This document shows, one piece after another, positions 1 through 64,000 of a DNA stretch of 64,000 bases; within the stretch, counting starts at the first letter, position 1; every line of letters starts with the position of its first letter. This DNA comes from Pyropia yezoensis. Lineage: Eukaryota > Rhodophyta > Bangiophyceae > Bangiales > Bangiaceae. Position numbers and translations under genes: made by a program. The notes under the pieces were generated by a model, which saw only the letters and a program-made list of their open reading frames with translations, was not told the origin of the DNA and made no database searches. Location: positions 10,321,119 to 10,385,118 of the forward strand of contig CM020618.1 in NCBI GenBank assembly GCA_009829735.1, given 5' to 3'.

Positions 1-2038
1 GCTGTCGTACCATACGGCCCGCTGCCATCTGTCGAAGCAGCGGCCAGCCACGCGGCAGCCGTGTCGCACAACCTATTCAGCACACCAGATAACGGTGCCG
101 CCGTACAGGCAAGGGCTGCGTGCGATAGGAGAAGAGCGTACACAGTGTCGAGCAGTGACAGCGCATCCACCACGGCGGAATAGCCCCAGGTGGCCCCGTG
201 TGAGCCAAGCGCGGTCGTCAGCACCACTGCCAAACGAGCCAGCCCGTTCAACACCGAAGCCCGGTCCATGGACGAACCGTTGGTGGACGACGCCAGCCTC
301 ACTCCGAGCGCACGCGCCGCCGTAATGGCCATGCCCAGGCCTGCCACGTCCAATCCAAGTGCCTCCCGACATGCGTCTCCATCCTGCTCTGAGGGGAGAC
401 ACAAAGCCTCCCACACTACACCGAGCAGCACTGAGATGCCCAGGCGGCCAAGCACGTCCCGGCCAAGCCCGTCCACGTCGACATCCGCCTCCTCCTCTTC
501 ACGAGAGGCCGCCAGCAGGCGGACAACAGCGCCGCCGAGAGGCAGCCCAACAGCCGCTACCACCTCCTCTCGCTCCGCCACGGCTGACGCCACGCGGAGG
601 GCGGCCGCGACACCGCCGGCAGCGACGACCCAAGGAGAGGCCGAATCGAGCGTCCATGACAGCCAGCGGCCAGCCGAAGGCCGCAGCGCGTTTGAAGACA
701 TTTGAACGGACAAGACCCCACCACTGGGGGGAACATCCGCTGAACGCCGCCCTCCCCCCCGGGCAACACCTAACCACGCATGGACGCGCTTCGAGAGAGA
801 AGCATCACGTCGAAGCAGGGCCGCAAGCACCCCTCCAACGATATGCACACGAGGATCCCCCGCACTCCCCTGCGGGCAGTCAAAAAAAGGCCCGTCGAGA
901 GCAAGCGCAGGCGTGGCCACCACGTCCAACACTGCCCGCACAACCAGCGCTTGCTCGTCCGCGACACCTGCCGCCAGCGCCAGTGGAATGAGGGCGTCGA
1001 TTGCTCCATTGCCGCTGCCGTCACTGGCGCTGCCCCCGGCAAAACTAGCACCGCCATCGCTCCCCCCCTCCCTTCTTTGAGCAGAGAGCGTCTCGTCCGG
1101 CCCGGCCGCGAGTAGCCGACCTCGTAGCTGACGCGCGGCAGCCAGCCGAACTGGCGGGGCGGCCAACAGCGCCCGCCACAGTGCCGTGTCCACCGCCGCG
1201 GGGGCAGGCGCCGACAGGTCAGCCAGGAGCCGCGACGCGCGCGCGTGGACCTCCCCACCAGGCTCGCCGTCGTCGTCAATGGCAGGCAGCAGCGCCACGA
1301 CGGTGGCGTCAAGAAAGGGGGCGAGCGCGTGGGGCGGCAGCGGCACCAGGTGGGATTCAAAAAGGGAAAGGATGGTCGGCTTGAGGGCGGTCGAAGCGTA
1401 GGACAGCAGCGGGAAGAGGCCCACGGCAAACAGGGGAAGGGACGACACCAACGAGGGGGGAGGCAGACGGGAGAGAACCAGCGCGTATGTTTCCAAGGCC
1501 TTCAAGTGAACACCTATGGGGAAAGGGAGGATGGGGGTGGGTAAATGGTACGATGACCGGGTTGAGTCGCAGCACCAGCAATTCATCCGAGTAGACAAAC
1601 GCGGTGGGGATTAAAACAGAAGGGCGCAGCTTGCAACAGCGCATGAGCAAACACAGAAGTCAGAAAAACTGGAGCGAATACAAGGCGAGAAGGTGAGGAC
1701 AAGAGCAGCGATGGCGGTCTCGAAGCACTCCGCCTCGGCTGGAGACAACATCCTGAGCGCACCGTCCTCGAGAGCGACCCCCAGCCTTGTATTTGCAGCA
1801 TACCACTGGGAAGAGACGCATTCAAGCACTGGGACAGACGCTTCGCAAGCAGCTCCTTGTGCGGCAGCGATGTGGCACGGGCATGCTTCGACAGCACCCG
1901 GTTGACGCGCTGCAGGTCGTGGATGAGGTCCGCCCAGTCCTCGGCGCGGTCAAAGGCGGCAAGGGCGGTGGCCAGCTCTGAACGAAGCTGCTTTTGCTCC
2001 GCCGCCGTTGTGACGTCATGGTCTTCATCCGAGTCCAT
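1..2038 (-). CDS. DOP1: DOP1/Dopey family protein, N-terminal part, spliced, runs off the left edge
   Basis: The first exon (2038 to 1804) encodes an acidic start, then the Dopey N-terminal pattern: a helix with EDWADLI, then LLAKRLSQCLNASLPSG. Removing a GT-AG intron (1803-1514) joins this in frame to VHLKALETYALVLSRL, which is exactly how the family continues. Exon 2 goes on with LFPLLSYASTALKPTILSLFE, ALWRALLAAPPVRL and LRRDASLSKRVHAWLG, all in Dopey N-terminal order. Family knowledge: DOP1 works with MON2 at the Golgi/endosome in membrane traffic and is usually 1,700-2,400 residues, so most of the gene lies outside the window. After HAWLG the frame must shift by one base near the C-run at 754-760; the downstream frame is then open to position 1. 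The shift may be an assembly error. ATG 2038 is preferred over an in-frame ATG at 2062 because the acidic MDSDED start follows it; this choice is uncertain. Confidence 0.78.
1514..1803 (-). other. Intron of the DOP1-like gene
   Basis: The 290-nt segment begins GTATG and ends ATAG on the minus strand. Splicing rebuilds a glycine codon across the junction and restores the conserved PSG-VHLKALE segment. Reading through without splicing loses all family similarity. Confidence 0.8.
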
Positions 2039-3730
2039 CGTTGGGGCGGGAAAGAGACGCACGGCGGGAAGCGCGCGCTGGACGGGGAGCGACGAAGCTC
2101 ACCTTGCTGAGTGGGCGGGGCCACCCGTGTGGGCTCAGCCATCGTCACTGCAACCGGGTCGACAAGAGGCTGTGTAAGTCGAGCTAGATCAAGTAAAAAA
2201 CAATTTCTTAAACTTCATAAAAAATATTGCCCACACTTCCGGACCAAAATAGCATCCAGCCGATCTCAAGTCAGGCACTTGGTGGGAATTCTCCTCAGAT
2301 GCGACGCGAGCTTTCAATCTCGTCGCGGATCGTGCGGGACGTGCAAACTCTAGGACACAGTCGAGCCAGCGCCTCTCCCAGCGCCTCGAACAGAGCAAGT
2401 TCGCGGCCCTTCATCAGGAAGTCTGACCACCCCGAGCCATGACGAGATATGCGCTCCCTGAATGGACGGTGGCTGACCGCCGTTGGCCGCCAACTAAGAC
2501 ACTCATATGGCCGATTGCTGAAGAATGATGAGTGCTGGGAAAAGCTCACAGCAGGTCACAGCACATTGCTTACAGAAAATGCAGTTTTCTTGCCAGCCAA
2601 TCCCAGCCTCGAGTGGCATCCCTCGCTCCTCGGCGCTCCCCGCCTCAGCCTGCGCTTGATACGTTGCAGCATTGCGCTTCCATCTCAGTCACCGCGGCAC
2701 GGCTGTTCCTGGGGATGCCGCAGGGGTCGCCTCCCCATCGCTACGGCCGCCACGCACACCGCCGACGTTGCTGGCCACCCAATGCCCGACCTCAGCTCCG
2801 CCGCCGCTGCCACGTGCTCCACCCCGCCAGCAACACCAACAGCCTTTTTTACACGGCTGCCGCCATCGCCGCCTTCACGGCGAGCTCCACACAGTGATGC
2901 TTCGCTTTGCTCACTTCGCTTTGCTTCCTCCCTTCCCCTTTTCCCAACGTCTCACCACCTGCCCCCACAAAAAACTCTTCCCGCTCTCTCCGTTTACCCC
3001 TGGAGTCCCCTAGGTGGACAAAGTTGATCAAAGTTACTGGAACTGGCTGTGGGGACCCCGAAAAACCTCGCCTCGATGCGGCGCACCGCCTCCATTCCTC
3101 AGTCCAGCAGGTCCTGCGGGAGAAGCCGCCCCGCCTCCCGTCGCTGTGAGTATCAAGAGTGGTGAGGGCAATGAACGCTCTCCCCTGCGGTCCTCTGTGC
3201 CCCTCCCCCCACTGCCTAAAGCCAGATGCTGCCGACTGGCGGCCGCTTTCCGTCCTCTCCTCCCCCCTTTTGACGGTGACACAGCTTGCCCGCTCCTCAC
3301 GACAGGGCCTGCCTTCGCGGATTTCTTCCACCTGGACGACCACGTGACGAAGGGATTGTCTGGGAATGCCGGGCGATGAGAGCACGCCGCCTGACCAGGC
3401 GACTCTGTGCTGCTGCCTCGTGGCGCCGGTAGAATTAGACACCCCCCCCCCCCATGCTACATCCAGAGCGGGCGTACAACCATACTAAACTGGCAGCGGC
3501 ATTAGCCCTCGGAGCGGCCACGCGGAGACGGCACCAGCGGACTCTGTATGCTGCGCCCGGCGCCCCGCGGCCACCAGGTCGCAGGTGATCACTGGAGTGG
3601 GCGGCGCACACTGTTACTGGTCACGAGCAGCCTCGTACCTCCGCTGCTACCCCTTGAATTCTCCATGACGGTGGGCTGGATGGGAGAAAGAGGGGAAGGG
3701 GGAAGGGGGAAAGGGGCGAGGCGAGGGCAT
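2039..3730. other. Intergenic region upstream of the DOP1-like gene, no recognised gene
   Basis: Both strands carry only short, compositionally biased reading frames that I cannot match to a family. An A/T-rich patch at about 2185-2235 stands out from the GC-rich surroundings and could belong to the promoter of the minus-strand gene. A short segment at 2520-2563 recurs at 54593-54636. The stretch 2880-3030 is pyrimidine-rich. Confidence 0.4.
2520..2563 (+). repeat. Dispersed 44-bp repeat, copy 1
   Basis: The segment is GAAGAATGATGAG, six unmatched bases, then a 25-bp block containing CTCACAGCAGGTCACAGCA. Positions 54593-54636 match it at all 38 positions outside the six-base spacer. Confidence 0.6.
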
Positions 3731-5903
3731 GGCGCTGCGACTGACGCAGCACTGCCGTTCAGGGGCACTCGGCCGCCGCCCCCCCCCGCCCCGGTACTTT
3801 TGTGTTTTTGGAGCCTCCTGAGTGCTTTTTTGAAGTGTCTCAGGTGAAAGCACAACGAAGGCTCTGATCTTTTCAAAGCGCGATGCGCGTCAGCCCTCAT
3901 TGTCAAAAAGAACGATCAGCGTCCCCAACGCTTTTCCCAACGCTGGTCTTGGGCACTCACAGAGAGCCAGGTCCCAGATTTTCCAAAGCGCCCTGACTTG
4001 GAGCAGAACGCCGGCGCCAAACGTTCGCCGGCCCTGGAAAAGTGGAGCACACTTTTCATGCCGCGGGGCGTAGTCTGCTACGTACCGACTGAGCTCGCCC
4101 GACAGCGTGCGGGCCTAAAAAAGCACGGGAGAAAAGGGTGTACGCCCCACGCAATGAGGCCTTGGCTGCGCTACGTTGCAGGATGTTCCCCCTGGTTTTT
4201 TTGCGTCACCAAAACCCCCTCGCTCTCCAGCTCCCTGCTCCCGGTCACCGCCCGTACCCCCCCACCGCCGTCGGCATCCCGTCGCCTGCGGCCACTGCCA
4301 CCCCACCGTCGTACGCGCCATCGTTGCCGCGCGCTTCCATCGCCCCGCCCCATCCTCCGCAGCGGCACCCGCCCCCGTCCCCGCGACTCTCGGCGGCAAG
4401 AAAGCGGCAGCGGCAGCAAGGTCGGCGACGCGGCGGCGACACGGCGGCGGTGCTGTTGTGGGGGGTGGCGGGGCTGTGTGGGGGGGGAGCTGCAGGAGAG
4501 GCTGCGAGGGGGGGGTGCTGTGGCGGGTGGTGGTGGGGGGGCTGCTGGCGGTGCGCGGCGGTGCGGTGGTCCTCTTCCCGCCTGGGAGCTGGTGCTCGTG
4601 GTGGTGGGGGGGGGCCGCCGCTTTTTTTTTTTTGCCGCCGCCGCCACCCCCGCCGCCGCCGCAGCGACCACCACGCCGGTGGCGCGGTGGGGCGTGGCTG
4701 CCGGCCGTGGCGGTTGCGGGGGAGGGACAACCCCCGCGGTGGGGGCGGCAAGGCAGCGGCAGCAGAATCAAGATCGTCGTCGCGTCGGCGTCACGGCAGC
4801 GGTGCTGTTGTGGGGGGGGGCGGGGGTGTGGGGGGGGGTAATTGGGGGGATGCTGTGGGGGGGTGTGCTGTGCGGGGTGCCGGTGGGGGGGCCATTGGAG
4901 GTGTGCGACGGTGTGATGGTCCTCTTTCTGGCTGGGTGCCGGCGCTCGTGGTTGTTGGGGGGGGCGATGGCAGCTTTTTTTTTGCCACGGCCGCCCCCGC
5001 CGCCGCCGCCATCCCCACCGCCACGCCGGTCGCGCGGTGGGGCGTGGCTGCCGGCCGCGGAGGTCGTGGGGGGGTGACGACCCCCGCGGCGGCCGCGGCA
5101 CGGAGGCGGCAGCGGCGGCAAGGCCGGCGTCGCCCAGTTACCCGTATCCGCCCACGCCAAGCCCATGGCGTCTGCCTGCCGCGTCGCCAGACGTGGCGTG
5201 CTACCTGCCAGTGTGTCTCCTGTGGTGCGCTTGACTGTCCTCCTGTCTCATAGCTGGTGTGAGCGCCGCGGCTGCCGACGTTTTTTGATTCTTTGTGTTT
5301 CCTTTCTTGATTCTTTGCATCAGCCCGTCGTTTTTCATGACCCCTCACTTTTCTACGTGCATTGTTTTGTGCTCTTTTCCTTGGCATTGTTTTTCTCTGT
5401 CCCATTGTTGAACATTGAAGGGCCTGTGAAGAACTTTCCAATGCCCGCGCCTGCCCCTGCGCCGCCCCCGTTCCCGCGCCTCTCGGCGGCAAGAAAGCGG
5501 CAGCGGCAGCAAGGTCGGCGACGCGGCGGCGACACGGCGGCGGTGCTGTTGTGGGGGGTGGCGGGGCTGTGGGGGGGGGTGCTGCGGGAGAGGCTCCGGG
5601 GGGGGGGTGCTGTGGGGGGTGCTGGTGGTTGGGCTCCTGGCGGTGCGCGGCGGTGCGGTGGTCCTCTTCCCGCTGGGAGCTGGTGCTCGTGGTGGTGGGG
5701 GGGGGCCGCGGCCTCTTTTTGCTGCCGCCGCCGCCGCCACCCCCGCCGCCGCCGCAGCGACCACCACGCCGGTGGCGCGGTGGGGCGTGGCTGCCGGCCG
5801 TGGCGGTTGCGGGAGAGAGACGACCCCCGCGGTGGTGGCGGCAAGGAAGCGGCAGCAGTGGCAAGGTGGGCGTCGCGGCGGCGTCACGGTGGCAGTGCTG
5901 TTG
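3731..5903 (+). repeat. Direct segmental repeat, left copy, mostly G-rich tandem modules
   Basis: This stretch matches 55834-58010 in the same orientation, at an offset of 52103 falling to about 52101, with only scattered substitutions and homopolymer-length differences. It starts with about 650 bp of ordinary sequence. A G-rich plus strand follows, made of modules of about 350 bp. Each module runs from a GGTGCTGTTGTGGGG start, through GTGGTCCTCTT and a T-run, to GGGGCGTGGCTGCCGGCC. Modules lie at about 4440-4793, 4794-5110 and 5476-5885, with a non-modular spacer at 5111-5475. Long open frames exist on both strands, but they are low complexity and I do not treat them as genes. The G-runs could form quadruplexes. 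Confidence 0.75.
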
Positions 5904-6510
5904 TGGGGGGCGGCGGGGCTGGGGGGGAGGGTGATCCGGGGGATGCTGTGGGTGTACCGTGGTGGGTGCTGGTTGGGGGCCTGCTGGCGGTGTGTGGCGG
6001 TGCGGTGGTTCGTTTACCGCCTGGGGGCTGGGGCTCGAGGTGGTGTGGGGGACAGATGGTCCTTTTTTGTTCTGCCGCCGGCACACCCTTCGCCGCGAAC
6101 TCCACCCTCGCAGACGCCGCCGCCACCGCTGTGTCCACGCCGGTCGCGCCGTGAGGCATGGCGGGAGGCCATGGATGTCGCGGGGGATTGACAACCCCCG
6201 CCGTGGCTGCGGCAAGGAGGCGGTAGCGGCAGCAACGCCGGAGTCCTGCCTGCGTCATGGCACCCGCGCTGTGGTCGGGGGGGGCCGAGATTTGGGCGGG
6301 GGTGATCGGGGGGTTGCTCTGGGGGGGGGTAGAGTGGGGCGGTGCTGGTGGGGGTCCTGGTGGTGGTGCGTGGCGGAGCGGTGGTCCTCCTTCCGGCTGG
6401 GCGCTGGTCCTCGTGGTGGTAGGGGGGGGCGACGGCAGTTGTTTTTTTCCGCGGGGGGTTCATTTGAGGGCAAGTGGGGCGCGCCGAGCGAGGGGGTTGG
6501 TGGTGGAGAG
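5886..6510 (+). repeat. Further G-rich tandem modules next to the transposase gene
   Basis: Two more diverged modules (about 5886-6235 and 6236-6510) continue the array and end just before the transposase stop-side flank. Their reverse complement is present at the far right of the window (63435-64000), so this part belongs to the inverted repeat and not to the direct repeat. Confidence 0.6.
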
Positions 6511-6666
6511 TCGTCGGTGGTGGTAGCAACGACCGACACGTGTGTGCTTTCCTCTGCGGCCGGCGGATGCGCTCCATGGGCGCTTTCCCATCGTCCCTTC
6601 TATGATGGGCCCCGGGTTACTCCCATCCGTGCGCGCCGCCAGTGAGTGTTCATCAAGAATGCAATT

Positions 6667-7776
6667 TCACATCTCTGCGATAACGTCAGGCCCTCCCATC
6701 AACCCGTCAACGTGTAAATCCTGTCGCAGCCATTCGCGATACACGCGACCAAACTGACCCGCGCATTGCTCTCTGGAAATGCTCGCGAGGCCCACCTCCA
6801 TCATCAACCGGACATTTTTCCCCATCAAGGAACCGTCAGGCATGGTCACGCCGCCCAGCCGGTCATCCGCCGACTCCGCCGAGAGCCACGCCTTCAAATT
6901 GGAGAAGACCCCCTCAACCGGCGCAAAGTCGGGAGAGTAGGGGGGCAGGCGCAGGACGAGGATGCCGTATTCTCGAGCAAGATCGTCGCACTCGTCGGAG
7001 TGGATAGCCGCATTGTCGATGAGCAGCACCGACCTCGGCTCCTGCTCGGTCCATCGATTAGCCGGCAGGTCTGGGTTCCACATGCCCATACTGGGAGCCA
7101 GGCGGTGGATAAAAAAGGCCCAGTCCAGGGAGCAGTAGGCCGGAGGCACTGCGCACGTCAGCGTCTCAACCACGCCGTCAATAGACACAGCCGCCATGGT
7201 AGAAAAGCGGGGGGTTTGGCGAGGGTCCGCAATGAGAGCCTCATCGCGTCTCCCGCGAAGCGCCCACCCGTACCGCCGGTAGTCGGTAGACCCGTCCTTG
7301 TGGACCTCATCAGCGCTCACGATGCACTTGATGGGCACGCGCCTGATGGCGCGGCCGAACGCGCGGCGGCGCTGGACGTCGCGCTCTCGGAAGTGCGTGA
7401 TGATCTTTTTGTGCGTGTAGCCCACGGCAGAGAGTACGCGCAGCACAGTGGACGGCGAGTGAGGGAGCCCCTCCCACCCAGGCAGCCCAGACAGGTGCCT
7501 CAAGGTCACTGAGATCTCTCCGAGGAAGGCCTCGGGAGAGTCGACGATCAGCGCCGTCACGGCCTGCAAAAAGTTGGGGTTGAAAACGGCACAGTCAAAG
7601 TGCCGCTGGCCCAGGGAGTCGTCAGGCCAGAACGATCCCGTCTTTTTGTAGACATCGAGCCAGCGCCACACGGTAGCCGAGCCGACACCACCCAGGCGCG
7701 CTGCTTCAGGCTGCGACATTTCTCCGGCAATGAGCCAGGAGAGGACCAGGACGCGGCGGTCCTCCGGAAACGTCAT
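6667..7776 (-). CDS. IS630/Tc1-like DDE transposase, left copy
   Basis: A 369-residue protein read from ATG 7776. The open frame extends upstream to 8133, but that extension is low complexity and lacks family features. Residues about 15-45 form a helix-turn-helix (SQPEAARLGG and VGSATVWRWL). The catalytic core shows SADEVHKDG (D156), LLIDNAAIHSDE (D254) and PPYSPDFAPVEGVFSNLK (E288), with 33 residues between the second Asp and the Glu. This is the DDE arrangement of the IS630/Tc1/mariner superfamily, whose members cut and paste DNA. The gene is intact. It is divergent from the Cys-rich gene that starts at 8749; the 970 bp between them probably hold both promoters. I could not identify terminal inverted repeats. 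The gene is copied exactly at 62236-63345. Confidence 0.88.
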   Translation of the reverse strand: MTFPEDRRVLVLSWLIAGEMSQPEAARLGGVGSATVWRWLDVYKKTGSFWPDDSLGQRHFDCAVFNPNFLQAVTALIVDSPEAFLGEISVTLRHLSGLPGWEGLPHSPSTVLRVLSAVGYTHKKIITHFRERDVQRRRAFGRAIRRVPIKCIVSADEVHKDGSTDYRRYGWALRGRRDEALIADPRQTPRFSTMAAVSIDGVVETLTCAVPPAYCSLDWAFFIHRLAPSMGMWNPDLPANRWTEQEPRSVLLIDNAAIHSDECDDLAREYGILVLRLPPYSPDFAPVEGVFSNLKAWLSAESADDRLGGVTMPDGSLMGKNVRLMMEVGLASISREQCAGQFGRVYREWLRQDLHVDGLMGGPDVIAEM

Positions 7777-8748
7777 AGCGTCTGAGAAAAAAAGCCGTCT
7801 TGGACGCGGCAGGGCAACGCGAGCTCGTCGGCACGGAGCGGAGCCAGGGGTAGACGCAGTGGTGGAATGAGGGTTTGTGAAGGGGCTGTGCGGCTGCCTA
7901 GCCGGCTGGGAACGGGAAAGGTAAGGGGAAAGGCAGGCAAGTGGGTGTCGCGCACGAGAGTGGAAAAGCGAGCGCTGAGACAGAGGGCCTGGCCTGGGCG
8001 TCAGGCAGCACCCAGCAACCGCGTGAGTGCTTCCCGTGCTGCCGCCAGGCGCTCGCCACGAGAAGTGAAAGGGCGATTGTAAAAAGTGAAAAGTGACGAG
8101 AACACCGACTGACAGGTCCGGGAAGTCTGGCAACCATGCATGCGAGCAAAGAATCGACCTACGTTTTGGCGCTGTGGGATTTCTCTGGGAGAAGCCCTGT
8201 CAAACTTCAAAAACACTGTGCCGGTCGTCCATTGGTCAATCAGATCAGTTTGCGCTCCCACGCATGTCCTTCCCAGTCGAGCTGCTTCTGTGTCCACTGC
8301 CCTTCTGGAAGGTCCAGAGGTCCCTTCTCCGGCGGGGCGGTGCCTCAGGGTGAGTTGCCATAAGCAAAAAAAACGTCTACGTTCAGGGATGGCCTGAAGG
8401 GCATCGACCATGTTTTGCCTGACATTATCCTCGTCCTTCCCAGTCAGGCTGCACCGCGCCACCCCACACCCCAGGGGGCCTCGCACTGCCTCGACGGGGC
8501 CCCCCCTCTGCCCCTAACGCAGCTTGCCGCGCACGGCGCGTCCCCACCCGCCGTCCCCACCTTGTGCCACTGTCCACAACGCGCTCCTGGGGCCGCGCCC
8601 CCACAACCCCACCGTCGCTTCCCCACGAGTCCGCTGCCTGACGCCTCAGGTCTGGCGAGCCTCTCGCCGCGCTTCCTCTCACCTCCTTCGCGCTTCCGTG
8701 CTCGGCGGCACTTCCTGCTTGTGTGGGGACCCTTGGAGACTCCCTCCG
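7777..8748. promoter_or_regulatory. Shared intergenic region between divergent transposon genes
   Basis: The stretch separates the transposase start (7776, minus) from the Cys-rich gene start (8749, plus). A bidirectional promoter is inferred only from this layout; no clear TATA element stands out. A minus-strand open frame at 8001-8486 covers part of it but resembles nothing I know. Confidence 0.35.
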
Positions 8749-10361
8749 ATGGCCGCACGCCGGCGCGGCCATCCCACGTGCGGGTTTTGCGGTTTTCAGG
8801 CGGCGGAGGGAACGCCCAAGCATGACGCTCGCAACTGCGACATGGCGACTGTGGAGTGTCGCTGCAACCTGCAGCCGGGAGATGCGCTTCTCTTGGGCCC
8901 TGCGGGCTGTGACTCTAAGTCGTGCCCACGCAGCGACTCGTCCAAGAAGCAGTTGCGCTGCGCCCTCTGTCTTCAAGATGGTCACGAGCCGATGACCATC
9001 CGTTATGGGGCAATTTATGAGACGGTACGTTATCGCCTGGCGCAAGCAGTGGCGTGCACGAGCGAGAGGTTCCAGAAGAGAAGGGAGCTGGTGGTACAGT
9101 ACCTCAAACGTGGTGCGGGGGAGCACGCTGCGGCGGGGGCGGTGGCAGGATCAGCCAGGGGGGGGGGGGGGCGGGAGGGGACGAGGCGAACTCCCCATGT
9201 GGCACACGTCCCATCATGGTGCCGTATGCAGAGCGTGTCAATGGTACTTTCCACTCCCTTTTTCGTTGGCACGTAGTCTGACTTTCGTCTCGACGTTTTG
9301 TGAGCTTTCAACAACCCATCCTGTTTTTTTTTATTCACGCGAGTCATTCACGTGCCCTCCAGGCTGTGGTGAAAGACCGCAACGTCGTACGGCGGAAGCG
9401 AGCTTTTCGTTTGACGCCGGCAGTCATGGTGTGCAACGCGCCCAGCTTGACCGCCGAGTACATCCAGCTGGCGCGCGTGGCGAGCCAGACGCGTTACGCT
9501 GCGCATGCTGCCGCTGCGCGCAAGCTCGCAGCCACGAAGGCACGCCTCCACACTGCGCACGAGGCGGGGGGGACCAGCAGCAGCAGCTCTGTTGAGGAGG
9601 GGGGGAGGGGCGGTGGGCCTGCTGCCGCCGTGCCGTCCCGTCGAAAGGCGCTTTCAGAGGTTGAATGCATGTCTGTTGACCTGGACAACCTGGCGGAGAT
9701 TGCCAGCAGAAGCGGAAAGAGCTCGTCGACGACGCACAAGGACAACATGGCGGTCCTGCGCGCCGCTTACCAGCGACGCGTTGCTGGGAAGTCTCCCGTT
9801 GCAGCAAAGCTACTGGCGGCCGCCGACCAGTCTGGAGGCCTGCCTGCCCCCCTCCAGACGCCGATGCAGAGGGTGGACGCGGTGCACTGGTCGCCGGGGG
9901 AGACCCCTGCGGCAGATCCAGCGCTGCTTATCTGCCCAGGCGGCCTCTCGATCAGCCACGCGTGCGATGGTTCTGGGGTCCTCGCCGATGCAGCTGCGCG
10001 GGCCGAGCAGCCGTGACGGTGGGCGGCTGGGGCCAATGGTGTTGTTGATACACTTGGGATGTTGAGGATGGTGCCGCAGCCGCAGGTGCTGCGCCCGACT
10101 TGCCTGTGTCGAGGTATGGGCGGGTTGTGGACATGGATGGGGCTGGTGTGTTCACCGTATTCGAGGAGGACTACCAGCCGAAGACAGACGTGGCGTACTT
10201 GGACCTGGTCAAGAAGGTAATGATCAATGAACGGCTGTCTGGGATGGTCGTTGTGGGGGAGGGTACTACCGTCCACGAGCTGGTCGATCTTTTTCGCCCC
10301 GCCATGACGAGCGCCGACCAGTGGTCCTTTGGTCAAAGGAAGGCCCGCGAGTCGTTCTTCC
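8749..10361 (+). CDS. Cys-rich putative zinc-finger protein, two exons, left copy, damaged and cut by the N gap
   Basis: Exon 1 (8749-9024) encodes 92 residues with C11-x2-C14-x10-H25-x4-C30, then further Cys pairs up to CALC near residue 71, which looks like zinc binding. The donor GTACGT at 9025 and an acceptor AG ending at 9362 join exon 1 in frame to exon 2, which begins AVVKDRNVVRRKRAF. Exon 2 has a Ser/Gly-rich middle and a C-terminal segment YGRVVDMDGAGVFTVFEED that looks like a folded domain. In this copy exon 2 differs from the right copy by single-base losses in homopolymers at about 9851, 9906, 10030 and 10060, which break the frame; the right copy is open. I cannot name the family. 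Pairing with the transposase suggests a second transposon protein. Confidence 0.55.
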
Positions 10362-10861
10362 NNNNNNNNNNNNNNNNNNNNNNNNNNNNNNNNNNNNNNN
10401 NNNNNNNNNNNNNNNNNNNNNNNNNNNNNNNNNNNNNNNNNNNNNNNNNNNNNNNNNNNNNNNNNNNNNNNNNNNNNNNNNNNNNNNNNNNNNNNNNNNN
10501 NNNNNNNNNNNNNNNNNNNNNNNNNNNNNNNNNNNNNNNNNNNNNNNNNNNNNNNNNNNNNNNNNNNNNNNNNNNNNNNNNNNNNNNNNNNNNNNNNNNN
10601 NNNNNNNNNNNNNNNNNNNNNNNNNNNNNNNNNNNNNNNNNNNNNNNNNNNNNNNNNNNNNNNNNNNNNNNNNNNNNNNNNNNNNNNNNNNNNNNNNNNN
10701 NNNNNNNNNNNNNNNNNNNNNNNNNNNNNNNNNNNNNNNNNNNNNNNNNNNNNNNNNNNNNNNNNNNNNNNNNNNNNNNNNNNNNNNNNNNNNNNNNNNN
10801 NNNNNNNNNNNNNNNNNNNNNNNNNNNNNNNNNNNNNNNNNNNNNNNNNNNNNNNNNNNNN
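10362..10861. other. Assembly gap of 500 N
   Basis: Exactly 500 unknown bases, probably a placeholder length. The gap removes the inner end of the left inverted arm, the 5' LTR and leader of element A, and the start of its gag. Confidence 1.
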
Positions 10862-12765
10862 CCTGGACAACCCCCGGACACATGGGGTATGGGTCCGACT
10901 CGTCGCAGAGTTGGAACGGAGTCACACGGAGCGATACGCTCGGAGCACCCGAAGCGGACTCCGCGGACACGACCCGGCGGATACGTACGCCGGGGGAGAG
11001 TCGGTTATTGGGGGAGGAGGTACCCTCTCGCAGTACCCCCACGACGAAGGAGGCCCGGCAACTCGGTCCCGAGGTGCCGACGCCTGAAGTACCATCCTCA
11101 GTGGTGGAAGCTATGACCGCGCAGGTAACTGCGAGCCTACTGAAGCGGATGGAGTCCGATGAGTTCGCTCACCAACTGGCTAAGCGACTGGATATCCAGG
11201 ACGCTGACACGGAGATCGTCAACGAGGTCTTCCGGTCGGTTCTTACTCCGGAACGTTATCGGTTGGAGGACCGCTCTACCACCGTATCGGAATCGATGCG
11301 TAATACGTCGCATCGGGCGATCCGCTCTATGCAGACCCTTATGAAGGGAGTCCCTATGTTCGGGGGGCCGAACGGACGCCCGTTGGCAGTCATCGGCTTC
11401 TTGACTAGCTTCAAGGCAGCCGCAGACAAGGCGCTCGTTAACGAGGGGCTGGCTCTGGAGATCCTCCCGTTCTTTGTTGATGAACGGGTGCGAGGCATTC
11501 TTCGCCAGGCATCCCCGATGCCGGGAATGAGGGTCGCGGCCACCCCCATGGATTACCGTGGGATATTGAAGGAGCTGCTGAGCAGCTACCTCAGTGAGGA
11601 CAAGTGCGAGGACCACTATCGGGCCCTTCGCACTGCCACCGCCCAGTCCTGGGAGGATGAGGAGATGTTTGGACGCCGGATCCAAGAGCTCGACTACGAG
11701 CTGGGGAAGCTCCTCGGAGAAGGGGAGCTACGGGCCATCCTGTTCGCAGGAGTACCCAACTACGTGCGGATATCCGCACGGGGCGCCAACACGGCACGGA
11801 CGAACTTCAGTCGACTGATGCATATGTGCAAGTCCCTAGGAGACGCCTACCGGGTTCTACACCCGGAGTGTGCCTTGGCCCCGAAGCCCAAGGGTGAGGG
11901 AGGCAAGCCCAGTCTTACCCCGGTACCGAGGCAAGAGAAGGTGGAACGTAAGGCCGCACCAGTACTGGTGGCGACCGAACATACCCCTATGGGTGAGGAT
12001 GACCCTCTAGTCGACCAACAGGGCCACCTGTTGCTACCGGCGACGCCGGTGATTGATGAACATGGTACGGTAGCGTACATCGCCCCGGCTGGAACCCAGT
12101 TCCAGGTCAACGAAGGAACGGGACGGCGCGTCCCGTATGTGCGGACTACGGGGTACTCCCCGGTGACGGGTAACCCTCACCAACCCTTGCCAACATGGGC
12201 GGTGCGCACGGAGGCACCTCCGCAGATTGCGGGCCGACCCAACCGGTTGGGGGAATCCATGTTCCGGTTGACCCAAGGACCCAAGGCCTACCAGGGAGCA
12301 GGCACTCGGGCGCCCGAGGGAGGCAACCGTAGCTACGGGGCTACCCCGATGCGACCTCAAGGGGGGACCGGCACGTCCGGATGTATGTTGTGTGGGGATC
12401 CCCAGCACTGGGTGTCTTCCTGCCCACTCATCCCCGAGGAGTCTCGGCGGGCAGCGGCGCAACGCAAGGCATCCACCGGGGGTATCCCGCCCGAGCACCC
12501 GGACCCGCACCGGGTAGGCAGCCAGCTCCAGGTGGAGTACTGGCCGTCGAGGGGGCACCTCCTCAGCCGGATGTCCCGGCGGACAGCACCCTACCAAGGG
12601 CGGGAAACGAGTAAGCGGAAGGATGACCGGGGGGCGCTGGGGTCACCCAAGCAAGCCACCCCGGAGTACCGCGGGGAAAGCCCCACGGAGAGCGCGGTTG
12701 AGCCGACGCCGCATCAACCCCCGGGTACACCTTCCGGCCCCTACGACACGGCGTCAGGGGATTGA
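10862..12765 (+). CDS. gag: Gag of element A, 5' truncated by the gap
   Basis: The helical capsid-like region runs from SSVVEAMTAQV to about 11850. A zinc knuckle CMLCGDPQHWVSSC (C-x2-C-x4-H-x4-C) for nucleic-acid binding lies at about 12382-12423. The frame is open to 12765. The gag end shared with elements B and C (Gly-Asn-Glu-stop at a GGGAAAC heptamer) is present here at 12602-12614, but in a different frame. A one-base indel between the knuckle and about 12600, perhaps near 12535, therefore probably displaced the true C-terminus, and the natural stop would be 12612-12614. Confidence 0.8.
12602..12608 (+). promoter_or_regulatory. Probable -1 ribosomal frameshift heptamer of element A
   Basis: GGGAAAC is followed by GAG and TAA in the frame that would be gag. 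A slip of -1 enters the pol frame, which reads Gly-Lys-Arg-Val. The same arrangement occurs in B and C. Its phase supports an indel upstream in this copy's gag. Confidence 0.6.
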
Positions 12766-15700
12766 TGACCACCCTCCAAGGTTGGGAGGAGAGGACGGGA
12801 AGCCCCGTCACGTTGAACCAGACAAGGGCCCTGTTCAGGATGCCCGAGCTACACCGGATATCGGTGTAGGACATGTGTTGTTTACCTTGGAGAACTTCAA
12901 GGTATCAGCCACACTGGGGGTTGACCCCCAGTCGACACGATCGTACTACCCTGTACTGGATACAGGGGCTGGACCCAACCTTATCCGGAAGGATACCCTC
13001 CCGGACAAGTGGCTTCCACGAGTCAGAGTGACTCGGGGACCCACCATCAAGGACGCGAATGGTCGACTCATTCGTACGACCGCAGCGATGTCGCTGCAGG
13101 TTACCATCGGGGATCTCACCACGGAAGTTGACTTCCTGGTATGTGAAACGCTATCGGTGCCCTGCATACTGGGGTGCACCTTCATCAACGTTCACGTTGA
13201 TGCAATCCGGCCAGGCCGGAGGACCGTCGAGCTTCAAGAAGCCGACGGGACGAAGCGAGGACACACGGCTATCGTCAGGGACCTGACGCTACAAGGAAGC
13301 CACGTTAACGTGGCTGAGGTGTACGCAAGCGTCGAGCCGAAGACACTTCGGTTGGCCAAGCGAACTCGCTTTGAGCCGTTGTCAGAGACAGTCCTCCCGG
13401 TTAACTGCGACCTCGCAGGCATCTGCAGAGTCCAGTCCAACCTACGGACGTACAAGCGCCATGGGTTGACCATGGCCAACGGTCTCATAGACCTCCCAGC
13501 AGGAGGGTCGTCCCTCCTAGTGATGGCGAACTACCGCCGTAAGGCAGTCACCCTCCCGAAGGGAACTATCCTCGGGATTGCCGAACTCTACGAAGGAGAT
13601 ATCCTTACCCCTGATAAGGAAGGTCAAGTGGAACCACTTGAAGTACTGGCGGTCGCCGAGACCACCGAGCGACAGCAACCCGATGACGGGAAGCCTAACC
13701 CATCGGCGGCTCCGGCGGACCTGCCGCCAAAGGACCAAGAGGCCTTGAAGGCACTGGCCGAGGCTGACCTCGACCACCTTCCCCCTTCGGTAGCCGAAGG
13801 GGTACGACGGATGCTAAGAAAGCATGACGTTATGTGGACAGGCGGGGCCTTGGGGACCATTGGGGCAACCCAACATCGTATAGACCTGGTACCAGGCGCA
13901 CGACCCGCCCGCTCACAACCGCACCGAGCGGGACCTATGCAACGAGAGATCGTTGATGGAGAAGTGAAGAGGATGAGTGAAGCTAAGGTGATCCGACCTT
14001 CGATGTCGGAATGGGGTGCCCCAGTCGTTATTGTGCCGAAGAAGGATCAAACCCCTCGGTTTTGCATCGATTATCGACGCCTCAACTTGGTTACCAAGAA
14101 GGACTCATACCCTTTACCAAGGATGGATGAATGCATCGACTCCCTGGGGGAGGCTACGGTGTTTACCACCATCGACTGCAATGCCGGATACTGGCAGATC
14201 CCGGTGGCGGACGAGGATATCCCCAAGACGGCATTCGTCTGTCACAGTGGAGTGTACGAGTTCCTAAGGATGCCCTTCGGATTGTCCAACGCCCCCGCTA
14301 CATTCCAGCGGGCTATCGACATCATACTGTCTGGGGTGAAGTGGCGTAACTGCCTAGTGTACCTCGATGACGTCATCGTCTTCTCACATAACATGGATGA
14401 CCATGTACAACATGTTGACGAGGTACTCACCCTCTTGAGGAACGCCGGGGTAACCCTGCGTCTGAAGAAGTGCGCCTTCTTCCAACAGACGGTCGAATAT
14501 CTGGGCCACCAGATAACCCCTGGTAAACTAGGGGTACTCGAAGCCAATACCCGGGCACTCCGGGATGCCCGGTTCCCTAACACCCAGACGCAGCTCAAGA
14601 GCTTCCTGGGAATGTGCAATGTATACCGACGGTTCGTCAAGGACTTCGCTCGGATAGCTAAACCGTTAACGGTTCTTACGAGCAGTACCTTACCCAAGGT
14701 ACTCCAACCCCCTTCGCCTAGCGAAGAGGAGGCATTCGAGTCGCTGAAGCGAGCCCTACTAGCCCCACCCGTCCTTGCGTTACCGCATAGACGGGGTACC
14801 TTCGTCATCGATGTCGATGCGTGTGATACACAAGTGGGATGCACCCTGTTACAGGGAGAGACGTTGATCGGTACCGATAACGTTATCCCGGACCTACGTC
14901 CGGTAGGGTACTTCAGCCGGACACTCAACCCGGCTGAGCGGAACTATAGTGCCACCGAGCGTGAATGCCTCGGAGTCATATGGGCAGTGCAACTGCTCCG
15001 TCCATACCTGGAGGGCTCCAGGTTCATCGTGAGGTCCGACCACGAACCCCTACGATGGCTCCTCAACCTTGGTGACAAGGATTCCGATAGCCATGGGAGG
15101 CTAGCCCGATGGAGGCTGAAGATGGCCGAGCACGACTACCGCACGGTGTATAAGGCTGGGTCAACCCACCACCTCGGAGACGCGTTGTCTCGACTCGACA
15201 CACCGAGCGGGGATACCCGCCCGGTGGACGAGGACATCCCGGTAGTACCGGTGTGCATGGTGGGTAATGCTACCCAGGGTATGGCTGACCATACCATGGC
15301 ACACCTTGCGTGCCCATTGACCCTCGCGGACTTCCGCGAGGCACAGGCCAACGACGCTGACTGTAGACGTCATCGTGCTAACCTCCTGGCCGGTACGGCC
15401 GGCATCTTCTCCGAGAACGAAGACGGACTCATATACCGGCGGGCACCCGCCGATGGACGACATCAAGTCGTGGTTCCCGTGTCCTTACGGCAAGCCGTCA
15501 TGGAACGAGAACATGAGAACCCTACAGCCGGACACCCGGGAGGTTCACGAATGTTCGCAGCAATGCGAAGGTTCTTCTACTGGCCAGCAATGGCCGTCGA
15601 CGTGGTCGACCACGTACGGGGATGCCACCCCTGTGCACGTAACCGCATGAGTCTACATAGGCAGGCGTCTGCCATGAAGCTATTCCCACCTGATGGGCCC

Positions 15701-16789
15701 AACGAGCAAGTCGCTATCGACATACTCGGGCCACTTCCGATAACGGAAGAAGGGAACAGGTACATCCTGGTCATGTCTGACCGCTTCACTAAGCTGTCAA
15801 GAGCGGCAGCCATCCCGAATGATACGGCATACACGATCATGAACGCAGTGGTTGACCACTGGATCAGTGCATACGGAGTCATGAAGCAACTCCTCTCCGA
15901 TAACGGAGCAAACCTTACGTCGGCATTCTGCACGAAGGTCCTGGGCATGTTCGGTATCGAACCACGTCGGGCATCCGACTATCACCCGCAGTCCAACGGG
16001 CAGGTGGAGCGGTTCAACCGCACCATCGTAAAGATGCTACAGTGCTACGTGGCCGAGCACACGAACACTTGGGACAGGCTTCTGTCCGTACTCACCCTGG
16101 CATACAATGCCAGGCCACATCGGAGCACAAACATTGCTCCGCTGGAGTGGGTCATGCCACTAGGCGTCGGTAACCTGACGCTGCCACCCGGCAGGTGCAC
16201 TCGGTATGATACACCGAAGGGCCGACCCGCCGAACGCATCCACCTAGCTTGGTTGGCCAAGCTATCGTGGATGATTCCTAAGCTCAAGGGTGCCCTTGAC
16301 AGAACACAACTTCGGTATAAGAAGAACTTCGACGCCCGACTACGGGTGCGCAACGCAACCCTGGTAACAGGTGACTGGGCCTACATCAGACACCAGAAGT
16401 TCCGAGGGAACAAGCTTATGCAACCGGTCAAGGGACCGTACCAGATCCTCCACAGAGATGACCACCCTGTTATCTTACACTCCGATACGGAGATCCAACG
16501 CATCAGTATGAATGATGTCACACCTGCTCCGAAGCCGGAACAGCCTCAGCCGGTACCGGCTGGGTTGCTACATGAAGCTCTTACAACCCACCGGTCGGAT
16601 GACCCGGTGGGACCGGATGGGATTCCATACCAAGTAGAGAGCGTGGTCGGACACACCGACCCGGACATACCAGGACCCTGGTACGTCAAGGTTATGTGGG
16701 TCGGATACGACTCACCCACCTGGGAACAGGCGGCGAATATACCCCGCCAACTACTCATGCCTTACATGAGGCGACGACGCCTACTGTAA
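12623..16789 (+). CDS. pol: Pol polyprotein of element A: protease, RT, RNase H, integrase, chromodomain
   Basis: 1,388 codons from the first ATG; the open frame extends back through the heptamer at 12602. Protease DTGAG lies at residues 113-117. Reverse transcriptase carries FCIDYRRLN and YLDD (residues 580-583). RNase H begins near FVIDVDACD. Integrase has the zinc-binding HHCC region (GHPGGSRMF to GCHPCARNR), then the DDE core, with the catalytic positions in AIDILGPLP, LLSDNGANL and NGQVERFNR. The C-terminus is a chromodomain (VKVMWVGYDSPTWEQ, about 16620-16785), which in chromoviruses targets insertion to heterochromatin. No internal stop or frameshift: this is the only fully open pol in the window. 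The antisense ORF converges on it 582 bp downstream. Confidence 0.95.
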   Translation: MTGGRWGHPSKPPRSTAGKAPRRARLSRRRINPRVHLPAPTTRRQGIDDHPPRLGGEDGKPRHVEPDKGPVQDARATPDIGVGHVLFTLENFKVSATLGVDPQSTRSYYPVLDTGAGPNLIRKDTLPDKWLPRVRVTRGPTIKDANGRLIRTTAAMSLQVTIGDLTTEVDFLVCETLSVPCILGCTFINVHVDAIRPGRRTVELQEADGTKRGHTAIVRDLTLQGSHVNVAEVYASVEPKTLRLAKRTRFEPLSETVLPVNCDLAGICRVQSNLRTYKRHGLTMANGLIDLPAGGSSLLVMANYRRKAVTLPKGTILGIAELYEGDILTPDKEGQVEPLEVLAVAETTERQQPDDGKPNPSAAPADLPPKDQEALKALAEADLDHLPPSVAEGVRRMLRKHDVMWTGGALGTIGATQHRIDLVPGARPARSQPHRAGPMQREIVDGEVKRMSEAKVIRPSMSEWGAPVVIVPKKDQTPRFCIDYRRLNLVTKKDSYPLPRMDECIDSLGEATVFTTIDCNAGYWQIPVADEDIPKTAFVCHSGVYEFLRMPFGLSNAPATFQRAIDIILSGVKWRNCLVYLDDVIVFSHNMDDHVQHVDEVLTLLRNAGVTLRLKKCAFFQQTVEYLGHQITPGKLGVLEANTRALRDARFPNTQTQLKSFLGMCNVYRRFVKDFARIAKPLTVLTSSTLPKVLQPPSPSEEEAFESLKRALLAPPVLALPHRRGTFVIDVDACDTQVGCTLLQGETLIGTDNVIPDLRPVGYFSRTLNPAERNYSATERECLGVIWAVQLLRPYLEGSRFIVRSDHEPLRWLLNLGDKDSDSHGRLARWRLKMAEHDYRTVYKAGSTHHLGDALSRLDTPSGDTRPVDEDIPVVPVCMVGNATQGMADHTMAHLACPLTLADFREAQANDADCRRHRANLLAGTAGIFSENEDGLIYRRAPADGRHQVVVPVSLRQAVMEREHENPTAGHPGGSRMFAAMRRFFYWPAMAVDVVDHVRGCHPCARNRMSLHRQASAMKLFPPDGPNEQVAIDILGPLPITEEGNRYILVMSDRFTKLSRAAAIPNDTAYTIMNAVVDHWISAYGVMKQLLSDNGANLTSAFCTKVLGMFGIEPRRASDYHPQSNGQVERFNRTIVKMLQCYVAEHTNTWDRLLSVLTLAYNARPHRSTNIAPLEWVMPLGVGNLTLPPGRCTRYDTPKGRPAERIHLAWLAKLSWMIPKLKGALDRTQLRYKKNFDARLRVRNATLVTGDWAYIRHQKFRGNKLMQPVKGPYQILHRDDHPVILHSDTEIQRISMNDVTPAPKPEQPQPVPAGLLHEALTTHRSDDPVGPDGIPYQVESVVGHTDPDIPGPWYVKVMWVGYDSPTWEQAANIPRQLLMPYMRRRRLL

Positions 16790-16867
16790 CAACCCAACCG
16801 ACACCGACTTCGGCTGTTGGGGGGTGAGGCTTATACCTACTAAGTAGGGTGTGACATGGTTACGGCA

Positions 16868-16955
16868 GACTTAGGTTTCTAAGTCAAATCAGACTTAGGT
16901 TTCTAAGTCGAACCAAGCTTAGGTAACTAAGTAGAGCTAAGCTTAGGTAACTAAG
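16868..16955 (+). repeat. Array of four short hairpin repeats between pol and the antisense ORF of element A
   Basis: Two perfect copies of GACTTAGGTTTCTAAGTC (16868-16885 and 16892-16909; stem GACTTAG/CTAAGTC, loop GTTT) are followed by two copies of CTTAGGTAACTAAG (16918-16931 and 16942-16955; stem CTTAG/CTAAG, loop GTAA). Being palindromic, they form the same hairpin in both transcripts. The position, between the convergent genes, suggests a terminator or RNA-processing signal. They are not CRISPR repeats. Confidence 0.7.
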
Positions 16956-17371
16956 TAAAAACCTGAACCTTAATAAGTTAACTTAAAGGTAAAGGCTAAC
17001 TCCGATAATATCGAAGTAACTAGGGAGCTTACACGGGAGGAGGACCTCCCCAAGCCAAGACACAAAGTGAGGGAGGATAACCTCCCCAAGCATGAACCAA
17101 CCGGAAGAAGTTGGGCGGGAGGCAAGGCACCACTGAGCCAGAAGGGGTACTCCCCAGGGCAGCAAACAGAGGCAAGCAATGCCCCCAGCGGGGGATGAGT
17201 TTATACTCACTACTACCCGGCTACCATAAGGGTTGCCGGGGCCCTCTCCCTCACAAACAAATAGCACTCCTCAGTGGGTAGACCCACTGCCCGAGGGAGG
17301 CCACTCACGCGTAAGCGCGTATACCTCCGTGCTCCACCGGTCGGCAATGTCACGACGGTCGACCACCCGAG

Positions 17372-19717
17372 TTACCTCGGTGCATAGCTGGACGAGGGTG
17401 CTGCGGCCAGCCTCCACGTCCTCCAGAGCTTTCTGGAGGCGGTCCAGCACGCCACCGAAGCAACGCGCTGACCCAACCAGAGCAGCACCTGGGGGATATC
17501 CCCCCAGCTAACAGAGAGACCCCCACGCATGGCGCGGGTAACAAGGGCGTCAACGCCCTCATACCAGAGACGGGGACCCCCGTCATGTAGGACAGGGGCG
17601 GGAGGTGACACTGGCGCAGCCAGAGGAGCCATAGGAGCCGACACGGCTACCACCGGAGCCGGTGGCACCTGATACGAGGCCCGGTAGGACCCTACCGAAG
17701 GGGCTCCACCGTAACCACGGCGGTACTCCGCCCGACGACGGGACACCTCACGCTCCCCACCCACAGAGCCCCACTCTCGGGGACGACGGCCAACCGCCGC
17801 CGGCATCGGGTTACCGAACCACGGAGCAAGGACCTGAAGAGGGTCATGGATAACCATGGGAATACCCAGGTCAGGAACGGCCTCGGTGGACGCCCACCCA
17901 TGGCAACTAGGCTCACCCGGCTGAGTACGCCGGACACGCAACGAGTGACGAGGCAAGGGGGAAGCCCCAGCCTGCGGGTCCCGGTACGGGGGAAGGGCCA
18001 ACACCCCAGCCCAGTTCACGGCATCGTGAACAGCCAGCAGGGCTTCGAACTCCCGGGCCAACCCGGTCTTGGCAGCTATCAGATCCACGCCCAACTGCGC
18101 GATGTGCCGACGGACACCCGTCGGAAGATGAAACAGACGACCCTGCCGGCGGACGGACAGCAAGAAGGATGAAGCCTGCCCGAGGGTAACCTCAAGGGTG
18201 AAGGTACCCTGCAACGGGTGGACCGGCCGGGAGGCCAACACACTCCCGAAGTATCGGAGGCAGGAGCCGGTGTCAAACCGGAAAGCAGGGGCGGGTTCCC
18301 ACCCCTCCTGCCATAGCGGCGGGCGCACGGGAGTATATACCGGAGCACGACCGTTGCCGGTCTGCAACGCACACGTTATATCCGTGCGGAACGCATCCGC
18401 CATGACACCATGGTTACGTCGCCAACTCGACGCCGACTTCAACCCCGCCATGGGCGGGTAGGGAGCCGTCAACGACAGATACGGGGGTACCCCCGGGTAG
18501 TAGTCAAAGTCGGGATACCGACCGGTACGGCTCACCGTCTCCCCAAACGCAACCGGCTCCGCCGCCGCCGCAATCCCCCGAGCACTAGCCGGGTAGTCAA
18601 TCTCCCGCGGCAACGCGGGGGCAATCAAGTCGCAGACCCCGAAGTTGGGGTCGAGGTAGACCTCACCCCGTCCCACCCGGGTGCGCCAGAGCTGCGCATG
18701 CCGGTCGTCCGGCTGACTCAGGATCCAATGGTGTTCCACCCGGACCGCGTTCGGCTGGTTGACCAGCCGCACCAACTCCCGCTCCCAGCACGGGTCCACC
18801 TTGACGCGCCGGGAGGATTCTCCACGGGGATGCACCAGGTGGAAGTCCACCCGCATACGCCCATCGGACTCCATCGACTCTTGCACCGTGAGGCCTCGAA
18901 CCCGAGCCACCAAGTCGGACACCGACATGGCGGGTTGACCCGCCGCCACGGCGACGCCGCCACCCAACGGGGCAACCCGGGCAGGACCAGGAAGAATCGG
19001 GGGCGCCGGGGGACGCACCACCGGCAGAGGGGCCGACGTCGGAGATGGACGAGGCCGAGGAGGAAGAAGAAGGGCGGGCGCCCGCCCGGAGTAACTCCCG
19101 GTGTCAACCGCCATGGGAGAAGGAGCGTCTTGACCGCTCGACGCCCGCGGCACCGCAGGTACGGCACCGGCGCCGGCACCACCCGTCGGCGTAGCCCCCG
19201 CCTCGGAAGTGGAAGGCACTGGGACAGCCTCCGGAGCCGGAGCCCCGGCCGTGCGGACACCCGCACCGTCTTGACCCACCGCACCGGGTGTCGCACCGCC
19301 ACCACCACCCGCGTCAACGTCGGGACCACCTCGAGGAGTCACCGCCCGGACACCCGGACCACCTTGACCAGCCGGAGTCGGCTGCGGGTCGCCACCTCCG
19401 CCGCAGGGCGGACCATCTTGAGGTAGCTGCGGTGAGCCGGCACCGGCACCAGGCCCCATCCGGGCAGCCGGCAGAGAGGGGGTAGAAGCCGCCACGCGCG
19501 GTTGACCGCCGGGTTGACCTCCGGCCGACGGCACCGTCGTGCCGCTGCACACGGACGACAGTCCTCCGGCCGACAGACGGACGGACACCGCAGGCCCGTC
19601 GTCGTCAGACGAGCTCACCCCGTAACGCGCGGCGTCGGGACCGACAGGCGCGTCGTCCTCCATCTCCTCCCCGATCAGGAGGTCTTCCTCCTCTTCAAGC
19701 ACCTGGGGATAGGACAT
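17372..19717 (-). CDS. Antisense ORF of element A (aORF-A), unknown protein
   Basis: 781 residues from ATG 19717 (MSYPQVLEEEEDLL). The frame is open to 19999 upstream, but the acidic start is the likelier N-terminus. Residues 1-290 are acidic, then Gly/Pro/Ala-rich and probably disordered. From about 18930 to 17900 the sequence looks globular: FHLVHPRGESSRRVKVDP, a DYYPGVPPYLSL motif near 18490, then FGSVLASRPVH and RRQGRLFHLPTGV. The last part is Pro-rich. The YYP-x-P motif and the FGSV to HLP spacing recur in the antisense ORF of element B. The gene lies wholly inside the retrotransposon and runs toward pol, with its start 589 bp from the 3' LTR. Family not recognised; function unknown. Confidence 0.7.
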   Translation of the reverse strand: MSYPQVLEEEEDLLIGEEMEDDAPVGPDAARYGVSSSDDDGPAVSVRLSAGGLSSVCSGTTVPSAGGQPGGQPRVAASTPSLPAARMGPGAGAGSPQLPQDGPPCGGGGDPQPTPAGQGGPGVRAVTPRGGPDVDAGGGGGATPGAVGQDGAGVRTAGAPAPEAVPVPSTSEAGATPTGGAGAGAVPAVPRASSGQDAPSPMAVDTGSYSGRAPALLLPPRPRPSPTSAPLPVVRPPAPPILPGPARVAPLGGGVAVAAGQPAMSVSDLVARVRGLTVQESMESDGRMRVDFHLVHPRGESSRRVKVDPCWERELVRLVNQPNAVRVEHHWILSQPDDRHAQLWRTRVGRGEVYLDPNFGVCDLIAPALPREIDYPASARGIAAAAEPVAFGETVSRTGRYPDFDYYPGVPPYLSLTAPYPPMAGLKSASSWRRNHGVMADAFRTDITCALQTGNGRAPVYTPVRPPLWQEGWEPAPAFRFDTGSCLRYFGSVLASRPVHPLQGTFTLEVTLGQASSFLLSVRRQGRLFHLPTGVRRHIAQLGVDLIAAKTGLAREFEALLAVHDAVNWAGVLALPPYRDPQAGASPLPRHSLRVRRTQPGEPSCHGWASTEAVPDLGIPMVIHDPLQVLAPWFGNPMPAAVGRRPREWGSVGGEREVSRRRAEYRRGYGGAPSVGSYRASYQVPPAPVVAVSAPMAPLAAPVSPPAPVLHDGGPRLWYEGVDALVTRAMRGGLSVSWGDIPQVLLWLGQRVASVACWTASRKLWRTWRLAAAPSSSYAPR

Positions 19718-20293
19718 GATAACGGGTGCGGAGTCCCCCGCGCCCACAAGCCGTCGACGGCTACAACCCGGTACGGCGGGATAACCGGGACGAGCCAGGG
19801 AAGCGCGGACACCCGCGCTTATGACCACAAACGACCACGAGAAGCGCCGCAGGCACGCGGGTCGACCCGCGCCCCACGGGGCTACGACCGCGCTCCACCC
19901 AGGCACCTGGGCGGGACGGGGCCACACCCACACACGGGGTAAGTAAGGGGGGTCACCCCCAACCGCCCCCACGCAACGCGGGCAGCCCCCGCCCCCCACT
20001 CAATCGTCCACACGAGAGGGGCCCCCCTACCACCAGGCACCTGGTGGCGGATCCGCTTGCACCACCCCTCGGAAAGGGGGGGGCGTGAACAGCAACCCGC
20101 ATCGGGAATTTAACGGTCCGGAAAACGGATCGTGTGTGTGTACCACGCAAAGGGGGGCACCCCCCTGAGACAACCTCGAAAAGGGGTGTCTGTCGCGACG
20201 GGGCGCAAAGCCCCACCCGACGGGTAAACGGTCACGCGACCCACTTACATTCGGTACCCCGAATGCAACTCGACCCGAGGACGGGCCGAATCT

Positions 20294-20305
20294 AAGGGGG
20301 GGATA
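20294..20305 (+). promoter_or_regulatory. Polypurine tract of element A
   Basis: A purine run (AAGGGGGGGATA) lies directly before the LTR start TGTAGCA, the expected plus-strand primer site for reverse transcription. Confidence 0.75.
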
Positions 20306-20668
20306 TGTAGCAATATGGTTGTCCGTATTGTGACCCTAATATCAGGGGGGCTACTTCTAACCCTTAACTTTCAATTTGATAGTTCGTACTGGTCACGGTA
20401 TCTATAAGTTACGTATGACCAGAGGGACTTGCATCTTGGGGTGGAGGGTAGTTAGTAGTGTCTCCGAGGGTTTATAACGAGGGGGCCGGTGGCGAATCCA
20501 CCGCCGGCCAAGGTAGAACAACAAACCCCTCCCATTTGGGCTCCCATCTTGGTCCCGTGGCTTGCGCTCCAAGGACAGCAACCTTGGCCTCCCGGTGACG
20601 TTGGTGCCGATCCCCCTTGGTGAGTGTTCCCTGAGAGTGGACGCGCGACGGATCCCTATTGTGCTACA
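20306..20668 (+). repeat. 3' LTR of element A (363 bp)
   Basis: Begins TGTAGCA and ends TGCTACA, a perfect 7-bp terminal inverted repeat. TTTATAA at 20471-20477 is a possible TATA box. Just downstream GGCCGGTGG (20484-20492) can pair with CCACCGCCGGCC (20498-20509) in the predicted transcript leader. The partner 5' LTR is not in the window. Confidence 0.85.
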
Positions 20669-21260
20669 CCGCCACGGGACCGGCCCTTTACCGCCAATGG
20701 ATTCACTCGCACGCTGCTGTACTACCTCACTGACAAGATCTATCCCAACTATGCTTTTTTGTGGAGGCGTATGCCAACCCAGGCACGGACAAGAAGCGGA
20801 TCTTTAACCGCTTGCAGGAGGCGCTGAGGAAGGACGTGGAGAGGCTGTATGCTGTTTTGACCGCACGCTGGCATATTGCCCTTCATCCTGCGCGCTATGC
20901 CACCGTCGCACGGACCACGGTCGTTGCCGAGGCCGTGGCCATTTTGCACAACATGGTTACGGAGGTACGTCGGGGCTGGTATTTGTCTCGTCGGCGAGCG
21001 CGCATGAGAGCTGCTTGGAAAGGGGCGGGGATGGGGGCACCGGTAGTGCTGCTGCCGGGGTTGGGGCACTTGGCGGTGCGGCTGACGAGGGGCTCCCCCC
21101 CGCTGTTCAGCCACTTGGGCAGCTGCCCATGGACTCTTTTTCGCGGGCTGTGCAGGCGTGGAGGGTGGTGCGGAACCAGACCGCGCACGTGGCTTTGCGC
21201 ATTGAACAGGAGGCCGACATGTTCAAGGAGCGCGCAGTGCTTCTGGAGGACTTCCTTTGA
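20669..21260 (+). pseudogene. PIF/Harbinger-like (Plant_tran type) transposase, C-terminal remnant
   Basis: The reading starts within the gene directly after the LTR of element A. LLYYLTDKIYPNYAF is followed, after a one-base shift in the T-run at 20755-20760, by ANPGTDKKRIFNRLQEALRK and VERLYAVLTARW, ending ILHNMVTE. This is the conserved end of PF04827-type DDE transposases. A GTACGT donor at 20965 and an AG acceptor at 21154-21155 join it in phase to a last exon (21156-21260) ending LLEDFL. The N-terminal half and the first catalytic Asp region are missing. Element A probably split the gene, and its left half is not found on the other side of the gap. Confidence 0.72.
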
Positions 21261-21892
21261 GTTTTATTGCTGAGCTGGACATGGTACAAGAGCAAAGTTT
21301 TTTTTTTCCCGGTTGGGAAGATTTTTTTTTTTCCTTGGAACACTTCGCCGTACCGCGGAGCTTGGGCAGTATAGTGCAAGAGTTTCAGAGAGCACCAGCG
21401 TCCTCAAAGCCGTGCGCTATGATAGAATCAGCGGCCCGACTTAACTGTATACGTGGGTGTGGGGCTGTCAGTGCCAAAAAAGAGTGGATGTAGATGGACC
21501 AACGGTCGGTGGTTGTCCCCAAGTCTTTTTGTAGCGCGAGCGCTGAGCGGCCGGTCGCACAGCAGTCACTGCCGCCCCCGTCACGCGTGGTGTTCATCAC
21601 GATAGTCCCTCCCACCCTTCATAGGACTCCGCTACTCCCCCCGGTCACGCGCTTCAATTCTCAGCACGCCATCAGACACTCACGTGGTCGCCAAAGCCGG
21701 CCACGGCACGTGCCGCCACTTCCCCCCCCCTACCCACACGAAGTGACTCCCCCCTGCTCCCTTCCACGTTAGTTGTGGCGAACACCGTCCCTCCCTCAGT
21801 CGGACCCGCATGTGGGCACAAGCGACTGCTTTGAGGTGAGGACGGGTCATGTGGCTAACAAGACAAAGGGACAAGGTAGGTAGGAAAAGAAA
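21261..21892. other. Short spacer before element C, no recognised gene
   Basis: Contains two T-runs (about 21298-21309 and 21322-21333) and no frame I can assign. The last bases (AAAGC, 21893-21897) are the target duplication of element C. Confidence 0.5.
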
Positions 21893-21897
21893 AAAGC

Positions 21898-22468
21898 TGT
21901 AGCATCCCTGGCCCCGACTTGGCGCCGACCCGGGACTGCAACCAGAGGGCACCAGGTGCCAGAACACGCCCGCCGTGTGGTGATGGTTGGCGGCCGTAAC
22001 CCGTGCCCGGCACTGGGATGCGGTGGACTACGCTATCCACACGCGAGAGAGGGATTTCTGATGGGTTTTTGCATATTTGTGAGGGACTTGATTTGAGAGA
22101 AATTGAGTGTGAGATGAGTGAGTGGGAATAGAATTAGTAGTGATAGTGGCCCCCGACCTGACGAGGTTAGACTCGGGTCGGGGCCACTCGGGGGTATGGG
22201 GGGGCTACCTGGCCAACGTGCCGAGGCTCCTCCAGATGCACATTAAGAGGGACAGCGAGGCGCCCTTGGCCCGCGCCCTCAGGAAAAAGACAACTGCGCG
22301 TTCGCTTTCCTCTTCCCCGTGTGCACTACCGTGCGTATCTGTTTGCTCTGCGAGCAGGCACGAGAGGCAACAGGCATCCCATTCTCGTAGTTCCCCTTTC
22401 TGTGTTACCTGTCCCTTTCCCCCGAGGGATATTGACACGTGTCTGAGAGGATCGAGTTTTATACCACA
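21898..22468 (+). repeat. 5' LTR of element C
   Basis: 571 bp starting TGTAGCAT and ending ATACCACA. It contains a strong hairpin at 22146-22187 (arms GTGGCCCCCGACCTGA and TCGGGTCGGGGCCAC). Confidence 0.92.
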
Positions 22469-22472
22469 TATT

Positions 22473-22490
22473 TGGTGGAGCAGCAGGGGA
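22473..22490 (+). promoter_or_regulatory. Primer-binding site of element C
   Basis: TGGTGGAGCAGCAGGGGA lies four bases after the LTR and would pair with a tRNA ending CTGCTGCTCCACCA. The same 18 bases follow the 5' LTR of element B. Confidence 0.7.
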
Positions 22491-22681
22491 TCATTTGGAG
22501 TGTTTGAGAAGAGACATTTGGGAGCAGCGGTTGGGTTGTTCCTGTTCTGTCTTTTTCTGTGGTTTGGGAATTATTTGCACCCGTTCACGGGAATCCCATT
22601 CCTGGCTCTCCAACCCCTCTCTTGTGGTCTTGCGATCTTTGGACACGCAGGTAACTGGACTGTGGCTGTCCAGAGACCAAC

Positions 22682-24442
22682 ATGGCTACCCTCCCTGGCA
22701 CGACGGTGCCCGAAGGGGTAGACCCCGCGTCCCTTGACGCATCCCTGGTCACCGCGGGGGACGGTGCCCAACCCGGCGTTCTCCCTACGGGTGAAGCAGA
22801 CCTGGGCGTGACATCCGGTAGCGGACTGGAGTCTACAGGCGGCCAAGCACCGCCTGCTCCCGTTCCTCCGGCTGCTCCTCCTGTGGGAGCCACCCCGGGG
22901 TCAACGGCGTTTGAGTCCGCTCGCAGCAGACGTCTCCCTCCTGTCGGTTCTACTCCTCAACCTCCAAGGATAGCCCCTGGTGTGTTTACTCCTGGACCCA
23001 CACATGGCAGCTGGGTGTATACACCTCTTCCTGTGGGCACTAGCAGTGCGAGAGGCACCGCTGTGACTGGTTCTACGGGTCTCCCTGAGACCTCCACTCC
23101 TGGGACCGGCCAAGGTTTTCCTCCCCTTGCATCCTATGGGGCGGGGAGCTCCAAGACCGGTAACCGGAGCAGCCGGAGGCATCGGCGTCGTCGCCGTCGC
23201 TCTAGCACCAGCGAGACCAGTTCCTCCAGCTCTGAGGAGGGATATGACAGGGATACATCTCCCGGTCATACCCGGCGCAGGCTAGTCGAGTTTGACTTCC
23301 CTGCCCACCAAGTGGGAGATGCCACCCTGAACAAGGTCACGTATTGGGGTAACTACCGGCTGGAGAACCAAGACCAAGGTTACACCCGGAAGATGGCCAA
23401 GAAGATGGCATCCCTGAACCGGCGAATGCAGCCGAGCTTTGGGGGACATCCTAAGTTTTCCGGGAAGAGACCGGCGCTTATCTTTGCCTTCCTGCGCCGG
23501 TTTGTCAAGGCATGCAATGACAACGATGTGTCCGAGGGCAAGGCTCTCTACCTCCTGGTTAACTTCATGACCGGAGAAGCGGAACAGCGGTTTGCACAGG
23601 TTCTACCAGACTCTGCCGGACACATTGTCGAACGTACCGTCGCGAGTTATCCGGAGGCGGTCAACTGGCTCCTGTCCAACTACGCTGACGCGGACTCCCT
23701 GCGTAAAGCAGTCGGCAGGCTGAACCGGGCAACCATGGAGAGACAAGAGACCCCAGAGGCATTCGTCCGTCGTGTCCGGGAGATGAGCGATGCTTGTGGC
23801 AACGTTTACCCTGAGGACAGGCTCAAGATGATCTTCTCGGAAGGGCTTCCTGAATATCTTCAAGTGGATGCGGAGAACTACAACCAGGAACATCAAGAAC
23901 ATACCTTCCAACAGTTGATGGCCTACACCCAGGGCAAGCACCGGCAAGCCAAGGCCCTCCAAGCTCCCATGGCATCAACTCCCAAGCCGTTGTCGCGAGT
24001 TCGACCCGGACCCGACAAGTATAAGGGAGGTGATAACCCTGTACCGGTACTCGCAGTTGGCGAGGCCTCACCCATGGAGTCAAGGGACAAGTGGGGCGGC
24101 TTCGCTTCTAAGGAGCAACCTTCCCTGGTCGCCCCCAAGCAGGTCAAGAACCAGCGGTTCCGGTCTTGCTGGCTGTGCCAGAAGGAGGACCACATGTCCT
24201 ACCAGTGCCCGACCATCCCCAAGGATCTCCAGGAGAAACTCAAGCGTCAAGGACTGGTGTTTGCAAAGGCGGTCAACTGGGCTGACCGGCGGGCACCCTC
24301 CAAGATGGACAAGGCACAGGTACACGCAATCCGAGTAGCAACCTTACAGAGCATCACGGAGGCTCTGGCAAGGGAAGCTCCTACGGACTTCGACCTGGAG
24401 ACCGAAACCTCTAAGGACTCCTCGGACCCGGGAAACGAGTAG
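22682..24442 (+). CDS. gag: Gag of element C
   Basis: 586 residues, intact. Residues 1-150 are Pro/Thr/Ser-rich. An Arg-rich patch and a Ser cluster follow (about 160-190). The retrotransposon-gag capsid fold runs from about residue 250 to 420 (FAFLRRFVKACNDN, AVNWLLSNYADADSLRKA). A zinc knuckle CWLCQKEDHMSYQC (C-x2-C-x4-H-x4-C) lies near residue 498. Gag packages element RNA into virus-like particles. The ORF ends Gly-Asn-Glu-stop at the frameshift heptamer. ATG 22682 follows a 190-nt leader after the PBS. Confidence 0.92.
   Translation: MATLPGTTVPEGVDPASLDASLVTAGDGAQPGVLPTGEADLGVTSGSGLESTGGQAPPAPVPPAAPPVGATPGSTAFESARSRRLPPVGSTPQPPRIAPGVFTPGPTHGSWVYTPLPVGTSSARGTAVTGSTGLPETSTPGTGQGFPPLASYGAGSSKTGNRSSRRHRRRRRRSSTSETSSSSSEEGYDRDTSPGHTRRRLVEFDFPAHQVGDATLNKVTYWGNYRLENQDQGYTRKMAKKMASLNRRMQPSFGGHPKFSGKRPALIFAFLRRFVKACNDNDVSEGKALYLLVNFMTGEAEQRFAQVLPDSAGHIVERTVASYPEAVNWLLSNYADADSLRKAVGRLNRATMERQETPEAFVRRVREMSDACGNVYPEDRLKMIFSEGLPEYLQVDAENYNQEHQEHTFQQLMAYTQGKHRQAKALQAPMASTPKPLSRVRPGPDKYKGGDNPVPVLAVGEASPMESRDKWGGFASKEQPSLVAPKQVKNQRFRSCWLCQKEDHMSYQCPTIPKDLQEKLKRQGLVFAKAVNWADRRAPSKMDKAQVHAIRVATLQSITEALAREAPTDFDLETETSKDSSDPGNE
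24430..24436 (+). promoter_or_regulatory. -1 ribosomal frameshift heptamer of element C
   Basis: G GGA AAC in the gag frame, followed by GAG TAG. A -1 slip enters the pol frame, which is open through the gag stop and reads Gly-Lys-Arg-Val. It fits the X-XXY-YYZ pattern. Confidence 0.75.
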
Positions 24443-25293
24443 GGCAGGCGCTCTCCCCAAGTGTCTTCCGGAATCTCCAACGGCAGGGTACTTCTACAAG
24501 TTCTCCCCTTGCGTGCCGGGAGAAAGGACGGCAGTTACCTGCTCAACGGGTAGCCGCCTGGACACCCTGTTTGTTCAAGTGGACCTTGCTCGTCTTGCGT
24601 AAGGAAAACCTCAAGATTAATGCCCGTATGCGTGTGGGGGATAGCCTCCCCCAAGCTGTTACGCCGGTGGTTGACACGGGAGCCGGACCAAGCGTCATCA
24701 CTGAGAACCTGTTACCTCCGGGCTGGCGTCGACGAGCCTGGAGAGCGCCTACCAAAACCCACATTGTCGACGCATCAGGTCAAACCCTACGACCGCTGGG
24801 CCGCCTTCCTGTCGCCATCTATGTCAACAATGAACCAATGCTTTTTCCCTTTCTGGTAGTCAAGACCCTATCAGTCCCCCTTATCCTAGGCTGGGACTTC
24901 CAGAAGCAGCATGTCAAGAGCATCCTACCCGGAGAAGGGAAGGTCCAGTTCAACCATGGGTTTGTGTCGCCGGTATTGGAGCATCTGGACGCCAAGGTTC
25001 GTGTAGCCAAGAACAAGAGGGAACGCATCCCACCTTTTACCTTGACCCTCTTCAAGCCGGTGCTCCTACCTCCTCGCTCGGAGACCAAGGTTCGAGTAAC
25101 GACCCGGATTGCAGGTCAATGCCTGATCTACGGACGTAAGGAATGTCTGGCGAAACACCGGTTATACTTGGCCCACGGACATCACAAGAAGGTAGAAAGG
25201 CACACCCCGTTCTCGGTGCTGATCGTCAACGTGAGCCGGAAGCCAATAACCCTCGCCAAGGGCACCCGAGTTGGTACAGCAGAACCTTACCGG
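24443..25293 (+). CDS. pol: Pol of element C, 5' segment (protease), interrupted by element B
   Basis: Continues from the heptamer in the -1 frame. The protease active site DTGAG lies at 24673-24687, followed by VKTLSVPLILGWDF, typical of pepsin-like retroelement proteases. The frame is cut at codon CGG (25291-25293) by the LTR of element B. It resumes in the same phase at 34504 after the duplicated ACCGG, so the insertion itself would leave no other lesion. As the region stands, pol of C cannot be made as one protein. Confidence 0.88.
25289..25293 (+). repeat. Target-site duplication of element B, left copy
   Basis: ACCGG directly before the 5' LTR of B equals ACCGG at 34499-34503 directly after its 3' LTR. 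Confidence 0.93.
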
Positions 25294-25761
25294 TGTGGCA
25301 GTATTGACCTCAGGTAGGGGGGCAACACGTGCCATGCAAGGGGCGGCAGGCCACTAGCCTGATCCGTTCCTCCCCCTGCATTTGGGTCCGTATTCCCTAA
25401 GTTTGGGATAGTTAGCTTAGTAGTAAATCCAACTTGGATTTGAGGGTTTTCTGCATTTATCGTCTTGAATTTTCGTGTGGCCCGGTGGGCAGGTGCTGGG
25501 GTGGGAGATTCTGAGTGGCGAGATTCTGAGTGGACCCTGGGGGTATAAGGGGAGGGACAGCGGGGCTTGGCCCTGCGTCCCCGTCCCGACGAAGAAACTG
25601 TTGGACCACACACCATCCTCTTGTTTGTCAGTGGGGGGTTTGCCCCACAACAGGGACAGAGTGTGTGCGACTTACACTTCTTCCGGTTCCCCCGACACGG
25701 GAGGCAGCCCTTGTACACCGCCCCAACTTGGGTGCCGTGTGTGCGAGTGGTTTTTGCCACA
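25294..25761 (+). repeat. 5' LTR of element B
   Basis: 468 bp, TGTGGCA to TGCCACA. The 14-bp unit GAGATTCTGAGTGG occurs twice (25505-25518, 25520-25533), directly upstream of a TATA-like TATAAGG at 25544-25550, which suggests an enhancer repeat and core promoter. A GTGGGG/CCCCAC hairpin lies at 25631-25648. Confidence 0.94.
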
Positions 25762-25763
25762 TT

Positions 25764-25781
25764 TGGTGGAGCAGCAGGGGA
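25764..25781 (+). promoter_or_regulatory. Primer-binding site of element B
   Basis: TGGTGGAGCAGCAGGGGA starts two bases after the LTR and is identical to the element C site. The implied primer tRNA 3' end is CTGCTGCTCCACCA. Confidence 0.75.
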
Positions 25782-25880
25782 CAGAGGTAAACTTTACCTC
25801 CGGGTGCACCCGGGTGTAGGGGGCCCTCTGTCTCAGAGGAACGGTGGATTTGGACCGTGTCATACGGATCGTCAGCCAAC

Positions 25881-27827
25881 ATGGCTAGTTCGGACCCCCC
25901 GTCGTCCGGGGAGTACACGGGTGACGCACGTACTTCAGTGCCTTTGAGTACTGGTGAGACACAGGTGGGTTTACCTGGGGTCGCAGAGGGACTAGAGGTC
26001 CCTCAAGCCAGCAGGACTGGAAGTGCGGGCGGCCAACAGGCCACCCCGACTCAGTCGGGAGTTCACTCGGGTGACACTTCTGATGTGGGTGGGCCGAAGT
26101 CTGGCCACCGCGTGGTATACTCAACGGGAGCGTCCCAAGGGGTGAGGACTGTCCCGGCGGGTTCCACTCGGGTTGGAGCCAACTTTGGCATGGAGCCGTC
26201 GCCAACTAGGCTTTCGGAGGACGGCGGACCTCCGTTGGTCGGCGATGGGCTTGCGCCCATGCCCCCGGTTGAGACCCCTGAGGATCGTGGTTACCCCTCA
26301 GATGGACTCCCGGAGACGGACCGAGACTCAACTGGAGTCGTCAATCCACTCCTCGCGGAAACTGTCCGTCGGGAGGCGACCAATGTGTTGCGGCAGACTT
26401 TGCCGGACCTGGTGGTCACGATGACGAATACTATTCTGAATCAGATTGTGGCGAGTTTGCCAGATGGCCTTAATGTCCAGACCGGATTGGGGCTTTCGAG
26501 CCCGCAGGCCCAGGGGGGATCCCCCCTCACGCCTATCTCGGGTCGCCCCGAACAGGGGGCGACCCCTGTGACTCCCATCGGGGGAGCCACACCATACTCG
26601 GTGGGGCGTACGCCCTTCACGGGGGAGATCCCCTCGGAAACGCCGGCGGCTACACCAAGCTCGCCGCGCCAGACTACTGGCACTCAGGGTCAACTCAGCC
26701 CAGTGCCACAGCGGCTGTTCCCTCAACGTGAGGTGCCGCCCAAGATCCAGGTAGCCAACCCAGTCTACCAGAGGATCTTTGATTGTGAGACGTACGCCCT
26801 CCACAACAAGTCGGTGGCGTATGGTCCTGACCAGGCCCGAGCCATGGGCCGTGCCAAGAAGAATGCACTTCACTCTTTTGGGCACAAAGCGGAGTGGGAT
26901 GGAACTCCCCCCCTCCGTGTCTTTGAGTTCCTACGTCGTTTCACGAAAGCCTGTGACGACAATGCCATAAGTGAAGGCATGGCTTTTTACATGCTACAGG
27001 AGTTTACGAAGGGAGACCTGCGGACAGAACTTAAGTCCGTCATGCCCAGCTCCTCAAGTGGAGGCGCTGGGGAGGTGACGTCCTATTTTGAGCTCGTCAA
27101 CTGGTTGTTGAGGGCCATGGTTGATGAAGCGGCGTTGGCTTCTCCAGTCGAGCAGTTCACGCAAGCCCATCAGGAAGAGGCGGAGGACGAGTTGTCCTTT
27201 GCAGAGCGAGTCCGTAAGCTCCACAATCTTTGTGGGTTTCTTCATCCACAGGCTGTGGTGAAGAGTCGGTTTGTGGAGGGACTCCATTGGTCAGTCCGGA
27301 TGGAGACCCGGGAGCATAACACTGCCCGGGCGACCCTGGCCGAGTTGGCTAGGTTCGCCTACCGCAGAGGCGAGGCCTACCGCAAGTTGCGGGAGGAACA
27401 ACGCCAGGAGCGTCAAGCCGAGTTGGCCAAGGAACGGAAGGAGGCGCGCCAGGCCAGAGAGTTGAGAGAGGCACGCCGAATCCGCAAGGAGAGGGTGGTA
27501 GCTGCCGTGGGAACTTCCCAGGGTATCTCTTCGTCTTCCCCAGTTGGGAAGACCCCTCCGGGAACTGACCATCGGTGTTGGAACTGCAACTCCGATGGAC
27601 ACTGGGCATATGATTGCCCCAAGTTGAGTGAACGCATCCAACAACTTGTTAGGAATGCGAGTAAGAAGTCGGCTACGAACGAAGTACGTTCACGCCGCGA
27701 GGGTGGGTCTCGACCGGTGGTGGCGGTCGCCACACCCTCGGCGGAGGGGGCGGACACGTCGTCCTTGGACTCGTCGTCTTCCCCTTCGCCCTCAGATTCG
27801 GACGCCAAGTCGGCGGGAAACGAATGA
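25881..27827 (+). CDS. gag: Gag of element B
   Basis: 648 residues from the first ATG (MASSDPPSS), intact. The N-terminal third is Gly/Pro/Thr-rich. The capsid-like domain runs from about residue 300 (VFEFLRRFTKACDDN) to about 500 (FVEGLHWSVRMETREH). A long charged, Glu/Arg-rich helix, probably a coiled coil, follows (about residues 505-545). The zinc knuckle CWNCNSDGHWAYDC lies near residue 567. The C-terminus is Ser/Asp-rich and ends Gly-Asn-Glu-stop at the frameshift site. It shares the FLRRF-KACDDN core with gag of C, but most of the rest has diverged. Confidence 0.92.
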   Translation: MASSDPPSSGEYTGDARTSVPLSTGETQVGLPGVAEGLEVPQASRTGSAGGQQATPTQSGVHSGDTSDVGGPKSGHRVVYSTGASQGVRTVPAGSTRVGANFGMEPSPTRLSEDGGPPLVGDGLAPMPPVETPEDRGYPSDGLPETDRDSTGVVNPLLAETVRREATNVLRQTLPDLVVTMTNTILNQIVASLPDGLNVQTGLGLSSPQAQGGSPLTPISGRPEQGATPVTPIGGATPYSVGRTPFTGEIPSETPAATPSSPRQTTGTQGQLSPVPQRLFPQREVPPKIQVANPVYQRIFDCETYALHNKSVAYGPDQARAMGRAKKNALHSFGHKAEWDGTPPLRVFEFLRRFTKACDDNAISEGMAFYMLQEFTKGDLRTELKSVMPSSSSGGAGEVTSYFELVNWLLRAMVDEAALASPVEQFTQAHQEEAEDELSFAERVRKLHNLCGFLHPQAVVKSRFVEGLHWSVRMETREHNTARATLAELARFAYRRGEAYRKLREEQRQERQAELAKERKEARQARELREARRIRKERVVAAVGTSQGISSSSPVGKTPPGTDHRCWNCNSDGHWAYDCPKLSERIQQLVRNASKKSATNEVRSRREGGSRPVVAVATPSAEGADTSSLDSSSSPSPSDSDAKSAGNE

Positions 27828-27858
27828 CCGTTGGAGCTGGTCGTCCGAAGCTCACAAC
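27815..27858 (+). promoter_or_regulatory. -1 frameshift signal of element B: heptamer plus hairpin
   Basis: GGGAAAC (27815-27821) in the X-XXY-YYZ phase is followed by GAA TGA. Eight bases later GTTGGAGCT (27830-27838) pairs with AGCTC-A-CAAC (27849-27858): nine base pairs with one bulged A and a ten-base loop. Heptamer, spacer and stem-loop are the standard parts of a -1 programmed frameshift. Confidence 0.75.
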
Positions 27859-30800
27859 GGCAGCCTCGGCCAAGTGGGCCAAAAGAACGAATCAACCGTG
27901 TCGGATACTGCGGCGACCTAAAGGAGTCCGCCCACCTCGGGTAGGACTCCCCAAGAACGTAAACCCACGTCGGGTCATCGCGGTGCTGACGGGTGAGAAC
28001 TTCCAGGTGGCTGGACGGGTGCAACTTGCCCCCGGCCGCGCCTGTTGTGCCCGTATCGTACTTGATACTGGGTCAGGAGCCTCCTTGATACGCAAGTCGC
28101 TATTACCAAAGGAGATGAAGCTCCAACGCTGGAAGTCTAAAGCTGACCATCTGATCGATATCAATGGTGGAGTACTTCCCATTGTTGGTGCCGTGACCCT
28201 ACCAACTAGGTAGGGGACCCATGAGGTCGACGTGACCTATGGAGTAGTTGAGAATATATCGGTACCCCTGCTTCTGGGTACCCCTTATGTCGTAACACAA
28301 GTGCCTTTGATTTGTGGCCCTGAGTACTGGGTCAAGTCGATGAATGGGGAGACTATCCCCATCCTTGGTAAGGGAAAGTCTGTGGCTCCTGTGACAGTCT
28401 CACAGTCGAAGCCTGTCTGTTCTGTGAGGGAAGGGTTTACTGCTACTCTGCGTTTAGCCCGTAAAGTCACGTTGCCCCCCAACTCGGTGGCGCACGTTGA
28501 TGTTGTAACTGATTACACGGGGAGCGGGTTGGTGCACCCTAACCCCCGTCTTGCTCGCGAGCACCAAGTGCATGTTGCCCTTGGCACGATGGACTCCAAA
28601 GCCAGAGTCCCGTGGAGGATCCAGGTGATGAACCTGAGCTCGTCGCCCAAGTACTTCAAGTCGGGAGCCAAGTTCGGCTATATCGACCAACACGAGGGAC
28701 CGGTAGTAGCGGTCACCCTCAACGCGGGCGCAAGTAGCGACCCGAAGTCCGGAAAGGAGAAGCATCAAGCCAAGTCGGGCGCCTCTCCTCGGCCCCATGT
28801 GTACATGGAGGGTGTTCCACCCAGGTTGAGGGTTCAAGTTGAACGCCTCTTGGACCAATATCACAAGTTGTGGGATGGTCAATTGGGACTCATGAGAGCT
28901 ACCCAACACCGGATCGAGTTGAAGCCCGGTGCACCCCCTATACGCCAACAACCGTATAGGGGAGGACCCCGGTCAAGGGCCCTCGTTAAGGAGCAAGTTG
29001 CTCGCATGGAGGCCCTCGATGTGATCGAGGCCAGCAACGCCGAGTGGGCGAGTCCGGTGGTCATTGTCCCCAAAGTTGATGGGACCCCCCGGTTCTGTAT
29101 CGACTACCGTAAGCTCAACAAGAGCACGGTGAAGGACAGTTATCCCCTACCTAGGATGGACGACTGTCTGGACTCTCTGGGGGAGGCAAACGTGTTCTCT
29201 ACCCTGGACTGTAACGCGGGGTACTGGCAAATTCCCATTGCCCCGGAAGACAGGCATAAAACTACCTTTACCTGTCACTGTGGTACCTACCAGTGCAAGC
29301 GTCTACCGTTAGGCCTGTGTAACGCGCCGGCAACTTTCCAGCGCGCTATGGACATGATTCTGGCCGGAGTACGGTTGCAGATCTGTCTCGTGTACCTAGA
29401 CGATATCATTGTGTTCTCCCGAAGTCCGGAGGAACACATTGGCAATCTTGGCCAGGTGTTCAAGCTACTTGCTGACGCCGGTGTGTCGCTGAAGGCGAGT
29501 AAAAGTGCCACCTCTTCACTCAAGAGGTGGAATACTTGGGACATGTTGTCCGTCCGGGGCGTCTCAGTGTCAACGAGAAGAACTTGAGGGCCATCCGTAA
29601 GGCTCAGTACCCCCGGACCCAGACCCAGACGAGGAGCTTCCTCGGGATGTGTAACGTGTACCGACGTTTCACCAAGGGCTTCGCCAAGGTGGCGAAACCG
29701 TTGAATGAGTTAGTGAGCTCAACGCTACCGAAGAACCTGCCTCCCCCAAGTCGGATGGAGCAGGAATCCTTTGAGACTCTTCGGGACCTTCTGCTGAAGC
29801 CCCCTATCCTGGCTATTCCCAGGTTGGGAGGCCACTACATTCTGGATGTGGACGCTAGCTACGACCAACTTAGTTGTGTGTTGCTTCAGCAGCAGCCGGA
29901 CAAGGAGTACTTGCCGGTGGGATACTTCAGCAAGGGGCTGAACTCGGCCGAGAAGAACTACGGAGTCACCGAGTTGGAAGGACTCGCAGTGGTGTGGGCG
30001 GTGACGTCACTTCGTCACTACCTAGAGGGTGAGAAGTTCCTCATCCGCTGTGACCACCGCGCGTTGCAGTTCATCTTCAAGACGGACTGTACGAACACTC
30101 GTCTCAACCGGTGGAGGGTGCGACTGGCACCCTTCAACTTTGATATTGAGTACAGACCTGGCAGGCAACATGCCCTTGCCGACGGCCTCTCTCGGGTACC
30201 TACCGAGGGACTGGACACTAACCCAGTCGATGAGGACATCCCCATCGTGGGGGTAGTCACGCGCTCGGGTCAGGCGTTGAACCCCGAGGCGCCAGGGAAC
30301 AAGAAGTACTTGCCCCTGTCCCTGGACGAGGTGGTGAAGGTCCAGGCCGAGGATCCCTTCTGCAAGTCGCAGAGGGATACACTGGATACAGTGGCGGAGA
30401 CGCGGTTCTTTCTGGGAGACGATGGCCTCCTCATGAGGAGGGGGGTAATCCAGGGGACCGAACAACTTGTCGTCCCCGCATCCCTCAAGGACAGTATCCT
30501 TTTGAGGGAGCACAACGCTCCCACGGGTGGACACCTGGGGTCTAGTAAACTGTACCAGACCCTGAGGACCAGGTACTACTGGCCATCCATAGTGGTGGAC
30601 ATCTACAGTTGGGTGGCTGCCTGCACAAGTTGTGCACAGAACCGTCTGATGGAACGGCGGCCTACTACGGCTATGCTATTGTTCCCGGCCAAGGAGCCCT
30701 TCGCCGCGTTGGCGATGGACCTCCTTGGGCCACTGCCAGTGACCGAGGAGGGCAACCAGTACCTCCTGGTCATCTGTGACCGCTGCACGAAACTTACGCG

Positions 30801-31809
30801 AGCGATCCCACTGGCAGAGATCACGGCCATGTCGGTCGTGTCAGCCTTCCTAGATCACTGGGTTGCCGCGTATGGCATTCCGGATAGTACACTATCGGAC
30901 AATGGACCGCAATTTGCGTCCGTACTGTTTCAGGGAGTGCTGGATATGTTGGGGGTTCAGGCAAACTATGCCACCCCCTACCACCCACAAAATAATGGGC
31001 AGGTGGAGCGCTTCAACAAACCTATTGTTCGGCAGCTGCGCCACTATGTGAGTGAGCACGTGAAAACGTGGGACCAATACAGTTCTATTCTTGCGACTGC
31101 CTACAATTCGCAGGTTCATTCATCTACCGGGGAAGTACCCCTCGCTTTTGTGACCCCCCGTCGCGTGCGGTCTATTGCCGTGCGGCGGCCGCTCCCAACT
31201 AGGGAGGATAATGGCAGGACGCCTACTCCTACTGAGAGTAAGGCGGAGTTCGCTGCTAGGCTTGAAAACCTCATCCCTAAAGTCAGGGCTGAGATGGACA
31301 AAGCACAAAAGCGCTACAAGCGTAACTTTGACAAAAAGGTGCGCAATGCGAAGCATGTCCCCGAGCAGGGTGACTGGGTATTGGTACACTCACACACCCC
31401 AACTGGGGGTAAGTTGGTATTCCAGACGAAGGGGCCGTACCAGGTCCTTCGTACTGATGGGCGGCGCTACACCATCGAAAGTGACTATGGGGTCCGCACC
31501 GTGAATGGACAGGACGTGGTCAAAGTTGCACCACCGCCTGCAGGCGACCCAGCTTGAACGCGTGCTTTGGAAGCGTGGCGCCTCCCCTCACTGCCAGCGG
31601 CCAAGCAGGGCCCGCAGGAGTACGTGTTCGATAAGTTCATCGACCACGGATGGGATGAGGACACTGACCGCCTCATGTTGAGGGTGCGTTGGTTTGGCTA
31701 CAAAGCCAAGGATGATACGTGGGAGTATGTGGAGGACCTTCCCGCTGAGAAGGTCCGGGCGTACTGTGCCCGGAATGAGATAGACCCTAACAGCCCTCCC
31801 TCAACATGA
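27828..31809 (+). pseudogene. pol: Pol of element B, inactivated at three sites
   Basis: Domains are in the usual order. Protease DTGSG starts at 28064. Reverse transcriptase has FCIDYRKLN and YLDD (29393-29404). RNase H begins near YILDVDASYD. Integrase has the HHCC region (GGHLGSSKLY to ACTSCAQNR) and its DDE core (AMDLLGPLP, LSDNGPQFA, NGQVERFNK). A chromodomain lies at about 31612-31790 (LRVRWFGYKAKDDTWEY). Breaks: an in-frame TAG at 28211-28213 just after the protease core, a one-base loss in the A-run at 29501-29504 inside RT, and an in-frame TGA at 31555-31557 before the chromodomain. The rest is open. Catalytic residues remain visible in each fragment, so decay is recent. Confidence 0.9.
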
Positions 31810-31920
31810 GGGAAGGCTGAACAGCAGTGCCAAGAGAGTGCTTCAAGTTGAAGTGGTACGCAGAGTGGCTTTTAACTACAGCCCTAACCCTCACACTCTC
31901 ACAACAAAGGCAGCTGCCAA
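31810..31920. other. Spacer between convergent pol and antisense ORF of element B
   Basis: Only 111 bp separate the two stops, so the transcripts probably overlap at their 3' ends. The sequence here matches the inner boundary of fragment D (to 43797), which stops before pol. Confidence 0.5.
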
Positions 31921-33692
31921 CTAGGCATGCATGCTAGACTCTCCAACCCCACGGCCCTCGCCCTCACGTAGAGGCGAGCGGCGAGACCCACGGCGATAAC
32001 GCTCCCCACCAGTCGGCGGGGCCGGCGGCTCCAAGTCGGACCCGTCGCGCCCCTCACGGTCGCGCAAGTGGCGACGACCGCGGCTGCTCTTCTGCTTGGT
32101 CTTGCGCGCAAGCTGGCGACGCAGACGCCGGACCGACTCCGACTCAGACGGAGTCGAGGACTCCGAGACGGAGTAAGACAACTCGTCTTCCGATACGGAG
32201 GGAGAGCGCCGCGAGTGACGGCGACGACGGCGAGGAGGCGAGTATGCCCGGCTCGCGCGACGTTTGCCACGCCCAAGTGGGGCTGGCTGGGGCATAATAG
32301 CCCCGATGCGAGCCAACTCGGCCGTCATAAGCTCCGCCACCGACTCGCAACTCGCGGTCGCCACTGCAGTACGAACGCGCTCCTCAAGTTGAGGAGTCTC
32401 GGAAGTTTGGAGGGTTGCGGTCGACGCGGCCAACCAGGAAATGGTGCGCATTAACGTGGTGATCATCATCTCTGAGGTTAAAGGCGTGGGCGGTAACACC
32501 AACTTGGGGAATACCGTCAGGAGGGTGGCCCCCAAGTTGGGGGACACCGGAGTGGACGACTCAATGGCCACGCTAATCGGGATGTCCCCGTGCGGTTGGT
32601 AGGGGACAGGAGGAAGCGGAGGGACACGCCGAGGTGGCGGGACCCGGGTGTGACTGCGACCCCGACTTGGGGCCCCCGCAGTAGGTTGAGTCGTATGGTC
32701 ATCATATGGGGGCACAGCCATAACTATGGGCTTGTCCGGGGGTGGCGCAGTGTGGCGATTCACTCCCGGAGCATACGGGTAGTCCCCGATGCCCAACCCC
32801 TCTCGTAGGACCACACGGCTGTCGTGAAGTTCACGAGCGACCCACACGAACTGGCGAAGTGCGCCATCGTCCTTGGGCCCACGAGTGGGGCGGCGCAACT
32901 TGTGCTCAATGCTCTCCCACTCGATAAACTTGTGAAGGCGGAGCATCTCCTCACGTAGAGTGAGTTGTCCTGATGAGCACCCCTCAGCAACTAGCTGAGG
33001 GGTGAGCTGTTCCAAACCCTGGATAAGCCGGAGGGGGAGATGCCAGAGCATCCCCCGCCGCTGAACACAGGACACCCAGGTCGACATGACCTCGAGGAGC
33101 CACTGGGTGGCCAACATGGCCCACACCAGATGATCAGGGCCAGCCGTCAACATGACGGAGCCGAAGTGGTGAAGCAACCGTGGCAGAAACGCCGGGAACC
33201 CGTAGGGGACCTCAACTTGAGGCCACCACTCGGGCTTCTTCGGGTAGTATTGCTCCTTACTGGCAGCAGACTGCTGAGGAAACTCAAGTTGAGCCGAGGT
33301 CACCAAGTAGGGACCCCGCCGGAAGTCCTTCTCCATCCGCACATCAAAGTGATGAGTGTGCGGATCGGCCTCGTGAAGGTACGGGGGGCGAGTTGCCACC
33401 GCGTCCCAAGTAAAGGTCGGCAAGTCGCCGGGACCCGGGATAGTTCCCCCGCGGTCCACCATGGCCTTGGCCCGCTGTACGTCCTCGACCTCCTCGTCGT
33501 CCAGGAAGGCAACCTGGTCCGTCCTGAAGCCGGCAGGGAACCCGACCCTACGGGAATACTTCTCCCGTAGGCGGTCCCATCCCCCGGAGCGATCCCGGAG
33601 CCCCCGCCGGAAGTCCCGGCGGGCGCTGCACCGTAGGAGGTGTCCTCGATACGTTCGTCGAGAGAGTCCGTCTCCACTCCCGGAGTCGCCAT
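31921..33692 (-). pseudogene. Antisense ORF of element B (aORF-B), N-terminal deletion shifts the frame
   Basis: The homologous start is ATG 33692 (MATPGVETDSLDE), as in fragment D. Near 33560-33590 the sequence jumps from the Gly-rich start to RLREKYSRRVGF, losing a stretch D retains and changing frame. From there the frame is open for about 550 residues. Visible parts: DDEEVEDVQRA, FTWDA, RRGPYLVTSAQLEF, EQYYPKKPEWWPQVEVPYGF (near 33240), HHFGSVMLTAGPDHLVW, RRGMLWHLPLRLIQGL, a hydrophobic segment near TTLMRTISWLAAS, and an Arg/Ser-rich tail. The basic tail suggests nucleic-acid binding or nuclear entry (inference). The encoded protein is otherwise unrecognised. Confidence 0.7.
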
Positions 33693-34017
33693 GGCTCTCC
33701 CCAAGTTGGGGAGAGACGCCCTGGCTATAGCGGCACGAGACCCGCCTCGAGTTGAGGGGGACTCGGATCGTGGGTACACGGGTGGCCTCCCCAGCGTGGG
33801 GCGGCCCCGTGTAAGGTGAGGGGGAGGTGATGGTGATGGTGAGGTGTGAACCGAGGAGAGCAAGCTGCCAAGGGGGCAAGCTTGAGGAGAGAGGCGGTCA
33901 ACGCGACCGCCTCCACACCCGCGCTACGTACCAAGGGGGGACAGCAAGTCGCGTCCCCAAACGCCGAGACGTGCGTTTACGCACCCCCTCACAGGGCCGA
34001 CCGGGTCGGTCGGAACT

Positions 34018-34030
34018 GAGGAGAGGGGAG
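34018..34030 (+). promoter_or_regulatory. Polypurine tract of element B
   Basis: GAGGAGAGGGGAG abuts the 3' LTR, as expected for plus-strand priming. Fragment D keeps the same tract in reverse orientation beside its LTR. Confidence 0.8.
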
Positions 34031-34498
34031 TGTGGCAGTATTGACCCCAGGTAGGGGGGCAACACGTGCCATGCAAGGGGCGGCAGGCCACTAGCCTGAT
34101 CCGTTCCTCCCCCTGCATTTGGGTCCGTATTCCCTAAGTTTGGGATAGTTAGCTTAGTAGTAAATCCAACTTGGATTTGAGGGTTTTCTGCATTTATCGT
34201 CTTGAATTTTCGTGTGGCCCGGTGGGCAGGTGCTGGGGTGGGAGATTCTGAGTGGCGAGATTCTGAGTGGACCCTGGGGGTATAAGGGGAGGGACAGCGG
34301 GGCTTGGCCCTGCGTCCCCGTCCCGACGAAGAAACTGTTGGACCACACACCATCCTCTTGTTTGTCAGTGGGGGGTTTGCCCCACAACAGGGACAGAGTG
34401 TGTGCGACTTGCACTTCTTCCGGTTCCCCCGACACGGGAGGCAGCCCTTGTACACCGCCCCAACTTGGGTGCCGTGTGTGCGAGTGGTTTTTGCCACA
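34031..34498 (+). repeat. 3' LTR of element B
   Basis: 468 bp. Differs from the 5' LTR at two sites: a C for T in the first 20 bases and a G for A near 34410. TATAAGG lies at 34281-34287. Confidence 0.95.
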
Positions 34499-34503
34499 AC
34501 CGG

Positions 34504-37500
34504 GGGTCCGCCCGTGCTATGAGCAAGGAAGACCTCTTGAACCTGCAACAAGAGCTGGCATCCAACTTAACGGCCTTAGACGTACCTCCGAAACAAGAGC
34601 AGGCTGGCAGCGCTACCCCGAAGCCCGAACAAGCACCACCCGGGATGCCGAAGGTCAAACAAGAGAATGTCCCTCCCGACTTGAAGGAGGCACTGGAGAA
34701 GCTTCTCCAGGAATATCGGCACCTGTGGTCGGGAGAGCTGGGCAAGATGGACGCTACTCTACACCGGATTCAACTCAAGCCGGAAGCTAAGCCAGTACAC
34801 CTGCAACCATACCGGGCTGGACCTTATCGCCGGGATGAGATTGAGAAGCAGGTTAACAAGATGCTCAAGATGGATGTTATCGAGCCGTCTGATGGCGAGT
34901 GGGCCTTCCCGGTGGTAGTCGTCCCGAAACATGGCGGTCACTTCCGTTTCTGCGTTGACTACAGGCGCCTGAACGAGATGACCGTCAAGGATGTATACCC
35001 GATACCCCGGATGCATGATTGCATCGACTTTCTTGGTGATGCCACCCTCTTCTCGACGCTGGATTGTAATGCCGGTTACTGGCAGATCCCTCTGGCTGAC
35101 GAGGATAAGGACAAGACCACCTTCACGTGCCACCTGGGACTATTCCGGTGCAAGCGTCTTCCTTTTGGTCTCACCAATGCTCCGGCCACCTTCCAAAGAG
35201 CCATCGACATCATCCTGTCGGGGCTAAGGTGGAGAACATGTTTGGTCTACCTGGACGACATCATCGTTTTCTCCAAGACCACAGCGGAACACCTGGAACA
35301 CCTTCGAGAGGTCCTGGCCCTCCTGTCCAAGGCTGGAGTTACCCTCAAAGCCGAGAAGTGCCACCTGTTTGAGACTGAGGTGGAGTACCTGGGGCACGTG
35401 CTGAGTCCGGGGGAGCTCCGAGTCAATGAGAAGAACATCAAGGCCCTCCGGCATGCACGGCAACCTAAAACCCAGATGGAACTCAAGAGCTTCCTGGGTA
35501 TGTGCAACGTCTATCGCCGGTTCGTACGGGACTATGCTCTGATTGCCCGGCCACTGACTAAGCTTACCAGCAAGAAGCTTCCCGCACAACTCCCGGTGTT
35601 CGACGAGAAGCAGACCGCGGCCTTCGAAGAGCTCAAGAAGCGCCTGACCACCACTCCAGTACTGGCGTTACCCAAGCGGGAGGGCCAGTTTGTTCTGGAG
35701 ACTGATGCCTGTGGCGTCCAGGTGGGGTGCTCACTACTCCAACAGCAATCTGATGGGCAATTCCTCCCGGTAGGCTACTACAGTCGCGTCCTGACTCCAG
35801 CCGAGAAGAATTATTCCACGACGGAGCGCGAGTGCTTGGCGGTCGTGTGGGCTTGCTTCCTGTTACGTCCATATCTTGAAGGACAAGAGTTCCTCATCCG
35901 GACAGACCACGCCAGCCTAAGGTGGCTGCTATGTATGGACAGCAGCCAAAGAAGGGTCGCCCGGTGGCGCTTACGCCTTTCGGAGTTCAAGTACAAGGTG
36001 TGCACCAGAGCAGGGAGGGAGCACCACTGCGCCGACACCATGTCCCGGCTGGAGACGGCTGCAGCCGACACCGGTCCTATTCCGGAGGAAATACCTTGCT
36101 TCATCCTCCCGAATGTTGGACGTGGCTGGCATGCTCCCCTGTATGAGACACCTGAAGCTCATCAACCGGTGACCATTCACCGGATGCTGGAGGCGCAATT
36201 GACGGATCCTAAATGCTTGGAGCTTCGCCACCAAATGGACCTGAACCGGATCAGTCGTTTCTCCGAGTCTACAGATGGACTCCTGGTACGGGTATCACCC
36301 TTTGATGGGGCAACTCAAGTCTACGTACCCCGAGGTCTGCGAGCTGACATCCTACGCCTGGAACACTCGTCTCCCCAGGCCGGACATCCTGGCATCAATC
36401 GGATGTGTGCTTCAATGCGACGACATTACTACTGAGAAATCATGGCCAGTGACGTCCACAAGCACCTGGAGGCTTGTGTTTCTTGTGCAAGGAACCGGTT
36501 GTCCCAGAGGAAGAAGACTTCTAAGCTACGCCTATTCCCGGCGGCGGAGCCCTTTGCAAGCTTATTCATGGACATCCTGGGGCCCCTACCTGAAACATCC
36601 AGTGGCAACATATACTTGCTCATCATCTGTGACCGGTTCTCCAAGTTCACTCGAGCGATCCCGCTGAGGACCATCACGGCCCTGGATGTTACGTCAGCCT
36701 TCTGCGAGTACTGGATAGCTGCCTACGGCCGTCCAGACTCCGTCTTAACAGACAATGGCCCCCAGTTTGCATCCCTGTTCTTCCAAGGAGCCTGTGACCT
36801 GATGGGCATCAAGAACTTGTACACCACGACGTACCACCCTCAAACGAACGGCCAAGTGGAGCGATTCAACCGGACCCTAGTGGACATGCTACGGCACTAC
36901 GTGGAGGAGCATCAAGAAGACTGGGACGAGCTCCTGGTCGTCCTCACTCTAGCCTACAACTCCCGAGTTCACCGGACAACGGGGGTCGCTCCACTCGACT
37001 TTGTCACCCCAAGGCGGCTGACCAACTTCTCCCTGGAAAGAATACCAGACGGTCTCCAGCCTGCATTGAAGTCAGGTCCCAAGGCAAAGGATGAGTTCCT
37101 GGAACAACTGAAGCTCCTGCTCCCAAGAGTCAAGGAGTCAATCTCGAAGACCCAGGAGCGATACAAGCGGGACTATGACAAGGGCGTTCGGGAAAAGAAC
37201 AAGGAACTAGGTGGTGGCGACTGGGTTTTTGTTGACAACCATAGCAAGACCCGGGGGAAGCTGGACTCTCAGACGGATGGACCTTATGAGATCCTGAATA
37301 CGGACGGCTGGACCTTCCTTCCAGACGTGGATGGCTCCCCGTACCGGGTGAGCAGCGACCATGTCACCCGAGCTCCACCGCCAAGCAAACGGGACTTGAC
37401 CCGGCGCAAGCGGGCGGCAGTACCCTGGCTATCCCAAGAAGAAGGCCGGGAGTATGTTTACGTCAAGTTTGTCGACCATGCCTGGAGAGACGGGCGCTTG

Positions 37501-37740
37501 TACCTGCGAGTACGCTGGTTCGGTTTTAACCCGGCAGATGATACCTGGGAACCCTCAAACCGGTTACCCATCGCGGACGTCTGCGCCTACACGCGACGGA
37601 ACGGGATTGAGGGCACTCCGGTGGCCAGAGCCGGCAAGGTCCTGGAATCGGACGCAGAGGAGGACCAGGAGGACGGGGCTGATCAAGACCCTCGGGACGA
37701 GACGAACTCACCCGCAACGGATGCGGAACAAGAGGATTGA
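34504..37740 (+). pseudogene. pol: Pol of element C, 3' segment (RT to chromodomain), one nonsense codon
   Basis: Continues the frame left at 25293. Reverse transcriptase shows FCVDYRRLN and YLDD (35248-35259). RNase H begins at FVLETDACG. The integrase HHCC region starts at HSSPQAGHPGINRM; the DDE core shows FMDILGPLP, LTDNGPQFA and NGQVERFNR. A chromodomain (LRVRWFGFNPADDTWEP) is followed by an acidic tail ending at 37740. The only lesion besides the B insertion is TGA at 36433-36435 within the integrase zinc region, where relatives have a Trp codon after the aromatic residues. Apart from that codon the 3' segment is open throughout. Confidence 0.9.
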
Positions 37741-37885
37741 GAAGAAGGGAACGGGTGTATCAAGGAAAACACGCAATGCAAGCATGGAACAATCAAGAAA
37801 AACAAGCACCCGCTCGAGCAACCCTTCTCTCCGCCTCTACCCTCCTCGCTTCTCCCAAGACTCTCACCCTCCTTGCCTCCAAGTA
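37741..37885. other. Spacer between convergent pol and antisense ORF of element C
   Basis: 145 bp of A/C-rich sequence separate the two stop codons, parallel to the 111 bp in element B. No distinct signal seen. Confidence 0.4.
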
Positions 37886-39397
37886 CTACTCCCGGCGCGG
37901 ACGCTGCGCCGCGGGAGCGTCCTCCAGCGCTGCCTCCGCGGCACGACGGGAACCGGAGGAAGGCGGGATGACGTAGTGCGGTGGGCGCGGTGCATCCCGG
38001 TATGACGCCGTCGGAGTAGTACCGGTAGTTGCCAGGGGCTCCCGTCCATCCAGATATGCCCGACGGCGCCCCTGGAAGCCAGTGAAGGTCTCTGACCACT
38101 GCTGGGCCAAGCCATGCCGCGTCGAAGTCGCCAGGGGATCAAGAGCAGCCGGAGCAGGAAAGCTACCTAGCTGCGGCCACGCCGGAAGCGGCGTCGCCAG
38201 CTGCACCTTGGCCGGAGAAGACTGGTAGACCACCTGCGCCCAACCGGAGCCATCCCGACGCGGGCTGTTCTGGTCGTCAATCGCGTTCAAGAAGCTCCGA
38301 TCCTGCACCGGCAGAAGACGCTGGAAGTCGATCATCGCCTGAAAGAGCTCCTTGTACTCCTCGTCCTGGCTGCACAGGAAGTCGACGGTCAACTTGTCAA
38401 CGATCCAGACCATCAGGAGGTCGGAGAGGAACCAAAGCCGGTTGGACACCAAGACCTGGTGGAGCCAGTGGTTGGCCGCCAAGGCCGTCAACTCGGAGGT
38501 GTACATCATGTACGGGATCGAGTCGAAGAAGCCCTTGATCGACGCCTGGGTCAAGGCGTCCAAGAAGTACCAGGTGAAGGGGATGCTGGATGGAGCAAAC
38601 CCGACTGGGATCTCGATTTCCTGCTGCTGCGGGATGACCTTGGGGTAGTACGCCGCCCGGTTGGCCTTGCCCAGCTTCCAGAACTCCTGATGATTGCAGC
38701 TCACGATGAAGTCACGCTGGCGGCCGCGTCGCTCGCCTTGCTCCCGCGCCGGCGACAACTTGGAGTACTTCCAGGTCAGGAAAGGCGGCTCCAGAGCGAC
38801 CATGCTCGGACGGGGATCGCAGTTCAGGCTCCCCGACCCCTTGAGCGCCTCGTCCCAGACCTTGAGCGCCCGGTGGACGTACCCTTCCTCCTCCGGCCAC
38901 CGGAGAACGGACGCGGACACGCGACGCTCGGTCAAGGGTAGATCCAGTACCAGCGCGAAGGGGAGATCCTCCAGGCGAGCAACCCAAGAGGAACCCGAGA
39001 AGCTCTGGGAGCGGTCTTGTGCCAGGCGCATCTGGTCCGCCGTATGAAGACGAGTCTTGTCCATCTCGGTCAAGACCCCGCGCTGGAGTTCCTTGCGCCA
39101 AATGTCCAAACAATCCTGTTGGCACTGGGCCGCGCTGGCGTTGCCGACCACCGTGGAGTAGCGCCGGCCCGCCAGAGGATCCTGCCCAAGGAGCAGCTCC
39201 GGGAGACCCACCGGGGGGGTCTCGACCGGGTGCAACGCAGAAGCCGGGGGAACCCGATCCGCCCCCGCCGTGGCAACCGGCGCCGACACCAACACCCGAG
39301 GAACCGGAGGCAGGAGAGGGGCGCGACTACCCGAGTTCTCCTCCGCAACACTCGCCGCCGGAACCACGGGCCCAGCTTGGATCTCGGAACTGGACAT
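37886..39397 (-). CDS. Antisense ORF of element C (aORF-C), unknown protein, intact
   Basis: 503 residues from ATG 39397 (MSSSEIQAG); an in-frame ATG at 39430 would add 11. Residues 1-60 are Pro/Ala-rich. The rest looks globular and helical: CQQDCLDIWRKELQRG, LTERRVSASVLRWPEEEGY, YYPKVIPQQQEIEIPVGF (near 38640), then a hydrophobic helical stretch with Trp and Leu (ANHWLHQVLVSNRLWFLSDL). The last 80 residues are Ala/Pro/Arg-rich. The YYP-to-P-hydrophobic-GF motif matches aORF-B and more weakly aORF-A. The ATG lies 187 bp from the 3' LTR, so an antisense promoter in or near that LTR is likely. No known family. Confidence 0.75.
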   Translation of the reverse strand: MSSSEIQAGPVVPAASVAEENSGSRAPLLPPVPRVLVSAPVATAGADRVPPASALHPVETPPVGLPELLLGQDPLAGRRYSTVVGNASAAQCQQDCLDIWRKELQRGVLTEMDKTRLHTADQMRLAQDRSQSFSGSSWVARLEDLPFALVLDLPLTERRVSASVLRWPEEEGYVHRALKVWDEALKGSGSLNCDPRPSMVALEPPFLTWKYSKLSPAREQGERRGRQRDFIVSCNHQEFWKLGKANRAAYYPKVIPQQQEIEIPVGFAPSSIPFTWYFLDALTQASIKGFFDSIPYMMYTSELTALAANHWLHQVLVSNRLWFLSDLLMVWIVDKLTVDFLCSQDEEYKELFQAMIDFQRLLPVQDRSFLNAIDDQNSPRRDGSGWAQVVYQSSPAKVQLATPLPAWPQLGSFPAPAALDPLATSTRHGLAQQWSETFTGFQGRRRAYLDGREPLATTGTTPTASYRDAPRPPHYVIPPSSGSRRAAEAALEDAPAAQRPRRE

Positions 39398-39570
39398 GAC
39401 GTCCAGACTCCGGGGGAACGAGAGGGCCAAGGTGAAGGAGAGAAGGGGGGTGGACAGAATCGGAGCAGGTGATCGTGACCGGGGTAAAGACGCTCGACCT
39501 CGGCACCGATGTGGACGTGCTCGAGGCTGTGCACGGTGGCACCTGGTTCGGCCCGAGGACGTGCCGGACT

Positions 39571-39583
39571 AGGGAGGGAGCTA
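39571..39583 (+). promoter_or_regulatory. Polypurine tract of element C
   Basis: AGGGAGGGAG followed by CTA lies immediately before the LTR start TGTAGCA. Confidence 0.7.
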
Positions 39584-40154
39584 TGTAGCATCCCTGGCCC
39601 CGACTTGGCGCCGACCCGGGACTGCAACCAGAGGGCACCAGGTGCCAGAACACGCCCGCCGTGTGGTGATGGTTGGCGGCCGTGGCCCGTGCCCGGCACT
39701 GGGATGCGGTGGACTACGCTATCCACACGCGAGAGAGGGATTTCTGATGGGTTTTTGCATATTTGTGAGGGACTTGATTTGAGAGAAATTGAGTGTGAGA
39801 GTAGTGAGTGGGAATAGAATTAGTAGTGATAGTGGCCCCCGACCTGACGAGGTTAGACTCGGGTCGGGGCCACTCGGGGGTATGGGGGGGCTACCTGGCC
39901 AACGTGCCGAGGCTCCCCCAGATGCACGTTAAGAGGGACAGCGAGGCGCACTTGGCCCGCGCCCTCAGGAAAAAGACAACTGCGCGTTCGCTTTCCTCTT
40001 CCCCGTGTGCACTACCGTGCGTATCTGTTTGCTCTGCGAGCAGGCACGAGAGGCAACAGGCATCCTATTCTCGTAGTTCCCCTTTCTGTGTTACCTGTCC
40101 CTTTCCCCCGAGGGATATTGACACGTGTCTGAGAGGATCGAGTTTTATACCACA
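39584..40154 (+). repeat. 3' LTR of element C
   Basis: 571 bp, equal in length to the 5' LTR, with eight differences. The LTR hairpin is at 39832-39873. Followed by the duplicated AAAGC (40155-40159). Confidence 0.94.
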
Positions 40155-40323
40155 AAAGCCTTTGCCGAATGGGGCAAAAAAAAACCTTTGCTCATGAGCT
40201 GCCACTACCCAAGCTACAACAGGTCCAATGGCTGCCACTCCTATCACAGGTCCACCAGGAGCAGCAAGTCCATAGTCGTCACAAACATCGAACACAAAGC
40301 AAGAGAACGAAAGAAAGTGCATG

Positions 40324-40993
40324 CTAGGTGCAGTGGGAGTCGCTGCTGGCGGATGACCCGGAGAACATGTCCTGCAACTGTGGCGGGGGGAGAGAGAAAG
40401 AAGAGTAGTCGGGTTGGTCCTCAGAGAGGGGCACGGTGGTGATAAGCGCGCTGTTGAGGCGCTTCTCGGCTGTGGCGGCTTTGCGCCGCTCAGACATGGT
40501 GCCACGCGTCCGCTTCATCGGCACAACCGCAGTTGTCGGGGGTGCAGAGGGCTGTGGCACGGCCGCAGCAGGTCGATTAGTCGCAGAGAGTGGCAGGGCC
40601 CCTGTGGCGACGGGTTCAACAGCTTCTGTGGCCGCAGATGCGTCCGGATCAGTTCCATCAGGTACAGCAGCTTTTTCAGCAGGGGCTTTCGACCGTGGGC
40701 GTGACTCCCAAACGGGCGGGGCCTGTGGAGGTGGCGGGAGGGGCTGCTCCCACCCGTCGTCTTCAATCTCATACACTGCCGGTCCTGCAATGGTAGCTGC
40801 AGCAACAGCAGCAGGAGCGCTCTCGTCCATAGTAATGCCAGCGGCGGCCAGTGCAGCGCGTGCCCTTGCCTGGCGGAACCTCTTCGCCGCAGCAGTAAAC
40901 CGCATCTCAGGTAGGTTGAAAAGTAGGATAGAGGACCGATTCTTGGAGGCGTTGGCAATAGCCTCAAGAGCGGCGTGCTGGCCTTCATCTCCC
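40324..40993 (-). pseudogene. 3' part of an unrecognised gene, cut by fragment D
   Basis: An open frame reads from the D junction toward element C and ends at 40324. It begins GDEGQHAALEAIANASKNRS and continues with a helical, Ala-rich segment (FRQARARAALAAAGI) and a Pro/Ala-rich, acidic tail with a basic MSERRKAATAEKR patch. No upstream start exists, because position 40994 is the LTR end of D; its first codons would come from the LTR. The 5' part should lie beyond D, but I cannot find it after 43797. Function unknown. Confidence 0.4.
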
Positions 40994-41465
40994 TGTCGCA
41001 AAAACCACTTGCGCACTCAGCACCCAAATTGGGGTGGTGCACAAGGGCTACCTCCCGTCATGGGGGAACCGGAAGAAGTGCAAGTCGCACACACGCTATC
41101 TCTGTTGTGGGGCAAACCCCCCACGAGTAAACAAGAAGATAGTGTGTGGGCCAACAGTTTCCTCGTCGGGACAGGGAAGCAAGGCCAAGCCTCGCTGTCC
41201 CTCCCCTTATCCCCCAGGGTCCTCTTAGAATCTCGCCACTCAGAATCTCCCACCCCAGCACCTGCCCACTGGGCCACGCGAAAATTCAAGACGATAAAAA
41301 TGCAGAAAAAAATCCCTCAAATCCAGGTTTGGTTTACTATTAAGCAAAGTATCTCTGACTTACGGAAATTCGAGACCAAATGCAAAGGGAGAAACGGGTC
41401 AGACCAGTTTTTCCACGACCCGGTGTGGCGCGCCCTGTCCCCCGCGTGGGGCCAGTTCTGCCAGA
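40994..41465 (-). repeat. LTR of fragment D, reverse orientation
   Basis: About 472 bp, ends TGTCGCA and TGCCAGA (one change each from the B ends TGTGGCA and TGCCACA), with many internal substitutions relative to B. Confidence 0.85.
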
Positions 41466-41820
41466 CTCCCCTCTTATCAGTTCCGACCGACCCGGTCGGC
41501 CCTGCGAGGGGGTGTAAGAGCGCGTGTCGCACTCGCCGGGGGCGCGACTCGCGGTTCCCCGGCACGTGACGTTGACGTGGAGGCGGTCACGTCGACCGCC
41601 CCTCTCCTCAAGCTTGCCAACTTGGCAGCTTGCACTCACCTCGGCGCACCTTACCACCACTTCCCCCCACACCTCCGCACCAGCACATCCTCCTCTTCTT
41701 ACCCTGGGCCACCTCAACCTGGGGACGCCCCCTGTCTTCCCCCGATTCAAGTCCCCCTCAACTCGAGGTGGGCCTTAGGCAGCTGTTACCGAGTTGCCTC
41801 CCCCTGACTTGAAAGGAGCC

Positions 41821-43738
41821 ATGGCGATCCAGGGGTTGGAGTCTGACCCACTTGAGGACCGAGTGGAGGATACGCCCCGCGTTGTAGCGCCCGTCGGAAC
41901 TTCCGGCGGGGGCTCCGTGGCTGCCCCGGGGGATGGGTTGCCTGCGTCACCCGACTTAAGGTTGGTGGCGGGCTCTCCCCCGGAGGTAGGCCCCGTTACT
42001 TCACGGGAGGCCTTGGGATGGTGTTTCGACCCTGCCTGGCCTCTCCACGAAGACTGCTTGACCGTGACCCGCTTTGGCCGACTTGGCCATGCGATGAGTC
42101 GCGTTTGGGGGCGCCTACGGGAGAAGTTCCCCCGCAGGTTCGGATTTCCTCCGGATCTCAAGACGGACCAGTTCGCCTTCCTTCAAGACGAGGAGGTGGA
42201 GGACGTCCAGAGGCTCAACAACTTATTGAAGCACGGGGGCACCACCAGGGGCCCCATCGACACTCCGACCTTCACCTGGGATGCGGAGGCAACTCGCCCA
42301 CCGTACCTCCCGTCGCCGGTCCCGCACGTCCATCACTTTGACGTGCGGCTCAAGAAGGATATCCGACGAGGTCCCTACTTGGTGACCTCAGCTCAACTTG
42401 AGTTCGCGTTTCAAACGCCGGCGACGAAGGAGCAGTACTACCCCAAGAAACCGGAGTGGTGGCCCCAAGTTGAGGTCCTCTATGGGTTCCCCGCGCTACT
42501 GCCGCGGTTGGTTGATCACTTTGGTTCCGTTCGTTGACAACCATCCCGGACCACTTGGTGTTTGCCATGTTGGCTACACTGTGGCTACTCGACGTCATGT
42601 CGACCTGGGTGGGTTGCGTGCGCGCGCGTGGGAAGTTTTGGCATCTGCCACCCCGCCTGATCCAAGGTCTGGAACAGCTCACCCCTCAGCAAGTTGCTGA
42701 GGGGTGCTCGGAGAACCAACTCACTCTACTTGAGGAGGTGTTGAAGCTACACCGGCTTACGAAAAGGGAGAGTGTTGAGCACAAGTTGCGCCGACCCTCT
42801 CAAGGGGCCAAGGAGCCAGGCGCACTTCGCCAGTTCCTGTGGGTCTTCTCTGACCTTCATGAGGGACGAGTTGTTCTCAAGGAGGGGTTGGGGACTGAGC
42901 ATTACCCTTACACCCCGGGGGTGGGGCGCAACACTGCCCCGCCCCCCGTGAAGAACACTATTGTGGCTGTCGACAGCCATGAAGAGTACCGGGCTCAAGG
43001 GGCCGCGGCGGCTTCAACTCGAGGTCGCGGCTACCCTCGGGCTCCGCCAACTCAGCAGGCTCCTCCTCTTCCGACGGTTCCTTTCCAGCCGCACGGAGAA
43101 AACCAGATCGGTATGGCGTTTGAGCCGTCCGCACCTGTGTTACCCCACTTGGGGGTCACTCTCCTGACGGTCTACCCCAATTTGGTGCTGCCGTCCGCGC
43201 CTTTAAGTTCGGCGATGATGACCACCACGTTGGTGCTCACCATTTCGTGGTTGGCCGCGTCGGCGGCGACCCTCCAGATTTCAGAGACTCCTCAACTTGA
43301 GGAGCGCGTCCGGGCTGTTGTTGCAACTGCGAGTTGCGAGTCGGTCGCGGAGTTTATGACGGCCGAGTTGGCTCGTATCGGCTCCATCATGCCGGCCCCA
43401 CTTGGGCGTGGTAAGCGTCGGGCGGGCCGTGCCTTCTCTCGTTTTCGTCGTCGTCGTCGCCAGTCGCGGCGTTCTCCCTGGGTGTCGTAAGACGAGTCGT
43501 CTTACTCCGCGTCGGAGTATCCACTCCCACCGAGACCGAGTTGGTTCGGCGTTTGCGTCGCCAATTTGCGCGCAAGACGAAGGAGGCTAGTTGCCGCGGT
43601 CGTCGTCGCACACGCGACCGTAACGGTCATGACGGCTCTGACTTAGAGCCGCCAGCTCCACCGACTAGTGATGCACGTTACCGGCGTAAGTCTCGTCGCT
43701 CCCCTCCACGTGAAGGCAAGGGTCGTGGAATTGGGTAG
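41821..43738 (+). pseudogene. Antisense ORF of fragment D (aORF-D), decayed copy of the aORF-B type
   Basis: The start ATG 41821 (MAIQGLESDPLEDR) and the whole N-terminal region, which B lost, are present, including SRVWGRLREKFPRRF. The frame breaks near 42530 by one base after HFGSV and resumes as IPDHLVFAMLATLWLLDVMS. A TAA at 43488-43490 ends the frame, and a second shift precedes the basic tail (RRLRRQFARKTKE), which is still recognisable to 43738. Against aORF-B most codon changes are synonymous. It gives the most complete view of the N-terminus of this protein type. Confidence 0.75.
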
Positions 43739-43797
43739 TCTAGCATGCGTGCCTAGTTGGCAGCTGCCCTTGTTGTGAGAGTGAGAGGGTTAGGGCA

Positions 43798-45706
43798 TCG
43801 TGAGGGGCCATGGCGGTGGACCCGACGTGCACCAGATAGGATGCCACAATGCTCGACGGACGTGACGGTGTCTGATCGGGCGTGGAACACAAGGCGCCGC
43901 GTGCGACGCTCTTATGTCCGGATCTGACCGTGGGCTCTGGCAGAAGCGGGTGGGGCCGTTCGATTTGCGCTGTGGATCAGACGGATTCCCGGGAGCATTG
44001 TAAAACTTATATACAAGTGCGAGAGCCCCTGAAAGTTGCATTCGCGCGCGGACTAATTGCCGAACCACTTTGAACCGTTGACTTTTTATACATGAAAAAC
44101 ATGGCCCTCTTTACGGGGCATTTTTCCGTGCTACGGCAGGGATACGGCTGTACCTATTTTTTCTCGTGTTATTTCTTTTGTGTTCTTGCTTCTTTTTTTC
44201 TTGCTGCGTATGGTCGTATATCTTTCTCTCGTCCAACCAGGAAGCCGTATCGAGAGAAAAGTCGCCCGAACGTGGCACGTGTTGAATGTAATACAATATT
44301 CCCTCTGAACTCTAACGTCCGCCCTTAACTGGGGGTGGAGAGCTGTCAAATGCACACGCTTTGTCCTCAATTGTCAAAAATTGACAGAGATAGAGCGGGA
44401 TTAGTGTAATTTGCACATTTTGCCTACTTTAGCAGTGATGAGAAAAAGTGCGGTTACTATAGAAAAGTGGTAGCTTACATAGATGGGCTACATCTTAAGT
44501 GGCCAAACAGATGGTCCATCCAGGGGCGCATCAGCAACGCCTGCCAGGCTATGGCACGCCCTCCTCCTCACCCACTTTGAAAGAGCGAACGAAGTGCTTC
44601 GCAGGGATAGCCAACCGCGTCGCTGCGGACACTGTGGACGCCTCCAGTGGACCGCGCTACATAGCCTGTCCGCCACATGCTCTGCTGCCACCTCTCTTGC
44701 AGTTGGTGCGCCTTAGCGTCGATCACCTGGCCATCGACAGCTCCACCAGTTCACTCCACGCGCCCCATGAGTGCGATAGAACTGGCTGTCATGCCAGTTT
44801 TATTGCAGTTCTCCGAATTTTGTCCCATGTGGACAAGAGCAAGAGCAAACTGTGTTTGACCAATGATATGACTCAGATGCTGCCTCTCTGGCCAATGACT
44901 GCTTTGCATGAGGGTCCGTTGTTGTACGAACAGTGTGATCGGGGATTCTCTCGGGATTTCTGACCACTTCGAGGGCAGAACAAGCACCGGCTGAGCGCTT
45001 CGCACTGTTCTTGACAGAGATGATCTGAGATAAAGGGCCAACCGGCGAGATCCGATGAAAAAACGAGAGTGTTTCGACCAACCAGCGTTCGTTGCGAGGG
45101 CAGTTGTGGCCATAGCCAATCATCTGCTTCTTCCGACAGACGTGTTGCAGCACGCCATTGGTAAGCCCTCTGCTGCCAGCATGCGATTGGCCCTTGCTCT
45201 TGTACACTTGGTCTTGCTCTTGTCCACATGGGACAAAATTCGGAAAACTGCAATACAGTATCGGGCAGGGGCCGATCCGGGCGACTTTCGAGCGCACAAT
45301 CTTTGAATGGGGCTATCTCCGTTCGGCCCATCTCAATTAGAATGAGGATTCTAAAGTAAGCCGCCACAGATGCCACCGATGAGAAGGTGCTTTTCCTAAA
45401 TCTCCCCTAAAAGAGACGGGGACCCCTAAAAACGGCACCGCTGGAAACGCTCTAAGCCCTCCTACTTCACCATGCCCCCTATCTGTCCATGACGTCAGTG
45501 TCCGGGTTGCTGTGCTCGCCCTGTTTTGCTTCCCTTCGTCCGTCCCCTCGACCTTTTTCTCTGCTCCTGCTTGACCCTGGACCTGCTGCGCCCCCACGCT
45601 GCAGCTCTGCCTGTAGGTCCATCGCCTTCCCCTACTGCCCCCCTTCCCATCCGCAGGGTCGTCGCCTCCCCCCCCCCCTGTCAACCCCCCCGGGCTGCTC
45701 GCCGCC
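43798..45706. other. Intergenic region with an inverted repeat, no recognised gene
   Basis: From 44050 to 44480 the sequence is clearly richer in A/T than its surroundings. A 43-bp inverted repeat lies at 44801-44843 and 45213-45255. Between its arms the minus strand has a frame with RNERWLVETLSFFHR, faintly like an IS5-type transposase end; I do not call it. TGACGTCA, a CRE-like palindrome, occurs at 45490-45497, about 210 bp before the next gene. Confidence 0.45.
44801..45255. repeat. Inverted repeat pair, 43 bp with one mismatch, 369-bp interior
   Basis: Arm 44801-44843 starts TATTGCAGTTCTCCG and arm 45213-45255 is its reverse complement except for one C/T difference. It could be the ends or core of a small foldback/MITE element, or two opposed copies of a short gene fragment. 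Confidence 0.7.
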
Positions 45707-47149
45707 ATGGCCATGGACACAGCGCTGCTGATGGTGGCGTGTATGCACCTGGACATTGACCCGCCCGCAGCGTTCCACCCCACCGACCCCGGCGCGGCGC
45801 AGTACGCGTCGGTGGTGCGCGCGGCCTGGCCCGACCACCCGCCCGTGACGGTGCAGGGCGCCCTCACCGAGGACCTGCTGCCGCCGGCGGTGGCCAAGCG
45901 CCTCCGGCGGCTGCGCCTCCACGAGCGGGAGTTGTGGATTTATCGGCACACCAGCCTTGCGGGGGGGCTCCCGCGGCCTCTGGACGACGGCGGAGACGGC
46001 GGCGGAGACGGGGACGGGGACGGCGGCGGCGGCGGCAATGGCGCTGACGGCGGGGGCGCCGACGCCGCCGCCGCACGTGCAGCTGAGCCTGTCATTGACG
46101 GCGGCAGCGTGGCGCCGTGCAACCGCGACGCGGCGCTGACCCTGTGGGAGGGCGTCTTCCCGCGCCGGACGCCCTACCTCCATGCCGGTGGCCTGCCGCT
46201 GCTCCACTGCCTCGCCGCCAGCGATGAGCTGCTGGTGCTGCAGGACCTGGGCCCCCCCTCCGCCGGGGATGCCAACGATGACGCCGTCGCCGACGACGAC
46301 GGCGACGGGTACCGCGTGGCGGGCGCCCCCAACTTTGCGGCGGGCTTGACGCTGGAGCAGGCAGCGGCCGCGGCGGCGGCGCTGGCCCACCTGCACCGGT
46401 CGTTTGCGGCACCCGCGTCGCGGCGGGGTTTCCCGTCGCCGTCCCCGTCGGCGGCGGCGGGCGCCCTCGACCGGGCCGTCACCGCGTCGCTCGCTGTCGG
46501 CGCCGACGGCGGGGATGCGCCAGACGGCGGGGGGGGCGCCGCGTTTTGGGCGGCCGCCCCCCCCAAGGTGGCCCGCTGGGTGGCCGACATCCACCCCCTG
46601 TCGGCCGCCGCGGCCGCCCGCTATGCCTGCCCCCGTACGGTGGTACACGGCGAGCCGCTGGGCGCGGCACTGCGGTTCTGGGCGGCCGGCGCGGCGGGCC
46701 GGCTGGCGGCGGTCGCCCACTGGCAGCAGGCGACGGTGGCGGCGCCCGCGACGGACATTGCGGTGCTCTTCCACGCGGGGCTCCCGCCGGCGCTGCGGCG
46801 GGACCACGAGGCGGACCTCCTGCGGGGGTACTGGCGGGTCCTGACGGGCGCGGGGGAGGGGGAGGGGGGGGGGGGGGGGGGCTGGGGGGGGGGGGGGGGG
46901 CCGCGGGCGCCCCCCCCGACCGGTGCGGACGCCCTCGCCACCGCACCCGCCCCCCCCCCCCCGTACGAATGCACCTGGGAGGCGCTACGCGGGGACTATG
47001 TGGCGGCGTACGAGCTCACCGCCCTCCGCCTCGTGCGCGCGGCGCCGCTGTTTGAGGGCAGCCCCGAGGCGGCGGCGCGGCTGGTCGCCTCCCTCACCGA
47101 CCTCCGCAAGCGCCGGCTTGGGGGGGGGGGCGGGGGGGAGGACGCGTAG
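45707..47149 (+). CDS. EcKinase/aminoglycoside-phosphotransferase-fold protein lacking catalytic residues (pseudokinase)
   Basis: 480 residues from ATG 45707. The order matches EcKinase/CHK-like small-molecule kinases: RELWIYRHTS, LLVLQDLG, an ALAHLHRSF helix, then RTVVHGEP, VAHWQ and ATDIAVLF. In active members these last motifs read HGD with a downstream Asn, and D-W-Q with the Mg-binding Asp. Here the HGD Asp is Glu, the Asn is absent (LGAAL), and the DWQ Asp is His. Phosphotransfer therefore looks lost unless the family member is atypical. Asp/Gly-rich and Gly-rich inserts (about residues 90-125 and 382-398) interrupt the fold. A 29-bp tandem duplication spans the stop codon. The function is not predictable. 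Confidence 0.65.
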   Translation: MAMDTALLMVACMHLDIDPPAAFHPTDPGAAQYASVVRAAWPDHPPVTVQGALTEDLLPPAVAKRLRRLRLHERELWIYRHTSLAGGLPRPLDDGGDGGGDGDGDGGGGGNGADGGGADAAAARAAEPVIDGGSVAPCNRDAALTLWEGVFPRRTPYLHAGGLPLLHCLAASDELLVLQDLGPPSAGDANDDAVADDDGDGYRVAGAPNFAAGLTLEQAAAAAAALAHLHRSFAAPASRRGFPSPSPSAAAGALDRAVTASLAVGADGGDAPDGGGGAAFWAAAPPKVARWVADIHPLSAAAAARYACPRTVVHGEPLGAALRFWAAGAAGRLAAVAHWQQATVAAPATDIAVLFHAGLPPALRRDHEADLLRGYWRVLTGAGEGEGGGGGGWGGGGGPRAPPPTGADALATAPAPPPPYECTWEALRGDYVAAYELTALRLVRAAPLFEGSPEAAARLVASLTDLRKRRLGGGGGGEDA

Positions 47150-47190
47150 ACCATGTTGGTTGGGGGGAGGACGCGTAGACCATGTTGGTT
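47133..47190 (+). repeat. Two tandem copies of a 29-bp unit over the pseudokinase stop
   Basis: The unit contains GGACGCGTAGACCATG and is repeated exactly at 47133-47161 and 47162-47190. The stop TAG of the upstream gene lies in the first copy. Confidence 0.8.
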
Positions 47191-47755
47191 GGGGGGGGGG
47201 GGTGGCAAAGGGACTGTCAAACACAAAAAGGGGGGGGAGGTTACGCGCGCGCACGGGCGGCCAGCGGGCGCGCGGCACACGAACAGGGCGGGCTGGTTAT
47301 GGACAGGGGCGCGCGGCGGGGAACCCGCCCCCCCTCCCCCTTGGTCGCCGCCCTGTGGGACACCCGGCCACCAGTACCAGTTGGCCCCAGCAAAGGTCAC
47401 ATACAAAGAGACAGGACTCGTACTGTACATACAAGGCGCATACGGCCAGGCGCCACAAGGCGGGCCGCACCCACCCCCGGAACCGCGGGTCACTCGGTCA
47501 CGGCACGGACGGAGCGGCGGCCGCCATCGACGCCACCCACACACGCACGGCGCAGGGGAGGGGGGAGCGGGGAAAGGCTTCAGCCGCCCCCCACCAACGC
47601 GGTCACTTTGCGCCCGTGGTGCCCCCCCCCACCCCGCCGCCCTCCACCGCCCCATGCCGACGCCGGCCGCCGACAGCTCCTGTTCGCCCTCCCCTGCAAA
47701 CGCAGCGACACCAACCAAGAAGAAGAAAGAACACGAGAGGAAGAGTCAAACCAGC

Positions 47756-47800
<45 letters not shown>

Positions 47801-47965
47801 AGCAGCGCAAACAGAGAGAAAAAAGTACACCCGGGGAAGGAGGCCGTGGAACCCCCGGAAAAATAGTGGGTGACCGCGGCCCTGCACGCCAGGTTGAGGG
47901 GGCGACGGCCCTCCTCACACGGGGCCCGCCCGCCCTCACCCCCCAGTGGACGCAGCCCACCGCTC
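47191..47965. other. Intergenic region between convergent genes, no gene seen
   Basis: Mostly C/A-rich on the plus strand, with a (CA)n microsatellite at 47759-47798. Open frames are long only because stop codons are rare in this composition. Confidence 0.5.
47759..47798 (+). repeat. (CA)20 microsatellite
   Basis: An uninterrupted AC dinucleotide run of about 40 bp. Confidence 0.95.
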
Positions 47966-50157
47966 TTAGCGGCTGTGTGACGCCACGTGCGACAGCAGGT
48001 CAATGCCCGCAATGCCAACGGGCAGCGTCGCGAGCGCCCGCTCGGCAATGCCGGGGCTCCCGGGCACCGGCCGTTGGGCGGCGGGGGCGGCGGGGGAAGC
48101 GGCATCGCCGTCGAAGCGCCGCCCTCCGTCTTCTCTGCAAGGGGGGGAGGAGGGGGCGCCCACCGCGGGGACCCCCGCGGCTGGCGGCTCGCCATCGTCC
48201 ATTGCATCGTCAGCCGGCGGTGGGGGGGATGGCGGTGGCACGCTGCCGCGGCCAGCGGCCGTGGCAGCCGGCTCCCCATACGCGGCCGCCCGTGGCCATG
48301 AGGAGGGTGGCGGCAGCGGCGCAACGCCCATGCCCATACCGCCGCCGGTGGGACGACCACCACCACCCCCCGCGCCGCCGGCAACGGCGCCGCGCGAGCC
48401 AGCAATGCCGCTGGCGCCGCCTGCCACCGCCGCCACCGCCCCGTCGGGGTCACCCATGGCCACCGCCAGCAGCCGCCGCCCGTCGGCCGCCCGCTGTCGC
48501 CGCGACGGCGCCGGCGACAGCGGCGGCCGAGCCGCTTCCACACCCGCCCCCGTGGGCGCGCCGCCGCCACCGCCGTCGGCAACGGCAGATGCAGCGGCCG
48601 CGGCGGCAGCTGCGGCGCTGTCAGACCGCGACGCGGGTGCGACCGCCGCCGATGCCGACGGCGGCGGCGGCGGTGCGGCGCGGAGGGTGCCCCGCGCGGG
48701 GGGTCCCCCCCGGGCGAGCGGCGCGGGCCCGGAGGCCGCGGCGGGGGGTGGTGGGGGTGGCGCCGCCGCCACCGGGGCGCTGGCGGCCGCAGGGCCGCCA
48801 GTATCCATTGCGTCGCCGGGGGGCCACCGGCGGGGCGGCCCCGCCGGCGACCGTGGGCGCCCGCCGCCACCGGCGCCCCCCCCCCCGACCGCAACGCTGG
48901 GCGGCTGGCCCAGCCGTATCGACGCAGCGGCGGCCGCGGCGAGCGCGCGCAGCGGCGGCGGCGGCGGTGGCCGCACGTCGTAAGGCTGCACGCCCGTATC
49001 GACGCGGCTGAGGTCGCTCTCGCTCATGCTGCGCTTGCGGCTGCTCGACAGGGGCCACGCCGACACGGAGCCCGCCGTCGTCGGCCGCCCCGCGGCGCGG
49101 CGGCGCTCGAGGGAGGAGCTGCCCACGGGCTCCTCCTGGCGAGGCAGCTTTGGCGGTGGTAGGACGGGGGGGGGGGCGGCCGCCTCTGCTGTCGCCTCCA
49201 GGTTTGCTTCGAGCGCCCGCGCGTGCCGCCTCCGGCCCGCCTCCGCGCTGCGGTCGCCCGTGGCGAGCGCGTAGCCGTCATCGCTGTCTTCGTCCGCCGC
49301 CGCCGCCGCTGCTGTCGCCGCCGACGCTGCCGACGCCGCCGACGATGCCGCTACTGTCGCCGAGTCCCGGGCAGGATGGTGGGCCTCGGCGAGCCCTTCC
49401 CCGTCAGTGCGACCGGCCGGCCGTCCGCGGTCGCTGGTCAGCCGTGGCTCGGCGCGGTAGCCCGGACGAGAGGAGCTCGGCCCCTCCCGATCGCCGCCGC
49501 TGCCCCCACTGCCACTGCCGCTGCCACTGCCACTGCCGCTGCCGCTGCCGATGCCGGCACCACGGTCGCCCCCACCATCTTCTCCGCCGCGGCGGGCGTG
49601 CCGGTGGGCGGCGGTCCGGTCGCCGCGGCCGGCGGACCCCCCCCCGTCGGGGCGGTCATCTTGCCCGCCCCGATCCCCCCCCCCGCTGCCGACACCACCA
49701 CCACCATCACCCTCCCCACCCCGCTCCGAGCCACTTGCCATGGACGGCGGCGGCTGCGCCGACGAGGATGCCTCCCGCTGTAGCCGTAGCAGGTACTTTT
49801 GGGCGTGCGTCCGCACCTGGGTGGCGGTGCGAGTGCCCACGTGGGCGGCGATGGAGCGCACGTCCTTGGCGCCATACGCCTTGACCGCCGCGAGGAAGCG
49901 GTCATGTTCCTCGGGCGTCCAGTAGCGGCTCTGCGCCTTGACGACCCCGCCAGACGCCGCGGCAGCGGCCGCCGACCCCGTACGGCCGGCGGCGGTCGAC
50001 CCCGCCGCGGCGGCCGCGGCGGCGGCAGCACTTGTGCCACCCACCCCACCGCCCGGGCCTCCGATCGTGCCTCCACCGCCACCGCCGTGTGCAGCCGACG
50101 CGTGGCCGCCGCCCACTAGGGATCCATACGAGTGTACTCCCCCCCCCCCGCCCCCAT
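47966..50157 (-). CDS. SHAQKYF-type single-repeat MYB transcription factor
   Basis: The MYB domain reads SRYWTPEEHDRFLAAVKAYG, then SIAAHVGTRTATQVRTHAQKY (about 49927-49780), with THAQKYLL at its third helix. This is the signature of plant and algal one-repeat MYB-SHAQKYF factors, which bind DNA and often serve circadian, light or stress control. The remaining 600 residues are Ala/Gly/Pro/Arg-rich with few features. No ATG exists in this frame before the domain: the frame opens at GTG 50116. An ATG at 50157 lies in the neighbouring frame, separated by the C-run at 50139-50149, so a homopolymer error probably hides the true start or a fusion to the ORF upstream. It ends at 47966, convergent with the pseudokinase gene. 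Confidence 0.75.
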
Positions 50158-51603
50158 GATGCTCCCGCCACTGCCAACGCCCGTCAGAACCGACGCTTCT
50201 AGGCCGCCAGCAGAGAACCCTCCCCCCACCAGTCCCTTGGCATCGCCCCCAACTCCCAATCCACCAGCCCTTGCCCGCTCGGCCGCCGCGACGGCCGCCT
50301 GCAAGCGTGCCACCTCCCCGTGCGCCTGCGACAGCTGTGTCGCGAGCGCCGCCACCGCCGCCTGGTGATCGTGGAGGAGCACTACAGCCCCCACCGCCGA
50401 CGCGTCCATGGTGCCGTGCGAGTAGTAGACGGGCTGTGGGTGGCCAATGCTGGACAGGGACACCAGCGACGGCAGCGGCGACGGCATGCCGCCGCCGCCA
50501 CCGCCACCACCACCGCCGCCGCCGCCGCTGCCGCCACTACCAGGGTGGCCACTGTGCGCCATCCCCGCCGCCGCGTGCGCAACGTGCGCAGCGTGCGCCG
50601 CGTGCGCCGCGGCGGCAGCGTGGACGGCGTGCGAGTGCGCCTGCGCCGCCACCGCCGCGGCTGCGTGTAGCTGCTGGCCACCGACGTCGCCGACGCCACC
50701 CCCAGCCCCAGCCCCACCACCGACCGGTGGGTGGCCAGCTGCCAACGCGCCTGCGGTGGCAGCGCCATGGTGCACCCCCACCGGCGCCACCCCATACACG
50801 GGCGCGCCGGCGGCAGTGGCGCCAGGCATTGCCATGGCCACCAGCGGCCGGCCGGCCGCCGCCGCCGCTGCCGCCGCCGCTGCCGCCGCTGCCGCCTGCG
50901 GCGCCGCCCCCGCACCTGTATCCACCACCCCCCCCCCGGCGGGCGCCATGTAGTGCGACGCCATGGACGGCGGGAGTGGGGTAGCCGCGACGCCGGCCGT
51001 CACCAGTGGTGGGGCCACCGCCGCGGGGACCACCGCCGCCGCCTCCGCCGCCGCCGCTGCTGCCGCTGCCGCTGTGGCCGCCGCGTCGGGCGGTGCCGGC
51101 ACGGGGAGCCCCCCCGCTCCCGGCACGGGGTGCACTCGCGCGAGCCGACGGGGCGACGGCGGCCGCCGTGGCGGCAGCAACGGCGACACGCGGTGCGTCG
51201 ACTCCCCGCCGCCCCCCCCGCCCACCAGCGGTGGCACGCCCGCTGCGTTCCCGCCCGACGTGCCCGTCACTGCCGACGCGGCCGTCGAGTCACCGCCGGG
51301 TACACCCCCGCGGCCACCGGGCAACGGCGGCAGCGGCGACACGGCGGCCGACGGAAAGTGGCCGTGGCGCCCCCCCCCCACACTGTCCTCCTCAACGGCA
51401 GCCGGCAGCGCCCCCGCCGCCCCCGCACCCCCCCCGACAAGGAGCGCGGGGGCGGCGCCGCCCGCTCCTGTCCTGCCCCCCCTGCTCCCTCTGCCACCGG
51501 CGCCACCACCACCGGCGCCGCGGCCGCCGCGGCGGAGCGGCACGCTCGTCACGGCGGCCGGGTGGGACGCCCGCCCGACGACCGCGTCGGCGACCGGGCT
51601 CAT
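50116..51603 (-). CDS. Ala/Gly-rich ORF, probably the 5' part of the MYB gene
   Basis: About 495 residues from ATG 51603 (MSPVADAVVGRAS). Mostly Ala, Gly, Pro and His runs. One stretch looks ordered: an Ala/Leu-rich amphipathic helix, ALATQLSQAHGEVARLQAAV, likely a short coiled coil, preceded by SLSSIGHPQPVYYSHGTMD. The stop (50118-50116) overlaps the MYB frame by one base and follows a run of 11 C, so a single-base length error there would fuse the two into one protein of about 1,200 residues. Whether it is separate, fused or spliced cannot be told from sequence alone. Confidence 0.45.
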   Translation of the reverse strand: MSPVADAVVGRASHPAAVTSVPLRRGGRGAGGGGAGGRGSRGGRTGAGGAAPALLVGGGAGAAGALPAAVEEDSVGGGRHGHFPSAAVSPLPPLPGGRGGVPGGDSTAASAVTGTSGGNAAGVPPLVGGGGGGESTHRVSPLLPPRRPPSPRRLARVHPVPGAGGLPVPAPPDAAATAAAAAAAAAEAAAVVPAAVAPPLVTAGVAATPLPPSMASHYMAPAGGGVVDTGAGAAPQAAAAAAAAAAAAAAGRPLVAMAMPGATAAGAPVYGVAPVGVHHGAATAGALAAGHPPVGGGAGAGGGVGDVGGQQLHAAAAVAAQAHSHAVHAAAAAHAAHAAHVAHAAAGMAHSGHPGSGGSGGGGGGGGGGGGGMPSPLPSLVSLSSIGHPQPVYYSHGTMDASAVGAVVLLHDHQAAVAALATQLSQAHGEVARLQAAVAAAERARAGGLGVGGDAKGLVGGGFSAGGLEASVLTGVGSGGSIMGAGGGEYTRMDP

Positions 51604-51866
51604 TGGCGCCGCCGCAGACAGATGCGGCAGCAGCGGCGAGGGCGGCGGCGGCGGCAGCGGCAGCAACGGCGGCGACGATGGGTGGGCCACCCGCGGCGGG
51701 TCAGCGACAGCGGCGGCCGCGGTGGCCGGCAGGGGGTGGCGGCAGCGACCGGCAGCGGCGACGGCGGCGGCGGTCCGTAGCAGCAACGACGGCCGCGGTG
51801 GCGCGAGAGGGGCTCAACGCGGGAGAGACAGACGCACGCCAGCGTCCCTCCCCGCGATGCTCGGCC

Positions 51867-51904
<38 letters not shown>

Positions 51905-51917
51905 CGGTGGCGGCGGC

Positions 51918-51949
<32 letters not shown>

Positions 51950-53200
51950 CGGCGGCTGTCGCAACGACGACGGCGACCGCAGCGGCGGTGGCCACGTGCG
52001 CGTACGCTCCGCCGGCTCCCCCTCCCCGACGGCACACGCGCGGCGGGCAAGCGTGCCGGCGCGGCGCGCGCGTGCCGGCGCCGACGGCGACGGCGGCGGC
52101 GACAGCGGCGGCAACGGCGGCCGCAGTGCGGCTCGCCCACACCCCCACCCCCGTGCCCGCGCGCTCCCGTCCCGGACCGAGATGGGGGGTGTGTGGCGCA
52201 CGCGGCGGCGGGGCGCACAGGAAACCCTCCGCCGCTGCGCACACACAGAGGAGGGAGACAGGGAGCGCAGAGGGAGAAACACGAGCAGGGAGAGAAAAAA
52301 AAGAAAAAGGGCCACTCTCCTGCTTCCCCCCCCCCCCACCAACGCCAAAGCGGAGGCGCCTCCCCAAAGACGGGTGGGGGAGGGAGGGCCGACGCAGGCT
52401 CCGCCGCCGCGGCTCGGGCACAGACACAGCTGGACGGCGACGGCGGGGGCGGCGGCGGGGGCCGGCCAGCCCAGGCCGGCGGGGGCGACCGCGTTGCTCC
52501 GCGGCCGCACGCGCCAGCCGCCCACCCAACCACAGGTCCCGTTTTTACTGGCCGCCGAGGAGTGGCCACGCCACCCACCCGACGCCCCTCCACCTCGTTG
52601 CCCGCCTGGCAGGGGAGGGGGCAGTGGGGGCAGCCTGCGAGACCATCGGACCCCCCCCCCCGCCTCCCCCCCCGCCCCCCGGGGGCCCCCCGCTGGGGCC
52701 GGGTCGGGGGGGTGGGGCGTGCGCGTCGGTGTCGCGAAGTGGGGACTCGCCTCAGGGCCTCGGGGGGGGGGGGTGGGGGGTGCGGCGGCAGCGGCAGCCG
52801 GATCGGCGGCGGCACCCACAACCGGCCCGCCTCTGCGCCGGCGCGTGGCCACACAAGCAACACCCCCCCCCCTCCCAGCCGTCGGGGGCCTCGTGGGGAT
52901 GGCGTTCCAGCTGAGGAGCGACGTTTTTTTGACACTGGCGGGGGCGGTCAACCGTATCATACATATCTCGCTGCCGTGGCCGTCCGGCCAGCCTACCCCC
53001 CCAGCGGAACCCACCCAAGGGGGAGGGGGGGGAGGAACGGGCACAGGGGGATTGGAAGCCACCCCCCTCCAGTCACAAGACAACGCTTGTGTGGTCATGA
53101 GCCGGCGAAGCCACCAATCTCCAGATACATCCCTCCTCTCGAGGGTGCACTGGGGTTCTTGACGGGGAGGGGCAATAGCCTCCTTGCAGAGTGTTTTGAA
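51604..53200. other. GC-rich low-complexity region with a GGC microsatellite
   Basis: Both strands have long open frames made of Ala, Gly, Arg and Pro, which follow from composition. A (GGC)n tract lies at about 51869-51957. No family resemblance was seen. It may hold the promoter and leader of the minus-strand MYB gene. Confidence 0.5.
51869..51957 (+). repeat. (GGC)n microsatellite with minor interruptions
   Basis: Near-continuous GGC/GGT triplets over about 89 bp. Confidence 0.9.
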
Positions 53201-55833
53201 ATAAAATGATTACGTTTTGTGGTGCGTTCACAATCAAAAGTCTTCATTATATGCCCGCACATTATTACTCTTCGTTAGTCATTCAATATCATTCAAAGTA
53301 AGTATGCATTGTAAGTCGTACACAGGACTTGCTGCCCGTGTCCTTGACTGCACTCTCGGGCGCCTCCGCGTGCTGAGTTGCATGCACCTGTGTGTTTTAC
53401 TGGCAAGCGTCTCCCCGTGCCAGGGGAGACTGTCGATTGGGAGCGCCGGCGGGGCACGGTATTGGGCGACGCGCCGCGCTGCCCTGCCCAATGGGTCGTC
53501 GGTGGCGGTGGCGGCCATGTCGGCGGGGGCGGTGGAGCAGAGCGTGGCCAGCGGCAGGGACGGAACGGCCTCAAAACCGGGGGGGTCCATGGCTGCTGCG
53601 CCGGTAGTTTGGGGTGGGGAGTGGGAAAATAAGGCGGGAAGGGGGGGGGGGGGGGCGTGCTCACAAGACCCCACGCTGAACGTACCACAATTTCTCCTAG
53701 TTGCGTGTTGCTTGAGGTGGCGACGCATGATGGACGCTCGCACAGTTCTGGAGGTCGCCACTGATTCTCGAACTTTCGACGCGTTGCGGAGCAGCAACTG
53801 GAATGGCTCTTCGTAGGGCTGCGGCTGGAGAGGGGTTTACCGCGAGAGCGAAGTGAGGCTGAGGAGCTTGAACGTTCTCGGAGCTCACTCACATCTGCCC
53901 GAGCCAGCATCGGCTCGGGGCGGCAGGACGAGTGACACAAGGCTGAACTTCAACTTACTCCGGGCAGTCTGAGCCTTCTATCACCTCTGCAACCATCACG
54001 ACAAGCAAGAGCAGCTGAGCGCTGCGAGAGAAGGGACCGTTTCCCCCTCTCCCCACCTGCTCGGATCGTCACAGCCCATCTACCGCGTCCAGCCCACCGA
54101 CAAGACTTGACGCCGGCCGCTGCCGCGACCCGGAGGCGGCCACCAAGCACCGCTGGCATCTCAGGCGGCAGCGGTAGCGCCCGCCTGAAGAGCGCGCTCA
54201 CGTAGCCGGTGGCTCTTGCGGCCGGCTCCATGACCGCCTGCGCACCGCGGCTGACCGTCGACTGGTCGGTGGTTCTGCAGATCATGATCGGAGTGTTGAA
54301 GCCTAGCGAGTGCAACGGACTAAGTACAGCTCAGTCCCATGCCTGTTTCAGGACAAGTGGCCTAAGTATAGGCGATCAAAGAACGCTGGGAACTTTCCTT
54401 CCCTTTCAAAAATGAAATATTTGAATGATACGTCAAGGGCAAAACTCAAGTCAATTCATTGAACCTCGCACGAACCCTGGAAAGAGGCCGCTGCCGCCGC
54501 CTCCCAACCCCCACACCGTGGCAACCGGCGGGTACATACTGGCCGCACGTGCGTGTGCTGACGCTTGAGATTTGCATCTATGGCGATGTTCGGAAGAATG
54601 ATGAGACCTGAGAAAAGCTCACAGCAGGTCACAGCAGAAGTCCCGCAATTGTCAGCGCTGTAAATTTCACGCGCGCGTTTTTATTGGCTACTCAGATGAT
54701 GTTGCCACAGACGGCTGCAACGAATCGGTCTGAGGTGCAAAGAGAGGCGGATCGACGCACAAAGTGAAGGACGTCTGACAAGGCGCTGGCCACGTGGGCC
54801 AGAAACCCGGATCTGCACCCTCCGTCCAGTTCGTTCGGATCTGTTGTGAACTGCCCAGACCTGCTGTGACATGCTCACAGCAAAAACCCAGAACAATGGA
54901 GGCGATCACGCTTCTCTGATTGGTCCCTGAGCTCGGACCGGGATCCTCTTCTGCTCCGGGCAGCTGCCCGGATTGCTGTGAAGGGCTCACAGCAGCCACA
55001 GCAGCAGTATTGCAATGATGAAGTCCTTCCCACGTGGGCACAGCAGCACAGCACAGATCGAGTGACGTGGCAAAGGTGCCCTCCGCCCTTCTTTCCACTT
55101 CATCTCCCCTGCTTGGTCTCTGCCTTCCCGCACTGACGTCTTCCTTGCGACCGCCCCCCGCATGTGCACAGAGCAGATGAGAAAGGACAGGCCGGGTCTG
55201 TCGCCAGGCTACCGCTAACCGCCCCCTCTCCGGGAACTTATGTCGCCAGCCCAGCGCGGGCTGGACGCCTCTCCACGCTCGCGGGATGGAGAGACAACCC
55301 CCACTTGGCACGATCGCTGCCGGCTGCCCTGGCTGCGATTAATGGTCCAACGGGCCGTACGAAAGAGGACAGCTTGTCGCCAGAGGTGCAACCAGTTCTG
55401 GAGCTCTAAAACATGACAAAACGCCTCTCTTGATGTCTCCACGGACTGCTACTGATACGGCTGCTGTTGCTGCGAGGGTTCTAAGCAAATAAACACCAGT
55501 CTGGCCCCAGCCCCCTGTGCGACAGGCGGTGGAGCCCTTACGGCTCTGTTTTGCTCTTTCACGGCAGCCCTGCACAGGCCCGCAACCGTGAGGGCCGAAC
55601 CCTACAGTTCTGAATCCTACGTGCCGCACCGCGAGGCTGGTACCGGTTGGAGCGCCCCGCCCTTTCCCCAGGTCCCTGCCCGGCGTGCCGGGCAGGATCG
55701 CGAGTGAGGGACACCCAGTACCTCGCGGTACACAGCGCTCGGGCAGTCCCGTCCCGCCTTTGCCTCCGCTCGTGTCCCGGGAGGCGGCCGGCGGGATACG
55801 AGGCCAACCAAGGGGGGCGCCGCGAAGCGTTTT
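53201..55833. other. Intergenic region, no recognised gene
   Basis: Open frames at 53217-53816 (plus) and 53279-53797 (minus) overlap and match nothing I know. Copy 2 of the dispersed repeat lies at 54593-54636, and CTCACAGCA recurs at about 54871 and 54987. At 55834 the direct segmental repeat begins. Confidence 0.4.
54593..54636 (+). repeat. Dispersed 44-bp repeat, copy 2
   Basis: Matches 2520-2563 at all positions outside the six-base central spacer. Confidence 0.6.
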
Positions 55834-58640
55834 GGCGCTGCGACTGACGCAGCACTGCCGTTCAGGGGCACTCGGCCGCCGCCCCCCCCCGCCCCGGTAC
55901 TTTCGTGTTTTTGGAGCCTTTTGAGTGCTTTTTTGAAGTGTCTCAGGTGAAAGCACAACGAAGGCTCCGATCTTTTCAAAGCGCGATGCGCGTCAGCCCT
56001 CATTGTCAAAAAGAACGATCAGCGTCCCCAACGCTTTTCCCAACGCTGGTCTTGGGCACTCACAGAGAGCCAGGTCCCAGATTCTCCAAAGCGACCTGAC
56101 TTGGAGCAGAACGCCGGCGCCAAACGTTCGCCGGCCCTGGAAAAGTGGAGCACACTTTTCATGCCGCGGGGCGTAGTCTGCTACGTACCGACTGAGCTCG
56201 CCCGACAGCGTGCAGGCCTCAAAAAGCAAGGGAGAAAAGGGTGTACGCCCCACGCAATGAGGCCTTGGCTGCGCTACGTTGCAGGATGTTCCCCCTGGTT
56301 TTTTTGCGTCACCAAAACCCCCTCGCTCTCCAGCTCCCTGCTCCCGGTCACCGCCCGTACCCCCCCACCGCCGTCGGCATCCCGTCGCCTGCGGCCACTG
56401 CCACCCCACCGTCGTACGCGCCATCGTTGCCGCGCGCTTCCATCGCCCCGCCCCATCCTCCGCCGCGGCACCCGCCCCCGTCCCCGCGACTCTCGGCGGC
56501 AAGAAAGCGGCAGCGGCAGCAAGGTCGGCGACGCGGCGGCGACACGGCGGTGGTGCTGTTGTGGGGGGTGGCGGGGCTGTGTGGGGGGGGAGCTGCAGGA
56601 GAGGCTGCGAGGGGGGGGGGCTGTGGCGGGTGGTGGTGGGGGGGCTGCTGGCGGTGCGCGGCGGTGCGGTGGTCCTCTTCCCGCCTGGGAGCTGGTGCTC
56701 GTGGTGGTGGGGGGGGGCCGCCGCTTTTTTTTTTTGCCGCCGCCGCCACCCCCGCCGCCGCCGCAGCGACCACCACGCCGGTGGCGCGGTGGGGCGTGGC
56801 TGCCGGCCGTGGCGGTTGCGGGGGAGGGACAACCCCCGCGGTGGGGGCGGCAAGGCAGCGGCAGCAGAATCAAGATCGTCGTCGCGTCGGCGTCACGGCA
56901 GCGGTGCTGTTGTGGGGGGGGGCGGGGGTGTGGGGGGGGGTAATTGGGGGGATGCTGTGGGGGGGTGTGCTGTGCGGGGTGCCGGTGGGGGGGCCATTGG
57001 AGGTGTGCGACGGTGTGATGGTCCTCTTTCTGGCTGGGTGCCGGCGCTCGTGGTTGTTGGGGGGGGCGATGGCAGCTTTTTTTTGCCACGGCCGCCACCG
57101 CCGCCGCCGCCATCCCCACCGCCACGCCGGTCGCGCGGTGGGGCGTGGCTGCCGGCCGCGGAGGTCGTGGGGGGGTGACGACCCCCGCGGCGGCCGCGGC
57201 ACGGAGGCGGCAACGGCGGCAAGGCCGGCGTCGCCCAGTTACCCCTATCCGCCCACGCCAAGCCCATGGCGTCTGCCTGCCGCGTCGCCAGACGTCGCGT
57301 GCTACCTGCCAGTGTGTCTCCTGTGGTGCGCTTGACTGTCCTCCTGTCTCATAGCTGGTGTGAGCGCCGCGGCTGCCGACGTTTTTTGATTCTTTGTGTT
57401 TCCTTTCTTGATTCTTTGCATCAGCCCGTCGTTTTTCATGACCCCTCACTTTTCTACGTGCATTGTTTTGTGCTCTTTTCCTTGGCATTGTTTTTCTCTG
57501 TCCCATTGTTGAACATTGAAGGGCCTGTGAAGAACTTTCCAATGCCCGCGCCTGCCCCTGCGCCGCCCCCGTTCCCGCGCCTCTCGGCGGCAAGAAAGCG
57601 GCAGCGGCAGCAAGGTCGGCGACGCGGCGGCGACACGGCGGCGGTGCTGTTGTGGGGGGTGGCGGGGCTGTTGGGGGGGGGTGCTGCGGGAGAGGCTCCG
57701 GGGGGGGGGTGCTGTGGGGGGTGCTGGTGGTTGGGCTCCTGGCGGTGCGCGGCGGTGCGGTGGTCCTCTTCCCGCTGGGAGCTGGTGCTCGTGGTGGTGG
57801 GGGGGGGCCGCGGCCTCTTTTTGCTGCCGCCGCCGCCGCCACCCCCGCCGCCGCCGCAGCGACCACCACGCCGGTGGCGCGGTGGGGCTTGGCTGCCGGC
57901 CGTGGCGGTTGCGGGAGAGAGACGACCCCCGCGGTGGTGGCGGCAAGGAAGCGGCAGCAGTGGCAAGGTGGGCGTCGCGGCGGCGTCACGGTGGCAGTGC
58001 TGTTGTGGGGGGGGGCGCGGTCGTAGGGGGGGGTAATCGGGGGGATGCTGTGCGGGGGTGTGCTGCGCGGAGTGCCGGTGGGGGGGCCATTGGAGGTGTG
58101 CGACGGTGTGATGGTCCTCTTTCTGGCTGGGTGCCGGCGCTCGTGGTTGTTGGGGGGGGCGATGGCAGCTTTTTTTTGCCGCGGCCGCCACCGCCGCCGC
58201 CGCCATCCCCGCCGCCACGCCGGTCGCGCGGTGGGGCGTGGCTGCCGGCCGCGGAGGTCGTGGGGGGGTGACGACCCCCGCGGCGGCCGCGGCACGGAGG
58301 CGGCAGCGGCGGCAAGGCCGGCGTCGCCCAGTTACCCGTATCCGCCCACGCCAAGCCCATGGCGTCTGCCTGCCGCGTCGCCAGACGTCGCGTGCTACCT
58401 GCCAGTGTGTCTCCTGTGGTGCGCTTGACTGTCCTCCTGTCTCATAGCTGGTGTGAGCGCCGCGGCTGCCGACGTTTTTTGATTCTTTGTGTTTCCTTTC
58501 TTGATTCTTTGCATCAGCCCGTCGTTTTTCATGACCCCTCACTTTTCTACGTGCATTGTTTTGTGCTCTTTTCCTTGGCATTGTTTTTCTCTGTCCCATT
58601 GTTGAACATTGAAGGGCCTGTGAAGAACTTTCCAATGCCC
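55834..58640 (+). repeat. Direct segmental repeat, right copy, with an extra internal unit
   Basis: Corresponds to 3731-5903 up to about 58010. A further module of the CCTCTTTCTGGCTGGG type and a third copy of the non-modular spacer (seen at 5165-5460, 57266-57560 and 58359-58640) follow. The block thus carries one more unit of about 1.09 kb than the left side, as expected from unequal exchange in a tandem array. The last common bases are CCAATGCCCGCG. Confidence 0.75.
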
Positions 58641-59645
58641 GCGTCCGCTGCTGCGCTCCGCCCGCGTCGACCTCGCATGCTCATCGACACTTGCTTGTTG
58701 CGCCGACGCGGTCAACCACCCGGCGCAGTTGCAGGAAAGGAAAGAGCGCGTCGCCCAGCTGCACCGCACGCACGCGGGGGGAGCTTGTGCCGCACGTCAC
58801 AGAGGACCTTCCCCCTGATTGCCGATTGGCCAACTTTTGACGGAGGCGACGGAGCACGACCTGCATCGCCACTCTGCGATGGTCGGTACAGGGATCCAAA
58901 CCATCCAGTGGCGGCAGCGCCGCTTTTGAGTGGCGTGAGAACGCGGCGGGTCGGCAGCAGAAGCGGTACTGGATGGGAACTCGCCTCGTGACTTGTGAGT
59001 GTGTGTATCGGGGGACGGTTGTTTACTTGCTTTCGGTTGCACTGGTATAGGCGATTCATGGCGGGCGGGGTGTGACGGGTTCGATACTCCGCAGACGTAG
59101 CATTGGAGCTTAGTGTATGTACTGCAGGCCTGCATGCATGCCTTCGCGCTCCGTACCGTTGACGATCGGTATCCAGCTTTTATCGGCAGCTTGTGCTGGG
59201 GCGACCCACATTGGCAATCGTGCTGCGCGCCGTGCTGTACTCTGAAGCGCGCATGGGCACGGCCGCTTGTATATGCTGGAGGGAAGTGGAGAGCGCGAGA
59301 GACTGCCTCTAGAATTGTCTCGGACAGACTGCTGCATGACTAAGCGGTTGTGCGAAGGTGGGGTTCACCAGACAAGTGAGGGCAATAAGTGAACAGAGTA
59401 GGGCGCGGTGATGTGGCAGGGAAACGCACGGGGGAGAGGCCGGCGAGGTGTTGGCGAGCGGGGCAATGCGCAAGCGAGCGCGCGCGGACATAGGACGGTC
59501 CGAGGGCCATCGTGATGTGACGAAAGCGGCTGCAAAAGTTTGGAGGTGGCGAAATATCTGACATGAAAGGCAAAATGCCATAACCCGCGAGGGGAAAATC
59601 CATGAAAAGCACAAGACCCTCAAGAGCGCCCAGAGCGGCAACGAC
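58641..59645. other. Unique stretch between repeat block and right inverted arm, no recognised gene
   Basis: A plus frame at 58677-58991 and minus frames at 59309-59686 have no recognisable family. The left counterpart of this junction is hidden in the N gap, so part of this stretch may belong to the duplicated element. Confidence 0.4.
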
Positions 59646-61263
59646 GGAAGAACGACTCGCGGGCCTTCCTTTGACCAAAGGACCACTGGTCGGCGCTCGT
59701 CATGGCGGGGCGAAAAAGATCGACCAGCTCGTGGACGGTAGTACCCTCCCCCACAACGACCATCCCAGACAGCCGTTCATTGATCATTACCTTCTTGACC
59801 AGGTCCAAGTACGCCACGTCTGTCTTCGGCTGGTAGTCCTCCTCGAATACGGTGAACACACCAGCCCCATCCATGTCCACAACCCGCCCATACCTCGACA
59901 CAGGCAAGTCGGGCGCAGCACCTGCGGCTGCGGCACCATCCTCAACAATCCCAAGTGTATCAACAACACCATTGGCCCCCAGCCGCCCACCGTCACGGCT
60001 GCTCGGCCCGCGCAGCTGCATCGGCGAGGACCCCAGAACCATCGCACGCGTGGCTGATCGAGAGGCCGCCTGGGCAGATAAGCAGCGCTGGATCTGCCGC
60101 AGGGGGTCTCCCCCGGCGACCAGTGCACCGCGTCCACCCTCTGCATCGGCGTCTGGAGGGGGGGCAGGCAGGCCTCCAGACTGGTCGGCGGCCGCCAGTA
60201 GCTTTGCTGCAACGGGAGACTTCCCAGCAACGCGTCGCTGGTAAGCGGCGCGCAGGACCGCCATGTTGTCCTTGTGCGTCGTCGACGAGCTCTTTCCGCT
60301 TCTGCTGGCAATCTCCGCCAGGTTGTCCAGGTCAACAGACATGCATTCAACCTCTGAAAGCGCCTTTCGACGGGACGGCACGGCGGCAGCAGGCCCACCG
60401 CCCCTCCCCCCCTCCTCAACAGAGCTGCTGCTGCTGGTCCCCCCCGCCTCGTGCGCAGTGTGGAGGCGTGCCTTCGTGGCTGCGAGCTTGCGCGCAGCGG
60501 CAGCATGCGCAGCGTAACGCGTCTGGCTCGCCACGCGCGCCAGCTGGATGTACTCGGCGGTCAAGCTGGGCGCGTTGCACACCATGACTGCCGGCGTCAA
60601 ACGAAAAGCTCGCTTCCGCCGTACGACGTTGCGGTCTTTCACCACAGCCTGGAGGGCACGTGAATGACTCGCGTGAATAAAAAAAAAACAGGATGGGTTG
60701 TTGAAAGCTCACAAAACGTCGAGACGAAAGTCAGACTACGTGCCAACGAAAAAGGGAGTGGAAAGTACCATTGACACGCTCTGCATACGGCACCATGATG
60801 GGACGTGTGCCACATGGGGAGTTCGCCTCGTCCCCTCCCCCCCCCCCCCCCCCCTGGCTGATCCTGCCACCGCCCCCGCCGCAGCGTGCTCCCCCGCACC
60901 ACGTTTGAGGTACTGTACCACCAGCTCCCTTCTCTTCTGGAACCTCTCGCTCGTGCACGCCACTGCTTGCGCCAGGCGATAACGTACCGTCTCATAAATT
61001 GCCCCATAACGGATGGTCATCGGCTCGTGACCATCTTGAAGACAGAGGGCGCAGCGCAACTGCTTCTTGGACGAGTCGCTGCGTGGGCACGACTTAGAGT
61101 CACAGCCCGCAGGGCCCAAGAGAAGCGCATCTCCCGGCTGCAGGTTGCAGCGACACTCCACAGTCGCCATGTCGCAGTTGCGAGCGTCATGCTTGGGCGT
61201 TCCCTCCGCCGCCTGAAAACCGCAAAACCCGCACGTGGGATGGCCGCGCCGGCGTGCGGCCAT
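59620..61263 (-). CDS. Cys-rich putative zinc-finger protein, two exons, right copy, open
   Basis: Exon 1 is 61263-60988 and exon 2 is 60648 to 59620, separated by an intron with the GTACGT donor and CCAG acceptor seen in the left copy. Exon 1 carries C-x2-C-x10-H-x4-C and later Cys pairs. Exon 2 is open for about 342 codons. It contains an Ala/Arg-rich helix region, a Ser/Gly linker, KALSEVECMSVDLDNLAEIA, and the C-terminal block DMDGAGVFTVFEEDYQPKTD to VHELVDLFRPAM. This copy shows the intact reading that the left copy has lost. Exon 2 may be followed by further exons, since its last seven codons lie past the mirrored region. Its divergent pairing with the transposase suggests a helper for the same transposon. 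Confidence 0.6.
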
Positions 61264-62235
61264 CGGAGGGAGTCTCCAAGGGTCCCCACACAAGCAGGAA
61301 GTGCCGCCGAGCACGGAAGCGCGAAGGAGGTGAGAGGAAGCGCGGCGAGAGGCTCGCCAGACCTGAGGCGTCAGGCAGCGGACTCGTGGGGAAGCGACGG
61401 TGGGGTTGTGGGGGCGCGGCCCCAGGAGCGCGTTGTGGACAGTGGCACAAGGTGGGGACGGCGGGTGGGGACGCGCCGTGCGCGGCAAGCTGCGTTAGGG
61501 GCAGAGGGGGGGCCCCGTCGAGGCAGTGCGAGGCCCCCTGGGGTGTGGGGTGGCGCGGTGCAGCCTGACTGGGAAGGACGAGGATAATGTCAGGCAAAAC
61601 ATGGTCGATGCCCTTCAGGCCATCCCTGAACGTAGACGTTTTTTTTGCTTATGGCAACTCACCCTGAGGCACCGCCCCGCCGGAGAAGGGACCTCTGGAC
61701 CTTCCAGAAGGGCAGTGGACACAGAAGCAGCTCGACTGGGAAGGACATGCGTGGGAGCGCAAACTGATCTGATTGACCAATGGACGACCGGCACAGTGTT
61801 TTTGAAGTTTGACAGGGCTTCTCCCAGAGAAATCCCACAGCGCCAAAACGTAGGTCGATTCTTTGCTCGCATGCATGGTTGCCAGACTTCCCGGACCTGT
61901 CAGTCGGTGTTCTCGTCACTTTTCACTTTTTACAATCGCCCTTTCACTTCTCGTGGCGAGCGCCTGGCGGCAGCACGGGAAGCACTCACGCGGTTGCTGG
62001 GTGCTGCCTGACGCCCAGGCCAGGCCCTCTGTCTCAGCGCTCGCTTTTCCACTCTCGTGCGCGACACCCACTTGCCTGCCTTTCCCCTTACCTTTCCCGT
62101 TCCCAGCCGGCTAGGCAGCCGCACAGCCCCTTCACAAACCCTCATTCCACCACTGCGTCTACCCCTGGCTCCGCTCCGTGCCGACGAGCTCGCGTTGCCC
62201 TGCCGCGTCCAAGACGGCTTTTTTTCTCAGACGCT

Positions 62236-63345
62236 ATGACGTTTCCGGAGGACCGCCGCGTCCTGGTCCTCTCCTGGCTCATTGCCGGAGAAATGTCGCA
62301 GCCTGAAGCAGCGCGCCTGGGTGGTGTCGGCTCGGCTACCGTGTGGCGCTGGCTCGATGTCTACAAAAAGACGGGATCGTTCTGGCCTGACGACTCCCTG
62401 GGCCAGCGGCACTTTGACTGTGCCGTTTTCAACCCCAACTTTTTGCAGGCCGTGACGGCGCTGATCGTCGACTCTCCCGAGGCCTTCCTCGGAGAGATCT
62501 CAGTGACCTTGAGGCACCTGTCTGGGCTGCCTGGGTGGGAGGGGCTCCCTCACTCGCCGTCCACTGTGCTGCGCGTACTCTCTGCCGTGGGCTACACGCA
62601 CAAAAAGATCATCACGCACTTCCGAGAGCGCGACGTCCAGCGCCGCCGCGCGTTCGGCCGCGCCATCAGGCGCGTGCCCATCAAGTGCATCGTGAGCGCT
62701 GATGAGGTCCACAAGGACGGGTCTACCGACTACCGGCGGTACGGGTGGGCGCTTCGCGGGAGACGCGATGAGGCTCTCATTGCGGACCCTCGCCAAACCC
62801 CCCGCTTTTCTACCATGGCGGCTGTGTCTATTGACGGCGTGGTTGAGACGCTGACGTGCGCAGTGCCTCCGGCCTACTGCTCCCTGGACTGGGCCTTTTT
62901 TATCCACCGCCTGGCTCCCAGTATGGGCATGTGGAACCCAGACCTGCCGGCTAATCGATGGACCGAGCAGGAGCCGAGGTCGGTGCTGCTCATCGACAAT
63001 GCGGCTATCCACTCCGACGAGTGCGACGATCTTGCTCGAGAATACGGCATCCTCGTCCTGCGCCTGCCCCCCTACTCTCCCGACTTTGCGCCGGTTGAGG
63101 GGGTCTTCTCCAATTTGAAGGCGTGGCTCTCGGCGGAGTCGGCGGATGACCGGCTGGGCGGCGTGACCATGCCTGACGGTTCCTTGATGGGGAAAAATGT
63201 CCGGTTGATGATGGAGGTGGGCCTCGCGAGCATTTCCAGAGAGCAATGCGCGGGTCAGTTTGGTCGCGTGTATCGCGAATGGCTGCGACAGGATTTACAC
63301 GTTGACGGGTTGATGGGAGGGCCTGACGTTATCGCAGAGATGTGA
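62236..63345 (+). CDS. IS630/Tc1-like DDE transposase, right copy
   Basis: Identical in protein sequence to the left copy: 369 residues from ATG 62236, helix-turn-helix at residues 15-45, catalytic D156, D254 and E288. Both copies being open and identical indicates a very recent duplication, or one locus assembled twice. Confidence 0.88.
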   Translation: MTFPEDRRVLVLSWLIAGEMSQPEAARLGGVGSATVWRWLDVYKKTGSFWPDDSLGQRHFDCAVFNPNFLQAVTALIVDSPEAFLGEISVTLRHLSGLPGWEGLPHSPSTVLRVLSAVGYTHKKIITHFRERDVQRRRAFGRAIRRVPIKCIVSADEVHKDGSTDYRRYGWALRGRRDEALIADPRQTPRFSTMAAVSIDGVVETLTCAVPPAYCSLDWAFFIHRLAPSMGMWNPDLPANRWTEQEPRSVLLIDNAAIHSDECDDLAREYGILVLRLPPYSPDFAPVEGVFSNLKAWLSAESADDRLGGVTMPDGSLMGKNVRLMMEVGLASISREQCAGQFGRVYREWLRQDLHVDGLMGGPDVIAEM

Positions 63346-63434
63346 AATTGCATTCTTGATGAACACTCACTGGCGGCGCGCACGGATGGGAGTAACCCGG
63401 GGCCCATCATAGAAGGGACGATGGGAAAGCGCCC

Positions 63435-64000
63435 ATGGAGCGCATCCGCCGGCCGCAGAGGAAAGCACACACGTGTCGGTCGTTGCTACCACCACCGACG
63501 ACTCTCCACCACCAACCCCCTCGCTCGGCGCGCCCCACTTGCCCTCAAATGAACCCCCCGCGGAAAAAAACAACTGCCGTCGCCCCCCCCTACCACCACG
63601 AGGACCAGCGCCCAGCCGGAAGGAGGACCACCGCTCCGCCACGCACCACCACCAGGACCCCCACCAGCACCGCCCCACTCTACCCCCCCCCAGAGCAACC
63701 CCCCGATCACCCCCGCCCAAATCTCGGCCCCCCCCGACCACAGCGCGGGTGCCATGACGCAGGCAGGACTCCGGCGTTGCTGCCGCTACCGCCTCCTTGC
63801 CGCAGCCACGGCGGGGGTTGTCAATCCCCCGCGACATCCATGGCCTCCCGCCATGCCTCACGGCGCGACCGGCGTGGACACAGCGGTGGCGGCGGCGTCT
63901 GCGAGGGTGGAGTTCGCGGCGAAGGGTGTGCCGGCGGCAGAACAAAAAAGGACCATCTGTCCCCCACACCACCTCGAGCCCCAGCCCCCAGGCGGTAAAC
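63435..64000 (-). repeat. G-rich tandem modules at the end of the right arm
   Basis: Reverse complement of 6012-6577. The C-rich plus strand has open frames of low complexity only. Confidence 0.75.

What the first reader, a model, noticed from the sequence alone, without database searches (positions are those of the whole stretch)
17372..39397. Large antisense ORF between pol and the 3' LTR in three different Ty3/Gypsy lineages
Elements A, B and C differ strongly in gag and pol, yet each has a long ORF on the opposite strand in the same place: A 19717-17372, B 33692-31921, C 39397-37886. In each case it converges on the pol stop (582, 111 and 145 bp apart), and the inferred ATG lies 589, 339 or 187 bp from the 3' LTR. 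D keeps a fourth copy. Antisense genes exist in some retroelements (for example HBZ in HTLV-1, and additional ORFs in some plant Ty3/Gypsy elements), but I recognise no family for these proteins. A shared antisense gene implies a second promoter and a function in the cycle of these elements: regulation, particle function or host interaction.
Basis: partly seen in the sequence, partly recalled or inferred. Interest (0 to 1): 0.86.

Follow-up and report, generated by a model that had tools for sequence, protein, structure and literature searches.

The report
Selected antisense gene in seaweed retrotransposons
A group of retrotransposons in what appears to be the nori seaweed genome carries an extra protein-coding gene written backwards behind its replication genes; selection has kept the protein, it matches no known family, and distant cousins of it lie elsewhere in the same genome.

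Summary
The antisense ORFs are real genes, not frames left open by chance in GC-rich DNA. The host fits Pyropia yezoensis (nori): the contigs of 43.6, 34.3 and 29.4 Mb equal its three published scaffolds. A, B and C are related Ty3/gypsy elements (pol tails 38-50% identical). Their antisense proteins are homologous to each other and to those of three further element types (E, F, G), downstream of pol on the opposite strand in all six places read. In the antisense frame dN/dS is 0.14-0.25 between F subfamilies (13 pairs), 0.22-0.42 among C copies (10 pairs), and 0.45, mutation-adjusted, among 30 A copies. The window copies are imperfect: B changes frame near its start, C is about 200 residues short, A has a shifted end, D is decayed. 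No credible match in Pfam, NCBIfam, PHROGs or PDB; the plant TRP28 domain was not found in the genome. Ten low-copy relatives lie apart from the E/F hits; of five fetched, none had a recognised pol nearby, and one duplicated pair neighbours a Sen1/Upf1-like helicase. Most likely it is an accessory, probably nuclear, regulatory protein of the element, working like the antisense ORFs of plant Grande and Retand without detectable kinship. Transcription, translation and function are untested.

The parts
17372..19717 (-). Element A antisense gene (781 codons in this copy; frame-shifted end compared with the 815-residue form)
31921..33579 (-). Element B antisense gene, main frame (family residues 96-647)
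33519..33692 (-). Element B antisense gene, N-terminal piece in another frame (family residues 1-58)
37886..39397 (-). Element C antisense gene (503 codons, about 200 residues short of the family form)
41821..43753 (+). D: decayed antisense gene of a B-like element, three pieces in three frames
10862..12765 (+). Element A gag (frame runs into the 500-N gap at 10362-10861)
12623..16789 (+). Element A pol
20306..20668 (+). Element A 3' LTR (start and end by terminal motif and position)
21898..22468 (+). Element C 5' LTR, target duplication AAAGC
22682..24442 (+). Element C gag
25294..25761 (+). Element B 5' LTR, target duplication ACCGG (B is nested in C)
25857..27827 (+). Element B gag
28232..31809 (+). 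Element B pol in pieces (28232-29587, 29527-31557, chromodomain-like stretch to 31809 beyond a stop)
34031..34498 (+). Element B 3' LTR
34504..37740 (+). Element C pol as left after the B insertion (frames 34267-36435, whose start lies in B's LTR, and 36442-37740)
39584..40154 (+). Element C 3' LTR

Best explanation
The antisense ORF is an old accessory gene of a group of chromodomain-type Ty3/gypsy elements in a red alga (host fits Pyropia yezoensis). It lies between pol and the 3' LTR, convergent with pol, and encodes a protein of roughly 600-1000 residues: a conserved middle domain between variable, low-complexity ends. Shown: homology across six element types, the same place and orientation, and purifying selection on the antisense reading frame. 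Inferred: it is transcribed from a promoter between its ATG and the 3' LTR (or backwards from the LTR), translated, and acts as a nuclear accessory factor of the element's own cycle (its RNA, chromatin or integration), as proposed for the antisense ORFs of plant Grande and Retand. Arginine/serine-rich tails in B and E, weaker in F, would fit nucleic-acid binding or nuclear import, but A and C lack them.
For: Homology: A-B E 2e-10, B-C 8e-8; network of eight proteins from A, B, C, E, F, F3, F4, G; E against the whole genome reaches F copies at E 1e-21. Place: antisense ORF behind pol in A, B, C and in L048, L050, L051; 20 of 27 E/F-type reverse transcriptase hits have an antisense hit 3.4-5.9 kb downstream on the opposite strand, none on the same strand. 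Selection: dN/dS 0.14-0.25 in 13 between-subfamily F pairs, lowest and stop-free of six frames in 4 of 4 pairs; C 0.22-0.42 in 10 of 10 pairs; A mutation-adjusted 0.45 with 82 nonsynonymous and 78 synonymous changes against 112.1 and 47.9 expected. Tails: B and E exceed all 500 shuffles, F all but 5. Not a copy of the element's gag or pol. Precedent with nuclear protein and own promoter: Grande gene23, as reported in PMC7264820.
Against: No transcript or protein data. No direct evidence of nuclear location or nucleic-acid binding; the tail is not shared (A 109, C 372, F3 62, F4 355, G 22 of 500 shuffles reach it). Within-subfamily F pairs give only 0.53 and 0.59, as expected of mostly dead copies but not strong in themselves. 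A and C do not match directly, and an E/F profile found B but not A or C, and G only at E 0.47. Seven of 27 E/F-type reverse transcriptase hits had no antisense partner in the rows used. No clear poly(A)-like signal behind the antisense stop in A or C.
Confidence: 0.55

Rival explanations
1. Anti-silencing factor: the antisense protein counters host silencing of the element, as VANC proteins of Arabidopsis VANDAL transposons do (recalled).
For: High-copy families with conserved frames; fast-evolving accessory protein (middle domain 15-27% identical between types, pol tails 38-50%), as expected in an arms race; exchanged as a module with the end of pol.
Against: No binding or silencing data; conservation is similar to that of gag (24-32% local identity), so its rate needs no arms race.
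Confidence: 0.2
2. Particle or entry protein: a second capsid-like or env-like component read from the opposite strand.
For: Position behind pol is where env-like genes sit in some plant elements (PMC7264820); F3 and F4 have one 19-residue stretch with mean hydropathy 1.78.
Against: Opposite strand; maxima of 0.89-1.58 in A, B, C, E, F and G; no similarity to the elements' gag or to any PDB sequence.
Confidence: 0.1
3. Captured host gene carried as a passenger, or kept for a host-like function.
For: Ten low-copy relatives apart from the E/F hits, five fetched, none with a recognised pol in the stretch read.
Against: In an unrooted tree these relatives group with E and F (90%), E with them at 68%, not outside all Ty3 copies, so the flow may have gone the other way; a mere passenger would not be kept in six element types under selection. 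It is not shown that the relatives are host genes.
Confidence: 0.09
4. Only an antisense RNA matters; the frame is a by-product.
For: Antisense regulatory transcripts are known in other elements (PMC7264820).
Against: Nonsynonymous changes are depleted in the antisense frame in three element types and protein homology reaches across six.
Confidence: 0.03

Closest known systems
Antisense additional ORFs (aORF-3R) of plant Ty3/gypsy elements: maize Grande gene23, rice RIRE2, Silene Retand, bean PvRetro13 (PMC7264820, PMC11963269)
   Same: Antisense to gag-pol, between pol and 3' LTR, present in most copies, protein conserved, function unknown; PvRetro13's is reported to hold an SMC domain, and one non-Ty3 relative here has a weak SMC-like coiled-coil match.
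   Different: Retand-type ORFs carry TRP28 (PF04195), which was not found in this genome; Retand is a non-chromovirus lineage reported only from flowering plants (PMC11963269), while these pols end in chromodomain-like stretches in a presumed red alga.
Boty of Botrytis and Sclerotinia (antisense ORF, cited in PMC7264820)
   Same: Antisense ORF between pol and 3' LTR outside plants.
   Different: Sequence of the Boty ORF was not available to compare; kinship untested.
HBZ of HTLV-1
   Same: Antisense gene at the 3' end of a retroelement; nuclear regulator (as stated in PMC11963269).
   Different: HBZ is a bZIP protein (recalled); no Pfam family matches the antisense proteins credibly.

Membership tests
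aORF-3R (antisense ORF between pol and 3' LTR) | ORF antisense to gag-pol, between pol and the 3' LTR | tested here: met
   Window A, B, C with LTRs placed; position behind pol also in L048, L050, L051, whose 3' LTRs were not placed
aORF-3R (antisense ORF between pol and 3' LTR) | Present in most copies of a family, with coding conservation | tested here: met
   49 of 52 A, 73 of 84 C and 141 of 141 B (middle part) scored hits have no stop, in lists that favour intact copies; dN/dS; 20 of 27 E/F pairings
aORF-3R (antisense ORF between pol and 3' LTR) | Transcribed antisense from its own promoter (shown for Grande) | not testable with these tools
   No RNA data
Retand-type TRP28 protein | TRP28 domain (PF04195) | tested here: not met
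   0 matches at E<=1 in the whole genome; not among Pfam matches of the antisense proteins
Retand lineage | Non-chromovirus pol | tested here: inconclusive
   Chromo matches under Pfam's cut-off for C (21.4 bits) and E (20.2 bits); A, B, F by eye and by alignment only, and Pfam listed no Chromo for A
Env-like additional ORF | Sense orientation | tested here: not met
   Opposite strand to pol in all six places read
Env-like additional ORF | Transmembrane segments | tested here: inconclusive
   Maximum 19-residue hydropathy 0.89-1.58 in A, B, C, E, F, G; 1.78 in F3 and F4; no dedicated predictor was run
HBZ-like bZIP protein | bZIP domain | tested here: not met
   No bZIP match in Pfam scans of A, B, C, E, F, G

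The most novel reading that the evidence does not exclude
The antisense protein belongs to a protein family that has moved between genetic contexts in red algae: genes of a chromodomain-type Ty3 group on one side, and a set of low-copy genes, several with long coiled-coil-like tails and one pair beside a Sen1/Upf1-like helicase, on the other. Either the alga (or another mobile element) took the domain from E/F-type elements and uses it, possibly against them, or the elements captured it. That would give an antisense retroelement gene a traceable origin, which the plant literature calls unknown.
Probability: 0.3. Interest if true: 0.78.

Novelty: new variant of a known kind. Interest (0 to 1): 0.62.

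Why it matters
Antisense accessory genes of LTR retrotransposons are described mainly in flowering plants and one fungal family, and neither their origin nor their function is settled. Here is one with no detectable kinship to the plant kind, in a presumed red alga, with measured purifying selection in high-copy families. It suggests that retroelements have gained such a gene more than once, and the relatives outside the elements offer a way to ask where it came from.

Tried and rejected
Chance ORF in GC-rich DNA: rejected. The pol-strand frame that mirrors the codon pattern also shows a low ratio (0.29-0.38 in the F pairs, 0.49 in A), which I take as the shadow of the true frame; in the F pairs it holds 14-19 codon pairs with a stop. 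Inverted copy of gag or pol: no similarity. TRP28: not found. Known domain or solved structure: none credible (weak sub-threshold matches only, DUF6214, uS5m, DsbB, SMC). Relatives in IMG/VR viral contigs: none for F and B queries; A, C, E and G were not scanned. Green alga as host, my first guess from GC content: dropped after the light-harvesting genes looked red-type by eye (recalled judgement) and the scaffold sizes matched. A tail common to all: no. Absence of the gene from the other Ty3 group: not settled; the one such element fetched, L049, is followed by a B element about 0.6 kb behind its pol stop, so little of it could be read. Profiles were cut from an alignment that also held their targets, so their E-values flatter; pairwise BLAST does not have that flaw. 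Literature: the ten searches listed no title or abstract on antisense ORFs in algal Ty3 elements; only open-licence papers are held and I opened three.

Failed or unanswered: searches with the whole of P0002, rRNA search, alignment as genome query, conserved-stretch scan, structure prediction switched off, badly written queries. Searches gave tables but no loci.
Full report
What is in the window. Three LTR retrotransposons lie close together, B nested in C. C has 571-bp LTRs (21898-22468, 39584-40154; 8 mismatches) and the target duplication AAAGC; B has 468-bp LTRs (25294-25761, 34031-34498; 2 mismatches) and ACCGG; A has a 3' LTR at 20306-20668, and its 5' end falls in or beyond a 500-N gap at 10362-10861. 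D (40994-43796) is the inverted, decayed 3' end of a B-like element. A, B and C have gag and pol with reverse transcriptase, RNase H and integrase. The pol ends look like chromodomains: a match under Pfam's cut-off for C, by eye for A and B, B's beyond a premature stop; Pfam listed none for A. Behind pol, on the other strand, is the antisense ORF.

The host. The window lies in a 107.5-Mb genome whose three large contigs measure 43.59, 34.33 and 29.39 Mb. The published Pyropia yezoensis scaffolds measure 43.6, 34.3 and 29.4 Mbp, with 48.0% repeats and LTR elements predominant (passages of PMC7423979). Light-harvesting genes are present (14 matches) and look red-algal to me (recalled judgement). 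The tools never named the organism; this is an identification by sizes.

The window copies are imperfect. Copies elsewhere show longer family proteins: A 815 residues, B 647, C 705. Here A has a shifted end, B has lost a stretch and changes frame near its start, C is about 200 residues short, D is in pieces. Copies without stops are common among scored hits: 49 of 52 (A), 73 of 84 (C), 141 of 141 (B, middle part), but these lists rank intact copies first.

One protein family. A and B antisense proteins match at E 2e-10 over 230 residues, B and C at 8e-8 over 166; A and C do not match convincingly. From the reverse transcriptase list I read downstream of further elements: E (L048) and F (L050) have an antisense frame whose end lies 162 and 47 bases from the end of the pol frame, and L051 holds a relative (G) facing a broken pol on the opposite strand. 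Eight proteins from these types join in one BLAST network. A profile of A, B and C finds G, F, F3 and weakly E (0.003; best shuffled target 0.26); a profile of E and F finds B but not A or C, and G only at 0.47. E searched against the genome reaches F copies at up to E 1e-21.

How far the gene belongs to one group. A, B and C pols are 38-58% identical in pairwise hits; the main hits to the reverse transcriptase loci of another Ty3 group are about 29-39%. Of 27 E/F-type reverse transcriptase hits, 20 have an E/F antisense hit 3.4-5.9 kb downstream on the opposite strand and none on the same strand; 7 have none among the rows used. Absence from the other group is not shown: the one element fetched (L049) is followed by a B element about 0.6 kb behind its pol stop. 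Two tandem hits of that group lie 6,204 bases apart, which leaves little room for such a gene beside a pol frame of 1,186 codons (inference).

Selection. Between F subfamilies (13 of 15 pairs) dN/dS in the antisense frame is 0.14-0.25; the two pairs within subfamilies give 0.53 and 0.59. Pol pieces from the same places give 0.03-0.15 between subfamilies (8 of 10 pairs) and 0.51 and 1.01 within. Read in six frames, the antisense frame is lowest and stop-free in 4 of 4 pairs; its mirror frame on the pol strand gives 0.29-0.38 with 14-19 codon pairs holding a stop; the other four frames give 1.3-3.0. C copies give 0.22-0.42 in 10 of 10 pairs. Among 30 A copies, 82 nonsynonymous and 78 synonymous changes stand against 112.1 and 47.9 expected for the same kinds of mutation (ratio 0.45; mirror frame 0.49, others 1.18-2.5). 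So the protein, not just an antisense RNA, is what selection has kept. B copies are too alike to test.

What the protein looks like. A middle domain of about 250 residues is shared at 15-27% identity between types, with three invariant columns in six types. The ends are variable and of low complexity. Arginine/serine-rich tails: B and E exceed all 500 shuffles, F all but 5; F3, F4, G, A and C do not stand out in that way (62, 355, 22, 109, 372 of 500 shuffles reach them). Hydropathy maxima are 0.89-1.58, but 1.78 in F3 and F4. No similarity to the elements' gag or pol. No credible match in Pfam, NCBIfam, PHROGs or PDB sequences.

Modules. L050 and L053/L055 are 85-94% identical up to about base 1200 of L050, within pol, then fall to 56-81% over the end of pol and the antisense gene; L050 and L054/L056 stay at 73-93% throughout. 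The end of pol and the antisense gene seem to have been exchanged together between F subfamilies.

Relatives outside. A search with L067's ORF scored all 56 of its candidates and listed, besides E/F copies, ten low-copy places. Five were fetched: L066, L067, L068, L073, L074. A profile of the Ty3 proteins finds the three tested (L066, L067, L073) at E 9e-16 to 1e-22, best shuffled target 0.26, and BLAST of L073 with F gives 2e-10. No pol of A, B, C, E, F or the other group was found in the stretches read: about 15 kb round L067, 13 kb round L066, 5 kb for L068, 3.9 kb each for L073 and L074. L066, L073 and L074 have long coiled-coil-like tails (by eye; one weak SMC match for L066). L067 and L068 are 95% alike over 5 kb, and L073 and L074 88-96% over at least 2.8 kb, so these too are duplicated. 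The convergent neighbour in L067/L068 has AAA_11/AAA_12 domains, nearest in the PDB to a 5'-3' RNA helicase-like protein, Sen1 and Nam7/Upf1. L067 and L068 differ at dN/dS 0.47, L067 and L066 at 0.53, so selection there is weaker or mixed. The unrooted tree groups these relatives with E and F (90%), E with them at 68%. They may be host genes or a second low-copy mobile element; the direction of transfer is open.

How it most likely works. Shown: a conserved protein-coding gene under selection in the elements. Inferred: a promoter near the 3' LTR, a separate mRNA, and a nuclear accessory role. Anti-silencing is the strongest rival; a particle protein is less likely; an RNA-only role is nearly excluded.

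Comparison with the known. The plan is that of the antisense additional ORFs (aORF-3R) of plant elements and of Boty (PMC7264820, parts 1 and 2 of 3 read; PMC11963269, passages). It meets their positional definition and may work like them. It is not a TRP28 protein, and the pols end in chromodomain-like stretches. Hence new variant of a known kind.

Noticed in passing
L067 3649-5001 and L069 140-2266 (minus); L068 2-1375 (plus): A Sen1/Upf1-like helicase gene in pieces, duplicated at two places, convergent with a relative of the antisense gene.
   Followed up: partly
L066, L073, L074: Low-copy relatives of the antisense protein with long, repetitive coiled-coil-like tails; the repeat number differs between L073 and L074.
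   Followed up: partly
L050 versus L053, L054, L055, L056: Mosaic evolution: the end of pol and the antisense gene have been exchanged between F subfamilies.
   Followed up: partly
L048 1-1989, residues 514-583 of the frame: The E-type pol has, behind a chromodomain-like stretch, a domain matching Pfam Dam (PF05869, 30.6 bits, over the cut-off of 28.1).
   Followed up: no
window 6012-10361 and 59646-64000: Two inverted copies, 99.86% identical over 4.36 kb, each with a DDE_3 transposase ORF.
   Followed up: no
window 3730-6454 and 55833-58667: Two related stretches of internally repeated GC-rich DNA, about 95% alike.
   Followed up: no
window 22469-22492 and 25762-25785: B and C share the same primer-binding-like sequence behind the 5' LTR; the tRNA was not identified.
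   Followed up: no
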